Source: Xestospongia bergquistia
Lineage: Eukaryota > Porifera > Demospongiae > Haplosclerida > Petrosiidae
Reading direction: 5' to 3'
DNA: 64,000 nt
NCBI GenBank assembly: GCA_963965975.1
Contig: OZ014417.1
Coordinates: forward strand, 6,878,821-6,942,820
How positions within the stretch are numbered: position 1 is the stretch's first letter; the number at the start of each line of letters is the position of its first letter. Both the position numbers and the translations under genes were made by a program. The notes beneath the pieces were generated by a model. That model was not told the DNA's origin. It saw only the letters and a program-made list of their open reading frames with translations, and searched no databases. Positions 1-64,000 of the stretch are shown one piece after another.

Positions 1-282
1 CCATTAGTCACGTTACCATCTTCTCTCTGCTGTGACATTAACTTTTTGACACTTGAAAAGTTCCCCAGTTGGCTAAAGCTCTCCATTTAAGTAGACACAG
101 CCTAAGAAGTGATAAAAATATGTGTTGAGTTCCATTTCTTTTCACCAAATTATTAACCCTTGGGTCCCAAGATGGACTTAATTTTGCAGCCTTTTCGTGG
201 CAAAATTTGGACTTATGTCCAAATTTTCCACCAGGACCAAATTTTTCGTAACAGACCACTATGCCAAAGATTATTTATCTTT

Positions 283-500
283 TCAGTTAGTGCTATTGCA
301 ATTAACTTGAACAAAGGACCTTACAATATCAGTACCATATGAAACGAAGAAATGAATATCACAGTGACTGTAGTTAATAAAGACCAAATCTAAATGATGA
401 CTTAATATTTACACAACAGAACTGTATTCTGACTATCATCATATGTATAAAACAGCAACTGGAACTGGTGTTGCTGTTTCTGCAGCTGCTATTATTAGAT
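283..500 (+). pseudogene. Broken copy of the two-TM membrane protein gene
   Basis: The stretch resembles two separate parts of the intact gene at 766-2062. Bases near 285-370 match the start of its ectodomain (LSAIAI..NKEPYNI) and bases near 395-500 match its C-terminal membrane region. The middle is deleted and an in-frame stop follows the first part, so it cannot encode the full protein. It is a 5' tandem relic of the same family. Confidence 0.7.
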
Positions 501-765
501 GTTCAACTATTAGTAGCTAGATACAATGAAATATATCGTGAGTATTATTTATTGTAAAGGTTGCAATTTGTCCTTATAAAACAATTATCATGCATCTATA
601 AATAAGTATATTCATTGACTCAGAAATTGTATCATTTTTTATTGGAAAATTGTCAATGAATTTCGAGATGTAAATCACATGCATGTTATCATAAGCACTC
701 TCATGAGTGGTGAAAATATTTATTGATAAGCAAAGAGAATTACAAGGAGAAACAACACAGACAAA

Positions 766-2062
766 ATGTCCAGAGCTGGTACTCCACAGAACAATGCTTC
801 TACTCCTCTACTACCACATAGAGTATCAGAGGATTCAACCAATACCCCAGGATTGGAATCAGAGAGTAGTCTTAGTAATGGCTCTCCAAAGGACAGTGCC
901 AGACAAACATATGGATCAATAGATGAACCAGATGCAGGTCAAAGTGGTAGTGCAAACATTTTATGTCACCCTATTAAAACAGGTATAGATGTTATTATTA
1001 GTTCTTTACACATTAGCTACATCATAATGCTAGAGGTATCAAAGCATTGAATGAGTTTACTTTCATTGTTTAGGTTACTGGGTGTGTTTATGTATAATCA
1101 TTCTACTTATAATAATATTCTTTGTCATGATCTTATTACTTGCCATTGGGTTGATTATAGTTCAAAGTCAAGTAATAAAAATTATCAAGCACTATGTTAA
1201 TGTTCATCATCCAATACAACCTTTTCCAGTTGCTCCATTAAGTGCTATTGCTATTAACATAAATAAAGAACCTTACAATATCAATACTATATGGAATAAA
1301 GAAGTGAATGTCACAGTGACTGTAGGTAATTGTAAAAGACTAACGTATTATGGAACAGTAGCAATTGCTATTCATAAGGGAAAGGTGGATTGTACTGATC
1401 ATGAACTTGATTTACTAGACTTAGTCATCAAAAGAGATGATACACCATTAATACGACATTGGACTAAAAACACAAATGCAAGAGGTCACATCACTTGTAA
1501 TAATACCACACTTACAGATAACTTAATATACGTTGAATGGTCAAATATTATCAACAGCAGTCTCAATGGTAACAAGACATTTTATTGCAATGAAGGGATA
1601 GATATTGCAGAGCTGTACAAAAACATTACTATTTCTAACAATATTGATGATGAAGATCTTATTACTGTCATTTTTAATCCAAAAATAAAGGTATCTATTG
1701 TAATGATTGAATGTTTACCTATACCAAATCCTGATGCTATCACATATAAAGAAATTGTCATTGAATGTGATGGCGGTGACAATAACATCAAACCCAACTC
1801 TGTCACAATGAAGTTTCAAGGAATACTTCAAGAGATACATGAGCAGTCTGAATCACGACTTATTATCAATACTATGGGACTGTTCTCTGAAGATCATATG
1901 TATAACACAATACAAATAAGTTTAGTTCCAGGCCGGACAAGGCAAGATTTTTTGAAAATTGGAATCGGAATTGGTGTTCCTGCAGCTGTTGTTATAGTGA
2001 TAACTGTAATAGTCATTGTGCGATATAAATATAGATGTGGGAGAGGTAATCATCGTAATTAA
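766..2062 (+). CDS. Two-pass membrane protein of unknown function (2 exons)
   Basis: Exon 1 is 766-982 and exon 2 is 1074-2062. The 91-bp GT-AG intron is phase 1 and joining it gives an open frame of 401 residues. The predicted order is an acidic, Ser-rich N-terminal tail of about 73 residues (probably cytoplasmic), a strong membrane helix (residues about 75-103), an ectodomain of about 250 residues with several N-glycosylation sequons (NVT, NTT, NSS, NKT, NIT) and a few Cys, a second helix near the C-terminus (IGVPAAVVIVITVIVIV) and a short basic tail. Both ends in the cytoplasm with an extracellular loop would recall P2X or DEG/ENaC channels, but the Cys pattern of those families is not seen. 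I do not recognise the family. Broken relatives lie at 283-500, 2550-3560, 15850-16239 and 25961-26350, so it is a locally duplicating lineage. Confidence 0.75.
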
Positions 2063-2549
2063 TAATTGTTTTTAATTCATTGTCACAGATGACAAAAACG
2101 TATCAGTACTATATATTTGTGTGTGTCATTATAAAGGCCATATATTGGTATATATATATATATATATATTTATATATTTCTTTCTAACTAAAATATATAT
2201 GTCCACTACAGATACTTTTTAATGGCAAAAAATATATCAATGTTTATATATAAAAATTAGCATCTGTTTAACGTATAATTAGAGAATAGACAATAGTCTA
2301 TAGACTTTGCAAATGTTGCAATTCTTCTTGTTATGTAATGAACACATTCTCTTCTCATGTAATCTACATTGATAACCATGTGACCTACAATATCCATAAT
2401 AATACATTCACAGCTTCTCAAAATAATCCAATCTTGTATCAGTGAATTTACTTAAGATTAGATGATAATTATATTCTTAGTCAGCTAAAATATTTGTATG
2501 AAGTTCAAGTAAAAACAATATTGACAAATGTCTAGATCTAATAATCCAC
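2063..2549. other. Intergenic, AT-rich, with a TA microsatellite
   Basis: No credible coding sequence. A TA-rich run lies at about 2150-2180. This is the presumed 3' flank of the two-TM gene. Confidence 0.6.
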
Positions 2550-3560
2550 AGGATCGGAAGAAAATACTCTCAAGTGCTAGAGCCTTCACCTGAAGAGCCA
2601 AGATTTGGAATCAGAAACCTATCTCAGTGGTAATGTTGACCTTCCAAATAGAGGTCCAGGCGGTGCCATATAGATTAATGGGAGAACCTGATGGTCAAGC
2701 TGCTATATCTGTATGATTTCATCCCGTTGACCTTTCATATGGAGGGTCAGACAGCACTGAACATGGATCAATGGGGTGAACCTGATGGTCAAATTGCTGC
2801 TCCTAGAGGTATCATATTATTATTGCTTTCCAGTATTGGAGGTATCAATGTTGTAAATGGCACTTTCTTCCATTTTTATAGGTTACAAGGTGTGCTCACA
2901 TATAAAGATTATGGGTTTGGCATAATTCTATCAAGTGGAATCTTTGCAATTGTCATATCTTTTATAATGAAGGTTATAATCCCAAGTATAGTTAAAATAG
3001 ATGTTCTTGTACCCACATTCATACATTCTCGGTCGTTTGTTCCATTCAGTGCTATTGTTAATAATAGTGTGTAATTATGATATTTATATTTTAGTATTTA
3101 ATTATAACATTGTGTGCATAAAAACATCTACCAGTTTAAACATCATTTACTGTTATCTATGATCTTAAGAAATGTACACTTACCATAGTATTGTTTTGTT
3201 TGTTATCATCATTTACTCAATGCAGTTATGACAGGATTACTATCTGTGAATGATTTGTATTGCATTGTTTGAAACAACAAACCATTTTTAACAGCTAGTG
3301 AATATTTTTGTAGTTATGACTTACATCATTTTGGTATCATATAATCAAATTGTAGTTTGAAAACTAGTAAATCTCATTATACACAATATCTGAATATCAA
3401 ATTGATCATCAATATTATAGAACTGAAGATTATTTGTATAAAACAACATGTATAAAGTTAATTAGTTCTAGGGACCAGCCTAGAATTTTGAAAAATTGGA
3501 ACCAGTGTTGCTGTTGTACGTTGCAGGTGTTATAATCTTATCTTGATCATTATCATATTA
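2550..3560 (+). pseudogene. Degenerate copy of the two-TM gene
   Basis: The block 2570-2815 echoes exon 1 of the intact gene, including a duplicated GEPDGQ-like segment. Bases 2881-3070 echo the first membrane region after an acceptor-like TTTATAG. Bases 3425-3560 echo the C-terminal part (TCT.GAAGAT..TATGTATAA and the GAAAATTGGAA region). Frames do not connect and most of the ectodomain is missing. Its last part crosses the left breakpoint of the segmental duplication at 3478. Confidence 0.6.
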
Positions 3561-3570
3561 TTCTTACATA

Positions 3571-4512
3571 GTAAAATACATTTATATTATATATTTATTC
3601 AGCTTTCGTCCATTACCTACCTACTGTATAATGTATATCAATGATATGTCCATTACAGCCTCAACGTCATCATCCTCATTACAATTACTTTATTATTTTA
3701 CCATTATCATTATTATTACTTCAAGAGTAATCAACTACAATTACAACTACTTTACTATAATTACAAGGTTTTATATCTAGGAGTCATATTTGTATTAACA
3801 CAGTAGTTTAACTATATATTCATAGTCAAGGGTGGCTTTCCCAATACTAATTGAATATAATATTGTGAATGTTATCAACTACAAGGACAATTACTACAAT
3901 TTTTAGCAGACAATTACGATTAAAATACAATTATTGTAAAAACTATAACTAATTGCAAACAATTACAATTACCCATTAAAGTTACCCCAACACTGGTAAA
4001 CACCACTCTGTTCTCATGACAAGTTGTTTAGTTAAAATAGAGTTTATATCTTAATTAATTACAATAATTACCATTATCCAAACACTGATGTATATGCACA
4101 TATAATTCTTATAAAAGACTATTTTACTAAAACATACACACCCACCATTTAATAGACTGTTTGTTAGATGTTGTCAGTTATCTGAGTCTCTGAAGACATA
4201 CAGTCAATGACTGTTCCCTTGCTATCGTCAACAAAGGACTAAATCATTACTTGTAATTTAATGACTCAAAAAGAGTCATTCAAGTATAATTGCATTATAG
4301 TGTAAACAATTCTTAGAAAGAATCAGTCATTGACTTTTAATGTAATATGAAGTAAGAGTCATTCAAGTATAATTGCATTATTGTGTAAACAATTCTTAGA
4401 AAGAATCAGTCATTGACTTTTAATATAATTTATATGAAGTCCCTCCTACATAGAATTTACTACTACTCCGAGTCTACTCAAGTTTCATAAGGGAGGGGCT
4501 GGATACGCAAGA
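3571..4512. other. Intergenic DNA upstream of AVD1 with an 83-bp tandem repeat
   Basis: No coding sequence seen. It contains TTAC/ATTA-rich simple sequence at about 3700-3980. An 83-bp unit (starting GAGTCATTCAAG) occurs twice, at 4273-4355 and 4356-4438. Unit 2 has it only once, near 19340-19420. Confidence 0.7.
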
Positions 4513-4513
4513 C

Positions 4514-4520
4514 TATATAG
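4514..4520 (+). promoter_or_regulatory. Probable TATA element of AVD1a
   Basis: TATATAG lies about 130 bp upstream of the start codon, after a GC-richer stretch (GGGAGGGGCTGG). It is conserved in the second copy at 19498-19504. Assignment as the core promoter is inferred from position. Confidence 0.45.
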
Positions 4521-4642
4521 TCAGGACTACAGGTAAAAGAGATTTTAAGTTTTTTCGCCCAGACTTACAGTCATTTTGGACGTATATAACTAAAGAAGAT
4601 TTCACTACAAACACTAGCTAAAAATTTAAAAGCAGTAACATT

Positions 4643-5542
4643 ATGTTCGTTACAACTGTAGCTCTAGTTGTGTGTATATTGCCAGCACTTGTTAACTGTC
4701 AACACTCTCGTCAAGACAAAAAGTCAGGTAAGTCTATCTATAATTGCTACAGCAACATTCTGGTACCGTGGTCAATATTTTGGTAATAAATTTATGCTAT
4801 CCTAAACTAGCCTTCATCCGTTAATTTCGTATACATGTAACTGTATATGTAGCATATTAAAAACTGTGACATCACAATATAATTGTGATTGTACATATAA
4901 TCCTTGTTATCTCATCATGCATGCAGTATAATAACCAAATATTTTGATGTCCTTAGATGTTCCTCTTGCTGGAAAGTGGGAAAGTGATGCTTTTGAAGCT
5001 AAAAAGGCCATAATGTGTATATATCCACACAGTGACAACCCTGGTCAATTTACTGGATGGTACAACACAGGTATTAAAGGAGATATCAAAGACCAATATG
5101 ATTTGGTGGGTAGATATGATGTTGGTGGATCACCACATGAGGGTTATATACTAGGATGGTAAGAAACTTAACAATACATATTTTTTAAAATTACTATATA
5201 TATACTTTTTAATTGATTATAATTTTACAATAGCACATGAAAAGCACAAAATTTACAATGTATAATTAAGACAAATACACATAGTTGCTGCTTAACATTT
5301 ATTAATTACTATTTTACTACTTAAAACTAAATTCATATCAGGTTTGTTATTTAAACAGGACCGTTGTTTGGCGTAATCAGGACAATATTGCTCACTCATC
5401 AAGCTCATGGTCTGGACAAACAACATATGCTGGTACTAGGATCTATTCAATACAGCTCCATTCTAATGTATCAGATGATACATATATGCCATACACCATC
5501 ATAAGCAAAGATGTTTTCAATCAGATTTCTGGCAGCTGCTAA
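4643..5542 (+). CDS. Secreted avidin/streptavidin-like protein AVD1, copy a
   Basis: Exons 4643-4727, 4957-5158 and 5359-5542 join through GT-AG introns in phases 1 and 2 to 156 codons. Residues 1-20 are a signal peptide (TVALVVCILPALVNCQ). The rest is a single avidin fold: GKW strand, FTGWYN, YDLVGRYD, LGWTVVWRN, AHSSSSWSGQ, TRIYSIQ and SKDVFNQ follow the strand order of streptavidin. Intron 2 splits the Trp codon equivalent to streptavidin W79. Retained relative to streptavidin: Y43, W79, S88, W92 and D128 equivalents. Changed: N23 to Ser, S27 to Glu, T90 to Ser, W108 to Gln, and no Trp at the W120 position. The protein ends GSC, with an extra Cys that could form a disulfide. The fold assignment is strong; biotin binding is doubtful. 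A polyadenylation signal AATAAA lies at 5601. Confidence 0.92.
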
Positions 5543-5600
5543 ACATCAAAAATTCACTGTGAACTGCAAACTATAAACTGTATTACAGAATTTAGTGTCA

Positions 5601-5606
5601 AATAAA
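5601..5606 (+). terminator. Polyadenylation signal of AVD1a
   Basis: AATAAA lies 59 bp after the stop codon and is followed by a T-rich stretch. The same hexamer is in the second copy near 20615. Confidence 0.6.
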
Positions 5607-6244
5607 GTTGTTAATGTTGCTTCATTTTTTATTTTAAAAATACTTTTTTTCAGTAGTTATGTAATGCATAATTATAGAATCATAAATGTTGCTCTTAGTA
5701 CATTTTATTTAAATTGTTAATTTAATATGAGAATGCAGTTTCAGTGGTTAGAAAATAATTTCATAGTTCATACCACGTATGCATATTATGATACACACAT
5801 TGTAAGTTAGTGCTTGTGGAGGAATCTATAAGTATAGCTAATACTCCCTGTAACAGTTTTAAGATGGTATAACTGAATGAATCATGACCCATAGTGGGTG
5901 TATAGAAGTGATATATCAACTGGTAGAGTTCAAAGTTTAATCTCTAATGACTTAAATTATAGAATAACAAAAATGTATTGTTATTATTGTTTGAAAAAGG
6001 CTGTCTCAATAATAATTATTACAGCTATATATTAGTTTTTGTCATATTATTTCAATAAAAATGTTTTGAAATATATTATGTGACTTGACAGATAATTAAG
6101 TGAGCTATAATATATAATAAATCATAATGTATAGTTTTGATCATAAATGAATTTTATTAAGGTGAAATGATATCTGAATATTCACATATAAATGTACTGA
6201 CTGGAAATATTTCATACAACAATGCTGAATTGTCAAAGGGAGGA

Positions 6245-6286
<42 letters not shown>

Positions 6287-6699
6287 TAAATATACCAGCT
6301 ACAATAAAACATGTAATCAAACAAATAATATAAAACATGTGCAAATTATATTGATATTGATATTACCAGTTTTTATAATACGCATGGTATCTGTAATATC
6401 ATCTATTGCTTACTTTTGTGCTCAATGCTAGCTTTATTATGGACGAAAACTTTGATATACAAGCATTACAAGTAGCTTATTTTCATATTGAGTTTCTGAG
6501 CAATATTAGTTAATAATATAATGTATGTATAATGTAATGTAATATATTTCTGAGCAATATTAGTTAATAATAAAATAAAAAAAGATGTACAAAATGGGTA
6601 TAAAATCATAATTCTTGTGTGGAATTTTTGGACTTAAACCTGTATATGTACTTATGTATTATAATAGTCTATACAATGATCTTTATTAATTTGAATGAA
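5607..6699. other. Intergenic, with (TA)n at 6247-6283
   Basis: No gene seen. The TA microsatellite near 6247-6283 is longer in the duplicate (21261-21309). Short apparent ORFs here read through the TA run and have no protein character. A 'TTTCTGAGCAATATTAG' motif occurs twice, near 6494 and 6546. Confidence 0.6.
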
Positions 6700-7815
6700 T
6701 CTATATCATGACAGTTTGACGTATTCAGAAACCATTTTAGCTTATTAAATATAATGTCACAATGGTGTAAGATGTTCGTGGAAATGAGTCTTCACTGCAA
6801 TAGTTTGATGTATTCATAAACCTTTCAAACTAATCAAATATAATATCCTATTGGTAAAACAGTTCTTGGAATGAATCTACCCACATGACAGTTTGATGTA
6901 TTTGGAAACCTTTTTAAACAATCAAATATAATGTCCTATTGGTAAAACAGTTCTTGGAATAAATCTATATCATGACAGTTTGATGTATTCAGAAACCATT
7001 TTAGCTTATTAAATATAATGTCACAATGGTGTATGAAGTTCATGGAATGAGTCTTCACTTTTGATGTATTCAGAAACCTTTCATACCAATCAAATATAAT
7101 GCCCTATTGGTAAAACAGTTCTTGGAATGAATCTATATCATGACAGTTTGATGTATTCAGAAACCATTTTAGCTTATTAAATATAATGTCATAATGGTGT
7201 AAGAAGTTCTTGGAATGAATCTACCCACATGACAGTTTGATGTATTTGGAAACCATTTTAAACAATCAAATATAATGTCCTATTGGTAAAACAGTTCTTG
7301 GAATGACCCTATATTATGACAGTTCGATGTATTCAGAAACCATTTTAGCTTATTAAATATAATATCACAATGGTGTAAGAAGTTCTTGGAATGAACCTAC
7401 TCACATGACAGTTTGATGTATTTTGAAACCTTTTTAAACAATCAAATATAATGTCCTATTGGTAAAACAGTTCTTGGAATGAATTTACCCACATGACAGT
7501 TTGATGTATTTGGAAACCTTTTTAAAAAATCAAATATAATGTTAAAACAGTTTTTGGAATAAATCTATATCATGACAGTTTGATGTATTCAGAAACCATT
7601 TTAGCTTATTAAATGTAATGTCACAATGGTGTAAGAAGTTCTTGGAATGAGTCTTCACCGCACTAGTTTGATGTATTCAGAAACCTTTCAAACCAATCAA
7701 ATATAATGTCCTATTGGTAAAACAACAGTTCTTGGAATGAATCTATATCATGACAGTTTGATGTATTCAGAAACCATTTTAGCTTATCAGATATAATGTC
7801 ATGATAGTGTAAACT
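6700..7815 (+). repeat. 87-bp minisatellite upstream of AVD2a, about 13 monomers
   Basis: The marker GATGTATTCAGAAACC (with variants) recurs 13 times from 6718 to 7759 at about 87-bp spacing. Two monomer types alternate: type A with TTTTAGCTTATTAAATAT and a TGTCACAATGGTG segment, and type B with AATCAAATATAATG then TCCTATTGGTAAAACAG. The duplicate array at 21725-22330 has only 7 and is more uniform. Confidence 0.9.
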
Positions 7816-8276
7816 ATCTGAATCTCCATTTGATATAATAATTAAGAACATTTAAAACATGATGTCATTTCGATTGAGTCTTGGTTACTTTAGTTTCATC
7901 AATATAGTATGAGGTGCAGTCCAATACAGAATTATCCACAAAGACAAAACTATAATATCACTCAATATATCCTATCAAATAAAATATCATATGATGATGT
8001 AAACAGTTCACGACAATTTGATGTAATAATAAGTATACATGAATCTGTATAACAATGTTATGATATTTGTTGATTCCCTGGTCAAACAATTTCAGAATAT
8101 AGAAGGCACAGCATACTACAATTCAAGGAAAATCACAATCCAAAGACTATTTACATAAACTAACAATATTATTATGATATTATTGTTATTTTTATATTAT
8201 GTTAATAGATGTTTAACTGATGTTATATACAACAAAACCAATTCAGTCTTAAGTGATTGAAGTAACTAAAATATAA

Positions 8277-8313
<37 letters not shown>

Positions 8314-8383
8314 TACAGCTTCCGTTCTGAGTATTGTAATTTTAACCTAGTAGTACTATGGGCGCTCGTGCTCTCTCGCTGAC
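7816..8383. other. Intergenic upstream of AVD2a, with (TA)n at 8279-8312
   Basis: No gene seen. About 390 bp that unit 2 keeps (22488-22868) is missing at about 7977. The TA run lies about 70-105 bp before the TATA box of AVD2a. Confidence 0.65.
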
Positions 8384-8390
8384 TATAAAA
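8384..8390 (+). promoter_or_regulatory. TATA box of AVD2a
   Basis: TATAAAA preceded by a GC-richer stretch (GGGCGCTCGTGCTCTCTCGC) lies 57 bp before the likely start codon. It is identical in the second copy at 23307-23313. A transcript start about 30 bp downstream would give a short leader. Confidence 0.65.
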
Positions 8391-8446
8391 GGCAGTTTGT
8401 AATTGTGTAGAAGTATCTGATTCGATTATTTTATATGCAACTAATA

Positions 8447-9350
8447 ATGCTCACTAAAGCTGTAATTCTAGTTGTGTGTGTTCTCCCAGCACTGGTTCAC
8501 AGCCAGCGCTCAGTTCATGCAAAGGATCAACAAGATGGTGGTGAGTTTGGCCCTAGCCATAAGTCAATTAACCTCAGCTTCACGATAGGTAAGAAAATTA
8601 TCAAATTTCTTTTATCTTTTAGGTTTAGGAGCAACACCAATCGTCCCATATTTTCTTGCTGGATTGTGGGGGGCTAATTCAGGTGGAGGTCTCATAGTAT
8701 CACATTTGTGTATAAATCGAGAAACTGATAAACCTGGTGTATTTCATGGATGGTTTAGAGACTATTATAATGGAGTTAAAATGGATCAGTATGACGTGTT
8801 AGGAAGATATGACAATGGAGCATCAGAAGAAGGACTTACAATGGGATGGTGAGAAATAACATCATTATAGCAGATGGCATGTCTAGATATAATGGGAACT
8901 TCAGTGAGCTCATGATCACTGAAGTTGTCATTACGCATTACATCTAAATATGCCACTATTCACATCCTCTTTGATTTCAATACACCTCGAGGTCTATTGA
9001 AGTTAAGGAGGATGTAAATAATTACATAAAGAATGATATGTGCTCAACAACATTGTTTTACTTTAATTAATAATAATAATTAAATTTTATTAATAAATAT
9101 TATCTTTCAATTAACAAGGGTTGTGGTGAGACGTAATCAGCACAAGGCTGAAAATAGAACTGATTCGTGGTCTGGAATGTTACAAACAGGTTTTGGCAGT
9201 AGTCGTATCTACTCATGGGTATTCCAAACTACACAGACAGCTGCTATTGATCCCAGTGGATCAACTCATGTTGGTCAACATAACTTTTATCGTATGTTTA
9301 CTAATTGTGAATACGAAGACAATGATAAAAAACAACATAGTGAACTATGA
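8447..9350 (+). CDS. Secreted avidin-like protein AVD2, copy a
   Basis: Exons 8447-8540, 8623-8848 and 9119-9350 join in phases 1 and 2 to 183 codons. A Met at 8435 is in frame, but 8447 gives a signal peptide (MLTKAVILVVCVLPALVHSQ) that aligns with AVD1. The body has LAGLWG, GVFHGWF, YDVLGRYDN, MGWVVVRRNQ, DSWSGM, SSRIYSW and GQHNFYRM, the same strand order as AVD1 and streptavidin. A charged tail of about 18 residues follows. Pocket changes go further than in AVD1: the Tyr43 equivalent is Phe, and the S45, S88 and D128 positions are not conserved; W79 and W92 equivalents remain. A second donor at 8589 would add 16 residues, in phase, but leave a 34-nt intron. Biotin binding is unlikely on these residues; another ligand or a structural role is possible. 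Confidence 0.88.
8876..9018. repeat. Two adjacent foldback hairpins in intron 2 of AVD2a
   Basis: Hairpin 1 (8876-8954) has terminal arms GGCAT/ATGCC and an inner perfect stem AACTTCAGTGA/TCACTGAAGTT around an 8-nt loop. Hairpin 2 (about 8964-9018) has arms ACATCCTC/GAGGATGT closing on ACCTCGAGGT. Both are preserved at 23799-23941. They look like small foldback insertions; a splicing effect is speculative. Confidence 0.75.
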
Positions 9351-9570
9351 TTGAGTCCTATTCCTGTCACAGCTGGCAATCAAACTAATTATAACTATAA
9401 AATTATAGGCCTAGTTTTCATATTTTGATGTTTTCAGTTTCATTACAAAATAGATGAACATGTCTTTGTTATTATTAATTTGATTAAAAGTTAAATATGC
9501 CAGCCAGTTGTGCTGCTATAGATTGAAATAATTGAATATAAAGAAACTGAACTATGCTAGTGATGCAAGT

Positions 9571-9634
<64 letters not shown>

Positions 9635-9892
9635 CATACATATATAATAAGTATGTAATGTATTATTTTAAAAATTCGTCACAGATGCATCCTACGTCAG
9701 TGAGATGATAACACTGAATAGCAATCAAGTCTAAATAAACTTATACTTCCGTGTATTATACAGATATTCAAGACAGATATAAGTGAACAGCAGCTGAAGA
9801 AAACAGTTTATGCATTCTAAATGTTATTTAACAGCCTGAAATTTGAATGAAGAAGTGGATGGAAGTACCATGTGACTGTCGTTACGCGTTGG
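9351..9892. other. 3' flank of AVD2a with a long (TA)n and a shared relic repeat
   Basis: A (TA)n run lies at about 9573-9632. The segment at 9757-9850 (ATTCAAGACAGATAT...AACAGCAGCTGAA) recurs at about 15240, 24664 and 25616, so each unit holds two dispersed copies. No gene seen. Confidence 0.6.
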
Positions 9893-10020
9893 ATCAATAT
9901 GATATGGATCAATATAATGGATCAATATGATATGTTGGGAAGATATGACAATGAAGCATCAGAAAAAGGACTTACAATGGATGGTGAGAAATAAGATCAT
10001 TATGGCAGATGGCATGTCTA
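9893..10020 (+). pseudogene. Remnant of a third avidin-like gene (AVD3), unit 1
   Basis: Only part of exon 2 remains: the frame reads a DQYDMLGRYDNEASEKGLTM-like segment, close to AVD2, followed by the same donor region and intron hairpin start. A G is lost in the terminal GGATGG compared with unit 2. Upstream there is only a small GGATCAATAT repeat, with no signal peptide exon. The retrotransposon inserted just downstream. Confidence 0.8.
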
Positions 10021-10059
10021 GACATAATGGTGAGTTCATGATCACTGAAGTTGTCATGC

Positions 10060-10181
10060 TGTAGGATAGTAATTAACATTAATTAACATCAATTAACATT
10101 AATAGTTAATAAACTAGAGCACATGTTGTTTAGAACTGATTGTTTTTGTAAATTGTTTTTGTTGAGGAATATTATATTACA
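10060..10181 (+). repeat. 5' LTR
   Basis: 122 bp, TGTAGGATAG to TATTACA, identical to the 3' copy as far as I can read. Unusually short for a Ty3/gypsy LTR. Confidence 0.93.
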
Positions 10182-10182
10182 C

Positions 10183-10193
10183 TGGTAGCAGAG
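10183..10193 (+). promoter_or_regulatory. Primer binding site, initiator-Met tRNA type
   Basis: TGGTAGCAGAG begins two bases after the LTR and is the complement of the CTCTGCTACCA 3' end of animal initiator tRNA-Met. Confidence 0.75.
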
Positions 10194-10199
10194 TCTGAG

Positions 10200-11057
10200 A
10201 TGGCAGATAGGCATGTGGCCTTACCTAAAACTATTAAGGATGGCGATGAACTAGATGAGTGGTTAGTGAAGTTTGATATATGTGCTAATTCCAATGGATG
10301 GGATAATGACAAAAAGGCAAGTAAAATCCCGACATTTCTCGAAGGAGAAGTTCTGGTAGCCTACCTAGAGATGGCGGACGAAGATAAGACAGATTACTCT
10401 ACATTGGTGAGAGCATTGAGGGCAGAATTTCGAACAAAAGAAACGCGTTTTCAGGTAATGAGAGAGTTCGAACGCCGTAGGCTTTTGCCGGGAGAACCCC
10501 CACGTGTTTTTTTGTATAACCTTAAGAGACTACTTGAAATAGCCATGCCAGAGTTAACTGGGGAGGCGAAGGAACAAATGTTACTCCATCACTTCATTGA
10601 CGGTCTCCCAACGGAAATTGCCAAACTAATGCGATCTTCGCCAGCTGATATCACGACTACCAAAGATGCTTTAGCAAAAGCACGCTTGCTCATGATGAAC
10701 AATGAACAGTTACCTGAGGAAGCAGCACATCTTACCACTTCGTCAGTTACTGGCAGTACTCCTGGTTTACAGAAACTAGAAGAGATGATACTTGATATTG
10801 GTGCCAGACTTGATTCATTAGAAAGTGACAGCCGAGACACTAGTATTGCTGCAGTCAGATATCAGAATAAACCGAAAAAAGCAACCAATATCCATTCCCA
10901 GCAATGCTACAGGTGTCAACAATTTGGGCACATTGCAAAGAATTGCCGTAATACCCTTCAATGTTTTAACTGTGGCAAATACGGTCACACAAATGCCCAG
11001 TGTTGGGGAAACGCCAACCGGTCGTCTCTACAGGCCAGGGGAGGCGACCGGAAGTAA
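10200..11057 (+). CDS. gag: Retrotransposon Gag with two zinc knuckles
   Basis: 285 residues starting right after the primer site. Residues about 1-165 form an alpha-helical capsid-like region ([10 protein letters not shown], then a [12 protein letters not shown] segment typical of Ty3/gypsy Gag). A linker follows, then two CCHC knuckles ([14 protein letters not shown] and [14 protein letters not shown]). The reading frame has no breaks. Gag would assemble the particle that holds the RNA. Its 3' end overlaps the protease frame by about 55 bp and carries a canonical -1 slip site. Confidence 0.93.
11006..11012 (+). promoter_or_regulatory. -1 ribosomal frameshift site (G GGA AAC)
   Basis: In the Gag frame the heptamer reads G GGA AAC directly after the second zinc knuckle, in the X XXY YYZ form used by retroviral gag-pro junctions. 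A -1 slip here enters the protease frame. I did not establish a downstream pseudoknot. Confidence 0.75.
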
Positions 11058-11700
11058 TACACTTGGCCTCGACATTGGATATGCCTGTAAATATTAAACG
11101 ACTCTCAAAAATATCAGGAAAAATACGAGATATTCACTGTGCTATTTTATTAGACAGTGGTTCTTCTGTATCGTTAATTAGTCAACACTTGCTTGAACAA
11201 GCCAGCTTGAGTTATAACTCAATAGCATCCTCTATAAATGTTATCACAGCTTCCTGCAATGAGATGGAATTATGCAACACTACCATTGTACCTCTTCATA
11301 TAGGTACATTGTCTGTGACACATGAGATGTATGTTGCCCCTCAACTGGTTGCACCTGTCATTTTGGGTACTGATTTCTTGGCCAAATTCAATGTCTGTTT
11401 AGACTACAAGACAAAATCTGTTACTGTCAATGGTACAACTGTAGTTCCAAATGTGGACTACGGGGAGAACACAACATGGTCAAAGAAAAAGCTATGGGAA
11501 AACTCCTACCACACAGCTGCTATTTTATCAGGAGACGAAGATGATACTGAAAATTGTGCCATACCACGTTTCACTCATCCAGGTAAATCTACACTACCTG
11601 CCTCTTCTGATGCATACATGGATATAATTAAGGAATATAAATCCCTGTTTTGCTCTGTCCCAGGAAAACCGACGCAATATACCATCATATTCCGACGGGG
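11013..11700 (+). CDS. pro: Retrotransposon aspartic protease
   Basis: This frame is -1 relative to Gag. It holds the [12 protein letters not shown] catalytic motif and the downstream [11 protein letters not shown] element of retropepsins. The meaningful part ends near 11690, where the sequence homologous to Ty3/gypsy elements continues in yet another frame; the frame itself stays open to 11863. Its product would cleave the Gag and Pol precursors. Confidence 0.85.
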
Positions 11701-14430
11701 AACTCTAAACCAATACGTGTCCCTCCAAGACGAATACCAGTGCACTATAAGGAAGAGGTTCAACAACAAATTGCTGAAATGTTGGAACAAGGCATTATAC
11801 AAGAAAGTAGTAGCCCTTGGCTGGCACCCTGTGTATTCGTGCCGAAGCGAAATGGTGAAATAAGAATTTGTATTGACTATCGCGAACTCAACAAACAGAC
11901 TGAAAAAAATAGCTATCCCTTACCTTTACCCGATGAAGTACAAGATCATTTAGGGAATGCACAAGTATTTACTAAGTTGGACTGCAGGAAAGGGTTTTGG
12001 CAAGTCCCTATCACACCTGAAGACCAAGCAAAAACAGCCTTTTCACCAGGCCCAGGTATGGGGTTATTTGAATTTCTTCGATTACCTTTTGGTCTTACAG
12101 GGTCACCTGGAACATTTCAGCGGTTAATGGACCGTGTACTTCGGGGGTTACCCTTCGCAATGGTTTATGTAGATGATATTTTGGTATATTCTAGTGATGA
12201 AAGAAGCCACAAACAACACCTCAGACAAGTTTTTCAGAGATTAGTAGATTATGGTCTGACCTTGCATGGAGAAAAATGTGCTATTGGGGTGCAAGAAGTT
12301 TCCTACCTTGGTCACACCTTTACAAAACACGGTATGATACCAGATCCCAATAAAGTGAAAGCTATTCAGAATTGGCCAACCCCCTCTTCGGTTACAGAGG
12401 TGCAGAGGTTTCTGGGCTTGGCTTCATATTACCGAAGATATATAAAAAATTTTGCCAACATTGCCTCTCCCCTCTATCATCTTACTAATAAAGGTGTAAC
12501 ATTCCAATGGACAAATCCTTGTCAAGAAGCCTTCACCACACTTAAAATCTGCTTAATTTCTCAACCTATTTTAAAATGTCCTGACTTCTCCTTACCCTTT
12601 ACCCTATACACCGATGCTAGTGACTCAGGGTTGGGAGCTGTATTACAACAAGGACCTAACGTTATCGCTTATAGTAGTCGGTCGCTGAAGCCAGCCGAAA
12701 AAAATTACAGCGTCATCGAAAAAGAGTGTTTAGCTCTGGTTTATGCTATTAAGTACTTTAAACACTACCTCTTGGGGCATTGTTTCACTGTGTATACAGA
12801 TCACAACCCACTACAGTGGTTGTCTGCACAGAAGATGGAAGGAAAGTTAAGCCGTTGGGCTTTGCAACTTCAAGAGTTTGAATTTAAAATTCTTTATAGA
12901 AAAGGTACCCACAATGCGAATGCTGATGCTTTGTCACGGCAACCTTGTACAGCTGCTACAAAAGTCATTTGTGGACCTAGTGAAAGTGAACTGATTAAGG
13001 AACAGACTAATGATCCAATTCTAGCAAAAATCATTTCATACATCAAGACAAACGGTAACAAAAAACCTCAAGGTACAGAATGGAAACACCCACAATACAG
13101 AAGGTGGCTTCAACTATGGCCCCAACTCAAGTTACAGAATGGTGTTCTTTATCGCTGTATTATTAAACCTGATAGTAAAGAGCAGCGTCTAGTGCCAATA
13201 GCACCATTAAGTCTCAAAGCAACTTATCTACAACAATTTCATGATGCTCCTTTAGGTGCTCATCAAGGGTATATGAAAACATTACTGAGATTACAAGAAA
13301 ATGTGTACTGGGTTGGAATGGCAACAGATACTCAAAATTACTGCGACTCTTGTGATGCTTGCAATCAAGCAAAACCAGCACTACCCCAGCCGGTCCCATT
13401 GGTAAATATGCCTATGGGTAAACCTTGGGAAATGTTAGGAGTGGATATTCTAAAAGTACCTATGTCGTGTCAGGGCAATTCTTATATCTTAGTTATACAA
13501 GACTACTTCACTAAATGGCCTGTGGCCATTCCCCTGAAGGATCAAACAGCAGAAGGTACAGTTAAAGCTCTCGTTGAAACCTTTAGTATTTATGGCATAC
13601 CTACTTATATTCACTCTGACCAGGGAGCTAATTTTGAGAGCACACTTTTAAAAGAGACATGCCGGGCTTTTGGAATTCATAAATCACGAACCACACCCTA
13701 TCATCCCCAAGGTGATGGTTTAGTGGAGCGCACCAATCGCTCCTTATTGCAGATGTTAAGGACATATTGTGTTAAATCCAGTGATTGGGAGAAATGGCTG
13801 CCTCTTCTCCTATATGCCTACCGATCCTCAACGCACACATCTACTAAATGCTCACCATATCTTTTAATGTTTGGTAGAGAACCCACACTTCCATCTGATT
13901 TACCTGGACTATCCACAGACACATATGTTTATTCTAAACAACTCCAACGTCAGTTAAGTCAGATGTATGAATTAGTTGAACTGCACCTTATCGATGCAGC
14001 ATCTACTCAGAAGAAGACATATGACACTCGGGCTCATACTAGGTCACCATTTCAAGTGGGTAATCATGTTTGGTTATCCAAACCAACAGCTGGAAAGCTC
14101 TGTTCAAGATGGGAGAGTGGATGGACTGTTTTGGAACACAATTCAGGTCAACCAACTGTCATAATTGCACACTCAGATGGACGAAAGAAGACAGTTCATA
14201 TAAATCGTTTACGGCTCCATACTCTTAGATCAGTTCCTAAAGGAATGCCACGGCATTCTCCAACATATTGGCAGCCACCTTCTTTTGAACATTCTGTTTG
14301 TGAGTCTGAAGATGAATTATCTAACAATTACCCATTAGAAGAACCTTCCACTTCTCGACCTACCCGCACACGCAGAGTTCCGGATAGATATGCCCCCTAT
14401 GTCACATTGTCGCTCGAGACGAGCTCTTGA
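11641..14430 (+). CDS. pol: Retrotransposon reverse transcriptase, RNase H and integrase
   Basis: One open frame from the in-frame stop at 11638 to 14430, about 930 residues. RT: the RVPPRRIP region, then YVDD at 12166-12177. RNase H: YTDASDSGLGA, an EKECLA helix and a TDHNPLQWL strand, ending in NADALSR. Integrase: an HHCC zinc-binding region (near 13250-13370), then a DDE core with VDILK, HSDQGANF and a Glu in GLVERTNR. No chromodomain is seen at the C-terminus. The frame is -1 relative to protease, but I see no canonical slippery heptamer in the usable overlap (11641-11690). Either an unusual recoding signal is used or this copy has a 1-2 nt indel near 11675-11685. Confidence 0.93.
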   Translation: MPVLLCPRKTDAIYHHIPTGNSKPIRVPPRRIPVHYKEEVQQQIAEMLEQGIIQESSSPWLAPCVFVPKRNGEIRICIDYRELNKQTEKNSYPLPLPDEVQDHLGNAQVFTKLDCRKGFWQVPITPEDQAKTAFSPGPGMGLFEFLRLPFGLTGSPGTFQRLMDRVLRGLPFAMVYVDDILVYSSDERSHKQHLRQVFQRLVDYGLTLHGEKCAIGVQEVSYLGHTFTKHGMIPDPNKVKAIQNWPTPSSVTEVQRFLGLASYYRRYIKNFANIASPLYHLTNKGVTFQWTNPCQEAFTTLKICLISQPILKCPDFSLPFTLYTDASDSGLGAVLQQGPNVIAYSSRSLKPAEKNYSVIEKECLALVYAIKYFKHYLLGHCFTVYTDHNPLQWLSAQKMEGKLSRWALQLQEFEFKILYRKGTHNANADALSRQPCTAATKVICGPSESELIKEQTNDPILAKIISYIKTNGNKKPQGTEWKHPQYRRWLQLWPQLKLQNGVLYRCIIKPDSKEQRLVPIAPLSLKATYLQQFHDAPLGAHQGYMKTLLRLQENVYWVGMATDTQNYCDSCDACNQAKPALPQPVPLVNMPMGKPWEMLGVDILKVPMSCQGNSYILVIQDYFTKWPVAIPLKDQTAEGTVKALVETFSIYGIPTYIHSDQGANFESTLLKETCRAFGIHKSRTTPYHPQGDGLVERTNRSLLQMLRTYCVKSSDWEKWLPLLLYAYRSSTHTSTKCSPYLLMFGREPTLPSDLPGLSTDTYVYSKQLQRQLSQMYELVELHLIDAASTQKKTYDTRAHTRSPFQVGNHVWLSKPTAGKLCSRWESGWTVLEHNSGQPTVIIAHSDGRKKTVHINRLRLHTLRSVPKGMPRHSPTYWQPPSFEHSVCESEDELSNNYPLEEPSTSRPTRTRRVPDRYAPYVTLSLETSS

Positions 14431-14444
14431 AGAGAGGGAGGTTA

Positions 14445-14566
14445 TGTAGGATAGTAATTAACATTAATTAACATCAATTAACATTAATAGTTAATAAACT
14501 AGAGCACATGTTGTTTAGAACTGATTGTTTTTGTAAATTGTTTTTGTTGAGGAATATTATATTACA
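14445..14566 (+). repeat. 3' LTR
   Basis: Identical to the 5' LTR. Preceded by the polypurine tract at about 14429-14441 and followed by the ATGC target duplication. Confidence 0.93.
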
Positions 14567-14637
14567 ATGCCATTACCTATTACATCTAAAATTTGATATG
14601 CCACTATTCACTTCCTCTTTGATTTCAATACACTTTA

Positions 14638-14795
14638 TTACAATTTTTGTCCTGGTTTCCCAACCATTTGCTTCATCATATTTTGTTGATCAAGGTCTCT
14701 TTTCTTCTTCATAGCCTCCTGTCTTCTTTTTGTTTGTTTATGTTTTGGCAAAGATTCACATGTTTGACAAAGATAGCTTTCTAAAGGACTTACTT
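14638..14795 (-). pseudogene. 3' fragment of the Lys-rich secreted peptide gene
   Basis: On the minus strand this matches the 3' half of the gene at 26746-27109: the C..CESLPK region, the Lys/Arg-rich stretch and the KMMKQM..KPG tail. The signal peptide exon is absent, and small indels are present. The sister fragment is at 25018-25168. Confidence 0.7.
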
Positions 14796-15849
14796 ATTTA
14801 AGTGAAACATGCATAGGATGGAGTCTTCTCAAAGAGTCTTCTCAAGAGGTGAACAACAAATATTAATTCCCTTTAAAAAACACCATAATGAATAATTTGT
14901 GATAAACAATGTATCTCTTAATGATTAATAGAGCAGATTGTTCTAATATTATACTTTACTAACAGTTATAACTTTTTCTGCATCCTAAACTTCATGTTTG
15001 CTATTCAAAATTAAGGTGCGACGAGCTGTTGAACAGGAAATGAACAATTGCTTTACATTTTAAATGTTAAAATCAAATGAATGTTTTATTATTAATATTA
15101 TTGAATCTGTATTATTTAACTGGTTGTTCTTTATCATTCAGTATAATTATTAACATCCATATTACTTTCAATATTATATGGAAAACCACATCTATATATT
15201 AATAATTAAATGTAATGTTTACAATCATATATATTACACATATATTCAAGACAGATATCAATGAACAGCAGCTGAAACAAACAGTTCATGCATTCTACAT
15301 TTTATTTAACAGCCTCAATAATTTGAGCGAAGAAGGGATCACGAGACTCAGTCTGTATACGTATCTTTAAAATAGGCGGTGCCTGTTATAGTTGATCGGC
15401 CCTGTCAGCAAAAGTCTGGAGACAATATTACTGTCACCAATCTTCTGTTTGCTCTATCCAGGTAATACTATCTCTTATCGCTTGTTAAAGTTCTACTGGA
15501 AAGTATAGTTTCTTAGATTCTCACTTACAAATCACTTTGTTTCTAATATTGTAGAACAAGAAAAGTAATAATCAATAAACAATCATACTATCTAATTATA
15601 AATACCCATATGTCATAAATTCACAGAACATAGCATCCCAGGTGGAAAATTACAAGAAAAACGCGATGGTCATGACAATAGTATTGTTATAATTGATTAT
15701 ATTTATATAATAATTAACTCAAAGACATATTGATTTTTTCTAGTTAATTTATATTAAAGGAGGCAAAGTAAACAATTAGTCCACACTTTAAAATTTTATT
15801 GCATGACTACTTGATAATGTCATATTAGTAGTTAGCTGTTTGATTCTGT
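14796..15849. other. Non-coding DNA between relic genes, unit 1
   Basis: No gene seen. The part near 14881-14980 (CACCATAATGAA...GATTAATAGAGCAGA) also occurs near 25260, 29751 and, more weakly, 31923. It travels with the Lys-rich peptide genes as their former flank. About 270 bp (15440-15710) are absent from unit 2. Confidence 0.55.
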
Positions 15850-16239
15850 ATGTTAATGATTAAAAGGTTCTTCACATTAATGTTTGCATCTATAATATTG
15901 TTATGTTTAATGGATGCATTTAACCATTTTTATGCACTTTTAATGATGACTATAACTAGTAATAACATCACTAGTGCCAAAACAAGATTATGGATTAGAA
16001 TTATAGCTAAGTTGTTGATATATCAGAAACAGCTGCATAACTGCCACACCTCAACTATATCTTCTCCACCATATCATTTTTATAAAACAACACAAGTAAA
16101 CTTAACTAGTTCTAGGAACCAGACTAAAATTTTGAAAAATTGGAACCAGTGCTATTGTTGCAGCTGTTATGATCTGATCTTGATCATTATTATGTTATTT
16201 TTATGTAATAAACCGGATATTGCTAATTATCATAATTGA
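15850..16239 (+). pseudogene. Relic of the two-TM gene, unit 1
   Basis: An open frame of 129 codons exists here and in the duplicate (25961-26350). Its 3' part aligns with the DNA of the C-terminal region of the intact gene at 766-2062 in a shifted frame, with an indel in the T/A-rich GAAAAATTGG segment. I read it as a relic rather than a gene, although the frame is kept in both copies. Confidence 0.55.
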
Positions 16240-17263
16240 TAATTGCTTTATATTAATTTATTATTTGATGATAGAACATATATTGTTTGTGGCATAACAA
16301 CACACACTGTATATATATGAGTCCTTTCTTGAAATACATACTAGCTCACTTCTTTGCTGAATAAATGATAGACATGCTTGTTTTTGAATTTGAGATTGTT
16401 AGAATAGCTTTGTAGTTAATGCATCTTTTGAAAATAAACAAACCCTTTAATTAATTACCCAAAATTAACCTCATAAATCAATTTTACAAGAGTATATCAA
16501 TCATGAAATTTGCAATGTTTACTTATTATGAAGTTCAACAAAGCAACACAAACCCAAATGTTTATTTCATTTTACTTTTACTATGTATACATTAGCCTAG
16601 AATTTTGAAAAATTGGAACCAGTGTTGCTGTTGTACTTTGCAGGTGTTATAATCTTATTTTCATCATTATCATATTATTCTTACATAGTAAAATACATTT
16701 ATATTATATATTTATTCAGCTTTCGTCCATTACCTACCTACTGTATAATGTATATCAATGATATGTCCATTACAGCCTCAACGTAATCATCTTCATTACA
16801 ATTACTTTATATTTTATCATTATTATTACTTCAAGAGTAATCAACTACAATTACAACTACTTTACTATAATTACAAGGTTTTATATCTAGGAGTCATATT
16901 TGTATTAACACAGTAGTTTAACTATATATTCATAGTCAAGGGTGGCTTTCCCAATACTAATTGAATATAATATTGTGAATGTTATCAACTACAAGGACAA
17001 TTACTGCAATTTTTAGCAGACAATTACGATTAAAATACAATTATTGTAAAAACTATAACTAATTGCAAACAATTACAATTACCCATTAAAGGGTAACAGA
17101 AATGATTTTTTGTCATACTGTTTTTGTTATCTAATTAAATTGTTTTGTTTCTCAAATGAAGAAAGCAAAATGCTTTTTAATTAAATTCACCGTACTTTTC
17201 CAGAAATTCTATTTCCAAGTTGTAGTACCAAATCATAATTCCGTTTGAGGGCGTGACTATACG

Positions 17264-17271
17264 TGACGTCA
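17264..17271. promoter_or_regulatory. CRE palindrome in the left end of the TIR element
   Basis: TGACGTCA, a full cAMP-response element, lies 38 bp upstream of the start codon of the P2X7-ballast-like gene. A mirror copy lies at 18871-18878 before the THAP gene. Confidence 0.5.
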
Positions 17272-17308
17272 TAGTAGTATAACGGAAGTAGTCAGTAGAG
17301 GAGATTGA

Positions 17309-17951
17309 ATGGAACTTGAGTGTAGTGATTGTGATTCTTATATTGATGATCCAATACAGCCTTATCAGTTTGACCCTAGTGGTATATACAAGTGGAGACT
17401 TATCTGACTCTGATGAAGAACTAGGACAAGGGGATAATGAACGACTATCTCAGCTTTCCTGGTCGGATAAAAATATTCAAGTGTATATATATATTTACTA
17501 TTTTGCTAAAGGTGTTCATGTCAGAACTATCAGATAATGACATCTGCACAAGAATGTATATGTTGTAAAGAGATTCCAGCTAGCAAAAATAGCACTCCTA
17601 GTATATGTATTACTAAACACCCAGGATTTCATGCTGTGTGTCTGAACATATGGGTACTACAGGTAGCTTATTATCAGTACAGACAACAGTATGGATCATT
17701 AGCTTCACCAATGAATGAGCATGCTCATTATGTTATGTTGTCATGAATACATCAATTCCTATAGGCGTTACAGATATACAGCATATCGACAATTGACAAG
17801 ATGGTGTTGGGGTTGGCTGGGAAAAGAAGTAAAAGTTGTTCTTCCTTCCTGTGCAGCAACAAAAATCCGGGAGACATTTTTCACACAGACTGGTCACTAT
17901 GTAGGATTTAAATACCCAAATTGTCGTAATGATCTTTCAACATTTACATGA
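17309..17951 (+). CDS. P2X7 C-terminal ('ballast') domain protein, probably broken
   Basis: The N-terminus reads MELECSDCDS...PIQPYQFDP. Then CSCQNYQ and ECICCKEIP (Cys pairs), CITKHPGFHAVCLN.WVLQ.AYYQYR, and finally YRYTAYRQLTRWCWG, VVLPSCAATKIR and GFKYP. These are the signature segments of the zinc-binding C-terminal domain of vertebrate P2X7 receptors, which in invertebrates also occurs without a channel. No channel domain is present here. The pieces lie in different frames. A short intron ending TGCTAAAG before 17510 fits one gap; a frame change near 17390-17400 and another near 17735-17765 do not splice cleanly. So this copy may be a pseudogene. Confidence 0.7.
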
Positions 17952-17954
17952 ATA

Positions 17955-18835
17955 TTATTTATCATGAAATCTTTTCTTATGTTCCAATATTGCTTTCCCT
18001 TTCTCGGGATGGGAAAAGCTATCACTTAGTGGTGGTGGAACTATATCCATGCTGGTGTCATGCCTTTCATTTCTCCTGGCCAATTTGATGGCTTCTTTTA
18101 GAATTTCCTTGACATAGTCTATACATATAAAAATAAATAACAGATGACAAATTACATAATACAAATGAACTCACTGAAAGTTGGTGCTTGTAGTATTTTT
18201 TTTTATTACATATACTCCTTTCTTGTACTTTGGAAAGGATATAGCAAACTGTTCCATGCCCAATTTAGTCTTAGCAAGTTTTCTCTTAGAATTTTCATTA
18301 AAATGCATAGCTGCAAGTAGTGTTCTATATATAATGATTTAAAATAATAAATCAAAATTTAAATACTCCCAACCTTGATTCGTTCCCTTAAATGAAGAAG
18401 TAGTTGATTTTGGCAGGAAATGGATCATGACACTATGAAAACCTTCTAAAGAAGTCTGATAGAGAGGAGAGAGTTTCTTTATGTCTTTCAAAAACCGAGT
18501 GTTTCTTATCAGAGGTCAGGTATGACTTTTTCACTAGCTTTGGTGTCAGTATCTAATCTTCTCTTAAAGATAGTTGGAACAGCTTTAGATTTCAACTTCC
18601 TTCTCAGTTTTATACCAAATGAATGTTGAATTAGTGAGCTTTGTTTGTAGCAGTCATCTGTGAAATGATTACTACAAAGACTACTATTTTCTGATGGACC
18701 ACTCCAACGATCTCTAGTGCGTTTAACTTGCTCTATCCATTTCTTTCTCAGTACTGGATCTTTGGGAAACTTATATAGGGTAACCTCATCACTGGGAATG
18801 CTAGAACAACCAGCTTCAACACATCTGTTAGGCAT
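17955..18835 (-). CDS. THAP zinc-finger protein, truncated transposase relic
   Basis: The first exon (18835 down to about 18510) encodes a THAP domain: CVEAGC at the N-terminus, the conserved FPKDP and W, SSLCSNHF with the second C-x2-H pair, and the AVPTIF end motif. Further 3' on the minus strand, segments FLKDIKKLSP.YQTSLEGFHS, MHFNENSKRKLA, FPKYKKGVYV and DYVKEILKEAI follow, in a pattern I associate with the C-terminal part of THAP-containing transposon-like proteins of invertebrates and fish. Introns near 18150 and 18350 join them. No catalytic core lies between the two parts, so the encoded protein should bind DNA but not transpose. It is convergent with the P2X7-domain gene, a few bases apart. 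Confidence 0.7.
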
Positions 18836-18870
18836 TTCTTAGTCCCATGTGTAGAAATGTGTTACTACTT

Positions 18871-18878
18871 TGACGTCA
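18871..18878. promoter_or_regulatory. CRE palindrome in the right end of the TIR element
   Basis: TGACGTCA, 36 bp before the THAP start codon, is the mirror counterpart of 17264-17271. Confidence 0.5.
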
Positions 18879-19497
18879 CGGAAGTAACGCCCACGAGACT
18901 GGGCAATATAATTATTTCACCAATACATTTTATAGATTTCTGCAATAGCATGACTAGTATTGCACTAATTTTTTATATATTTGTATGTTACTACAAAGTC
19001 TTTCATTTTAATCAGAATATGAAAACCATTTCTGTTACCCTTTAAAGTTACCCCAACACTGGTAAACATCACTCTGTTCTCATGACAAGTTGTTTAGTTA
19101 AAATAGAGTTTATATCTTAATTAATTACAATAATTACCATTATCCAATCACTGATGTATATGCACATATAATTCTTATAAAAGACTATTTTACTAAAACA
19201 TACACACCCACCATTTAATAGACTGTTTGTTAGCTGTTGTCTGGTTATCTGAGTATATGAAGACATACAGTCAATGACTGTTCCCTTGCTATCATCAACA
19301 AAGGACTAAATCATTACTTGTAATTTAATGATTCCAAAAGAGTCATTCAAGTATAATTGCATTATAGTGTAAACAATTCTTAGAAAGAATCAGTCATTGA
19401 CTTTTAATATAATTTATATGAAGTCCCTCCTACATACAATTTACTACTACTCCGAGTCTACTCAAGTTTCATAAGGGAGGGGCTGGATACGCAAGAC

Positions 19498-19504
19498 TAT
19501 ATAG
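19498..19504 (+). promoter_or_regulatory. Probable TATA element of AVD1b
   Basis: TATATAG, same context and spacing as 4514-4520. Confidence 0.45.
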
Positions 19505-19626
19505 TCAGGACTACAGGTAAAAGAGATTTTAAGTTTTTTCGCCCAGACTTACAGTCATTTTGGACGTATATAACTAAAGAAGATTTCACTACAAACACTA
19601 GCTAAAAATTTAAAAGCAGTGACATT

Positions 19627-20556
19627 ATGTTCGTTTCAACTGTAGCTCTAGTTGTGTGTATATTGCCAGCACTTGTTAACTGTCAACACTCTCGTCAAGA
19701 CAAAAAGTCAGGTAAGTCTATCTATAATTGCTACAGTAACATTTCTGGTACCGTGGTCAATATTTTGGTAATAAATTTATGCTATCCTAAACTGGCCTTC
19801 ATCCGTTAATTTCGTATACATGTAACTGTATATGTAGCATATTAAAAACTGTGACATCACAATATAATTGTGATTGTACATATAATCCTTGTTATCTCAT
19901 CATGCATGCAGTATAATAACCAAATATTTTGATGTCCTTAGATGTTCCTCTTGCTGGAAAGTGGGAAAGTGATGCTTTTGAAGCTAAAAAGGCCATAATG
20001 TGTATATATCCACACAGTGACAACCCTGGTCAATTTACTGGATGGTACAACACAGGTATTAAAGGAGATAACAAAGACCAATATGATTTGGTGGGTAGAT
20101 ATGATGTTGGTGGATCACCACATGAGGGTTATATACTAGGATGGTAAGAAACTTAACAATACATCTTTTTAAAATTACTATATATATACTTTTTAATTGA
20201 TTATATTTTATAATACCATTTATATACTCAATTATATTTTACAATAGCACATGAAAAGCACAAAATTTACAATGTATAATTAAGACAAATACACATAGTT
20301 GCTGCTTAACATTTATTAATTACTATTTTACTACTTAAAACTAAATTCATATCAGGTTTGTTATTTAAACAGGACCGTTGTTTGGCGTAATCAGGACAAT
20401 ATTGCTCACTCATCAAGCTCATGGTCTGGACAAACAACATATGCTGGTACTAGGATCTATTCAATACAGCTCCATTCTAATGTATCAGATGATACATATA
20501 TGCCATACACCATCATAAGCAAAGATGTTTTCAATCAGATTTCTGGCAGCTGCTAA
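19627..20556 (+). CDS. Secreted avidin/streptavidin-like protein AVD1, copy b
   Basis: Exons 19627-19711, 19942-20143 and 20373-20556, with the same lengths and phases as copy a, encode 156 residues. I count two protein differences: Thr4 to Ser in the signal peptide and an Ile to Asn change in the loop after the second strand (KGDIKD versus KGDNKD). Otherwise the fold motifs and the altered pocket match copy a. Intron 2 is slightly longer because of an AT-rich insertion. Near identity suggests a young duplication or ongoing gene conversion. Confidence 0.92.
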
Positions 20557-21260
20557 ACATCAAAAATTCACTGTGAACTGCAAACTATAAACTGTATTAC
20601 AGAATTTAGTGTCAAATAAAGTTGTTAATGTTGCTTCATTTTTTATTTTAAAAATACTTTTTTTCAGTAGTTATGTAATGCATAATTATAGAATCATAAA
20701 TGTTGCTCTTAGTACATTTTATTTAAATTGTTAATTTAATATGAGAATGCAGTTTCAGTGGTTAGAAAATAATTTCATAGTTCATACCACGTATGCATAT
20801 TATGATACACACATTGTAAGTTAGTGCTTGTGGAGGAATCTATAAGTATAGCTAATACTCCCTGTAACAGTTTTAAGATGGTATAACTGAATGAATCATG
20901 ACCCATAGTGGGTGTATAGAAGTGATATATCAACTGGTAGAGTTCAAAGTTTAATCTCTAATGACTTAAATCATAGAATAACAAAAATGTATTGTTGTTA
21001 TTGTTTGAAAAAGGCTGTCTCAATAATAATTATTACAGCTATATATATTAGTTTTTGTCATATTATTTCAATAAAAATGTTTTGAAATATATTATGTGAC
21101 TTGACAGATAATTAAGTGAGCTATAATATATAATAAATCATAATGTATAGTTTTGATCATAAATGAACTTTATTAAGGTGAAATGATATCTGAATATTCA
21201 CATATAAATGTACTGACTGGAAATATTTCATACAACAATGCTGAATTGTCAAAGGGAGGA

Positions 21261-21314
<54 letters not shown>

Positions 21315-21724
21315 TAAATATACCAGCTACAATAAAACATGTAATCAAACAAATAATATAAAACATGTGCAAATTATATTGATATTGATATTACCAGTTT
21401 TTATAATACGCATGGTATCTGTAATATCATCTATTGGTTACTTTTGTGCTCAAAGCTAGCTTTATTATGGACGAAAACTTTGATATACAAGCATTACAAG
21501 CTATTATTTGAGCTTTTTTTCATATTGAGTTTCTGAGCAATATTAGTTAATAATATAATGTATGTATAATGTAATGCAATATATTTCTGAGCAATATTAG
21601 TTAATAATATAATAAGATGTACAAAATGGGTATAAAATCATAATTCTTGTGTGGAATTCTTGGACTTAAACCTGTATATGTACTTATGTATTATAATAGT
21701 CTATACAATCTTTATTAATTTGAA
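20557..21724. other. 3' flank of AVD1b with (TA)n at 21261-21309
   Basis: Duplicate of 5543-6699; polyadenylation signal AATAAA near 20615. No gene seen. Confidence 0.6.
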
Positions 21725-22330
21725 TGAATCTATATCATGACAGTTTGACGTATTCAGAAACCATTTTAGCTTATTAAATATAATGTCACAATAATGTAAG
21801 AAGTTCATGGAATGAGTCTTCACCGCACTAGTTTGATGTATTCAGAAACCTTTCAAACCAATCAAATATAATATCCTATTGGTAAAACAACAGTTCTTGG
21901 AATGAATCTATATCATGACAGTTTGATGTATTCAGAAACCATTTTAGCTTATTAAATATAATGTCACAATAATGTAAGAAGTTCATGGAATGAGTCTTCA
22001 CCGCACTAGTTTGATGTATTCAGAAACCTTTCAAACCAATCAAATATAATGTCCTATTGGTAAAACAACAGTTCTTGGAATGAATCTATATCATGACAGT
22101 TTGATGTATTCAGAAACCATTTAGCTTATTAAATATAATGTCACAATAATGTAAGAAGTTCATGGAATGAGTCTTCACCGCACTAGTTTGATGTATTCAG
22201 AAACCTTTCAAACCAATCAAATATAATGTCCTATTGGTAAAACAACAGTTCTTGGAATGAATCTATATCATGACAGTTTGATGTATTCAGAAACCATTTT
22301 AGCTTATCAGATATAATGTCATGATAGTGT
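21725..22330 (+). repeat. 87-bp minisatellite upstream of AVD2b, 7 monomers
   Basis: The marker GATGTATTCAGAAACC (first copy GACG) recurs at about 21747, 21835, 21924, 22012, 22100, 22187 and 22276. Strictly alternating A and B monomers form a nearly identical dimer of about 177 bp. Unit 1 has about 13. Confidence 0.9.
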
Positions 22331-22487
22331 AAACCATCTGAATCTCCATTTGATATAATAATTAAGAACATTTAAAACATAATGTCATTTCGATTGAGTC
22401 TTGGTTACTTTAGTTTCATCAATATAGTATGAGGTGCAGTCCAATACAGAATTATCCACAAAGACAAAACTATAATATCACTCAATA

Positions 22488-22868
22488 CATAAAGCTAATT
22501 TAAGAGACCAAAAATAATCCAATTATTAAAGCCATGCGCAAGAGATGTATACATTGTTTCAATTGAACTAACCACTAATCATGTACAAGTATGTTCATAT
22601 GACATTGTCTGCAAATTTTAAACTGTATACTTGAATATCTCACATGATAAAGTACTTAAAGCAAAATTAATAAATTATTTTGTCAAATGCAATCTAAAAT
22701 AACACACTATTTTTACAGTAATGTCATGATGATATAAACAATGAATTTACACTGCAACAGTTTGATGTGACCAGAAACTATTTTATCCTAGTGTCACAAT
22801 ATGTAAACAGTTTGTAGAATAAATCTACACAGTGACAATTCGATGTAATGAAAAAAACATTATTCTTA
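22488..22868. other. Segment kept only in unit 2, with decayed minisatellite monomers
   Basis: Unit 1 jumps from TCACTCAATA directly to TATCCTATCAAAT at 7977. Here about 380 bp intervene, the last part of which contains decayed forms of the 87-bp monomer (CAGTTTGATGTGACCAGAAAC). So unit 1 suffered a deletion. Confidence 0.7.
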
Positions 22869-23189
22869 TCCTATCAAATATAATGTTATATGATGATGTA
22901 AACAGTTCACGACAATTTGATGTAATAATAAGTATACATGAATCTGTATAACAATGTTATGATATTTCTTTACTCCCTGGTCAAACAATTTCAGAATATA
23001 GAAGGCACAGCATACTACAATTCAAGGAAAATCACAATTCAAAGACTATTTACATAAACTAACAATATTATTATGATATTATTGTTATTTTTATATTATG
23101 TTAATAGATGTTTAACTGATGTTATATACAACAAAACCAATTCAGTCTTAAGTGATTGAAGTAACTATAATATAATATAATATAATATA

Positions 23190-23236
<47 letters not shown>

Positions 23237-23306
23237 TACAGCTTCCGTTCTGAGTATTGTAATTTTAACCTAGTAGTACTATGGGCGCTCGTGCTCTCTC
23301 GCTGAC

Positions 23307-23313
23307 TATAAAA
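23307..23313 (+). promoter_or_regulatory. TATA box of AVD2b
   Basis: TATAAAA, identical context to 8384-8390. The (TA)n just upstream is longer here and preceded by a TAATA run. Confidence 0.65.
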
Positions 23314-23369
23314 GGCAGTTTGTAATTGTGTAGAAGTATCTGATTCGATTATTTTATATGCAACTAATA

Positions 23370-24273
23370 ATGCTCACTAAAGCTGTAATTCTAGTTGTGT
23401 GTGTTATCCCAGCACTGGTTCACAGCCAGCGCTCAGTTCATGCAAAGGATCAACAAGATGGTGGTGAGTTTGGCCCTAGCCATAAGTCAATTAACCTCAG
23501 CTTCACGATAGGTAAGAAAATTATCAAATTTCTTTTATCTTTTAGGTTTAGGAGCAACACCAATCGTCCCATATTTTCTTGCTGGATTGTGGGGGGCTAA
23601 TTCAGGTGGAGGTCTCATAGTATCACATTTGTGTATAAATCGAGAAACTGATAAACCTGGTGTATTTCATGGATGGTTTAGAGACTATTATAATGGAGTT
23701 AAAATGGATCAGTATGACGTGTTAGGAAGATATGACAATGGAGCATCAGAAGAAGGACTTACAATGGGATGGTGAGAAATAACATCATTATAGCAGATGG
23801 CATGTCTAGATATAATGGGAACTTCAGTGAGCTCATGATCACTGAAGTTGTCATTACGCATTACATCTAAATATGCCACTATTCACATCCTCTTTGATTT
23901 CAATACACCTCGAGGTCTATTGAAGTTAAGGAGGATGTAAATAATTACATAAAGAATGATATGTGCTCAACAACATTGTTTTACTTTAATTAATAATAAT
24001 AATTAAATTTTATTAATAAATATTATCTTTCAATTAACAAGGGTTGTGGTGAGACGTAATCAGCACAAGGCTGAAAATAGAACTGATTCGTGGTCTGGAA
24101 TGTTACAAACAGGTTTTGGCAGTAGTCGTATCTACTCATGGGTATTCCAAACTACACAGACAGCTGCTATTGATCCCAGTGGATCAACTCATGTTGGTCA
24201 ACATAACTTTTATCGTATGTTTACTAATTGTGAATACGAAGACAATGATAAAAAACAACATAGTGAACTATGA
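23370..24273 (+). CDS. Secreted avidin-like protein AVD2, copy b
   Basis: Exons 23370-23463, 23546-23771 and 24042-24273 mirror copy a and encode 183 residues. The only protein difference I see is Leu to Ile in the signal peptide (VCVLPALV versus VCVIPALV). Introns are the same length as in copy a, including the two foldbacks in intron 2 and the alternative donor at 23512. The replaced ligand-pocket residues are the same as in copy a. Confidence 0.88.
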
Positions 24274-24493
24274 TTGAGTCCTATTCCTGTCACAGCTGGC
24301 AATCAAACTAATTATAACTATAAAATTATAGGCCTAGTATTCATATTTTGATGTTTTCAGTTTCATTACAAAATAGATGAACATGTCTTTGTTATTATTA
24401 ATTTGATTAAAAGTTAAATATGCCAGCCAGTTGTGCTGCTATAGATTGAAATAATTGAATATAAAGAAGCTGAACTATGCTAGTGATGCAAGT

Positions 24494-24535
<42 letters not shown>

Positions 24536-24789
24536 CATACATATATAATAGTATATGTACTGTATTATTTTAAAAATTCGTCACATATGCATCCTACGTC
24601 AGTGAGATGATAACACTGAATAATAGCAATCAAGTCTAAATGAACTTATACTTCCGCGTATTATACAGATATTCAAGACAGATATAAGTGAACAGCAGCT
24701 GAAGAAAACAGTTTATGCATTCTAAATGTTATTTACTGAAATTTGAATGAAGAAGTGGATGAAAGTACCATGTGACTGACGTTATGCGC

Positions 24790-24910
24790 TGGATCAATAT
24801 GATATAGATCAATATGATATGTTGGGGAGATATGACAATGAAGCATCAGAAAAAGGACTTACAATGGGATGGTGAGAAATAAGATCATTATGGCAGATGG
24901 CATGTCTAGA
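24790..24910 (+). pseudogene. Remnant of a third avidin-like gene (AVD3), unit 2
   Basis: A DMLGRYDNEASEKGLTMGW-like exon end with a normal GGATG/GTGAG donor and the start of the intron hairpin. No other exons are found. This copy shows that the exon was intact at the donor before unit 1 lost a base. Confidence 0.8.
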
Positions 24911-25017
24911 CATAATGGTGAGTTCATGAACATTGAAGTTGTCATGCCATTACCTATTACATCTAAAATTTAATATGCCACTATTCACTTCCTCTTTGAT
25001 TTCAATACACTTTATTA

Positions 25018-25168
25018 CAATTTTTGTCCTGGTTTCCCAACCATTTGCTTCATCATATTTTGTTGATCAAGGTCTCTTTTCTTCTTCATAGCCTCCTGTC
25101 TTCTTTTGTTTGCTTATGTTTTGGCAAAGATTCACAGGTTTGACAAAGATAGCTTTCTAAAGGACTTA
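25018..25168 (-). pseudogene. 3' fragment of the Lys-rich secreted peptide gene, unit 2
   Basis: Duplicate of 14638-14795; same missing signal-peptide exon. Confidence 0.7.
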
Positions 25169-25960
25169 CTTATTTAAGTGAAACATGCATGGGATGGAGT
25201 CTTCTCAAAGAGTCTTCTCAAGAGGTGAACAACAAATATTAATTTCCTTTAAAAAAACACCATAATGAATAATTTGTGATAAACAATGTATCTCTTAATG
25301 ATTAATAGAGCAGATTGTTCTAATATTATACTTTACTAACAGTTATAACTTTTTCTGCACCCTAAAGTTCATGTTTGCTATTCAAAATTAAGGTGCGACG
25401 AGCTGTTGAACAGGAAATGAACAATTGCTTTACATTTTAAATGTTAAAATCAAATGAATGTTTTATTATTAATATTATTGAATCTGTATTATTTAACTGG
25501 TTGTTCTTTATCATTCAGTATAATTATTAACATCCATATTACTTTCAATATTATATGGAAAACCACATCTATATATTGATAATTAAATGTAATGTTTACA
25601 ATCATATGTATTACACATATATTCAAGACAGATATCAATGAACAGCAGCTGAAACAAACAGTTCATGCATCTACATTTTATTTAACAGCCTCAATAATTT
25701 GAGTGAAGAAGGGGTCACGAGACTCTAGTTACGCAGTCTGTATACGTATCTTTAAAATAGGCGGTGACTGTTATAGTTGATCAGCCTCTGTCAGCAAAAG
25801 TCTGGAGACAATATTACTGTCACCAATCTTTCAAAGACATATTGATTTTTCTAGTTAATTTATATTAAAGGAGACAAAGTAAACAATCAGTCCACACTTT
25901 AAAATTTTATTGCATGACTACCTGATAATGTCATATTAGTAGTTAGCTGTTTGATTCTGT

Positions 25961-26350
25961 ATGTTAATGATTAAAAGGTTCTTCACATTAATGTTTGCAT
26001 TTATAATATTATTATGTTTAATGGATGCATTTAATCATTTTTATGCACTTTTAATGATGACTATAACTAGTAATAACATCACTAGTGACAAAACAAGATT
26101 ATGGATTAGAATTATGGCTAAGTTGTTGATATATCAGAAACAGCTGCATAACTGCCACACCCCAACTATATCTTCTCCGCCATATCATTTTTATAAAACA
26201 ACACAAGTAAACTTAACTAGTTCTAGGGACCAGACTAAAATTTTGAAAAATTGGAACCAGTGCTATTGTTGCAGCTGTTATGATCTGATCTTGACGATTA
26301 TTATGTTATTTTTATATAATAAACTGAATATTGCTAATTATCATAATTGA
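25961..26350 (+). pseudogene. Relic of the two-TM gene, unit 2
   Basis: Duplicate of 15850-16239, with the 129-codon frame still open despite several substitutions. See that entry for the alignment with the intact gene at 766-2062. Confidence 0.55.
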
Positions 26351-26745
26351 TAATTGCTTTATATTAATTTATTATTTGATGATAGAACATATATTGTTTG
26401 TGGCATAACAACACACACTGTATATATATGAGTCCTTTCTTGAAATACATACTAGCTCACTTCTTTGCTGAATAAATGATAGACATGCTTGTTTTTGAAT
26501 TTGAGATTGTTAGAATAGCTTTGTAGTTAATGCATCTTTTGAAAATAAACAAAACCTTTAATTAATTATCCAAAATTAACCTCATAAATCAATTTTACAA
26601 GAGTATATCAATCATGAAATTTGCAATGTTTACTTATTATGAAGTTCAACAAAGCAACACAAACCCAAATGTTTATTTCATTTTACTTTTACTATGTATA
26701 CATTACATATAACAAATGTACATTTATTTTCAATTGCAATACTTA

Positions 26746-27109
26746 TTACATTTTAAGTCCTGGTTTCCCAATCATTTGCTTCATCATATTTTGTTGATCA
26801 AGGTCTTTTTTTTTCTTCATAGCCTTTCGTCTCCTTCGTTTTTTTTTTGGCAAAGATTCACATGTTTTACAAAGATAGCTTTGTAAAGGAAGTACAAGAC
26901 CAATGTTGTGGTTTGAAATAGTGGCTAAGTTATTTTTCTCACTGCTAATGATGTTGTTTGATAAATCTCTGGGAGCAGTAGTGATTGATGCTTGAACTCC
27001 TCTTGAAACAAATACAGGTACCAATGAGAGAGCCAACAATGACAGTACAACAACAACTCTAAATAATAAACTTATATTATTGTCATAATATATTAAATTA
27101 CCTAAACAT
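26746..27109 (-). CDS. Small secreted Lys/Arg-rich peptide, paralogue 1
   Basis: Coding exons 27109-27102 (ATGTTTAG) and 27058-26746, split by a 43-bp phase-2 GT-AG intron, give about 106 residues. Residues 1-24 are a signal peptide (MFRVVVVLSLLALSLVPVFV). Next come SRGVQAS and RDLSNNI.SSEKNNLATIS, a short Cys pair in LCKTCESLPK, and a basic tail rich in Lys and Arg. The paralogue at 30034-30418 shares the layout and intron position. A TATATA lies near 27192. I do not recognise the family; a secreted basic peptide could be antimicrobial or matrix-associated, but nothing proves either. Confidence 0.7.
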
Positions 27110-27444
27110 CACAGCAACTGCTCTTTTGTTATTTTTGCAGCTAAAATTGATCAACGTTTCACTAGTTAATTATTTCTCTTCTTAGCTTGGCTTGCTATAT
27201 ATGTGCTTAATGATCAGTCACTATTGTCTTCACTTGTCTCAAAAATGTTGCCTCTATATAGACATAAAGTAAGATTGTCAGCTCAATCGCTACTGGATGA
27301 TTTCCTTTAATAGAGTTAAATTTATATTCAAAAGCTCTCTCAAGGAAGGCCCTACCCTGCTTTTAAGGATGAGCTTATCCTGTTAAACGATGGGCTTAGC
27401 CTCTTTTTAAGGATGGGCTTACCCTATTAAGCTTGCATGCATTC

Positions 27445-27556
27445 AGTCAATTGACCTTCAATGTGTACATGTGGACAGATGAGTTATACTGTCAATATTA
27501 TCATATGTAAGTAATGAGACAAGTGAAGACAATAGACATACCACTTCATATGATTA
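27445..27556 (+). repeat. 112-bp inverted repeat, left arm
   Basis: From AGTCAATTGACC to TCATATGATTA it reads essentially identically to the reverse complement of 29611-29722. The pair encloses 2.05 kb without a visible gene. Confidence 0.85.
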
Positions 27557-28429
27557 CAAATTGATACTTGTTGCTTACTTTTTGAGAAGACTTACTCTCG
27601 TGTTTCACTTAAATAACTACAAAAGCAGCTGTCTATTAAGATTTAGACATTTTATATGACATCTACTAGTTTTCCACCTACACTTTAATAACATGATATA
27701 AAATGAGGTATTGTAAGGAATGATAAACAGAAAGCATTCATTAGCTGTTAAAAATGATTCATTGACCCAAAACAATACACAACATTCACAATTATAGTAA
27801 CTTTTTCATAACTACAATGAGTAATTCCTACCATCCATTTAGTAATAATTTGCCTTCAGAAACTTACACCATCCTTGAAAATACACAAATTTTAATGTTC
27901 CTTTTAAAAAGAGATTAAGAGCAGGTGAACATTTACTGAAAAAAAATCCCAAGATATAGCTAGTGATGATGGCAAAACATATCAACAAAGACCACATTAG
28001 GAATGACATAGTAACCACACAGTAATAATATTAACTGCTTATTGCTATTTCACATGGATCAGAGGAAATGTTGTTATATTTAATTTGTTTGTGGGTCTAA
28101 TATAGCTAGATAGATAGACATTATTAATACAAGTCAAATTTATTAAGCATTTTATTGATAATAATTATCAAGTTCAGTTAGAAAGTGGTTTATGACATAA
28201 AAATTATATAATTTCAGTTATCTTAATAAATTAGTGCACATTCAAACTTTTAAATATGAATTGGATGTATCATGTAAATTTCCCTAATTTATAATTTGCG
28301 CAAATTCACAAATTGTACTCTACATAAATATTTATTAATTAGCTAAAATTGTTGGTATATTGGTATATTGTTACCTCTTGTTTGTTAACCTATATATATC
28401 TTTAAAAACTGATTATATTAGTTATTCAT

Positions 28430-28905
28430 CTCTTTGTTACAACCCTTTACTATTATATAATACATGACTTAATAAGTTGTTCATAAATGTAGATCTGAAT
28501 TAAACAGAGAAAGTTGGTTTGTGTTATAGTAAACTTTAATATGATTGATCACATCATTATATATTTTCTAAGAATACTAAATATCTATCTTTACAAGCTT
28601 GATCAATTTAAAAAATTATAGATAGAAAATTGCCCTTATAGTACCTTAGCATGTTGTCTTATAAGCCAAAACCTATCCTGTGTTTGTCATCTACACAGCA
28701 GGGAATTGATTATTCATTTGCTGCACCTGTTATAAATTTATTTGCCACGTGACAATAAAATGATTCTTAAATGATAAGGAAACTAAAGTTAGACTTACAT
28801 TGTAGTCATGAGTAAGCTAAAATATACTGGAGATGTAAAAATATATTTACAGTTAGTAGTTTGAGCAAATGGAAATTTTATAAAATGTTTTCTTCTGACA
28901 GTATT
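28430..28905 (+). repeat. Older inverted repeat, left arm
   Basis: Several blocks (ACAACCCTTTACTATTATA; ATTCATTTGCTGCACCTGTT; TTTGAGCAAATGGAAATTTTA) recur in reverse orientation and order at 30640-31100. Arms are diverged by substitutions and indels. Confidence 0.65.
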
Positions 28906-29610
28906 TATTAATGATAATGTTCTCTTTGTGAGTTAAAGTGTAGTTGCAAATTAAAGATACAATTATAACGTTTTTGTGGGTCCTTTGTTCCTTTTCCATC
29001 TGTTATGATAGTTCACTAAACATTGGATTTAATTAAAAACAATAATATTATAAATGTGGTTTTAATGTAATATTGAAAATAATATACATGTCAATATACT
29101 GAATGATATTGACCAATTAGTTAAATATTGTAGTGTCATTAATGTTTATTCTAGATCTGATTTCAAGTCAAACATAAGGCATTTGTTCATTTCTTGTTCA
29201 ACAACCTGACTATCATCGTCAGAGCGAATAGTTGCTGGTCCAAACTTTCCCAAAAGATATACATACATCTTCTAGTGCATGTAATCAACATAATCTCAAT
29301 TATGTTAACATGCTAAGGCTTTGTAATTTTTAATTTCTCACCTGTTACTAGAGTAATTACTATGTCCATTTTATTAATCAAGTCTATTTTGACTAATGGT
29401 CTTGTAAGAGTAAATTGCATGTAACTGATGTATATAATTATTATGTTACTTTTTAATACACATATATTATTTTTTAATTACAAAAATAATAAGAAAATAA
29501 CATGAATTTAAGTATAGTAAACTAATATATTAAACAAATAAATTTACATTTTGTTATTCTCTTATCAAACTAAAATTATATACTTTATTTATCATACATG
29601 ATGGGACTAT

Positions 29611-29722
29611 TAATCATATGAAGTGGTATGTCTATTGTCTTCACTTGTCTCATTACTTACATATGATAATATTGACAGTATAACTCATCTGTCCACATGT
29701 ACACATTGAAGGTCAATTGACT
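29611..29722 (-). repeat. 112-bp inverted repeat, right arm
   Basis: Reverse complement of 27445-27556. Confidence 0.85.
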
Positions 29723-30033
29723 ATCAATAATTAAGTATCAATTTGCTTCACCATAATGAACAAGTTGTGATAAACAATACATTCTTCAATGATTAATAGA
29801 GCAGACTGTTCTAATATTACACTTTACCAACAGTTTAATTTTTTGTATAGTGATTTGCTGGCTCAAAATTATGGTTTTGCAAAGAATATATAAATTATAT
29901 AAACATCTTTTTTTGAAGTACTACCATACAAGAAAATATATCTACATTATTCATATTTATACTTATTTGTGTACTTGTGTATTAAGACTATACACAATTA
30001 TACTGATAGTATACTTTTTTCGTAGCAATGTTA

Positions 30034-30418
30034 TCAACGATCTTTTGGAGAAGGATTAGGAGGGGGTTGACCTTTATAACGATCATCTTTTTTTGCTGTT
30101 GTTTTTGGTTTAGTTGTTTTTGTTGGTTTTTTTGGTTCTGGTTTTTTTGTTTTTTTTGGCAGAGATTCACATGTTGGACACAACATTTCTCGCTGAGGAA
30201 GACCAATATTCCAGTCTGAAATAGTGGCTAGGTTACTCTTCTCACTACTGGCAATGTTCTTTGATAAATCTCCTGCAGCATTAGTAAAGGATGTTTGAGC
30301 TCCTCTTGTGGCAAATGCAGGCACCAATGAGAGAGCCAAAAATGCCAGTAGAATGCAAATTCTAAACAATTGAAAAGAAACATTATAGAAACAAGTTAGT
30401 TTTATATTACTTAGACAT
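30034..30418 (-). CDS. Small secreted Lys/Pro-rich peptide, paralogue 2
   Basis: Coding exons 30418-30411 (ATGTCTAA) and 30361-30034, separated by a 49-bp phase-2 intron, give about 111 residues. The signal peptide is MSKICILLAFLALSLVPAFA. Then TRGAQTSFTNAAGDLSKNI.SSEKSNLATIS.WNIGLP, the Cys pair in LCPTCESLPK, and a tail of KPTK/KPEPKK-type repeats ending in a Pro-rich stretch. Compared with paralogue 1 the tail changed from Lys/Arg blocks to Lys-Pro-Thr repeats while the N-terminal half is conserved. A TATA-like TATAAG lies near 30500 on the minus strand. The function is unknown. Confidence 0.72.
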
Positions 30419-30639
30419 TAGAGCAGTGGTAATATTTTTTTGTTGTTTATCCCAACTAGAAACTGTTAACACTGTTTTGGTACTTAGTTTAGCCTGCTTA
30501 TATGCAAGTGAACAAGTCCTCAAAGGAAGCAACACGTGACTACAATACTGATTGTATTTTCTCCACATGTAGTATTATTAAGATTTTATTTCATATGCAA
30601 GCAGGATGCTTGTAAAAGGAAGCTTAAATTAATATATTG

Positions 30640-31100
30640 TGTAAATGTGGGAAGGAAAACATATTATAAACTTCAATTTGCTTAAACTACTGACTGTAAA
30701 TATATTTTAACATCTGCATTATATTTTAGCTCAGTCATACACACAGAAATGTCTCCAATGCAAGATTACTTAACATTAATAAATCTTGATATGTCATGTG
30801 ACAAATAATGTTACAACAGGTGCAGCAAATGAATAACTAATTTCCAGGTGTGTAGAGGGTATCATCAGGATAGGTTTGGCTTATTAGAGCACCTGCTAAG
30901 CTGCTACAGCCATTTTTCTATCTATAATTATTTTAATTGATCTTGTATACATGAATGTTTGGCATTCTTAGAAAATACAAATGATGTGATCAATCATGTT
31001 AAAATTTACAGTAACACCAAAACAACCTTCTCTGTTTAATTCAGACATGCATGTGTATACAACAACTTATTAAAACATGGATGATATAATAGTAAAGGGT
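30640..31100 (-). repeat. Older inverted repeat, right arm
   Basis: Reverse counterpart of 28430-28905; includes AACAGGTGCAGCAAATGAATAA and GTAAAGGGTTGT. Confidence 0.65.
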
Positions 31101-31615
31101 TGTAAATATACACTATCAAAGCTTCTACAATCAGTTGTTAAAGAAATAATCTAATAAATAGTCTTTTTACAATTGTTCCTATTTCTTGCTCTTGAAGAAT
31201 AAAAGACAAATTGTGTTCAATGAACTGTTTTTAGGTTAGTATATTATATACAATATTTATTGCTTCAGAACACATGGGGATAGACACAAGCATGCACACG
31301 CACACAAACACACAAAAATGATACCTACAATCCATTTATTTTTCTTTAGAAAACCAATACCATCCTTGAACACACACACATTTATTAATTATTATTATAT
31401 TTAATTTATTTGCCCATTATCCTTTTTCATCGTTTACTTTTGATTTGTTTATAAAGTGTCGAATATAATTGTCTAGTATAGATGATGGATGTAGTATTAA
31501 AAGGATATATTTATTAACTAATTATTTGTTATAGTGAAATTGCTCAGAATCTGTACCACACTTGGTTCATTACAAGTCATTATACTCAGCTGTTTGTAAA
31601 ATAATAAATATCATC

Positions 31616-31653
<38 letters not shown>

Positions 31654-32174
31654 CATGTACTTGAACCAATCAGCTGTACTTCTCTATTATATAATTATTA
31701 AATAAAATGGAGATACCTAGTAGGTCAAAGCTCTATAAAAATTACTATTTTCATTATCCAAGTACTTGGAAAAGACATCTAAATCTACAGACTTCATGTA
31801 AAAATGTAACTTTTTGTATGAAAGGAATTCTTAATAGCCAGCTACATTTGGAGTTATTTTAAGTGAAACATGGGAAGGATTCTTTTCAAGAGGCATACAA
31901 CAGTATTAATTTGCTTTAGAGAACACCATGATGAACAAATATACCACTTTACTGACAGTTAAATTTTTATTCATTCTAAAGTTCGTGTTTGCCACTTGAA
32001 TTTAAGGTTTTACAAAAAAGTATATAATATATTATAAAAAATTAATTTTCAAAGTACTACCATAAAAGAAAACTCTACTTCAATTATATCTATAATTATT
32101 GTATGTGTACTTCTATATTATTACTATACACTATTACTTTACATTTCACTATTATTATAACAAGTACACTTTAT
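31101..32174. other. Gene-free stretch with (CA)n and (TA)n runs
   Basis: CA/TG-type repeats lie near 31290-31380 and (TA)n at 31620-31654. A diverged copy of the peptide-gene 3' flank lies near 31910-32000. No gene seen. Confidence 0.55.
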
Positions 32175-32350
32175 AAAAGCAATGTCATTTATCGATGATG
32201 ATGAGGGCCATGACGTCCTTTGTGACATGGGACGATGAGGAGGTGGAGGAGGAGACGAGGAGGAGGTGGGTATGATTTTCTTTTTGTTTATCCCAACTAG
32301 AAATTGTTAGCTTTGTTTTGCTGCTTAGTTTAGCCTGCCTATATGCAATT
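32175..32350 (-). pseudogene. Third, internally deleted Lys-rich peptide gene
   Basis: The region 32280-32350 matches the promoter and leader of the gene at 30034-30418 (CCCAACTAGAAA, TTTAGCCTGC.TATATGCAA). Bases near 32178-32200 match its 3' end (AGCAATGT.AT..ATCGAT). Nearly the whole coding part between is missing and replaced by a GAGGAGG-type purine repeat. The apparent 81-codon frame on this strand runs across promoter DNA and is not a gene. Confidence 0.6.
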
Positions 32351-32989
32351 GATTGTGTTTCATTATAGACTGAAGTCATCCTTACAGAAGACAACTCATC
32401 ATTGTAATACTGATTATATTGTGTCCACATATAGTATTATGTCATGTACTATAGTATTATGTTATTTCACTTCACTTCAGTTGCACCCAGGATGCTTCCA
32501 ATAGGTTAATTCTATCAATAGACTAAGCCCATCCTCATAAGCCTTTTGACGGATGGGCTTGTCTTTTTGATATTATGTCATGCATGGATGGTCTTATCTC
32601 ATTAAACCAGCACACTTGTATTAACATTTAAATTTAATTATGTACATGTGGACAAATGGTCTGTAACATGCTCTTATGTATGAAAGAAAAGAGAAAAGAA
32701 AGATAGCAAAAATAAAGACACAAACATTTACACCCTCTGAGTATATAACTGTTTAATATAATAGTTAGTTAGTTATCTTTAACTAACAATTGTCATTATT
32801 ATTGCAAATAATAGATAATGAGATACTGAGAAATATTAAATACTACTTTTTTAATTATTAGTATACTACAGTTGCCAAGACATTATTAATAGTAATGATG
32901 TAAACATAAGTAGCCTACATATTTTCTTATTAAGAGAAAGCAATGTATATTGTTCATCCTCTGGGACCTTCAGTTAAATAAAGATAAAA

Positions 32990-34887
32990 TTACAGTTTTC
33001 CAATTGCAGTTTTAATTTGGGAGCTCTGGGTATTCCCAGTTTAATGATAGAGCACTTAAAGCATGTCCATTGAGATTTGTTAGAACACTTAGATCTAGTA
33101 AAACATAATAATGTAAACTATGTCATTATCTAAAAGATTGGCATACTTCCTGTTACAATATTAATAATGGTTTGACTGGACGACCTTTTCCTGCTGAGGT
33201 AGTGGCAATATGAAGACATTTAATGTTGCATACTCTGGCTCTCCGACATGAATTAAAGGTATAACAACAATTATGCCTGTCTATGGAATACCTGATATAG
33301 TAGAATTTATCATGTTTCCTGGTACACAACAAAACTGTGTACCATCTGATGGATGTACATGTACACTATATTTTCCATTATCACTGTCTTTCAGAAAATC
33401 TATTTACAAATGTAAATCAACTGTAATACTAAGTGACTGCTGTAAAGTCCCTGAAGAGATACAAGCCTGCCACTGTCCAGGTTGAGGATCAGTAATCTTA
33501 TAAACAGCAAAGCTATAAGAAAAGATAGTTACATTTTGTGTACTCAAATCTGGTTTAATTATTGTTATGGTGCTTTGTGATGTCTCCAAAAGATTTGAAA
33601 TTTTTGACAAAATAAGAAATTTGAAAATACTAGCACAAAGCAGGTGTACTTCTTTTTTCAACTTTATAAGAACTTGATGCAAAACTTACAAACTGTGAGA
33701 AGTTATTTACATTGATTTGATTAATGCTGTATCCATCAGTAGCACTCTTTACATCTTCATAGTGTCCAAAACCTTTGCTACTACACCCTCCATGCACCAC
33801 TGTAGAAGAAATATACAGTCACAGATTATGTATCAGCTGAATTATTTTTATTAAAAACCAGTCTGATATAAATTGTCACCTTTTCTAGGGCATCAGTGAG
33901 GACTAAAATGTTGTGTTATTCTAAATTCTAAATTTCATTACATTGAATATTATCAATGAATTCAATCATTTCCTTGAATTCCATCAAAAAATTCAATCAT
34001 ATATTTTTATAATAGCTGCAATGCCATATTCTGGACAATCACCTCCTCCACCTGCTGTGAGATTATCAATATCATTTACAAGGTCATTCACTCCTTCAAC
34101 TTCTACTTGTGAATCTACGACTGTAAATGAGGCCATTTGAGTAAGGGGATCATTACTGTGGTAACTAGCATCATATATTCTAGAGAAATCCAAATCTATG
34201 TGTAAGTAATACATAATTTTATATGAATAACTACAAGAACATCCTTCAGATGGCCATTCATAAGCACCATAGTCATTAAACAGAACAAAGCAAAGAGTAA
34301 TGGTGTTTTTTCATTGGCAATGAAGCTTTTAACAACTTTTCGCGCATGAGAGTTTTCTTCACCCATACTTCCTGTTGTGTCAACAGCAAATCCAAGACAA
34401 TGTTTCTTCTCTTTAACACTTAAATCTACAGCTGTAGAGCAATTAATGGGATCATTCAAGTTGAAAATATGTTGCAAGTCATCTTGATAAATACAGTCGT
34501 AAAGTATCTGCAAAGTCTTTCACTAGCACACAAAATGTCTCTTTTATTAGATTGTGAAGACTGTGAAAAATTCATTAGGCAAGACAGTTGGTCATAGAGT
34601 TTACGAACTGTTGTAATGCATGTACAATTTTCTAGAAGAGATAGGAACTGTGTAAGTAGCTCTGGGGCATCTCTTTTTGTTGGCTTCTCATCTTCAGAAC
34701 CAACAGAAGATTTGAAGTAAGATTCTGGTATCACATTGAGAGCTGTATAAAAGTTCTGAAAACTGCCAGAGCTACCAAGGAGATTCAAAGCTGCTACCAA
34801 TGTATTGTAAGAGTAGTCTCGTTGATGGTACTGTTGGACAAGTAATAATTTACTTAGATAATCAATATTTAAAGTCAGACTGGTCAT
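32990..34887 (-). pseudogene. VWA-receptor paralogue V0, deleted and frameshifted
   Basis: In minus-strand order: an exon-1 remnant without signal peptide (34887-34430, with SESYFK-like, EDEKPTK and LLENCT segments, then CLGFAVDTTGSM), a decayed VWA exon 2 (34195 to about 33390) with several frame changes, then a direct join at about 33385 to an FN3 exon fragment (33370-33285) and another FN3 fragment (about 33220-33000). Exon 3, most FN3 repeats, the membrane helix and the tail are gone. Bases 33609-34430 are virtually identical to 46440-47250 inside gene V2. Confidence 0.85.
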
Positions 34888-35728
34888 AGTGACATAATGT
34901 TTTTAAGTGTATTTTAACAAAATGAAATATTAATTAACAGTTTAAAAATAGAGTTGTCTGTGCCATGTAAACTACTTGCCAATGTATCTATTACTAAATA
35001 TATATTTATTATGTTTTTCATCTTTTTACTATAATATTTATGTGATTATTAATGCTCAATTAATTTTTTTAGCACAACAAATTTCAATTAATAAAGCAGT
35101 TCATATCACTTATAATTCTATATGAAGTTAAATCCTAAGAGTCACTATTAATGTCTCAAAGAAATCGAACTGCAATGAAAAATTCTTGCTATACCATATA
35201 AAGTATTTACAACTACATGTTACTAGTAGTCATGTACTTAGTACATGTCAGAGCTATGTGGATGATGGGTCAGTGTATATAAGAGTTCTCATGTACAATG
35301 AAATATTAATAGGACTTCCTATATACTTCATATTTGTTATTTGTTGAAGGAAATGAACTGTAACTTTCATAGTAATTGGTAATCAAAGCAGTGTACATTG
35401 TCTAGTATAGTATCTCATAGTTGACTATATTGACATAATTATTATAATTAATTATCTCTCTACTCTGTACTCATATGCTGATGTTAGAGAAGTGAGCTCA
35501 TTTTGTGAATGCTGTAGGATTAGACATATATTACAATATAGGTGCTTTATTTCGAGACTCAATGACTATATGTTTTATGAACTAAAAAAGGCAGCAAAAA
35601 TAAAAATATATTCATAGTAGGCCTAGGATATACTAACTATATGAAAAGATTAGGATGACATAGTATCATTGTACATAAACATAATGTCTGTCACTATGTA
35701 AAGTAAAGATTTCTTGCTTCTGAATTCT
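34888..35728. other. Spacer duplicated between V0/V1 and V2/V3
   Basis: No gene seen. The stretch is alignable with 47850-48838 (shared ATGTACTTAGTACATGTCAGAGCTATGTGGATG-like blocks), so it belongs to the larger cluster duplication. Confidence 0.65.
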
Positions 35729-38700
35729 TCAGAGTGCAAGGCTCTGATCATTTTCATTGCCAATTCCTTTTTCCTTATTAACCATCTCCAAAAATTCCCT
35801 ATAGATAAAGAAATGATTATAGACTATCTATAATTAAAATGTGTTTAGTCATTGTATGTAAGTAATATTCTATTTTGCCAAATATTGAACTGCATATGTT
35901 ATGCTATCATAAGCAATACACAGGAAATGCTATTATGCTATTGTTAATGGCCAAAATATACACAAATGTTTGTGTCCAGGAACTACACTACATTACTAAT
36001 TATGTACAATAGTAATCAAGTATGTTCTTGTTAGTAATTATTACACATTTACTGAATAACTAACTGATTGCAATAAATATTTTCTTCCACTGTTTTACGA
36101 GCCTTGTTACTGCATTAATAATATATACATACAATTTAAACTGCAATATTATATTAACTCATTTTTATACCTTTTAGCTTTAACTTGATAAAATATAATT
36201 ACAACAACTACTATAATAGCAACAATGACAGTAACAAACAGCAATACAAACACTGTAGGAAGTATTACAGTTAGTTTAGACTTAGAAGTTTCTATAACAA
36301 AAAGATATATTAATCAAAATTTAGTCAGAGACAACATACTGTTAGTATGAAGGTAAACGTCAGTTGAATTTTCTCCATTACCAGCATAATTAGATGCTGC
36401 TACCTGTATATTGTTTATGAATTAATGCAAAGATAATATTTCTCTAACAGTTATAAAATATATACTTTAAAGTAGTAGCTGCTTCCTTCTCTTAAATTGC
36501 CAACAATTCTAGAATTATTATGACCAGTTAATGTAATCCCCTATTTTCAGATAATGTGTTAACGTGCCTTATTCCAATTCAATATGATCATACTTGTTCA
36601 TTATTTTCAGATGTTCTATAATACAGATGATAGCTAAGTAGTTTTCCATTTGGGAACTCTGGGTGTTCCCAGCTCAATGATACAGCACTAGTGTTTAAAA
36701 CATATCCACTGAGATATCTTGGAGCACTTGGAACTAGTAAAGATATAATGTAAACTATTGTCAATATTTAATAAGATAGGCATACTTCCTGTTACAATAT
36801 TAATAATGATTTGACTAGAGGGACCTTTTCCTGCTGAGGTAATGGCAAATATGACATTTAATTTTGCATATTCTGGCACTCCTACATGAATTAAAGGTAT
36901 AACAACAGTTATGCTTGTCTATGGAATACCTGATATAGTAACACTAGTCGTGTTTCCTGATACATTATATAACTGTGTACCATCTGATGAATGTACATGT
37001 AGACTATACCCTATAATAAATCCTCTACTATCTTCTATAGTTGGTGGAGTCCAATGAACAGAAACAGAAGTTGAAGAAATAACTGTATGACTGGAATATA
37101 GTGGAGGCTTAACAGGTACTAATAAATTGGAGATATTAACATTTGAGATAATTTATATACTTACCTCCTTCTTTGGTATAGAAAGCCATAATTTGTGGAT
37201 CACCTTTACCAACTGAAGTGGCTGCTCTTACTACTACTGTGTAATGAACGTAAGGTTCTATTCAAAATGTTGATAAAATCATAATTTAAAATATCGTTTT
37301 GCCTACCAAATCCATCAAGTGTAGCATTAAGTGTTGTATAATTATTGGTCATCATATATATGCCACCTGTCACAGATATTTCATAGTACAGGATGATACC
37401 ATTTAGTCTTTGTGGTTGAGCCCATGATATATAACTAGATGTTTCAGATAAAGGAGTTGTTTTGAGATTTGATACTTGGCCTGGTTCTGTGTAAACAACA
37501 AACAGTAACTTTACTGTTTGAGACAATGAATATACTTACTTCCTTCTTTGGTATAGAAAGTCATGATTTGTGGATCACCTTTACCAACTGAAGTAGCTGC
37601 TCTTACTACTACTGTGTAATGAACATAAGGCTCTATATAAAATGTTAATAAATTATAATTAAACTTATTGTTTGGCCTACCAAATCCATCAAGTGTAGCA
37701 TTAAGTGTTGTATAGTTATCAGTCATCATATATGTGCCACCTGTCACAGATACTTCATAGTACAGGATGATACCATTTTGTCTTTGTGGTTGAGCCCATG
37801 TTATGTAGATAGATGTTTCAGATAAAGGAGTTGTTTTCAGATTTGATACTTGGCCTGGTTCTGTGTAAACAACAAACTGTACCATTAAAAGTTGAGATAA
37901 TGAATATACTTACCTCCTTCCTTGGTATAGAAAGTCATGATTTGTGGATCACCTTTACCAACTGAAGTGGCTGCTCTTACTACTACTGTGTAACGGACAT
38001 AAGGCTCTGTATAAAATGTTAATAAAATCATAATTAAACTTATTGTTTGGCCCACCAAATCCATCAAGTGTAGCATTAAGTATTAGTGTTGTATAGTTAT
38101 TGGTCATCATATATGTGCCACCTGTCACAGATACTTCATAGTACAGGATGATACCATTTGGTTTTTGTGGTTGAGCCCATGTTATGTAGATAGATGTTTC
38201 AGATAAAGGAGTTGTTTTCAAATTTGATACTTGGCCTGGCTCTACATTTAAGGTAAAAAATACTTTAAAAATTTTGGAAGTACAAACTATAAAAATACAA
38301 ACAAACTGTTAGTGCATACACTGTCATTTTTCCCAATTTCATTGCAAAAAATGCATCTGTACTTACCTGCTTCAGCAGTGAGTAAAGTGAAGGGAGCATT
38401 CTCTGCTGTTTCCCCAGAATCAGTGTAGGCAATAATACTAATATATACAAGTTGATATGGCAGCAACCCTTGCAGATTAAAGCTAGTTGTATTACCATCC
38501 ACAGTGATAGTAGTCTTAGTACCATTAGAAAAGTCCATTGAAAATGCATATTTAGTAATGTTACCCAATATGACAGAGCTTGGTGGGATCCATTGTAGAG
38601 AAATAGTTGACTTGGTATTGTTTGCAACAGTTACTTCAATTGATGGTTTTACAGTTGCATTAAATGAATTTGAAACTACTATATTAGTACAGTTGTCTAC

Positions 38701-40953
38701 AGTGCTTAAGGTCCAGTTTACATTTTGTCCATCTGACAATGTTTGAGATGCATTGAACATAACCTGAACCTCGACAGCTTTTTGAGGTGTTAGAGTGATC
38801 ACTTCGTTACTAATATATTTGTATTGTAATTCAGGTGATATGATCTTTGTTGAAACTGTTAGACTTTCAGGACCTTTCATTTTATTTTGTATTGATATCC
38901 TAACAAGTGATGTCCCTCCTTTATTAACAACAACAACAGGATTACCAATTAATACTATTTCTAATTGGGGGCTGTTAAAGGTGACAGAGGAACCAGGAAT
39001 GACATGGGCAAAAGGATTTCCTTCAATATCATACCCTCTCAACTGATACTCTACCCGTCCTGGTGGTAATGTGATACTGCCTGAGAAAATTCCGCCACAT
39101 TCCAAGAGTTCTGCATATTGTAGAATATTCCCACTAGCAGCCACAATATCCAAATATAGAGTTTGTAGAAGAGAAATCTGAGAACATTTTGACGTCTTAG
39201 CAGTAAAAGTGTGCTTATCACCTATTATAGTATATATAACAATATAAGATATATTAGATATGATTTTACTTACACATAAAAGGAATTTTATTGGTTGGTA
39301 GTAATTGTCCATTTTCATTCTCTTTCAAAAAATCAATCTCCAAGTCCAAGTCTACAGTGACACTAAGTGACTGTTGTAAAGTTCCTGAAGTGACACAGGC
39401 CTGCCACTGTCCAGGTTGAGGATTGGTCACCTTATAAACAGCAAAACTGTTAGCAAATGTAGATACATTTTCTGTACTGTTATCTGGTTTAGTTATTGTT
39501 ATAGTGCTTTGTGTTGTCTTTAAGAGATTTGAGACTTGTGTGACAAAAAGAGAAATGTGAAAGTGTTGACACAAATTAAGAGTACTTCTTGTCTTATCAC
39601 TACACCTATCACTACTGGAGCCTGCAACAAAATCCACAAACTGTTGAAAATTAGCTGCATTAATTTGATTCACACTATATCCACCAGTAGCACATTTTAC
39701 ATCATTGTAACGTCCAAAGCCTTCACCAGGACACCCTCCACCACTGTAGAAGAAATTGACAGTCACAGATGGTTTGTCAGCTGCATTAGCATTAGCAATA
39801 GCTCTTTCATATAAATACTTATCTTTTGCCGAGGCATCAGTGAGTACAATAATGTTATGCTTTCCATAATTTCGAACAGCTCTGTCTTGAATGCCATCAA
39901 TTAAATCAATTGTTGTTAAAATGGCTGTCATACCATATTCTCGACAGTCACCTCCTCCATATGTTATGAGACTATTGACATCACTTAAAAGATCATTGAT
40001 TCCTTTAACTGTTATTGATGATCCTGTTATTATATTTTGTACTTTGAATGATGGTGCTGTTCCAGGAATGTTACTGTGGTAGCTTGCATCATATATTCTA
40101 GCAAAATTCAAATCTGGTGAAAATGTAAAAATATTTTACAGATATTGATGTGTGCATATTAAACATGTGTACACTCACTTCCTTGAGATGGCCATTCAGG
40201 CTTGTTAAAGTCATTAAATCCGACAAGCACATAGCAGAGAGTAAAAGTATTCAGTTCGCTTGCAGTGAAGTTACTAACTACCTCTCGTGCATGAGAGATT
40301 TCATCACTCATACTTCCTGTCGTGTCAATAACAAATGCCAGGCAATTGTTTGGCCTATTGTTGACATTACCAGTTGTACCACAGTTAGAAGGATTGTCCA
40401 CATTGAAAATGCATTTCAAGTCATCTTTACTAAGGCAATTATAGAAGTCTTTTATAGTTTTTTTACTAGCACATGAAACATCTCTTTTGCTAATTGATTG
40501 TGGGGATTGCGAGAAATCCTTTAAGCAAGACAGTTGGCCGTAGAGTTCACGGACCGTTGTGATATTTGTACGATTTTCCAAAAGAGATAGAAATTGTGAA
40601 AGAAGCTCAGGGGCATCTGCTTTCGTCGGTTTTTCTTCTTCGGGACCAAAACAAGCTTTGAAGTAGGAATCTGAGATCACATTGAAAGCTGTAGAGAAGT
40701 TATGAAAACCTTCTGATCCACCTGTGATGTTCAAAGTTGATACTAGCGCATTATAAAGCGTAGTCTCATCGACGACATTGTTATCATCGTCACCTGGTAT
40801 TACAAGTGTCTGTAGACCAGCAATAATTTCTTGAGTCGCATTTTTACGTTTTTCAATATACCGAGCTACGAAACTGTTGTTACATGTCAAGCCGAAGATA
40901 CTGGAGACAAAATCTATGAGAATTAAAATAAAATATAGCTTTCGCATCACCAT
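35729..40953 (-). CDS. VWA-FN3 single-pass surface receptor, V1
   Basis: Main exons: 40953-40179, 40113-39274 and 39221-38367 (all phase 1), then small FN3 exons, a TM exon near 36290-36180 and a tail exon with the stop at 35729. Order of parts: signal peptide (KLYFILILIDFVSS), an N-terminal domain of about 150 residues with NAT/NIT/NFS glycosylation sites, a VWA domain with DTTGSM metal site, NDF, GGDCREYG and FTDASAKD-like VLTDASAKD segments split by intron 1, a beta region typical of VWA7/hemicentin proteins (PGQWQACV...LEIDFL; YQLRGYD..GNPF), six FN3 repeats (the first in exon 3, three of them near-identical), one TM helix (VFVLLFVTVIVAIIVVVV) and a 25-residue cytoplasmic tail. About 1,330 residues. 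Likely a cell-surface adhesion or recognition protein; the ligand is unknown. An in-frame Met at 40947 is an alternative start. Confidence 0.85.
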
Positions 40954-42491
40954 TCTTACAATTACCGATCAACTGACAGATCACCTTAGTAATATTAATA
41001 CTTATAGTCTAGCAAGCTAGCCCTTCATCCTTTTGATAAGATGACGGGCGGAGGAGGTTATCTTCCAAATGGTAACCGTAGTAATAATAATAATTATAGC
41101 CACTATATGACAACTTTGTGGTATTGCCAAAAGTTTACATTTCACACATTCAATGGGGCCGGGCAGTAAGTCAAGTTCACTTCTAGACCCTCCTCTGTCT
41201 GTTAGTGGCTAGCTCATTAGACAGTCAGCTATTTATATTGATCAATCAATATGCCCACATGTAATTTTATCAAAAATAACAATAATTTCCATGATAATTA
41301 GTTAAATTTTATTAATTTAATACTTTATTCAGTGAGTCATATCAAATAAATTTGCATCAATCAAGTAATTGTGTTATGGACTAATTAAACAAAGATCAAA
41401 CATTTTTATATAACTATTTTCTTAGTTATAAGTACAACATGCAGTCTTAATAAACAGTATATAATTTAAAAATGTATACTTTAATATCTATGATTCAAGA
41501 TAAATCCCTATACTCTGTTTAAATTGAGAATGAATGCTAACTTACTGGCTAGGAATGATCATAAGCTAGAGAAAAACGGTTTGCACCAATTTTTTAAAAA
41601 ATGAAAACTGAGCACTAGCTATTTAGGAAAGTCACAAACCAGAAATCTCATATAAAGTGAGTCACATTCCTTCTTGACTTATGTCACACAAATTTGTATA
41701 TTATTAATGAATGCTCATACAAGTGTTATCTAGCTTCAGCAGAAACGTTCAGAAACTGTTGAAAATCCCTTTAATAGTAATAAAATGATAGATTAAAAAG
41801 AGATAGCTGCAAAAGAGCCAGAAAAACTTCAGTACAACTCACGAAAAACTTTTCAAATACGTAAGTGCATACTATAACCCATTTTTTCCTAACTCAATTA
41901 AGTTATTGAACATTCATAAGTATAGAAAACTATATATAAATATGTTTATAATATATATACATACATATATACATACATACATATATATATATATATGTAT
42001 ATATTTCACATAGTCACTGATTGTAATTTTTCACTACAGCCTGTTAGACTCTGTCTTCATTTGAGTTCATATACAGTCATACACTTTGTATTTATAGCTT
42101 CATCAATTAATATAGGATGCATATCTGTGTATGACTTTACTGAGTGCTTTAAAAACAATTAAATTATATAGTAAAGTTAGAATTTGGTTACAAATAAAGT
42201 ATACATTGTAGTAAAGATATTCAGGCAGTATTTAATATCTGTATCCTATGATTACATACTATAAACAACCCCTCCTTATGGGTGCATACAATTGACTGAT
42301 AGATCTATAGGATTAGATGTCAAAGTTATACGGAGTCAAATGTATCTTAATTCATGGCAAGAAATTAAGGAATATATACAGTTAATATTTGTATATAATT
42401 ATACATATAACATTCTCAGCAGATTATAATATAACTACAGAAAAGTACATTATAATAACACCAAACATTTACAAATGACATGCATATGAAG
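40954..42491. other. Spacer between V1 and V2
   Basis: Upstream of V1 a GGGCGGAGGAGG-type element (41043-41056) is shared with the V3 upstream region (about 54150). A mixed TA/CATA microsatellite lies at 41948-42006. No gene seen. Confidence 0.6.
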
Positions 42492-45400
42492 TTAAGCATT
42501 TCTATTTAATTTTGACTTATTCACAGCAATGCTTTCTGTGATTGCTATATTCTCATAATGTTCAACTTTTTCTTCCACAAATCCTTTTTTCTTATTCAAC
42601 ATCTCCAGATTTTCTCTAAGGGAAAACAAAAATAAAATTGTTGATTAATACATTTTAGTGCTAGGTGCCTATAGAGCAATGTTGCTTTTCATTTTTACTG
42701 CTGCTTGTGTATAACTAAACACACCTTTCAATATTAAGCATTCGAGTATTAGTGCTGAAAATGATCAAGACATATATAATATGTGACAATAGGTGAATTT
42801 TAGTTACCTTTTAGTTCTAATTCGATGAACAATGATTGTAGCTATTACAAATGTTACAATAAGTACAGAACTAGCAAACAACAGTACAAACACTATAGAT
42901 AGTATCAGAGCTAGTTTAGAACCTGATGCTATAATGATATTAAACTACTATTGTATATATTGCTATAACAAACCAATATAAACGTAGATTTCAGTTGAGT
43001 TTTCTCCATGACCAGCAAAGTTATAAGCTACAACCTGTACATATTTTACAGAACATTGTTATAGCCATAATAACTATAATGAGCGTATTGAGCTTACTTT
43101 TATATAGTAAATGTTCCCTTTTCTTAAATTTCCTACTATTCCAGAACTAGCATTTCTGCCAGACAGATTTATTATCTATAAAACAAAAGTGAATAATTAT
43201 ATCTTCAAATTTCTATTATACCTGTTCATCAGTTTCTAATATTCTGTAATACACTCGATAACTAAGTATTTTTCCGTTTGGGAACTCTGGATGTTTCCAA
43301 CTCAATGATATGGCACTAGAGTTTAAAGCATATCCACTGAGATTTCTTGGGGCACTTGGAACTAGTAAAGATACAATTGTAAATTAATGTTATTACTTAA
43401 AAAGATAGACATACTTCCTGTTACAATGTTAATAATGGTTTCACTAGAGGGACCTCTTCCTGCTGAGGTAATGGCAAAGAAGGAGACATTTAATGTCGCA
43501 TATTCTGGCACTCCTATATAAAATAAAGTTATTATGACAGCTATGTTTGTCTTTGGAAATACCTGATATAGTAACACTAGTCATGTTTCCTGGTACATTA
43601 TAAAACTGTGTACCATCTGATGAATGTACCTGTAGACTATACCCTATAATAAATCCTTTACTATCTTCTATAGTTGGTTGAGTCCAATGAACAGTAACAG
43701 AAGTTGAAGAAATGATTGTATGACTGGGAGGTTTAACAGGTACTAATAAATTGGAGATATCAATATTTATGAGATAATGATTATACTTACCTCCTTCCTT
43801 GGTATAGAAAGTCATGATGTATGGATCACCTTTACCAACTGAAGTGGCCGCTCTTACTACTATTGTGTAACGGACATAAGGTTCTGTATAAAATGTTAAT
43901 AAAGTCATAATTAAACTTATTGTTTGGCCTACTAAATCCATCAAGTGTAGCATTAAGTGTTGTATAGTTATCAGTCATCATATATGTGCCACCTGTCACA
44001 GATATTTCATAGTACAGGATGATACCATTTGGTCTTTGTGGTTGAGCCCATGTTATGTAGATAGATGTTTGAGATAAAGGAGTTGTTTTGAGATTTGATA
44101 CTTGGCCTGGTTCTGAACAAACAGAAATTTAATAGCATTCATAGTTTGTGTAGCATATAACAATAAATATAGTTTTAGCTCATGAATCACATACAAAAGT
44201 ACACAGTACATCAAATGAGAAGGAAATACTGTATTAATCATTTTCTGAAATGATCATCAATAGCTAATAGCTATAACTTTACCTGCTTCAGCAGTCAGTA
44301 CAGTGATGGGTGCAATCTCTGCTGTTTCCCCAGAATCAGAATAGGCAATAATACTTACATACATTAGTTGATATGGAAATAGTCCACTCAATTCAATGTT
44401 TGTCATATTATTGTCAACAGTAATTGCACCCAGTGTGCCATTAGAGAAGTCAATAAGGAGAGTGTAGTTAATAATGTTACCCAATGTAGGTGAACTTGGT
44501 GGAAACCATTGCAGTAATATTGTAGATTTGCTCACACCAGTGACATTCAATGTAATTGGTGGTTTCACAATTGCCTTAAATGAAATTGAGATTTCTTTAT
44601 TGGTGCAAGTATCTGTAGCATTAATCATCCAGTCTAACATTTGTCCCTCTAATAGGGTTTGGGATGCAATAAACTTGATCTGCATTTCAATAGTTTTCAG
44701 GGGTGTTAGAATGACTACTTGTTCACTAACATATTCGTATTGTAATTCAGAAGGTGTTATGATCTTTGTTGAAACTGTAAGACTTTTAGGACCTTTCATT
44801 TTATTTCGTATTGATATCCTAACAAGTGATGTTCTTCCTTCATTAACAACAACAAAAGCGTTACCAATCAGTACTATTTCCAATTGGGGGCTTTTAAAGA
44901 GGACAGAGGAACTAGGAACCACATGGGCAAAAGGATTTCCTCCACTGTCATATCCTCTCAACTGATACTGTACCAGGCCTGGTGGTAGTGTGATACTGCC
45001 TGAGAGAATTCCAGCACATTCTGAGAGCTTTGTATATTGAAGAATGTTTCCATTTTTATCCACTATGTCCAAATATAGCATTTGTAGAAGAGATATTTGA
45101 GAGAATTTTGAAGTTTTTGCTGTGAAAACGCGTGTATCACCTGGAAGGAAAAATGCAAAGCAGCTAGAATAATATGAGCTTTTATTACTTACACATAAAA
45201 GGAAACTCATTGGTTGGAAGCAATTCTCCATTTTCACTCTCTTTCAAAAAATCTATTTTCAAGTCTAAATCAACAGTAATACTAAGTGACTGTTGTAAAG
45301 TCCCTGAAGAGACACAAGCCTGCCACTGTCCAGGTTGAGGATCAGTAACCTTATAAACAGCAAAGCTATAAGAAAAGATAGTTACATTTTGTGTACTCAA

Positions 45401-47832
45401 ATCTGGTTTAATTATTGTTATGGTGCTTTGTGATGTCTCCAAAAGATTTAAAATTTCTTGACAAAATAAGAAATTTGAAAATATTGGCATAAAGCAGGTG
45501 TACTTCTCTTTTCAATTTCATAAGAACTTGATATAAAACTTGCAAACTGTAAAAAGTTGTCTGCATTGATTTGATTGACACTATATCCACCAGTAGCACT
45601 CTTTACATCTTCATAGTGTCCAAAACCTTCACCGCCACACCCTCCACCACTGTAGAAGAAATGTATAGTCACAGATGGTGTATCAACTGAATTAGCTTTA
45701 CTAATAACAGTCTGATATAAATTATCATCTTTAGCTGAGGCATCAGTAAGGACTATTGTGTTGTGCTTTCCTGAATCTTTTAACATCTTTTCTTTGAATA
45801 CCATCAATGAGTTCAATAGTTTTTATAATAGCTGTCATGCCATATTCTGGACAATCACCTCCTCCATGTTCTGTGAGATTATCAACATCATTTACAAGGT
45901 CATTCACTCCTTCAACTTCTACTTCTGATCCTTGTGAATCTATGACTGTAAATGAGGCCATTTGAGTAAGGGGATCATTACTGTGGTAACTAGCATCATA
46001 TATTCTGGAGAACTCCAAATCTGTGTACAAGTAATAAATAATTTTGTGTGAGTAACTACAATAAGATAATTTGTTGGCTCACTTCCTTCAGATGGCCATT
46101 CAGAAGCACCATAATCGTTGAATGGAACAAGTACATAACAGAGAGTAATGGTGTTTTCATCACTGGCAATGAAGCTTTTAACAACTTCTCGCGCATGAGA
46201 AATTTCTTCACCCATACTTCCTGTTGTGTCAACAGCAAATCCAAGACAATGTTTCTTCTCTTTAACACTTAAATCTACAGCTGTAGAGCAATTAATGGGA
46301 TCATTCAAGTTGAAGATACACTGCAAGTCATCTTGATCAATACAGTCATAAAGTGCCTTTAAATTTTTTTTACTAGCACACGAAACATCTTATTTGTTTG
46401 ATTGTGGAGACTGTGAAAAATTCTTCAGGCAAAATAAGAAATTTGAAAATACTAGCACAAAGCAGGTGTACTTCTTTTTTCAACTTTATAAGAACTTGAT
46501 GCAAAACTTACAAACTGTGAGAAGTTATTTACATTGATTTGATTAATGCTGTATCCATCAGTAGCACTCTTTACATCTTCATAGTGTCCAAAACCTTTGC
46601 TACTACACCCTCCACCACTGTAGAAGAAATATACAGTCACAGATTATGTATCAGCTGAATTATTTTTATTAAAAACCAGTCTGATATAAATTGTCACCTT
46701 TTCTAGGGCATCAGTGAGGACTAAAATGTTGTGTTATTCTAAATTCTAAATTTCATTACATTGAATATTATCAATGAATTCAATCATTTCCTTGAATTCC
46801 ATCAAAAAATTCAATCATATATTTTTATAATAGCTGCAATGCCATATTCTGGACAATCACCTCCTCCACCTGCTGTGAGATTATCAATATCATTTACAAG
46901 GTCATTCACTCCTTCAACTTCTACTTGTGAATCTACGACTGTAAATGAGGCCATTTGAGTAAGGGGATCATTACTGTGGTAACTAGCATCATATATTCTA
47001 GAGAAATCCAAATCTATGTGTAAGTAATACATAATTTTATATGAATAACTACAAGAACATCCTTCAGATGGCCATTCATAAGCACCATAGTCATTAAACA
47101 GAACAAAGCAAAGAGTAATGGTGTTTTTTCATTGGCAATGAAGCTTTTAACAACTTTTCGCGCATGAGAGTTTTCTTCACCCATACTTCCTGTTGTGTCA
47201 ACAGCAAATCCAAGACAATGTTTCTTCTCTTTAACACTTAAATCTACAGCTGTAGAGCAATTAATGGGATCATTCAAGTTGAAGATACACTGCAAGTCAT
47301 CTTGATCAATACAGTCATAAAGTGCCTTTAAATTTTTTTTACTAGCACACGAAACATCTTATTTGTTTGATTGTGGAGACTGTGAAAAATTCTTCAGGCA
47401 AGACAGTTGGCCATAGAGTTCACGGACTGTTGTAATGCTTGTACGATTTTCTAGAAGAGATAGGAACTGTGAGAGTAGCTCTGGGGCATCTGCTTTTGTT
47501 GGCTTCTCATCTTCAGAACCAAAACAAGCTTTGAAGTAGGATTCTGAGATCACATTGAGAGCTGTAGAGAAGTTATGAAAACTGCCTGAGCTACCAGTGA
47601 GATTCAAAGCTGCTACCAACGTATTATAAAGAGTAGTCTCGTTGATTGTACTGTTGGAGATGTCACCTTGTGGTGGATTTTGCAGGACAATAGTCTGCAG
47701 ATCAGCGATTAGCTTTTGAGTAGCATTCTCTTGCTTTTCTATATATTCAGCCACATAGCTGTTGTTGCATGGCAAGCTGAGTGTACTGGAAACTAGAGCA
47801 ATGAGAACGAACAGATGAGGTACCTTTCCCAT
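42492..47832 (-). pseudogene. VWA-FN3 receptor paralogue V2, broken in the VWA part
   Basis: The 5' end is well kept (47832-47359: signal peptide HLFVLIALVSSTLS, same N-terminal domain) but a TAA replaces the codon after SPQSNK. Exon 1/2 sequence is then present twice through a 968-bp tandem duplication. The upper copy has frameshifts and a lost donor; the lower copy (exon 2 46020-45193) has frame changes near 45776 and 45445. From exon 3 on it is clean: 45140-44285, then three further FN3 repeats instead of five, a TM helix (near 42930-42830) and a tail exon 42615-42492. The tail differs from V1/V3: longer, with VEHYENIAI, a possible tyrosine-phosphorylation site. A shortened product starting downstream cannot be excluded. 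Confidence 0.8.
45463..47399 (-). repeat. 968-bp tandem duplication inside V2
   Basis: Copy 1 is 45463-46430 and copy 2 is 46431-47399. The junction TTCTTCAGGC|AAAATAAGAAATTTG joins the exon-1 middle to the exon-2 end. Most of copy 2 (46440-47250) is closer to pseudogene V0 (33609-34430, no difference that I saw apart from a few bases at one end) than to copy 1, whereas its last 150 bp match copy 1. Confidence 0.88.
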
Positions 47833-48838
47833 CGTGAAAATATAGACTATAACTGACTAATCGATATTTATTTATTTATCGTTCTCTCCACCCCACGTGC
47901 AGTTTAAATGAATACTGTTTAGTAATAATGACGTTTCAGATATACCGTAACTCCAGGTTAACTTTCCATTTAACAAGTAACAATTACTTAGATGACCTAT
48001 ATTTAAAGCCAGAATTGGTTATAATGATATAATGTTTTTTAAGTGTACATTAACAAAATGATAACAGTTTAAAATAGAGTTTGTCTATAAAAACTACTTA
48101 TCAATGTATCTATTACTAAAAATCTATTATATTTTATCTTTTTTAATATAATATTTATACGATTATTAATGACTCAATTAAGAAATTTTTAGCACAATAA
48201 ATTTTCCATTAATTAAACCAGTGCAGTTGTTCATATAACATTCATAACTCTATATGAAGTCAAATCCTAAGAGTTGTTATTGATGTCTCAAACAAATCCA
48301 ATTGCAGTGAAAAATTCCCACTATACTATATAAAGTATTTATAACTACATGTTACTAGTACTAGTAGTCATGTGCTTAGTACATGTCAGAGCTATGTGGA
48401 TGCTGGACCTGTGTGTATAAAGGTTCTCATGTACAATGAAATATTAATAGGACTTTCTATATACTTCATATTTGCTATCTATTGAAGGAAATGAACTGTA
48501 ACTTTCATAGTAATTGGCAATCAAAGCAGTGTACATTGTCTATTATGTTAACTAATTAATTATCTCTCTACTTTGTACATCATATGCAAATGTTAGAGAA
48601 GTGAGCTTATTTTGTGATGGTTATAGGATTGGACATATACTATAATATAGGTGCTTTATTTCAACACTTAATAGCTACATGCTATATGAAATAAAAAAGG
48701 GATTCAAAAAGTACATTATATTCATAGTAGGCCTAGGATATACTAACTATATGAATACATTAGGATGACATAGTGTCATTGCACATAAACATAATGTCTG
48801 TTATTATGTAGAATAAAAATTTCTTGCTTCTGAATTCT
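47833..48838. other. Spacer between V2 and V3
   Basis: Duplicate of 34888-35728. No gene seen. Confidence 0.65.
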
Positions 48839-51800
48839 TCAGAGTGCAAGGCTCTGATCCTTTTCACTGTCAATTCCTTTTTCCTTATTAACGTTAACCA
48901 TCTCCAAACATTCCCTATAGATAAAGAAATAATTATAGAATATCTATAATTAAAATATGTTAGTCATTGTATATAAGTAATACTCTATTTCACAATATAA
49001 TAAAACTATGTATGCTATGCTATCATAAGCCATACACAGGAAATACTATTATGCTATTGTTAATGCCCAAACTATACACAAATGTTTGTGTTCAGGAAAC
49101 TACACTACATTACTAATTATGCACAATAGTAGTCAAATATTTTGTTGCTAGCAATTACTATACATTTACTGAATAACTAACTGATTGCAATAAATAATTT
49201 CTTCCACTGTTTTATGCGTCTTGTTGCTACATTAATAATATATACATACAAATAAAACAATAATATTATATTAACTGATTACTATACCTTTTAGCTTTAA
49301 CTTGATAAACTATAATTACAACAGCTACTGTAATAGCAACAATGACAATAACAAACAGCAATACAAACACTGTAGGAACTATTACAGTTAGTTTAGACTT
49401 AGAGGTTTCTATAACAAAAAGATACATTAAATCAAAATTTAGTCAGAGAAAACATACTGTTAGTATGAAGGTAAACTTCAGTTGAGTTTTCTCCATTACC
49501 GGCATAATTAGATGCTGCTACCTGTATATTATTTATAAATTAATGCAAAGTTAATATTTCTCTAACAATTATAATAAATATACTTTGAAATAGTAACTGA
49601 TTCCTTCTCTTAAATTGCCAACAATTCTAGAATTATTGTGACCAGTTAATGTAATTGCCTATTTTCAGATAATGTGTTAATGTGTCTGATTTCAATATGA
49701 TCATACTTGTTCGTTATTTTCAGATGTTCTATAATACAGTTGATAGCTAAGCAATTTTCCATTTGAGAACTCTGGGTGTTCCCAGCTCAATGATACAGCA
49801 CTAGTGTTTAAAACATATCCACTAAGATTTCTTGGAGCACTTGGAACTAGTAAAGATATAATGTAAACTAATGTCAATATTTAATAAGATAGGCATACTT
49901 CCTGTTACAATATTAATAATGGTTTCACTAGAGGGACCTTTTCCTGCTGAGGTAATGGCAAATATGAAGACATTTAATGTTGCATATTCAGGCACTCCTA
50001 CATGAATTAAAGGTATAACAACAATTATGCTTGTCTATGGAATACCTGATATAGTAACACTAGTCGTGTTTCCTGATACAGTATATAACTGTGTACCATC
50101 TGATGAATGTACATGTAGACTAAACCCTATAATAAATCCTCTACTATCTTCTATAGTTGGTGGAGTCCAATGAACAGAAACAGAAGTTGAAGAAATAACT
50201 GTATGACTGGAATATAGTGGAGGTTTAACAGGTACTAATAAATTGGAGATATTAACATTTGAGATAATTTATATACTTACCTCCTTCTTTTGTATAGAAA
50301 GCCATAATTTGTGGATCACCTTTACCAACTGAAGTGGCTGCTCTTACTACTACTGTGTAATGAACGTAAGGTTCTATTCAAAATGTTGATAAAATCATAA
50401 TTAAAAATATCATTTTGCCTACCAAATCCATTAAGTGTAGCATTAAGTGTTGTATAATTATTAGTCATCATATATATGCCACCTGTTACAGATATTTCAT
50501 AGTACAGGATGATACCATTTGGTCTTTGTGGTTGAGCCCATGATATATATCTAGATGTTTCAGATAAAGGAGTTGTTTTGAGATTTGATACTTGGCCTGG
50601 TTCTGTGTAAAGAGCAAACAGTAACTTTACTGTTTGAGACAATGAATATACTTACTTCCTTCTTTGGTATAGAAAGTCATGATTTGTGGATCACCTTTAC
50701 CAACTGAAGTAGCTGCTCTTACTACTACTGTGTAATGAACATAAGGTTCTATATAAAATGTTAATAAATTATAATTAAACTTATTGTTTGGCCTACCAAA
50801 TCCGTCAAGTGTAGCATTAAGTGTTGTATAATTGTTGGTCATCATATATGTGCCACCTGTTACAGATATTTCATAGTACAGGATGATACCATTTGGTCTT
50901 TGTGGTTGAGCCCATGATATATAACTAGATGTTTCAGATAAAGGAGTTGTTTTGAGATTTGATACTTGGCCTGGTTCTGTGTAAACAACAAACAGTAACT
51001 TTACTGTTTGAGACAATGAATATACTTACTTCCTTCTTTGGTATAGAAAGTCATGATTTGTGGATCACCTTTACCAACTGAAGTAGCTGCTCTTACTACT
51101 ACTGTGTAATGAACATAAGGCTCTATATAAAATGTTAATAAATCATAATTAAACTTATTGGTTGGCCTACCAAATCCATCAAGTGTAGCATTAAGTGTTG
51201 TATAATTGTTGGTCATCATATATGTGCCACCTGTCACAGATACTTCATAGTACAGAATGATACCATTTGGACTTTGTGGTTGAGCCCATGTTATGTAGAT
51301 AGATGTTTGAGATAAAGGAGTTGTTTTGAGATTTGATACTTGGCCTGGCTCTACATTGAAGACAAAGAAAAATATTTTAAAAATTTGGGAAATACAAACT
51401 ATAAAATTACGAACAAATTGTTAACATCACAATGTGTAAAATGTCATTTTTTCCCAATTCCAATGCAAAAAATGCATCTGTACTTACCTGCTTCAGCAGT
51501 TAGTAAAGTGAAGGGAGCAATCTCTGCTGTTTCCCCAGAATCAGTGTAGGCAATAATACTAATATATACAAGTTGATATGGCAGCAACCCTTGCAGATTA
51601 AAGCTAGTTGTATTACCATCCACAATGATAGTAGTCATATTACCATTAGAAAAGTCCATTGAAAATGTGTATTTAGTAATGTTACCCAATATGGCAGAGC
51701 TTGGTGGGATCCATTGTAGAGAAATAGTTGATTTAGTAATGTTTGTAACAGTTATTTCAATTGATGGTTTTACAGTTGCATTAAATGAAATTGAGACTAC

Positions 51801-54065
51801 TGTATTAGTACAGTTGTCTACAGTGCTAAAGGTCCAGTTTAAACTTTGTCCATCTGACAACGTTTGAGATGCATTGAGCATGACCTGAATTTCAACAGCC
51901 TTTTGAGGTGCTAGAGTGATCACTTCGTTACTAATATATTTGTATTGTAATTCAGAGGGTGTTATGATCTTTGTTGAAACTGTAAGACTTTCAGGACCTT
52001 TCATTTTATTTTGTATTGATATCCTAACAAGTGATGTCCCTCCTTTATTAACAACAACAACAGGATTACCAATTAGTACAATTTCTATTTGGGGGCTCCT
52101 AAACGTGACAGAGGAACCAGGAATGACATGGGCAAAAGGATTTCCTTCAATATCATACCCTCTCAACTGATACTCTACCTGTCCTGGTGGTAGTGTGATA
52201 CTACCTGAGAAAATTCCACCACATTCCAAGAGTTCTGCATATTGTAGAATATTCCCACTAGCAGCCACAATATCCAAATAGAAAGTTTGTAGAAGAGAAA
52301 TCTGAGAAAGTTTTGAAGTCTTAGCAGTAAAAATGTGCTTATCACCTATTTAGTATATATAACAATATAAGATATATTAGATATGATTTTACTTACACAT
52401 AAAAGGAATTTTATTGGTTGGTAGTAATTGTCCATTTTCGGTCTCTTTCAAAAAATCAATCTCCAAGTCCAAGTCTACAGTGACACTAAGTGACTGTTGT
52501 AAAGTCCCTGAAGTGACACAGGCCTCCCACTCTCCAGGTTGAGGATTGGTCACCTTATAAACAGCAAAACTGTTACCAAATGTAGATACATTTTCTGTAC
52601 TGTTATCTGGTTTAGTTATTGTTATAGTGCTTTGTGTTGTCTCCAAGAGATTTGAGACTTGTGTAACAAAAAGAGAAATAAGAAAGTACTGACACGAATT
52701 AAGAGTACTTCTTTTCTTACTACTACCACTACCAGAGCCTGCAATAAAATTCACAAATTGTTTAAAATTAGCTGCATCAATTTGATTCACACTATATCCA
52801 CCAGTAGCACTCTTTACATCATTGTAATGTCCAAAACCTTCACTGCCACACCCTCCACCACTGTAGAAGAAATGGACAGTCACAGATGGTTTGTCAGCTG
52901 CTTTGGCATTAGCAATAGCTCTTTCATATAAATCGTCATCTTTTGCTGAGGCATCAGTGAGTACAATAATGTTATGCTTTCCATAATTTCGAACAGCTCT
53001 GTCTTGAATGCCATCAATTAAATCAATTGTTGTTAAAATGGCTGTCATACCATATTCTCGACAGTCACCTCCTCCACTCGCTATGAGACTATCGACATCA
53101 ATTAAAAGATCGTTGATTCCTTTAACTGTTATTGATAATCCTGTTGTTACATTTTGTACTTTGAATGATGGTGCTGTTCCAGGAATGTTACTGTGGTAGC
53201 TTGCATCATATATTCTAGCAAAATTCAAATCTGGGGAAAATGTGAAAATAATAAGCATGCATCAATATGTGTGTGCATATTAAACATGTGTACACTCACT
53301 TCCTTGAGATGGCCATTCAGGCTGGTCAAAGTCATTAAATCCAACAAGCACATAACAAAGAGTAAAAGTGTTCAATTCACTTGCAATGAAGTTACTAACT
53401 ACCTGTCGTGCATGAGAGATTTCTTCACTCATACTTCCTGTCGTGTCAACTGCAAATGCAAGGCAATGCTTTGGCCTATTGTTGACATTACCACTTGTAC
53501 CACAGCTAGAAGGATTGTCCACATTGAAAATGCACTGCAAGTCGTCTTTACTAAGACAATCATAGAGTTCTTTTATAGTTTTTTTACTAGCACATGTAAC
53601 ATCTCTTTTGCTTGATTGTGGGGATTGTGAGAAATCCTCTAAGCAAAACAGTTGGCCATAGAGTTCACGGACCGTTGTGATATTTGTACGATTTTCCAGA
53701 AGAGATAGAAACTGTGAAAGAAGCTCTGGGGCGTCTGCTTTCGTCGGCTTTTCTTCTTCGGGACCAAAGCAAGCTTTGAAGTAGGAGTCTGAGATCACAT
53801 TGAGAGCTGTAGAGAAATTATGAAAACCTTCTGATCCACCAGTGAGGTTCAAAGCTGATACTAGCGCATCATAAAGCGTAGTCTCGTTGACGACATAGTT
53901 GTCATCGTCACCTGGTAGTACAATTGTCTGTAGACTAGTAATAATTTCTTGAGTCGCATTTTTGCGTTTTTCAATGTACTGAGCTACGAAACTGTTGTTA
54001 CATGTCAAGCTGAGGGTACTGGAGACCAAAGTTATGAGAATTAAAAGAAAATATAGCTTTTCCAT
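48839..54065 (-). CDS. VWA-FN3 single-pass surface receptor, V3
   Basis: Main exons 54065-53300, 53230-52397 and 52345-51488, all in phase 1 and open, are followed by FN3 exons from 51350 on, a TM exon near 49400-49290 and a tail exon ending at 48839. Domain order equals V1: signal peptide (YFLLILITLVSSTLS), N-terminal domain, VWA (DTTGSM; GGDCREYG; VLTDASAKDDD), VWA7/hemicentin-type beta region, six FN3 repeats, TM helix (VFVLLFVIVIVAITVAVV) and tail (ECLEMVN...DQSLAL). About 1,330 residues. Each FN3 repeat is split by an intron of about 48 nt before the YVHYTVVVRAATS strand. It is the duplicate of V1, offset by about 13.1 kb, and differs in many surface positions. Probably an adhesion or recognition receptor at the plasma membrane. 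Confidence 0.86.
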
Positions 54066-54297
54066 CCTTGCAATGACTGACTGACTAAACGATAACCTCA
54101 GCTATTAATAGTAGTTTTGCTAGTTAGCCCCTCCTCCTTTTTGTGAAGCTGTCGGGCGGAGGAGAAGGTTATTTTCCAAATTGGCAATTAAAGCTGCTAT
54201 AACAACTTTGTAGCACAATTCCATACGTTCCAACGGAGCAGTAAGGCACGTTCACTTCTAAACTCTGTCTGTCAGCTGATCAAAAAGGAGGAGCAGG

Positions 54298-54369
54298 TAG
54301 CTCACTATATAGTCTCGTCCCCAGACCTACTCGCGAGTAAGTCTGGGGACGAGACTACTAGCTCACTAT
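54298..54369. repeat. 48-bp GC-rich palindrome with 11-bp direct flanks
   Basis: 54310-54357 is a near-perfect palindrome (AGTCTCGTCCCCAGAC arm, centre TACTCGCGAGTA, one C/A mismatch). On both sides lies the direct repeat TAGCTCACTAT (54298-54308 and 54359-54369). The homologous position upstream of V1 (about 41210) has neither, so it is a clean insertion with target duplication. Confidence 0.9.
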
Positions 54370-55213
54370 TGTTCAATCACTGCCCACATGTAATTTTAAC
54401 AATAACTTTCATGATAATTAGTTAAATATTATTAACTCAACGCTTTATTCAGCAACTTATTTAAAAATAAATATACATCATTCAAGTAATTGTATGGACT
54501 AATAACCGAAGATTAAGCATTTTATAATTAATATCTTAATTAAAAGTACAGCAGTCTTGATAATATTTTAATATCTATGATTCTAAATAAGTCCTGTGCT
54601 CTGTTCAAGTTTAGAATGAACATTAATTTAGTGGTCAGTAATAATCATGAGCTAGAGAGAAACAGTTTGCACAATTAAAAACAATTTAAAAAAAAAAGAA
54701 AATAGAAGGCTATCTATTTAGGAAAGTCACAAGCTAGAAATCCCTTATAAAGTGAACGGCATTCTTTGCATTCCACCACAACTATATTCATTTTATTCAA
54801 TTAAAAATGTTGCCAGAGTATACATAATGTAATTAACAATCGCTTATATTTGTCCAGAAGTACAGCACATGAACATTTAGAATGACAAATAGATAAGCAA
54901 ATAAATTATAACTTTAGCATTATGAAGAGATTTTAGTTAAAAGTTGGCACTTCAGTGGATATGCATCTATAAAATATGTATACCATAACTACTGATATGT
55001 CTTCTGTTACACCCATGCGTGCTATTTTAATTTTAATATTAATATATGTCATCTACAATAGTTAATTTAGTTATTAATAATTATTAAGTGCTGTATTCAG
55101 ACTAAATTTGAAATCAAGCAACTGTTTTTTTGAGGTAATAAAACAAAGTTTAAAGTTCAAACATTATTATATCTAAAGAAACAACAGTCTTGATCTTGAA
55201 TCTGTAGATGATT
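54370..55213. other. Spacer between VK and V3
   Basis: AT-rich, no gene seen on either strand. Confidence 0.6.
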
Positions 55214-58200
55214 CTAGAAGCATGGATAAGCCCAGCATCTAAAATTACTATCAATTCTTTCATGGGGTTGGACCTATAGAAAAGACCATTATAAAACGAT
55301 TATCTGTAATTTGCTTACACTACATACAAACACTTCAATAAAAATAGCTTTGAGGTTTATATATCGTTAACTTAATTATTACTAATGCATATATATATAT
55401 TGAAATAATACGGCTGTGTATATATGTATTCTTTGATGATAATAAAAGGACTATACATGTGTCAAAATTGAGGGTTTCAATTTATGTCATGCTATAGCCA
55501 CCAGGTATATGACTATTACTATTTAATTACACATCAGTTAATAAAGTGAAACATTTATTATAATTTATAAGTTTTGTACATTTAGTGATTAAGTTACTAT
55601 GAAGTTTGAGTTTTAATAATCTATGATGCTGTTGCTATAAGTCATGATAAACTGGCTGAGACTCTAAAAGTCTTTTTAATTTCTAATGATGTATTGCCAT
55701 GCAGTATATATTAAGTATATATTTATAACTTTTTAGTGATAACAAACTTACATTGTCATAGGTTGCTATATAAGCACTACGTACACATTCTCCCCATTTT
55801 TTTGTACAGTTCTTATCTTTTCCATTGATAGAACATGGAGAGGTGGGACAAGACTTAGCAATGTTAGGAAGTGATAGATTATTGTATGAATAATAGCAGG
55901 CAAAACAATTAGAGAGAGCACAACCACCTGGACATGTGCTATTGTTACTTGTAGAACTGGAAATGAAAGTAAGTATTATAAACAATAAGGTAAACAAACA
56001 CATATAATTTTAAGATAACTTACAGTGAACACACAGCTCCTCTGTGAGTAATACAGAACTGAGGTGAGCATGTTGGTGGACAAGCTAAATTTATTGACAA
56101 AAAATTAGTATAATTTATAATGCTAACTATATTTATTGATGATTACTGACCACTGCATTGCTTTTCACAATCATGTTTAGAGAAGAAATTATTCTTATTT
56201 TTAGAGCAGCCACCATAATAAAATAATTCACATTGTTTGCTAGTAGCATTGTAAAAGTATCTAGGTATTCTTCCTCTGCAAGGTCCAGGAAATGGTTGTA
56301 AAGAACAGATGTCTTGTTCTAATACAAACAAATTAATTATATTAACAAATCATTAGTTAATTGCGCATTTATTTAATCTGCAGAACATAACTTTATATGT
56401 CCTGGTCGCTAGCCTACTTATATTATATTACTTGGACAATCTTTAATGTCAACACAACGTTTATTTGTTTCATCAGATACTTGCCCAAGTGGACAACTAC
56501 AACCAATATAGCTGTTACTGGCACAAATTGGACGAGGGTTTTTACAAGTTCCAGGACAGTCATTATTTTCTTGATAGGTCTGACCTTCAATAGGACAATC
56601 TGAAAAAGAGGTGATCAAAGATCAATATATACATATACAACTTATACCTCTACAAACAGAACAATTACATGTTTGATTTGAAAGTGTGACAATTTTTGAA
56701 CAGTTAGCTGATATTGGATCACATGGAGGACAGGGACAATCTTCTGGATACACACATGTATTGGTAGACTCATCCAAAACCTGAATTTATTTATAATATA
56801 TTTATTTAAAATATTTATAATCTGTACTGACATCATTCAAACATTGACAATAATATACATACTACCATTGATGACAATCACTTACTTGTCCAGAAGGACA
56901 GGTACAACCAGTTTGACATACAGGTGGACAAACTGCTGGCAATTCTAACGTTATATGTTTGCATGTCTGAGGACAAGCACATTGCTTAAAAACTTGTCCC
57001 TTCATTGGACATTCATCTACAAAAGACAAGTGTTCATTCATTTCAAGTAATTACATGCTTACTGCATTGATTTGTAACATCACTTCCATTGACGAAAAAC
57101 TTTGCACTGCATTCTCCACATGTATTAATACTACAATTAGCATAAGAAAACTTATGACATGTTTGATGAACACAGGGATTAACAGTACAAGCAACATTTG
57201 GTTTGTCGTTTGGGCATTGTGCTAGAAAAAGACAGTTCTTAAATAACAAAATCAACACACATACACATACACACACACACACAAAGCTTAATTGTATAAT
57301 TAATATATCCCACTTACTACACAAATTAGTGACATCAAATCCAGAGGAGTTATAAAAATGAGCTGTACATTGCCCGCAATTTTTTGCCAAACAAACTGCA
57401 TTTGGAATATTAGGACACTTAGCTGTTTGACAAGGATCAATGATACACGCAACTTGTTGAACTTTCCCACAGTCAATACCTACATAAATTATTACATCAT
57501 TGACTAGTAGTAATTATCAGTACTAATACTACATGAACAAATGGAGAAATGAAACATTTAAGAAGAACTGCCATACCACAAGTTTGAAGACATTCTTTCA
57601 GATCTTTATAGTTATTCTTGTTACCATTACATCCACTGTATACAAATTGTTGACATTGTTTTGCCTTGTTATTATAAAACCATCGTTTAAGAGTCTCATT
57701 ACAATTACCAACTTTAGATGGAAGTTTACAAAGCTCTATTGACAGTTAAAAAGGCAGCAATCTTCAAAATACATATTCTTACCACATGTTTGAGTTACTT
57801 CTTCCAACTTTAAAAAATGTTTTGCTTTACAATTACTTCCTGGTTCCACACATTTATCTACTTCGCAAACAGAATTTTTATAGGCAGGACACTTAGCTAC
57901 ATCACAAGGATTTGTAACACAACCTGACAAAGTTGTATTAGGAGGACAACCTATTTATGGAATATATATGTGACAGCAATACATTAGATCTTGACGTACT
58001 TACCGCATTTGTTGATGCACTCTTCCAGTTTTCCAAACTTATTCTCATTGCCTCCACATCCACCATATAAGAAACGCTCACATTGCTTTGAGGTAGTATT
58101 GTAGAACCATCTTGGATACTCACCTGCACAATTACCAGTATTAACAGGAAGTCCACAAACAGATGGCTTGACTATTCCTTTAAAAGTAGTTGTAAATTGT

Positions 58201-60589
58201 TTGTTGGAACATGATTCTGTAGCATTAACTATCCAGTCAAATACTTGTCCATCTAAGAGTGCATGAGATGCAGTTAAATATATTTCTACTTCAAAACGTT
58301 TTTGAGGAGTTAAGTTAATGTGTTGACCACTTTTATATTGATGTTGTATCCCAAACGGTGTTGTGATTGAAATGGTGACACTTAAGCGTTCAGGACCTTT
58401 CTTTTTGTTCTGAATGGATAATCGAACTAATGATTTATCTCCTTTGTTAACAAACACTACAGGATTACCAATAAGAACAGTATCTAACTGTGGGCTGTCA
58501 AATGTGACAGAAGAATCAGGAATAACATGGGAAAAAGGAGTTTCTCCAATATCATATCCTCTCAACTGATACTGTACAAGTCCTGGAGGGAGTGTAATGT
58601 TACCCAAAAGGATTCCATTGCATTCTGAGATCTCTGTATACTGAAGTATATTCTCCTCATTATCCACAATATCCAAATAGAGGGAATGTTTGAGAGAAAT
58701 TTGAGAAAGTTTTGAAGTCTTAGCTGTAAATGCCTGAGTGTCACCTATCAGTGAAAAAAGAAGCAGGAATTAATGTATGTACAAACTTTGACATGAACAA
58801 CTTACAAGCAAAAGGAAGGGCATTTGTAGGAAGTAAGTCTCCTGACTTAAATCTCTTCAAAAAATCGATCTCCAAGTCCAAGTCTACAGTAATACTTAAT
58901 GAATGCTGTAAAGTCCCTGAAGAGACGCAAGCCTGCCACTGTCCAGGTTGAGGATTAGTTACCTTGTAAACAGCAAAACTGTTTGAAAATGTAATAACAG
59001 TTTCTGTACTTCTATCTGGTTTAGTTATTGTAATCTCTCGTTCAGATGTCTCAAAGAGACTGGAAAATTCAGAAACAAAATAGGAAATATCAAAATTTTG
59101 ACAGCGATCATGTGAACTACGTTTCTTAGTAGATCGTGATGCCAAGACAAAATCTACAAACTGTCTAAAGTTGGCTGCATTAATTTGATTGACACTAAAT
59201 CCATTAGTAGCACTCTTTATATCCTCATAATGTCCAAAACCATCAACACATCCTCCACCACTATAGAAGAAATGTACTGATATATCTCGTTGTGTTCCAC
59301 TCTGAGAATTAGCTTTATTGATAACAGTCTGATACAAATTATCATCTCTTGCTGAGGCATCAGTAAGTACAATAATGTTGTGTTTTGTTTGTTCTGTGAC
59401 ATCTCTAATCCCATCCAACAGCTCAATTGTTTTTAATATACCTGTCATGCCAAATTCTGGACAGTCATGTCCTCCATCAGCTCTAAGGTTGTCAACATCA
59501 ACAAGAAGTTCATTGACTGCTCTTACAGTAACAACATTGCCATCAGGATCTTGTACTTGAAATGATGGTCTCCTGTTCATGTTATTGCTGTTATAATTGG
59601 CATCATAAATTCTTGCATATTCCAAATCTAAAGAGATAAAATATATATTAACTTTATGTAACAAATGATATGAAATGTTACACTAGACCCGACCCATCCC
59701 AACATCTGTAGCAACAGATATGATGAAGATAATCTACCCTAGTTGTGTGTTTTAATATTAGAATGTGAAATTAATCAGAACAAAAATAAATCTTACTGTC
59801 TTCAAGTGGAGCAGAATAGTCCCCAAAATCATTAAATGGAACAAGTGTGTAACAAAGAGTGAGAGTATTCTGTTCACTTGCAGTAAAAGTTTGAATAACT
59901 TCCTTAACTGATTCAATTTCTTCTCTCATACTACCAGTTGTGTCAACAACAAATCCAACACAATCACTAGAACGAGAAAGTCTAATAAATTGGTTTCTGG
60001 CATAAGCACAATCTGCTTCTAAATGGAAAATACAAGACAAGTCAACAGGTTCAAGACAATCATATAGTTCTCTTATTGTTGGCTTAGAAGCACATTCTGA
60101 GAGACGATTACCAGTTTGTCTTTTGGCTAGTTCTCTATTATTTGAAAAGTCTTTCAGACAAGATAATTGGCCGTAGAGTTTTCGAATTGTTGTAATGTTT
60201 GTATGATTTTCTAGAAGAAACAGAAATTGTGACAGCAGTCTTGGAGCATCTGCTTTTGTTGGTCTTTCATCTTCAGGACCATAACAAGCTTTAAAGTAAG
60301 ACTCTAAAATTGTGTCAAGAGCCATTGAAAAGTTATCAAAGCCATCTGAAGTCCCAGTTAGATTGAATGAATGTACCATTGTGGAGTAGAGGCCCCTTAG
60401 CGTATTGTTACGGGAAACATTTGAACCTGATGGAGAGATCGTTACTATATCATTCAACTCAGTAAGAAACGTTGAAGTAGAATTATCCACCTTTTGAAAA
60501 TACTGAGCAACAGCCTCGTTGTCACATGATAAACTGAGTGCAACAGGAAAAATTGCTGCAATCAATACCAGATAAATGAGGGTAGCCAT
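55214..60589 (-). CDS. Secreted VWA protein with Kunitz and TIL domains, VK
   Basis: Exons 60589-59797, 59627-58806 and 58744-58004 parallel V1/V3: signal peptide (LVLIAAIFPVALSLS), N-terminal domain, VWA (VDTTGSM; GGHDCPEFG; VLTDASARDD), VWA7/hemicentin-type region. Where V1/V3 begin FN3 repeats, exon 3 runs straight into a Kunitz domain (CGLPVNTGNC...CINKC). Smaller exons add, in order, a Cys-rich module, Kunitz 2 (near 57730-57590), two more Cys-rich modules (about 57480-57065), a TIL-like unit (about 57010-56885), a Cys-rich unit, a TIL domain (56600-56430), Kunitz 3 (56330-56150) and final Cys-rich exons, ending with a 20-codon exon 55273-55214. The P1 positions are Ala, Asn and Arg in Kunitz 1-3, so only Kunitz 3 (GPCRGR) looks like a trypsin-type inhibitor. 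No TM helix is seen; likely extracellular matrix or secreted. Confidence 0.82.
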
Positions 60590-60725
60590 CTAGAATGAAA
60601 ATATGACTGATGTGACTTTTAATTCAATTGCTTTTATAGAAATGACAATGCAAAATAATTATAGTTGTGCCATATCTGTATATACTATATCTGGCAAATG
60701 TTGATATTTAGGTAAGAACAAATCA

Positions 60726-61180
60726 TTTAGGCATAAAATAACTTTTGGAATTTCAGTATAATAACATGATAACATATGACATTACTTCAAAATCAACAGT
60801 TAGTTTAAAGAGGACAGATGGCTTCAGATTGCTAATTGTCCCATAACATGAAAAAATAATTTTAGAAACTGATATGAATTACAATTTGTATGTTTTAAAT
60901 GATTACTTGTCATTAGTAATTTAAACACATCAATATAGCATCATATTTATTCTAAACCATAATCCAAACACCTGGGAGATGGTCATTCTCTTACAAAAGG
61001 AAACAATTATTCAGATATAAAATAACTTTGCAAATTTCAGTATATGATAACATATGACATATGTCATTAGTTCAAAATCAACAGTTAGTTTAAAGAGGAC
61101 AGATGGCTTCAGGTTGCTAATTGTCCCATAACGTGAACATTAATTTTAGAAACTGATATGAATTACAACTTTATATACTT
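60726..61180. repeat. Direct duplication of about 160 bp upstream of VK
   Basis: About 60730-60890 and 61015-61175 share AAATCAACAGTTAGTTTAAA, GAGGACAGATGGCTTC and TTAGAAACTGATATGAATTA blocks at high identity. Non-coding. Confidence 0.8.
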
Positions 61181-61387
61181 GAAATAATTACTAAAGCAAT
61201 AAGAATATCAAAATTACCTCAAATGAAATATTAATTTTAAAAAACATCAACTCTAGTACACCCAGTTGTGTCTACAACAAAAGCTAAATAATTATAGTTA
61301 TACAAGGCTCGCTTTGCTTAGTAATAGATAGACAGTCACTATTGCTAACGAAGATAGAGTAAACAGAGTTAATACTGCCTATCTTTG

Positions 61388-61624
61388 TACACTGTAAACA
61401 TTAATATGTCCTTTTAACAACTAATTTGTACCTGACATGAGTGGATTACTATGGAATCTAAAATTTATGTGAAGTACTCACTGTATAATTTGTTGGTATG
61501 TAAAATTACAACATACCAACAAATTATATAGTGAGTAATTCATATAAATTATAGATTCCATAGTAATCCATCCATGTCAAGTACAAATTAGTTGTTAAAA
61601 TGACATATCAATGTTTACAGTGTA
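61388..61624. repeat. 237-bp foldback hairpin
   Basis: The left arm from TACACTGTAAACATT pairs with the right arm ending AATGTTTACAGTGTA. Inner matched parts include GGATTACTATGGAATCTA / TAGATTCCATAGTAATCC and AATTTGTTGGTATGT / ACATACCAACAAATT, with a loop of only a few bases near 61505. This is the structure of a foldback MITE. Confidence 0.88.
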
Positions 61625-62518
61625 GTGACATTCAAGGCAGTTGTTCTCAATGAGCTAGATCAAATACATTTGTAGAAGACTAGTAACATCATCGATAGCA
61701 TTACTATGCAGTTCTTGATAGTCCTTGATGACTGTGTATACAGAGGAGCTAGATAAAGGAAAAAAGAGATAAACTGATCAATGGCTCCAACTTGACTCTT
61801 GCTAATGTATGTAAATGTATTTGATATTGTGTACATTGTATACAAGGTGAAGTAGTGCAGTATATTTTAAATTGATATTTTAAACCATCTTAGATTACTG
61901 GTTGTATGTGTCTTGGTTATTTTTGATTTCACTATCAATATAAGAAAGATTCATTAGCACTGGAGCCCTCCTGTTCAGCCGATTAAAACCATGACTGGTA
62001 TCATTCTGTATATTTTATATGTCAGGACAACAATATATACAAGTGCATATATGTGCTTAAAAAATAGAATATTTTTGAGACATATATAGTTAACACAGAT
62101 CTTATTTGCCCACAAATAATAAATGTATCATCAAACAACAAGGTTGATTGATACCTTGCTTGGGTCTGTGGGGTGGTTGTCTGCATGAGACACACAGCCC
62201 AAACTCCTGCTTTCACCAAGACACATCAATAGCAGCCAACCCAATTACCAATCAGGACAGTCTAGGTCTTGCACTAATGATACAAGACTACAAGAGTTGT
62301 CTAACATACACAGAGCAAATGCATAGAGGTGAAAGGTTAAGAAAATGAAACAATTAAAATTGCTCTCTCAAAAGTTCCTCAAACAGAGGAAACACACTCT
62401 GCCCATGAAAACCTGAACCAGCTTCATCCTTTTTATTTATAGACTCATTAGCAGGTTCATGAGTCTTTTAATTTCATTGTTATACATAAAATACTCTATA
62501 TTGATATAATCAGATTTT
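61625..62518. other. Spacer between VK and the kinase gene
   Basis: No convincing gene. Short open frames near 61660-61845 and 62022-62348 have no recognisable content; the latter region is somewhat less AT-rich. Confidence 0.5.
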
Positions 62519-64000
62519 TCAAGAGTTGAATGCATTGATGTCAATATAGTCAGCTAGTGGTTTCATAATGTCTTCTACAAACTGTACTAAATCAGAAAAT
62601 GGCGGTCTCTCCTCTGGATTAGATTTCCAACAGGACATCATTAATTGGTATCTGAAACAATAATTATAATGTTGAAATTAATATATCATTTCTTACATTT
62701 CCTCTGAACATGCTGCATTATTTGGAATTAAGAGTCTACCTCCACTGTCTAGTAATTGAACTACACTCAAAGGGTCTAAACCAGGATAGGGAATTTTACC
62801 AAGACTGAACACCTCCCAACATAATACACCATATGACCACTGTGTAATTGGATGAAAGTTAATCAAAATGTAATATACTGACCACATCTGTCTTTTCAGA
62901 GAATAGACCATCATGAAGGCTTTCTAATGCCATCCACTTAACTGGAAATTTGATAGGACTTTTATCAGATTCATTTTTTCCCCATTGTCTGTAATAATTG
63001 CGTATATAAACATCTTTTGAGAGTCCAAAGTCACCAACTTTAACAATCCCATTATCATCAATCCTAAATGACAGAGTGAATTAAAGAGAGTGGGACACAA
63101 CTTACATGCAGTTTCTAGCAGCAAGATCTCTATGTACAAATTTCTTTTCAGCTAGATATGACATTCCCTTAGCAACTTGTAAACACATTGAAAGAAGCTG
63201 CTTCCTTGCATCAAGTACAATATCATCATCACTAGTTTCAGCAATTGTTAAATTTGGTCTCTCTTTCTTGAGATAAAACAACAGACTACCTCTAGCCATA
63301 AAAGGCATTACAACATAAGGTGCCTGATCATGATCAAGACAGATTCCAATAAGAGGAAGAACATTAGGATGATCAAAAGAGGACATCTTTAGACTCTCTT
63401 CGATAAGAGAGTTGACATCTTCTTTCGTGTAAAGACCTTCCATATTAATTGAGGAATTTTATATGATTTTAGTGTTAATGATAGTACTGACCTTTGAGTG
63501 TTTTAATAGCAACAGGTACTGGAGCACTTTTAATGATGTTACCATCAGGAGTTAATATCCCTCGATAAACTGTCCCATATTCACCTTCAATTGTGTATAA
63601 TATAATGTGAATTAAATATAACATATTAACAATACCTTGACCAATTGTCTCTTGTAATTGCAACAATGATCCTGAAATAATCTTACACTTAGATAACTGT
63701 TTCAAAAATGAACCATGTATATGTGGGTGTGTAGGTACGTCAGTGATCTCTTCTTTGTTGTCACCTTGTCCTGTATATTTTTTGGCTATTGCAGTAATTG
63801 ACCTTAAGTCATTGATAGTTATGGAATATATATTCTCACGACGATGTGTCATCTCCGTTTCATTGCTAAAAAACAAAGTTATTGCTTGTAATAATAATAA
63901 TAATTATATAGTAAGTTACATGAAAACTTGTATATATTAAAAAGCCACTAGCTTCATTACCTAGTATGTATTGTCTTCCTTCTTTTTAAGCAAACTATTA
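62519..64000 (-). CDS. Receptor tyrosine kinase, kinase domain (5' part outside)
   Basis: Seven exons on the minus strand: 64000(+)-63961, 63865-63636, 63584-63492, 63436-63106, 63063-62883, 62839-62697 and 62651-62519; all junctions are GT-AG and keep frame. The first visible exon encodes a basic stretch (CLKRRKT) like the stop-transfer after a membrane helix. A juxtamembrane segment with ENIYSITI follows, then the Gly loop (GQGEYGTVYRG, split by an intron), VAIK, an alpha-C Glu region (NSLIEESLKM), HRDLAARN, DFGLSKD with activation-loop YIRNYYRQ, and the PVKWMALESL and WSYGVLCWEVFSLG segments. It ends DYIDINAFNS with a Tyr in the short tail. All catalytic residues are present. HRDLAARN marks a tyrosine rather than Ser/Thr kinase. 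The receptor ectodomain lies beyond the window, so its subfamily is open. Confidence 0.9.

Follow-up and report, generated by a model that had tools for sequence, protein, structure and literature searches.

A tandemly duplicated avidin-family gene pair in the sponge Xestospongia bergquistia with predicted loss of tight biotin binding

Few binding proteins are as well studied as avidins, whose natural roles are still disputed. In sea urchin fibropellin, a multi-domain protein, an avidin-like domain is combined with EGF repeats; this domain is an animal member of the family that does not bind biotin. Zebavidin, as presented in PMC3811995, is a single-domain protein encoded by a split gene of four exons, the first two of 87 and 211 bp, and largely keeps its biotin-binding residues. 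PMC8033661 describes the known eukaryotic avidins as secreted. Avidin-like genes have already been published for a cnidarian (PMC11876637, which reports one as a marker of an epithelial cell type in Hydractinia) and for a snail (PMC3963999); a sponge avidin was not found in the literature searched, by titles and abstract openings.

The stretch of DNA analysed here (the window, 64,000 nucleotides) lies on an 8.3 Mb sponge contig, and its splice models place four intact three-exon avidin genes between positions 4643 and 24273, in the order A1, B1, A2, B2 (Table 1). The reading that we prefer, with a probability of roughly 0.68, is that these are an animal avidin-family A-B pair and its recent tandem copy, in which both proteins have been repurposed. 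A and B would enter the secretory pathway, fold as avidin barrels that have lost tight binding of biotin, and be retained for some other binding or structural job, as in the avidin domain of fibropellin; capture of biotin would be left to a gene on another contig (the C9 gene), and the -SDEL and -HSEL tails of C9 and B would bring about retrieval to the endoplasmic reticulum (ER) instead of free secretion. Unlike fibropellin, A and B show no other domains in a Pfam scan, in which Avidin was the only domain in B. Type B shares with the fibropellin domain a Trp to Arg replacement at the Trp70/Trp79 position. The first two exons of type A (85 and 202 bp) resemble those of zebavidin in length, although the sponge genes have three exons in all.

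Gene models and family membership

All introns of the four genes are GT-AG, in phase 1 and then phase 2, the frames are open throughout in every copy, and each protein starts with a hydrophobic, signal-peptide-like segment. The coding parts of the type B models run to 9349 (B1) and 24272 (B2), the final base of the stop codon having been read separately. A preliminary description had proposed four intact, intron-containing genes with conserved intron phases 1 and 2 and with signal peptides, resident in the nuclear genome. The open GT-AG models bear this out, the signal peptides appearing as signal-like N-terminal segments that, together with the introns and the sponge contig, point to resident genes. 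The stretches LGWTVVWRN, AHSSSSWSGQ and GRYD on which that description had relied are all present in type A, whereas type B has GRYD but reads GWVVVRRN in place of the first. A and B share 14 of 29 residues in exon 1 and also the phase of intron 1; the C9 gene and the fourth locus (the C2 gene) differ. Two cysteines are common to the products of A, B and C9.

Table 1. Positions of the features described, numbered along the window
Feature	Position	Strand	Details and basis
Avidin-type gene A1	4643..5542	+	exons 4643-4727, 4957-5158, 5359-5542; 156 aa; splice model and homology
Avidin-type gene B1	8447..9350	+	exons 8447-8540, 8623-8848, 9119-9350; 183 aa; HSEL end; splice model, Pfam Avidin
Avidin-type gene A2	19627..20556	+	exons 19627-19711, 19942-20143, 20373-20556; splice model
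Avidin-type gene B2	23370..24273	+	exons 23370-23463, 23546-23771, 24042-24273; splice model
TATA-like box, A1	4583..4588	+	60 bases 5' of start codon; second match at 129 bases; pattern match
TATA-like box, A2	19567	+	start-codon spacing identical to A1 box; pattern match
TATA-like box, B1	8384..8389	+	63 bases 5' of start codon; pattern match
TATA-like box, B2	23307	+	spacing as B1; pattern match
AATAAA 3' of A1	5601..5606	+	pattern match
AATAAA 3' of A2	20615	+	pattern match
ATTAAA 3' of B1 / B2	9483 / 24406	+	sole such signal common to both B copies; pattern match
Tandem duplication unit 1	3477..16594	.	carries A1, B1 and LTR element; self-comparison
Tandem duplication unit 2	16594..26705	.	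carries A2 and B2; self-comparison
Ty3-type LTR element	10060..14566	+	unit 1 only; identical 122-base LTRs; zinc knuckle and pol domains
Orphan fragment, end of B-type exon 2, unit 1	9917..9982	+	genome search (G000:C7:6888737-6888802)
Orphan B-type fragment and intron-like sequence after it, unit 2	24801..25010	+	genome search (G000:C7:6903621-6903707), self-comparison

Further TATA-like matches upstream of the type B genes fall within a TA repeat. The genome is that of a giant barrel sponge, its mitochondrial nad1 being 100% identical to that of Xestospongia muta.

Membership of the avidin family, also claimed in the preliminary description, is upheld for both types by a home-made profile and by phmmer. 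On the profile, for which 57 other avidin rows were used, A reaches 56.0 bits and B 44.0 bits; the highest of 2,000 shuffles of the two proteins reaches 10.0 bits. Among PDB chains, A matches streptavidins (the single-domain chain 4dne at 1.8e-11), and so does B (7cpz, streptavidin C1, at 2.8e-7); in both cases fusion chains of two domains score higher still. The C9 gene reaches 7.3e-25 against 8zr1. The Pfam Avidin family (PF01382), suggested as a check, gave a divided answer: B passes the cut-off (26.6 bits versus 24), whereas for A the scan found no Pfam match even with E allowed to reach 1. Pfam was rejected as the sole family test, since it misses type A. These scores make it probable that A and B fold as avidin barrels.

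Applied to the whole genome, the Pfam profile recovered only C2 and C9 exons and missed the genes of the window, after which protein queries were used; these score just the best 11, 12 and 12 candidates and may have passed over more distant copies. At least two further avidin loci lie outside the window: the C9 gene, which scores 83.7 bits on PF01382, and the C2 gene, which has a premature stop. Exon 3 of type B is also found in an independent sequence (P0020), identical at 69 of 74 aligned residues and with the HSEL end retained.

Relatives and origin

Streptavidin from Streptomyces is the top solved-structure match for A, B and C9, and its GRYD, LGW, W.N and WSGQ stretches recur in A and C9, with fewer of them in B. 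It differs in that the sponge genes have introns, that A and B lack most of the pocket residues, and that the best tree separates it from the sponge genes. This tree (121 columns) comprises 28 translated loci and 32 of 120 avidin hits, picked by hand. Of 41 avidin loci, 36 were translated (L059, L060, L070, L081 and L083 were left out), and the tree omits the near-copies L050, L052, L053, L055 and L058 and the weak matches L086-L088. In it, the sponge genes fall among other animal-like avidins, that of Dendronephthya gigantea included (support 84/77), and apart from the Actinomycete clade. The Dendronephthya sequence (LOC114531992, P0006) adjoins the sponge genes among the animal-like rows, although it has no -EL end, and in the open reading frames nearest to it, such as P0024 and P0025, the frame is continuous across the GW codon that is split by an intron in the sponge genes.

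The earlier view that the proteins are closer to streptavidin than to chicken avidin is only partly supported, by the solved-structure matches but not by the best tree. That the sponge genes were acquired horizontally as a bacterial streptavidin, with introns gained later, is very doubtful: the structure matches speak for such an origin, and a sponge-streptavidin grouping is not rejected by the AU test (p 0.113), whereas the best tree keeps the sponge genes outside the Actinomycete clade and the constrained tree is worse by 20.7 log units, over 121 columns only. A grouping with chicken-type avidins is neither shown nor rejected (p 0.157). A recent transfer from Streptomyces is not favoured by these comparisons.

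Biotin pocket and C-terminal endings

Pocket residues were counted in a MAFFT alignment at 21 positions that we take to be the biotin contacts of streptavidin. Type A keeps 7 of them (Tyr43, Gly48, Trp79, Ala86, Ser88, Trp92 and Asp128) and type B 3, loop 1 of both being aligned with gaps such that positions 23-27 are uncertain; the C9 gene keeps 19. In the same alignment the counts are 20/21 for L048 (Amycolatopsis), 18/21 for P0001 and 16/21 for P0006. The equivalents of Trp108 and Trp120 are gone in both A and B, and type B carries Trp79 to Arg, Ser88 to Arg, Thr90 to Asp and Asp128 to His replacements. According to PMC8033661, two changes modelled on fibropellin, Trp70 to Arg and Trp110 to Lys, were by themselves enough to virtually demolish binding in chicken avidin; the same source holds that biotin binding is hard to predict from residue changes. 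Judged by its residues, type B very likely binds no biotin and type A would bind it at most weakly, weak binding being possible given its seven kept contacts, and the C9 gene is the likely biotin binder of the family. The genome thus offers a natural series from a near-complete pocket (C9) through a partly eroded one (A) to one almost wholly rebuilt (B).

Nutrient sequestration, one of the roles proposed earlier, is unsupported for these four genes because of this loss of pocket residues. That A and B should be functional biotin-binding avidins that starve microbes of biotin is, correspondingly, improbable. Their avidin homology is in keeping with such a role, as are two published observations: in PMC4412061, X. 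muta symbionts transcribe biotin-synthesis genes and sponge transcripts include a biotin-using enzyme, which would make biotin a shared commodity, and in PMC3963999 the matched gene most strongly raised in the haemocytes of snails that resist schistosomes is an avidin family transcript. Against it stand the missing Trp108 and Trp120 equivalents, the four further substitutions in B, and the C9 gene, whose retained pocket is better suited to the task. Given the symbiont biotin-synthesis transcripts and the biotin-using enzyme described in PMC4412061, Xestospongia is a setting in which the role of an animal avidin could be tested.

An -EL ending is found in three gene types out of four: SDEL in C9, HSEL in B and NTEL in C2. 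Type A has no such ending. SDEL fits what we take to be the PROSITE pattern for ER retrieval, and HSEL and NTEL fit it only in part; the latter two are not canonical retrieval signals. Among open reading frames from other sources the endings SDEL (in P0002, P0019 and P0022), HSEL, KNEL and KTEL occur; one of five C9-type sequences, P0023, is without an -EL ending. Counted over all 120 avidin hits, nine end in -EL, whereas none of the 36 translated bacterial or archaeal loci does so. The endings resemble ER-retrieval tags, and they suggest that part of the family (C9 and B) may be retrieved to the ER rather than freely secreted; type B, with its HSEL end, is only putatively secreted. If the tails are working retrieval signals, they would imply a job inside the cell and a new arrangement, in contrast to the secretion stated for eukaryotic avidins in PMC8033661. 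Papers that combine avidin and KDEL are, judged by titles and abstract openings, on recombinant expression, on labelling or on other topics, and a search for tolerated retrieval tetrapeptides returned nothing. A more specific scheme, an intracellular avidin system of the sponge in which SDEL-tailed C9 would capture or buffer symbiont biotin in the secretory or phagocytic pathway while the fast-diverging A and B bind other ligands, is put forward only tentatively and seems rather unlikely as it stands.

Tandem duplication and neighbouring sequence

Self-comparison of the window indicates that the A-B pair is present twice through one recent tandem duplication of 10-13 kb, so that the two types, each found twice as described before, amount to a single pair plus a very recent copy. 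The units differ by 0.9-2.1% substitutions over five aligned blocks. Such a divergence could equally separate two haplotypes, and the LTR element is present in just one copy (it has a 4-base target duplication, identified by eye, and the matching site in unit 2 is empty); an assembly artefact in which two haplotypes were joined end to end is nevertheless unlikely, since the end of unit 1 directly abuts the start of unit 2 at 16594, the window contains no N, and a chimeric contig join would be required.

Over 471 coding bases A1 and A2 show 2 differences, and over 551 B1 and B2 show 1; intron 2 of B shows no substitution over 270 bases. An argument for purifying selection from the near-identity of the copies was dropped, as the B introns are no less alike than the exons; near-identity that extends to introns speaks for conversion or a young age and does not prove that the protein is under selection. 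The coding differences, three in all, each replace an amino acid, which would suit a reading of A and B as decaying duplicates on the way to pseudogenes, their pocket loss being mere erosion, as would the long tree branches (1.23 for A, 1.94 for B), the premature stop in C2 and the orphan exon fragments close to both B copies. We regard decay as distinctly unlikely: none of the four copies has a broken frame or splice site, each begins with a signal-like segment, the two cysteines are kept across A, B and C9, and the frame and HSEL end of B are also maintained in the independent P0020. In the self-comparison, the orphan fragment of unit 2 and the sequence after it (24804-25010) align to 8781-8985 at 83%.

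Silicatein-like motifs, as a sponge marker, are only suggestive, and nad1 provides the firmer identification. A 69-residue silicatein fragment has 18 matches in the genome, and eight of these genes were read for the motif: three carry the cathepsin-type CGSCWAF (L030-L032), two SYAF (L034 and L038) and three CYAF (L035 with L047, L039 and L040).

Avidin genes of the window and their duplication

The four genes reported in the preliminary description are present as described there, two types (A and B) in two copies each once the exons are spliced, and judged by sequence both types do belong to the avidin family. On a profile built from 57 avidin rows, none of them from the Xestospongia genome studied here, A reaches 56.0 bits and B 44.0 bits, against 10.0 bits for the best of 2,000 shuffled controls, and phmmer comparison with solved structures matches both to streptavidins. 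With the Pfam Avidin model, B scores 26.6 bits, above the cut-off of 24, and A has no match. The introns are GT-AG throughout, and the phases previously assigned hold in both types (phase 1 for intron 1, phase 2 for intron 2), the second interrupting the Trp codon of a GW motif. The N terminus is strongly hydrophobic in A and B (Kyte–Doolittle 11-residue maximum 3.0 and 3.2). A TATA-like box precedes the start codon by 60 bases in both copies of A and by 63 in both copies of B; all are pattern matches, of which more occur further upstream. Orphan pieces of B-type exon 2 are found downstream of each B copy.

Avidin genes and duplication units in the Xestospongia genome (positions in the window, C7:6878821–6942820, unless another contig is named)
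Feature	Position	Strand	Description
A1	4643–5542	+	spliced exons, type A, 156 residues
B1	8447–9350	+	spliced exons, type B, 183 residues
A2	19627–20556	+	spliced exons, type A, 156 residues
B2	23370–24273	+	spliced exons, type B, 183 residues
Unit 1	3477–16594		abuts unit 2 gap-free
Unit 2	16594–26705		abuts unit 1 gap-free
C9 gene	C9:6329945–6330530	-	intact; 83.7 bits with Pfam
C2 gene	C2:10424782–10425299	-	premature stop in exon 3

The two A–B pairs are carried by the two units of a tandem duplication, which differ by 0.9–2.1% substitutions over five aligned blocks; the same arrangement could arise if the assembly had placed two haplotypes one after the other. Unit 1 alone contains a Ty3-type LTR element, its 122-base LTRs identical, and unit 2 keeps the empty site, so that insertion probably followed duplication. 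Introns included, B1 and B2 differ by one substitution across 8447–9350, in contrast to 12 in 416 bases beyond the gene (9640–10055); A1 and A2 differ at 2 of 471 coding and 3 of 429 intron bases. With introns matching about as closely as exons, the simplest explanation is gene conversion or youth, and selection is not claimed.

A minisatellite of ~88 bases separates A from B in unit 1 (6693–7813, 12.8 copies); the same interval of unit 2 (21722–22332) has a period of 178 bases (3.4 copies). Some 1.9 kb at 17091–19016, found in unit 2 only and possibly transposon-derived, contains a THAP-domain ORF (18509–18838, minus strand). Further along the minus strand lie a tandem family of large genes (33370–60589; repeats 73–96% alike), four scanned ORFs of which hold VWA_4 (two), fn3 and Kunitz domains, and ORFs of a tyrosine-kinase-like gene (62693–63903; 63102–63458 against PK_Tyr_Ser-Thr, 3e-27). 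Two similar small minus-strand ORFs (26746–27108 and 30034–30417) look secreted by eye, with basic tails; the first has no Pfam match, and related stretches occur near 14635 and 25012.

Pocket, tails and possible role of the avidin family

Protein searches of the assembly (146.5 Mb, 21 contigs) with A, B and C9 as queries (E up to 10) gave two further avidin loci, the C9 and C2 genes, with the best 11 or 12 candidates scored per search, so distant copies could be missed. P0021, an ORF from another source, aligns with the C2 gene at 64 of 68 residues and has no stop where that gene has one; thus intact copies of the C2 type exist. The GW intron falls in the same codon and phase in C2 and C9 as in A and B, and the first intron, by eye, after just 14 (C2) or 8 (C9) coding bases. 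A and B have in common an exon 1 (14 of 29 residues identical between them) that differs from that of C2 and C9, so a tandem pair is the best view of the two; the tree is neutral on this, not rejecting A and B as sisters (AU test, p 0.511).

Pockets were compared in a MAFFT alignment with streptavidin at 21 positions that we take to be its biotin contacts. The C9 gene is identical at 19, A at 7 and B at 3; in the same alignment L048 from Amycolatopsis has 20, P0001 18 and P0006 from the soft coral Dendronephthya gigantea 16, and the C2 gene has 15 of 20, its stop position excluded. Among others, A lacks equivalents of Asn23, Trp108 and Trp120, and B those of Asn23, Tyr43, Trp79 (replaced by Arg), Ala86, Ser88, Thr90, Trp108, Trp120 and Asp128, positions 23 to 27 being less sure because loop 1 is gapped in both. 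Streptavidin Trp79 is presumably the equivalent of Trp70 in avidin. In chicken avidin, according to PMC8033661, Trp70 to Arg together with Trp110 to Lys, modelled on non-binding fibropellin, virtually demolished binding; the same paper cautions that residue changes by themselves do not decide binding. B carries the first of the two substitutions. We infer weak biotin binding at most for A and none for B.

The C termini read -SDEL (C9), -HSEL (B), -NTEL (C2) and -GSC (A). We take SDEL to fit the PROSITE retrieval pattern, and HSEL and NTEL to fit it in part; the -EL endings look like an ER-retrieval tail retained in part of the family. Among C9-type exon-3 ORFs of other origin, three of four end in SDEL (P0002, P0019 and P0022, with differing linkers just upstream; P0023 is without it), and HSEL is retained in P0020, which corresponds to B and agrees with it at 69 of 74 residues. 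P0021 ends in CEL, P0044 in AEL, P0120 in NTEL, and P0042 and P0049, avidin exon-3 ORFs whose frames apparently start at the same GW intron, in KNEL and KTEL; P0042, P0049 and P0120 may extend the observation past Xestospongia. Overall, 9 of 120 avidin matches end in -EL, versus none of the 36 loci translated from bacteria or archaea. Known eukaryotic avidins are described as secreted, again in PMC8033661.

On these sequences, A and B would be barrel-folded proteins of the secretory pathway with a binding or structural role that does not involve holding biotin tightly, and the C9 gene would encode the biotin binder of the family. In PMC4412061, biotin-synthesis transcripts of Xestospongia muta are assigned to symbionts (Poribacteria, Bacteroidetes) and holocarboxylase synthetase transcripts to the host, so that a host protein binding biotin could serve to buffer the vitamin, to take it up or to withhold it; the word 'avidin' is absent from the text of that paper. 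A defence role is a possible alternative: in snails resistant to schistosomes, haemocytes show a raised avidin family transcript (PMC3963999), and some epithelial cells of Hydractinia are avidin-positive (PMC11876637). No sponge avidin is described in the titles and abstract openings of the papers listed, weak evidence of absence since subscription papers lay mostly outside that scope. The observation is true, and the genes are new additions to a well-known family that stand out in two ways: the tandem A–B pair has lost pocket residues, and three of the four gene types end in -EL.

Origin of the sponge avidins

The proposed likeness to streptavidin stands for the solved-structure matches, while the best tree (66 rows, 121 columns) places actinomycete streptavidins apart from the four sponge rows. 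These form one group (93/69), and the rows adjoining it are P0027, P0001, those of the P0035 type and a set including P0006, with 84/77 for the 16 rows. P0006 is the sole neighbour from a named organism; the label 'animal-like' therefore depends on P0006 and, for the others, on long contigs and ORF structure. AU tests reject neither sponge with streptavidin (p 0.113) nor sponge with chicken-type avidins (p 0.157). An old animal avidin appears the better reading of the sequences, and horizontal transfer is less favoured.

Contig C21 (18,997 bases) carries cox1 with nad1 adjoining. Among the best 120 of 4,659 matches, its nad1 (code 4) shows 100% identity across 314 residues with that of X. muta (P0122; Porifera, Demospongiae, Haplosclerida, Petrosiidae), which makes the species probable but does not prove it, as the protein could be common to close relatives in the genus; the next named sources are Acanthella acuta (86%) and Spongilla lacustris (85%). 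Silicatein-like exons, of which two carry the SYAF active-site region, agree suggestively with a siliceous demosponge. The cox1 fragments L090–L095 on the nuclear contig C6 (3.15–3.20 Mb), some with TAA and TAG stops, are probably nuclear copies of mitochondrial DNA.
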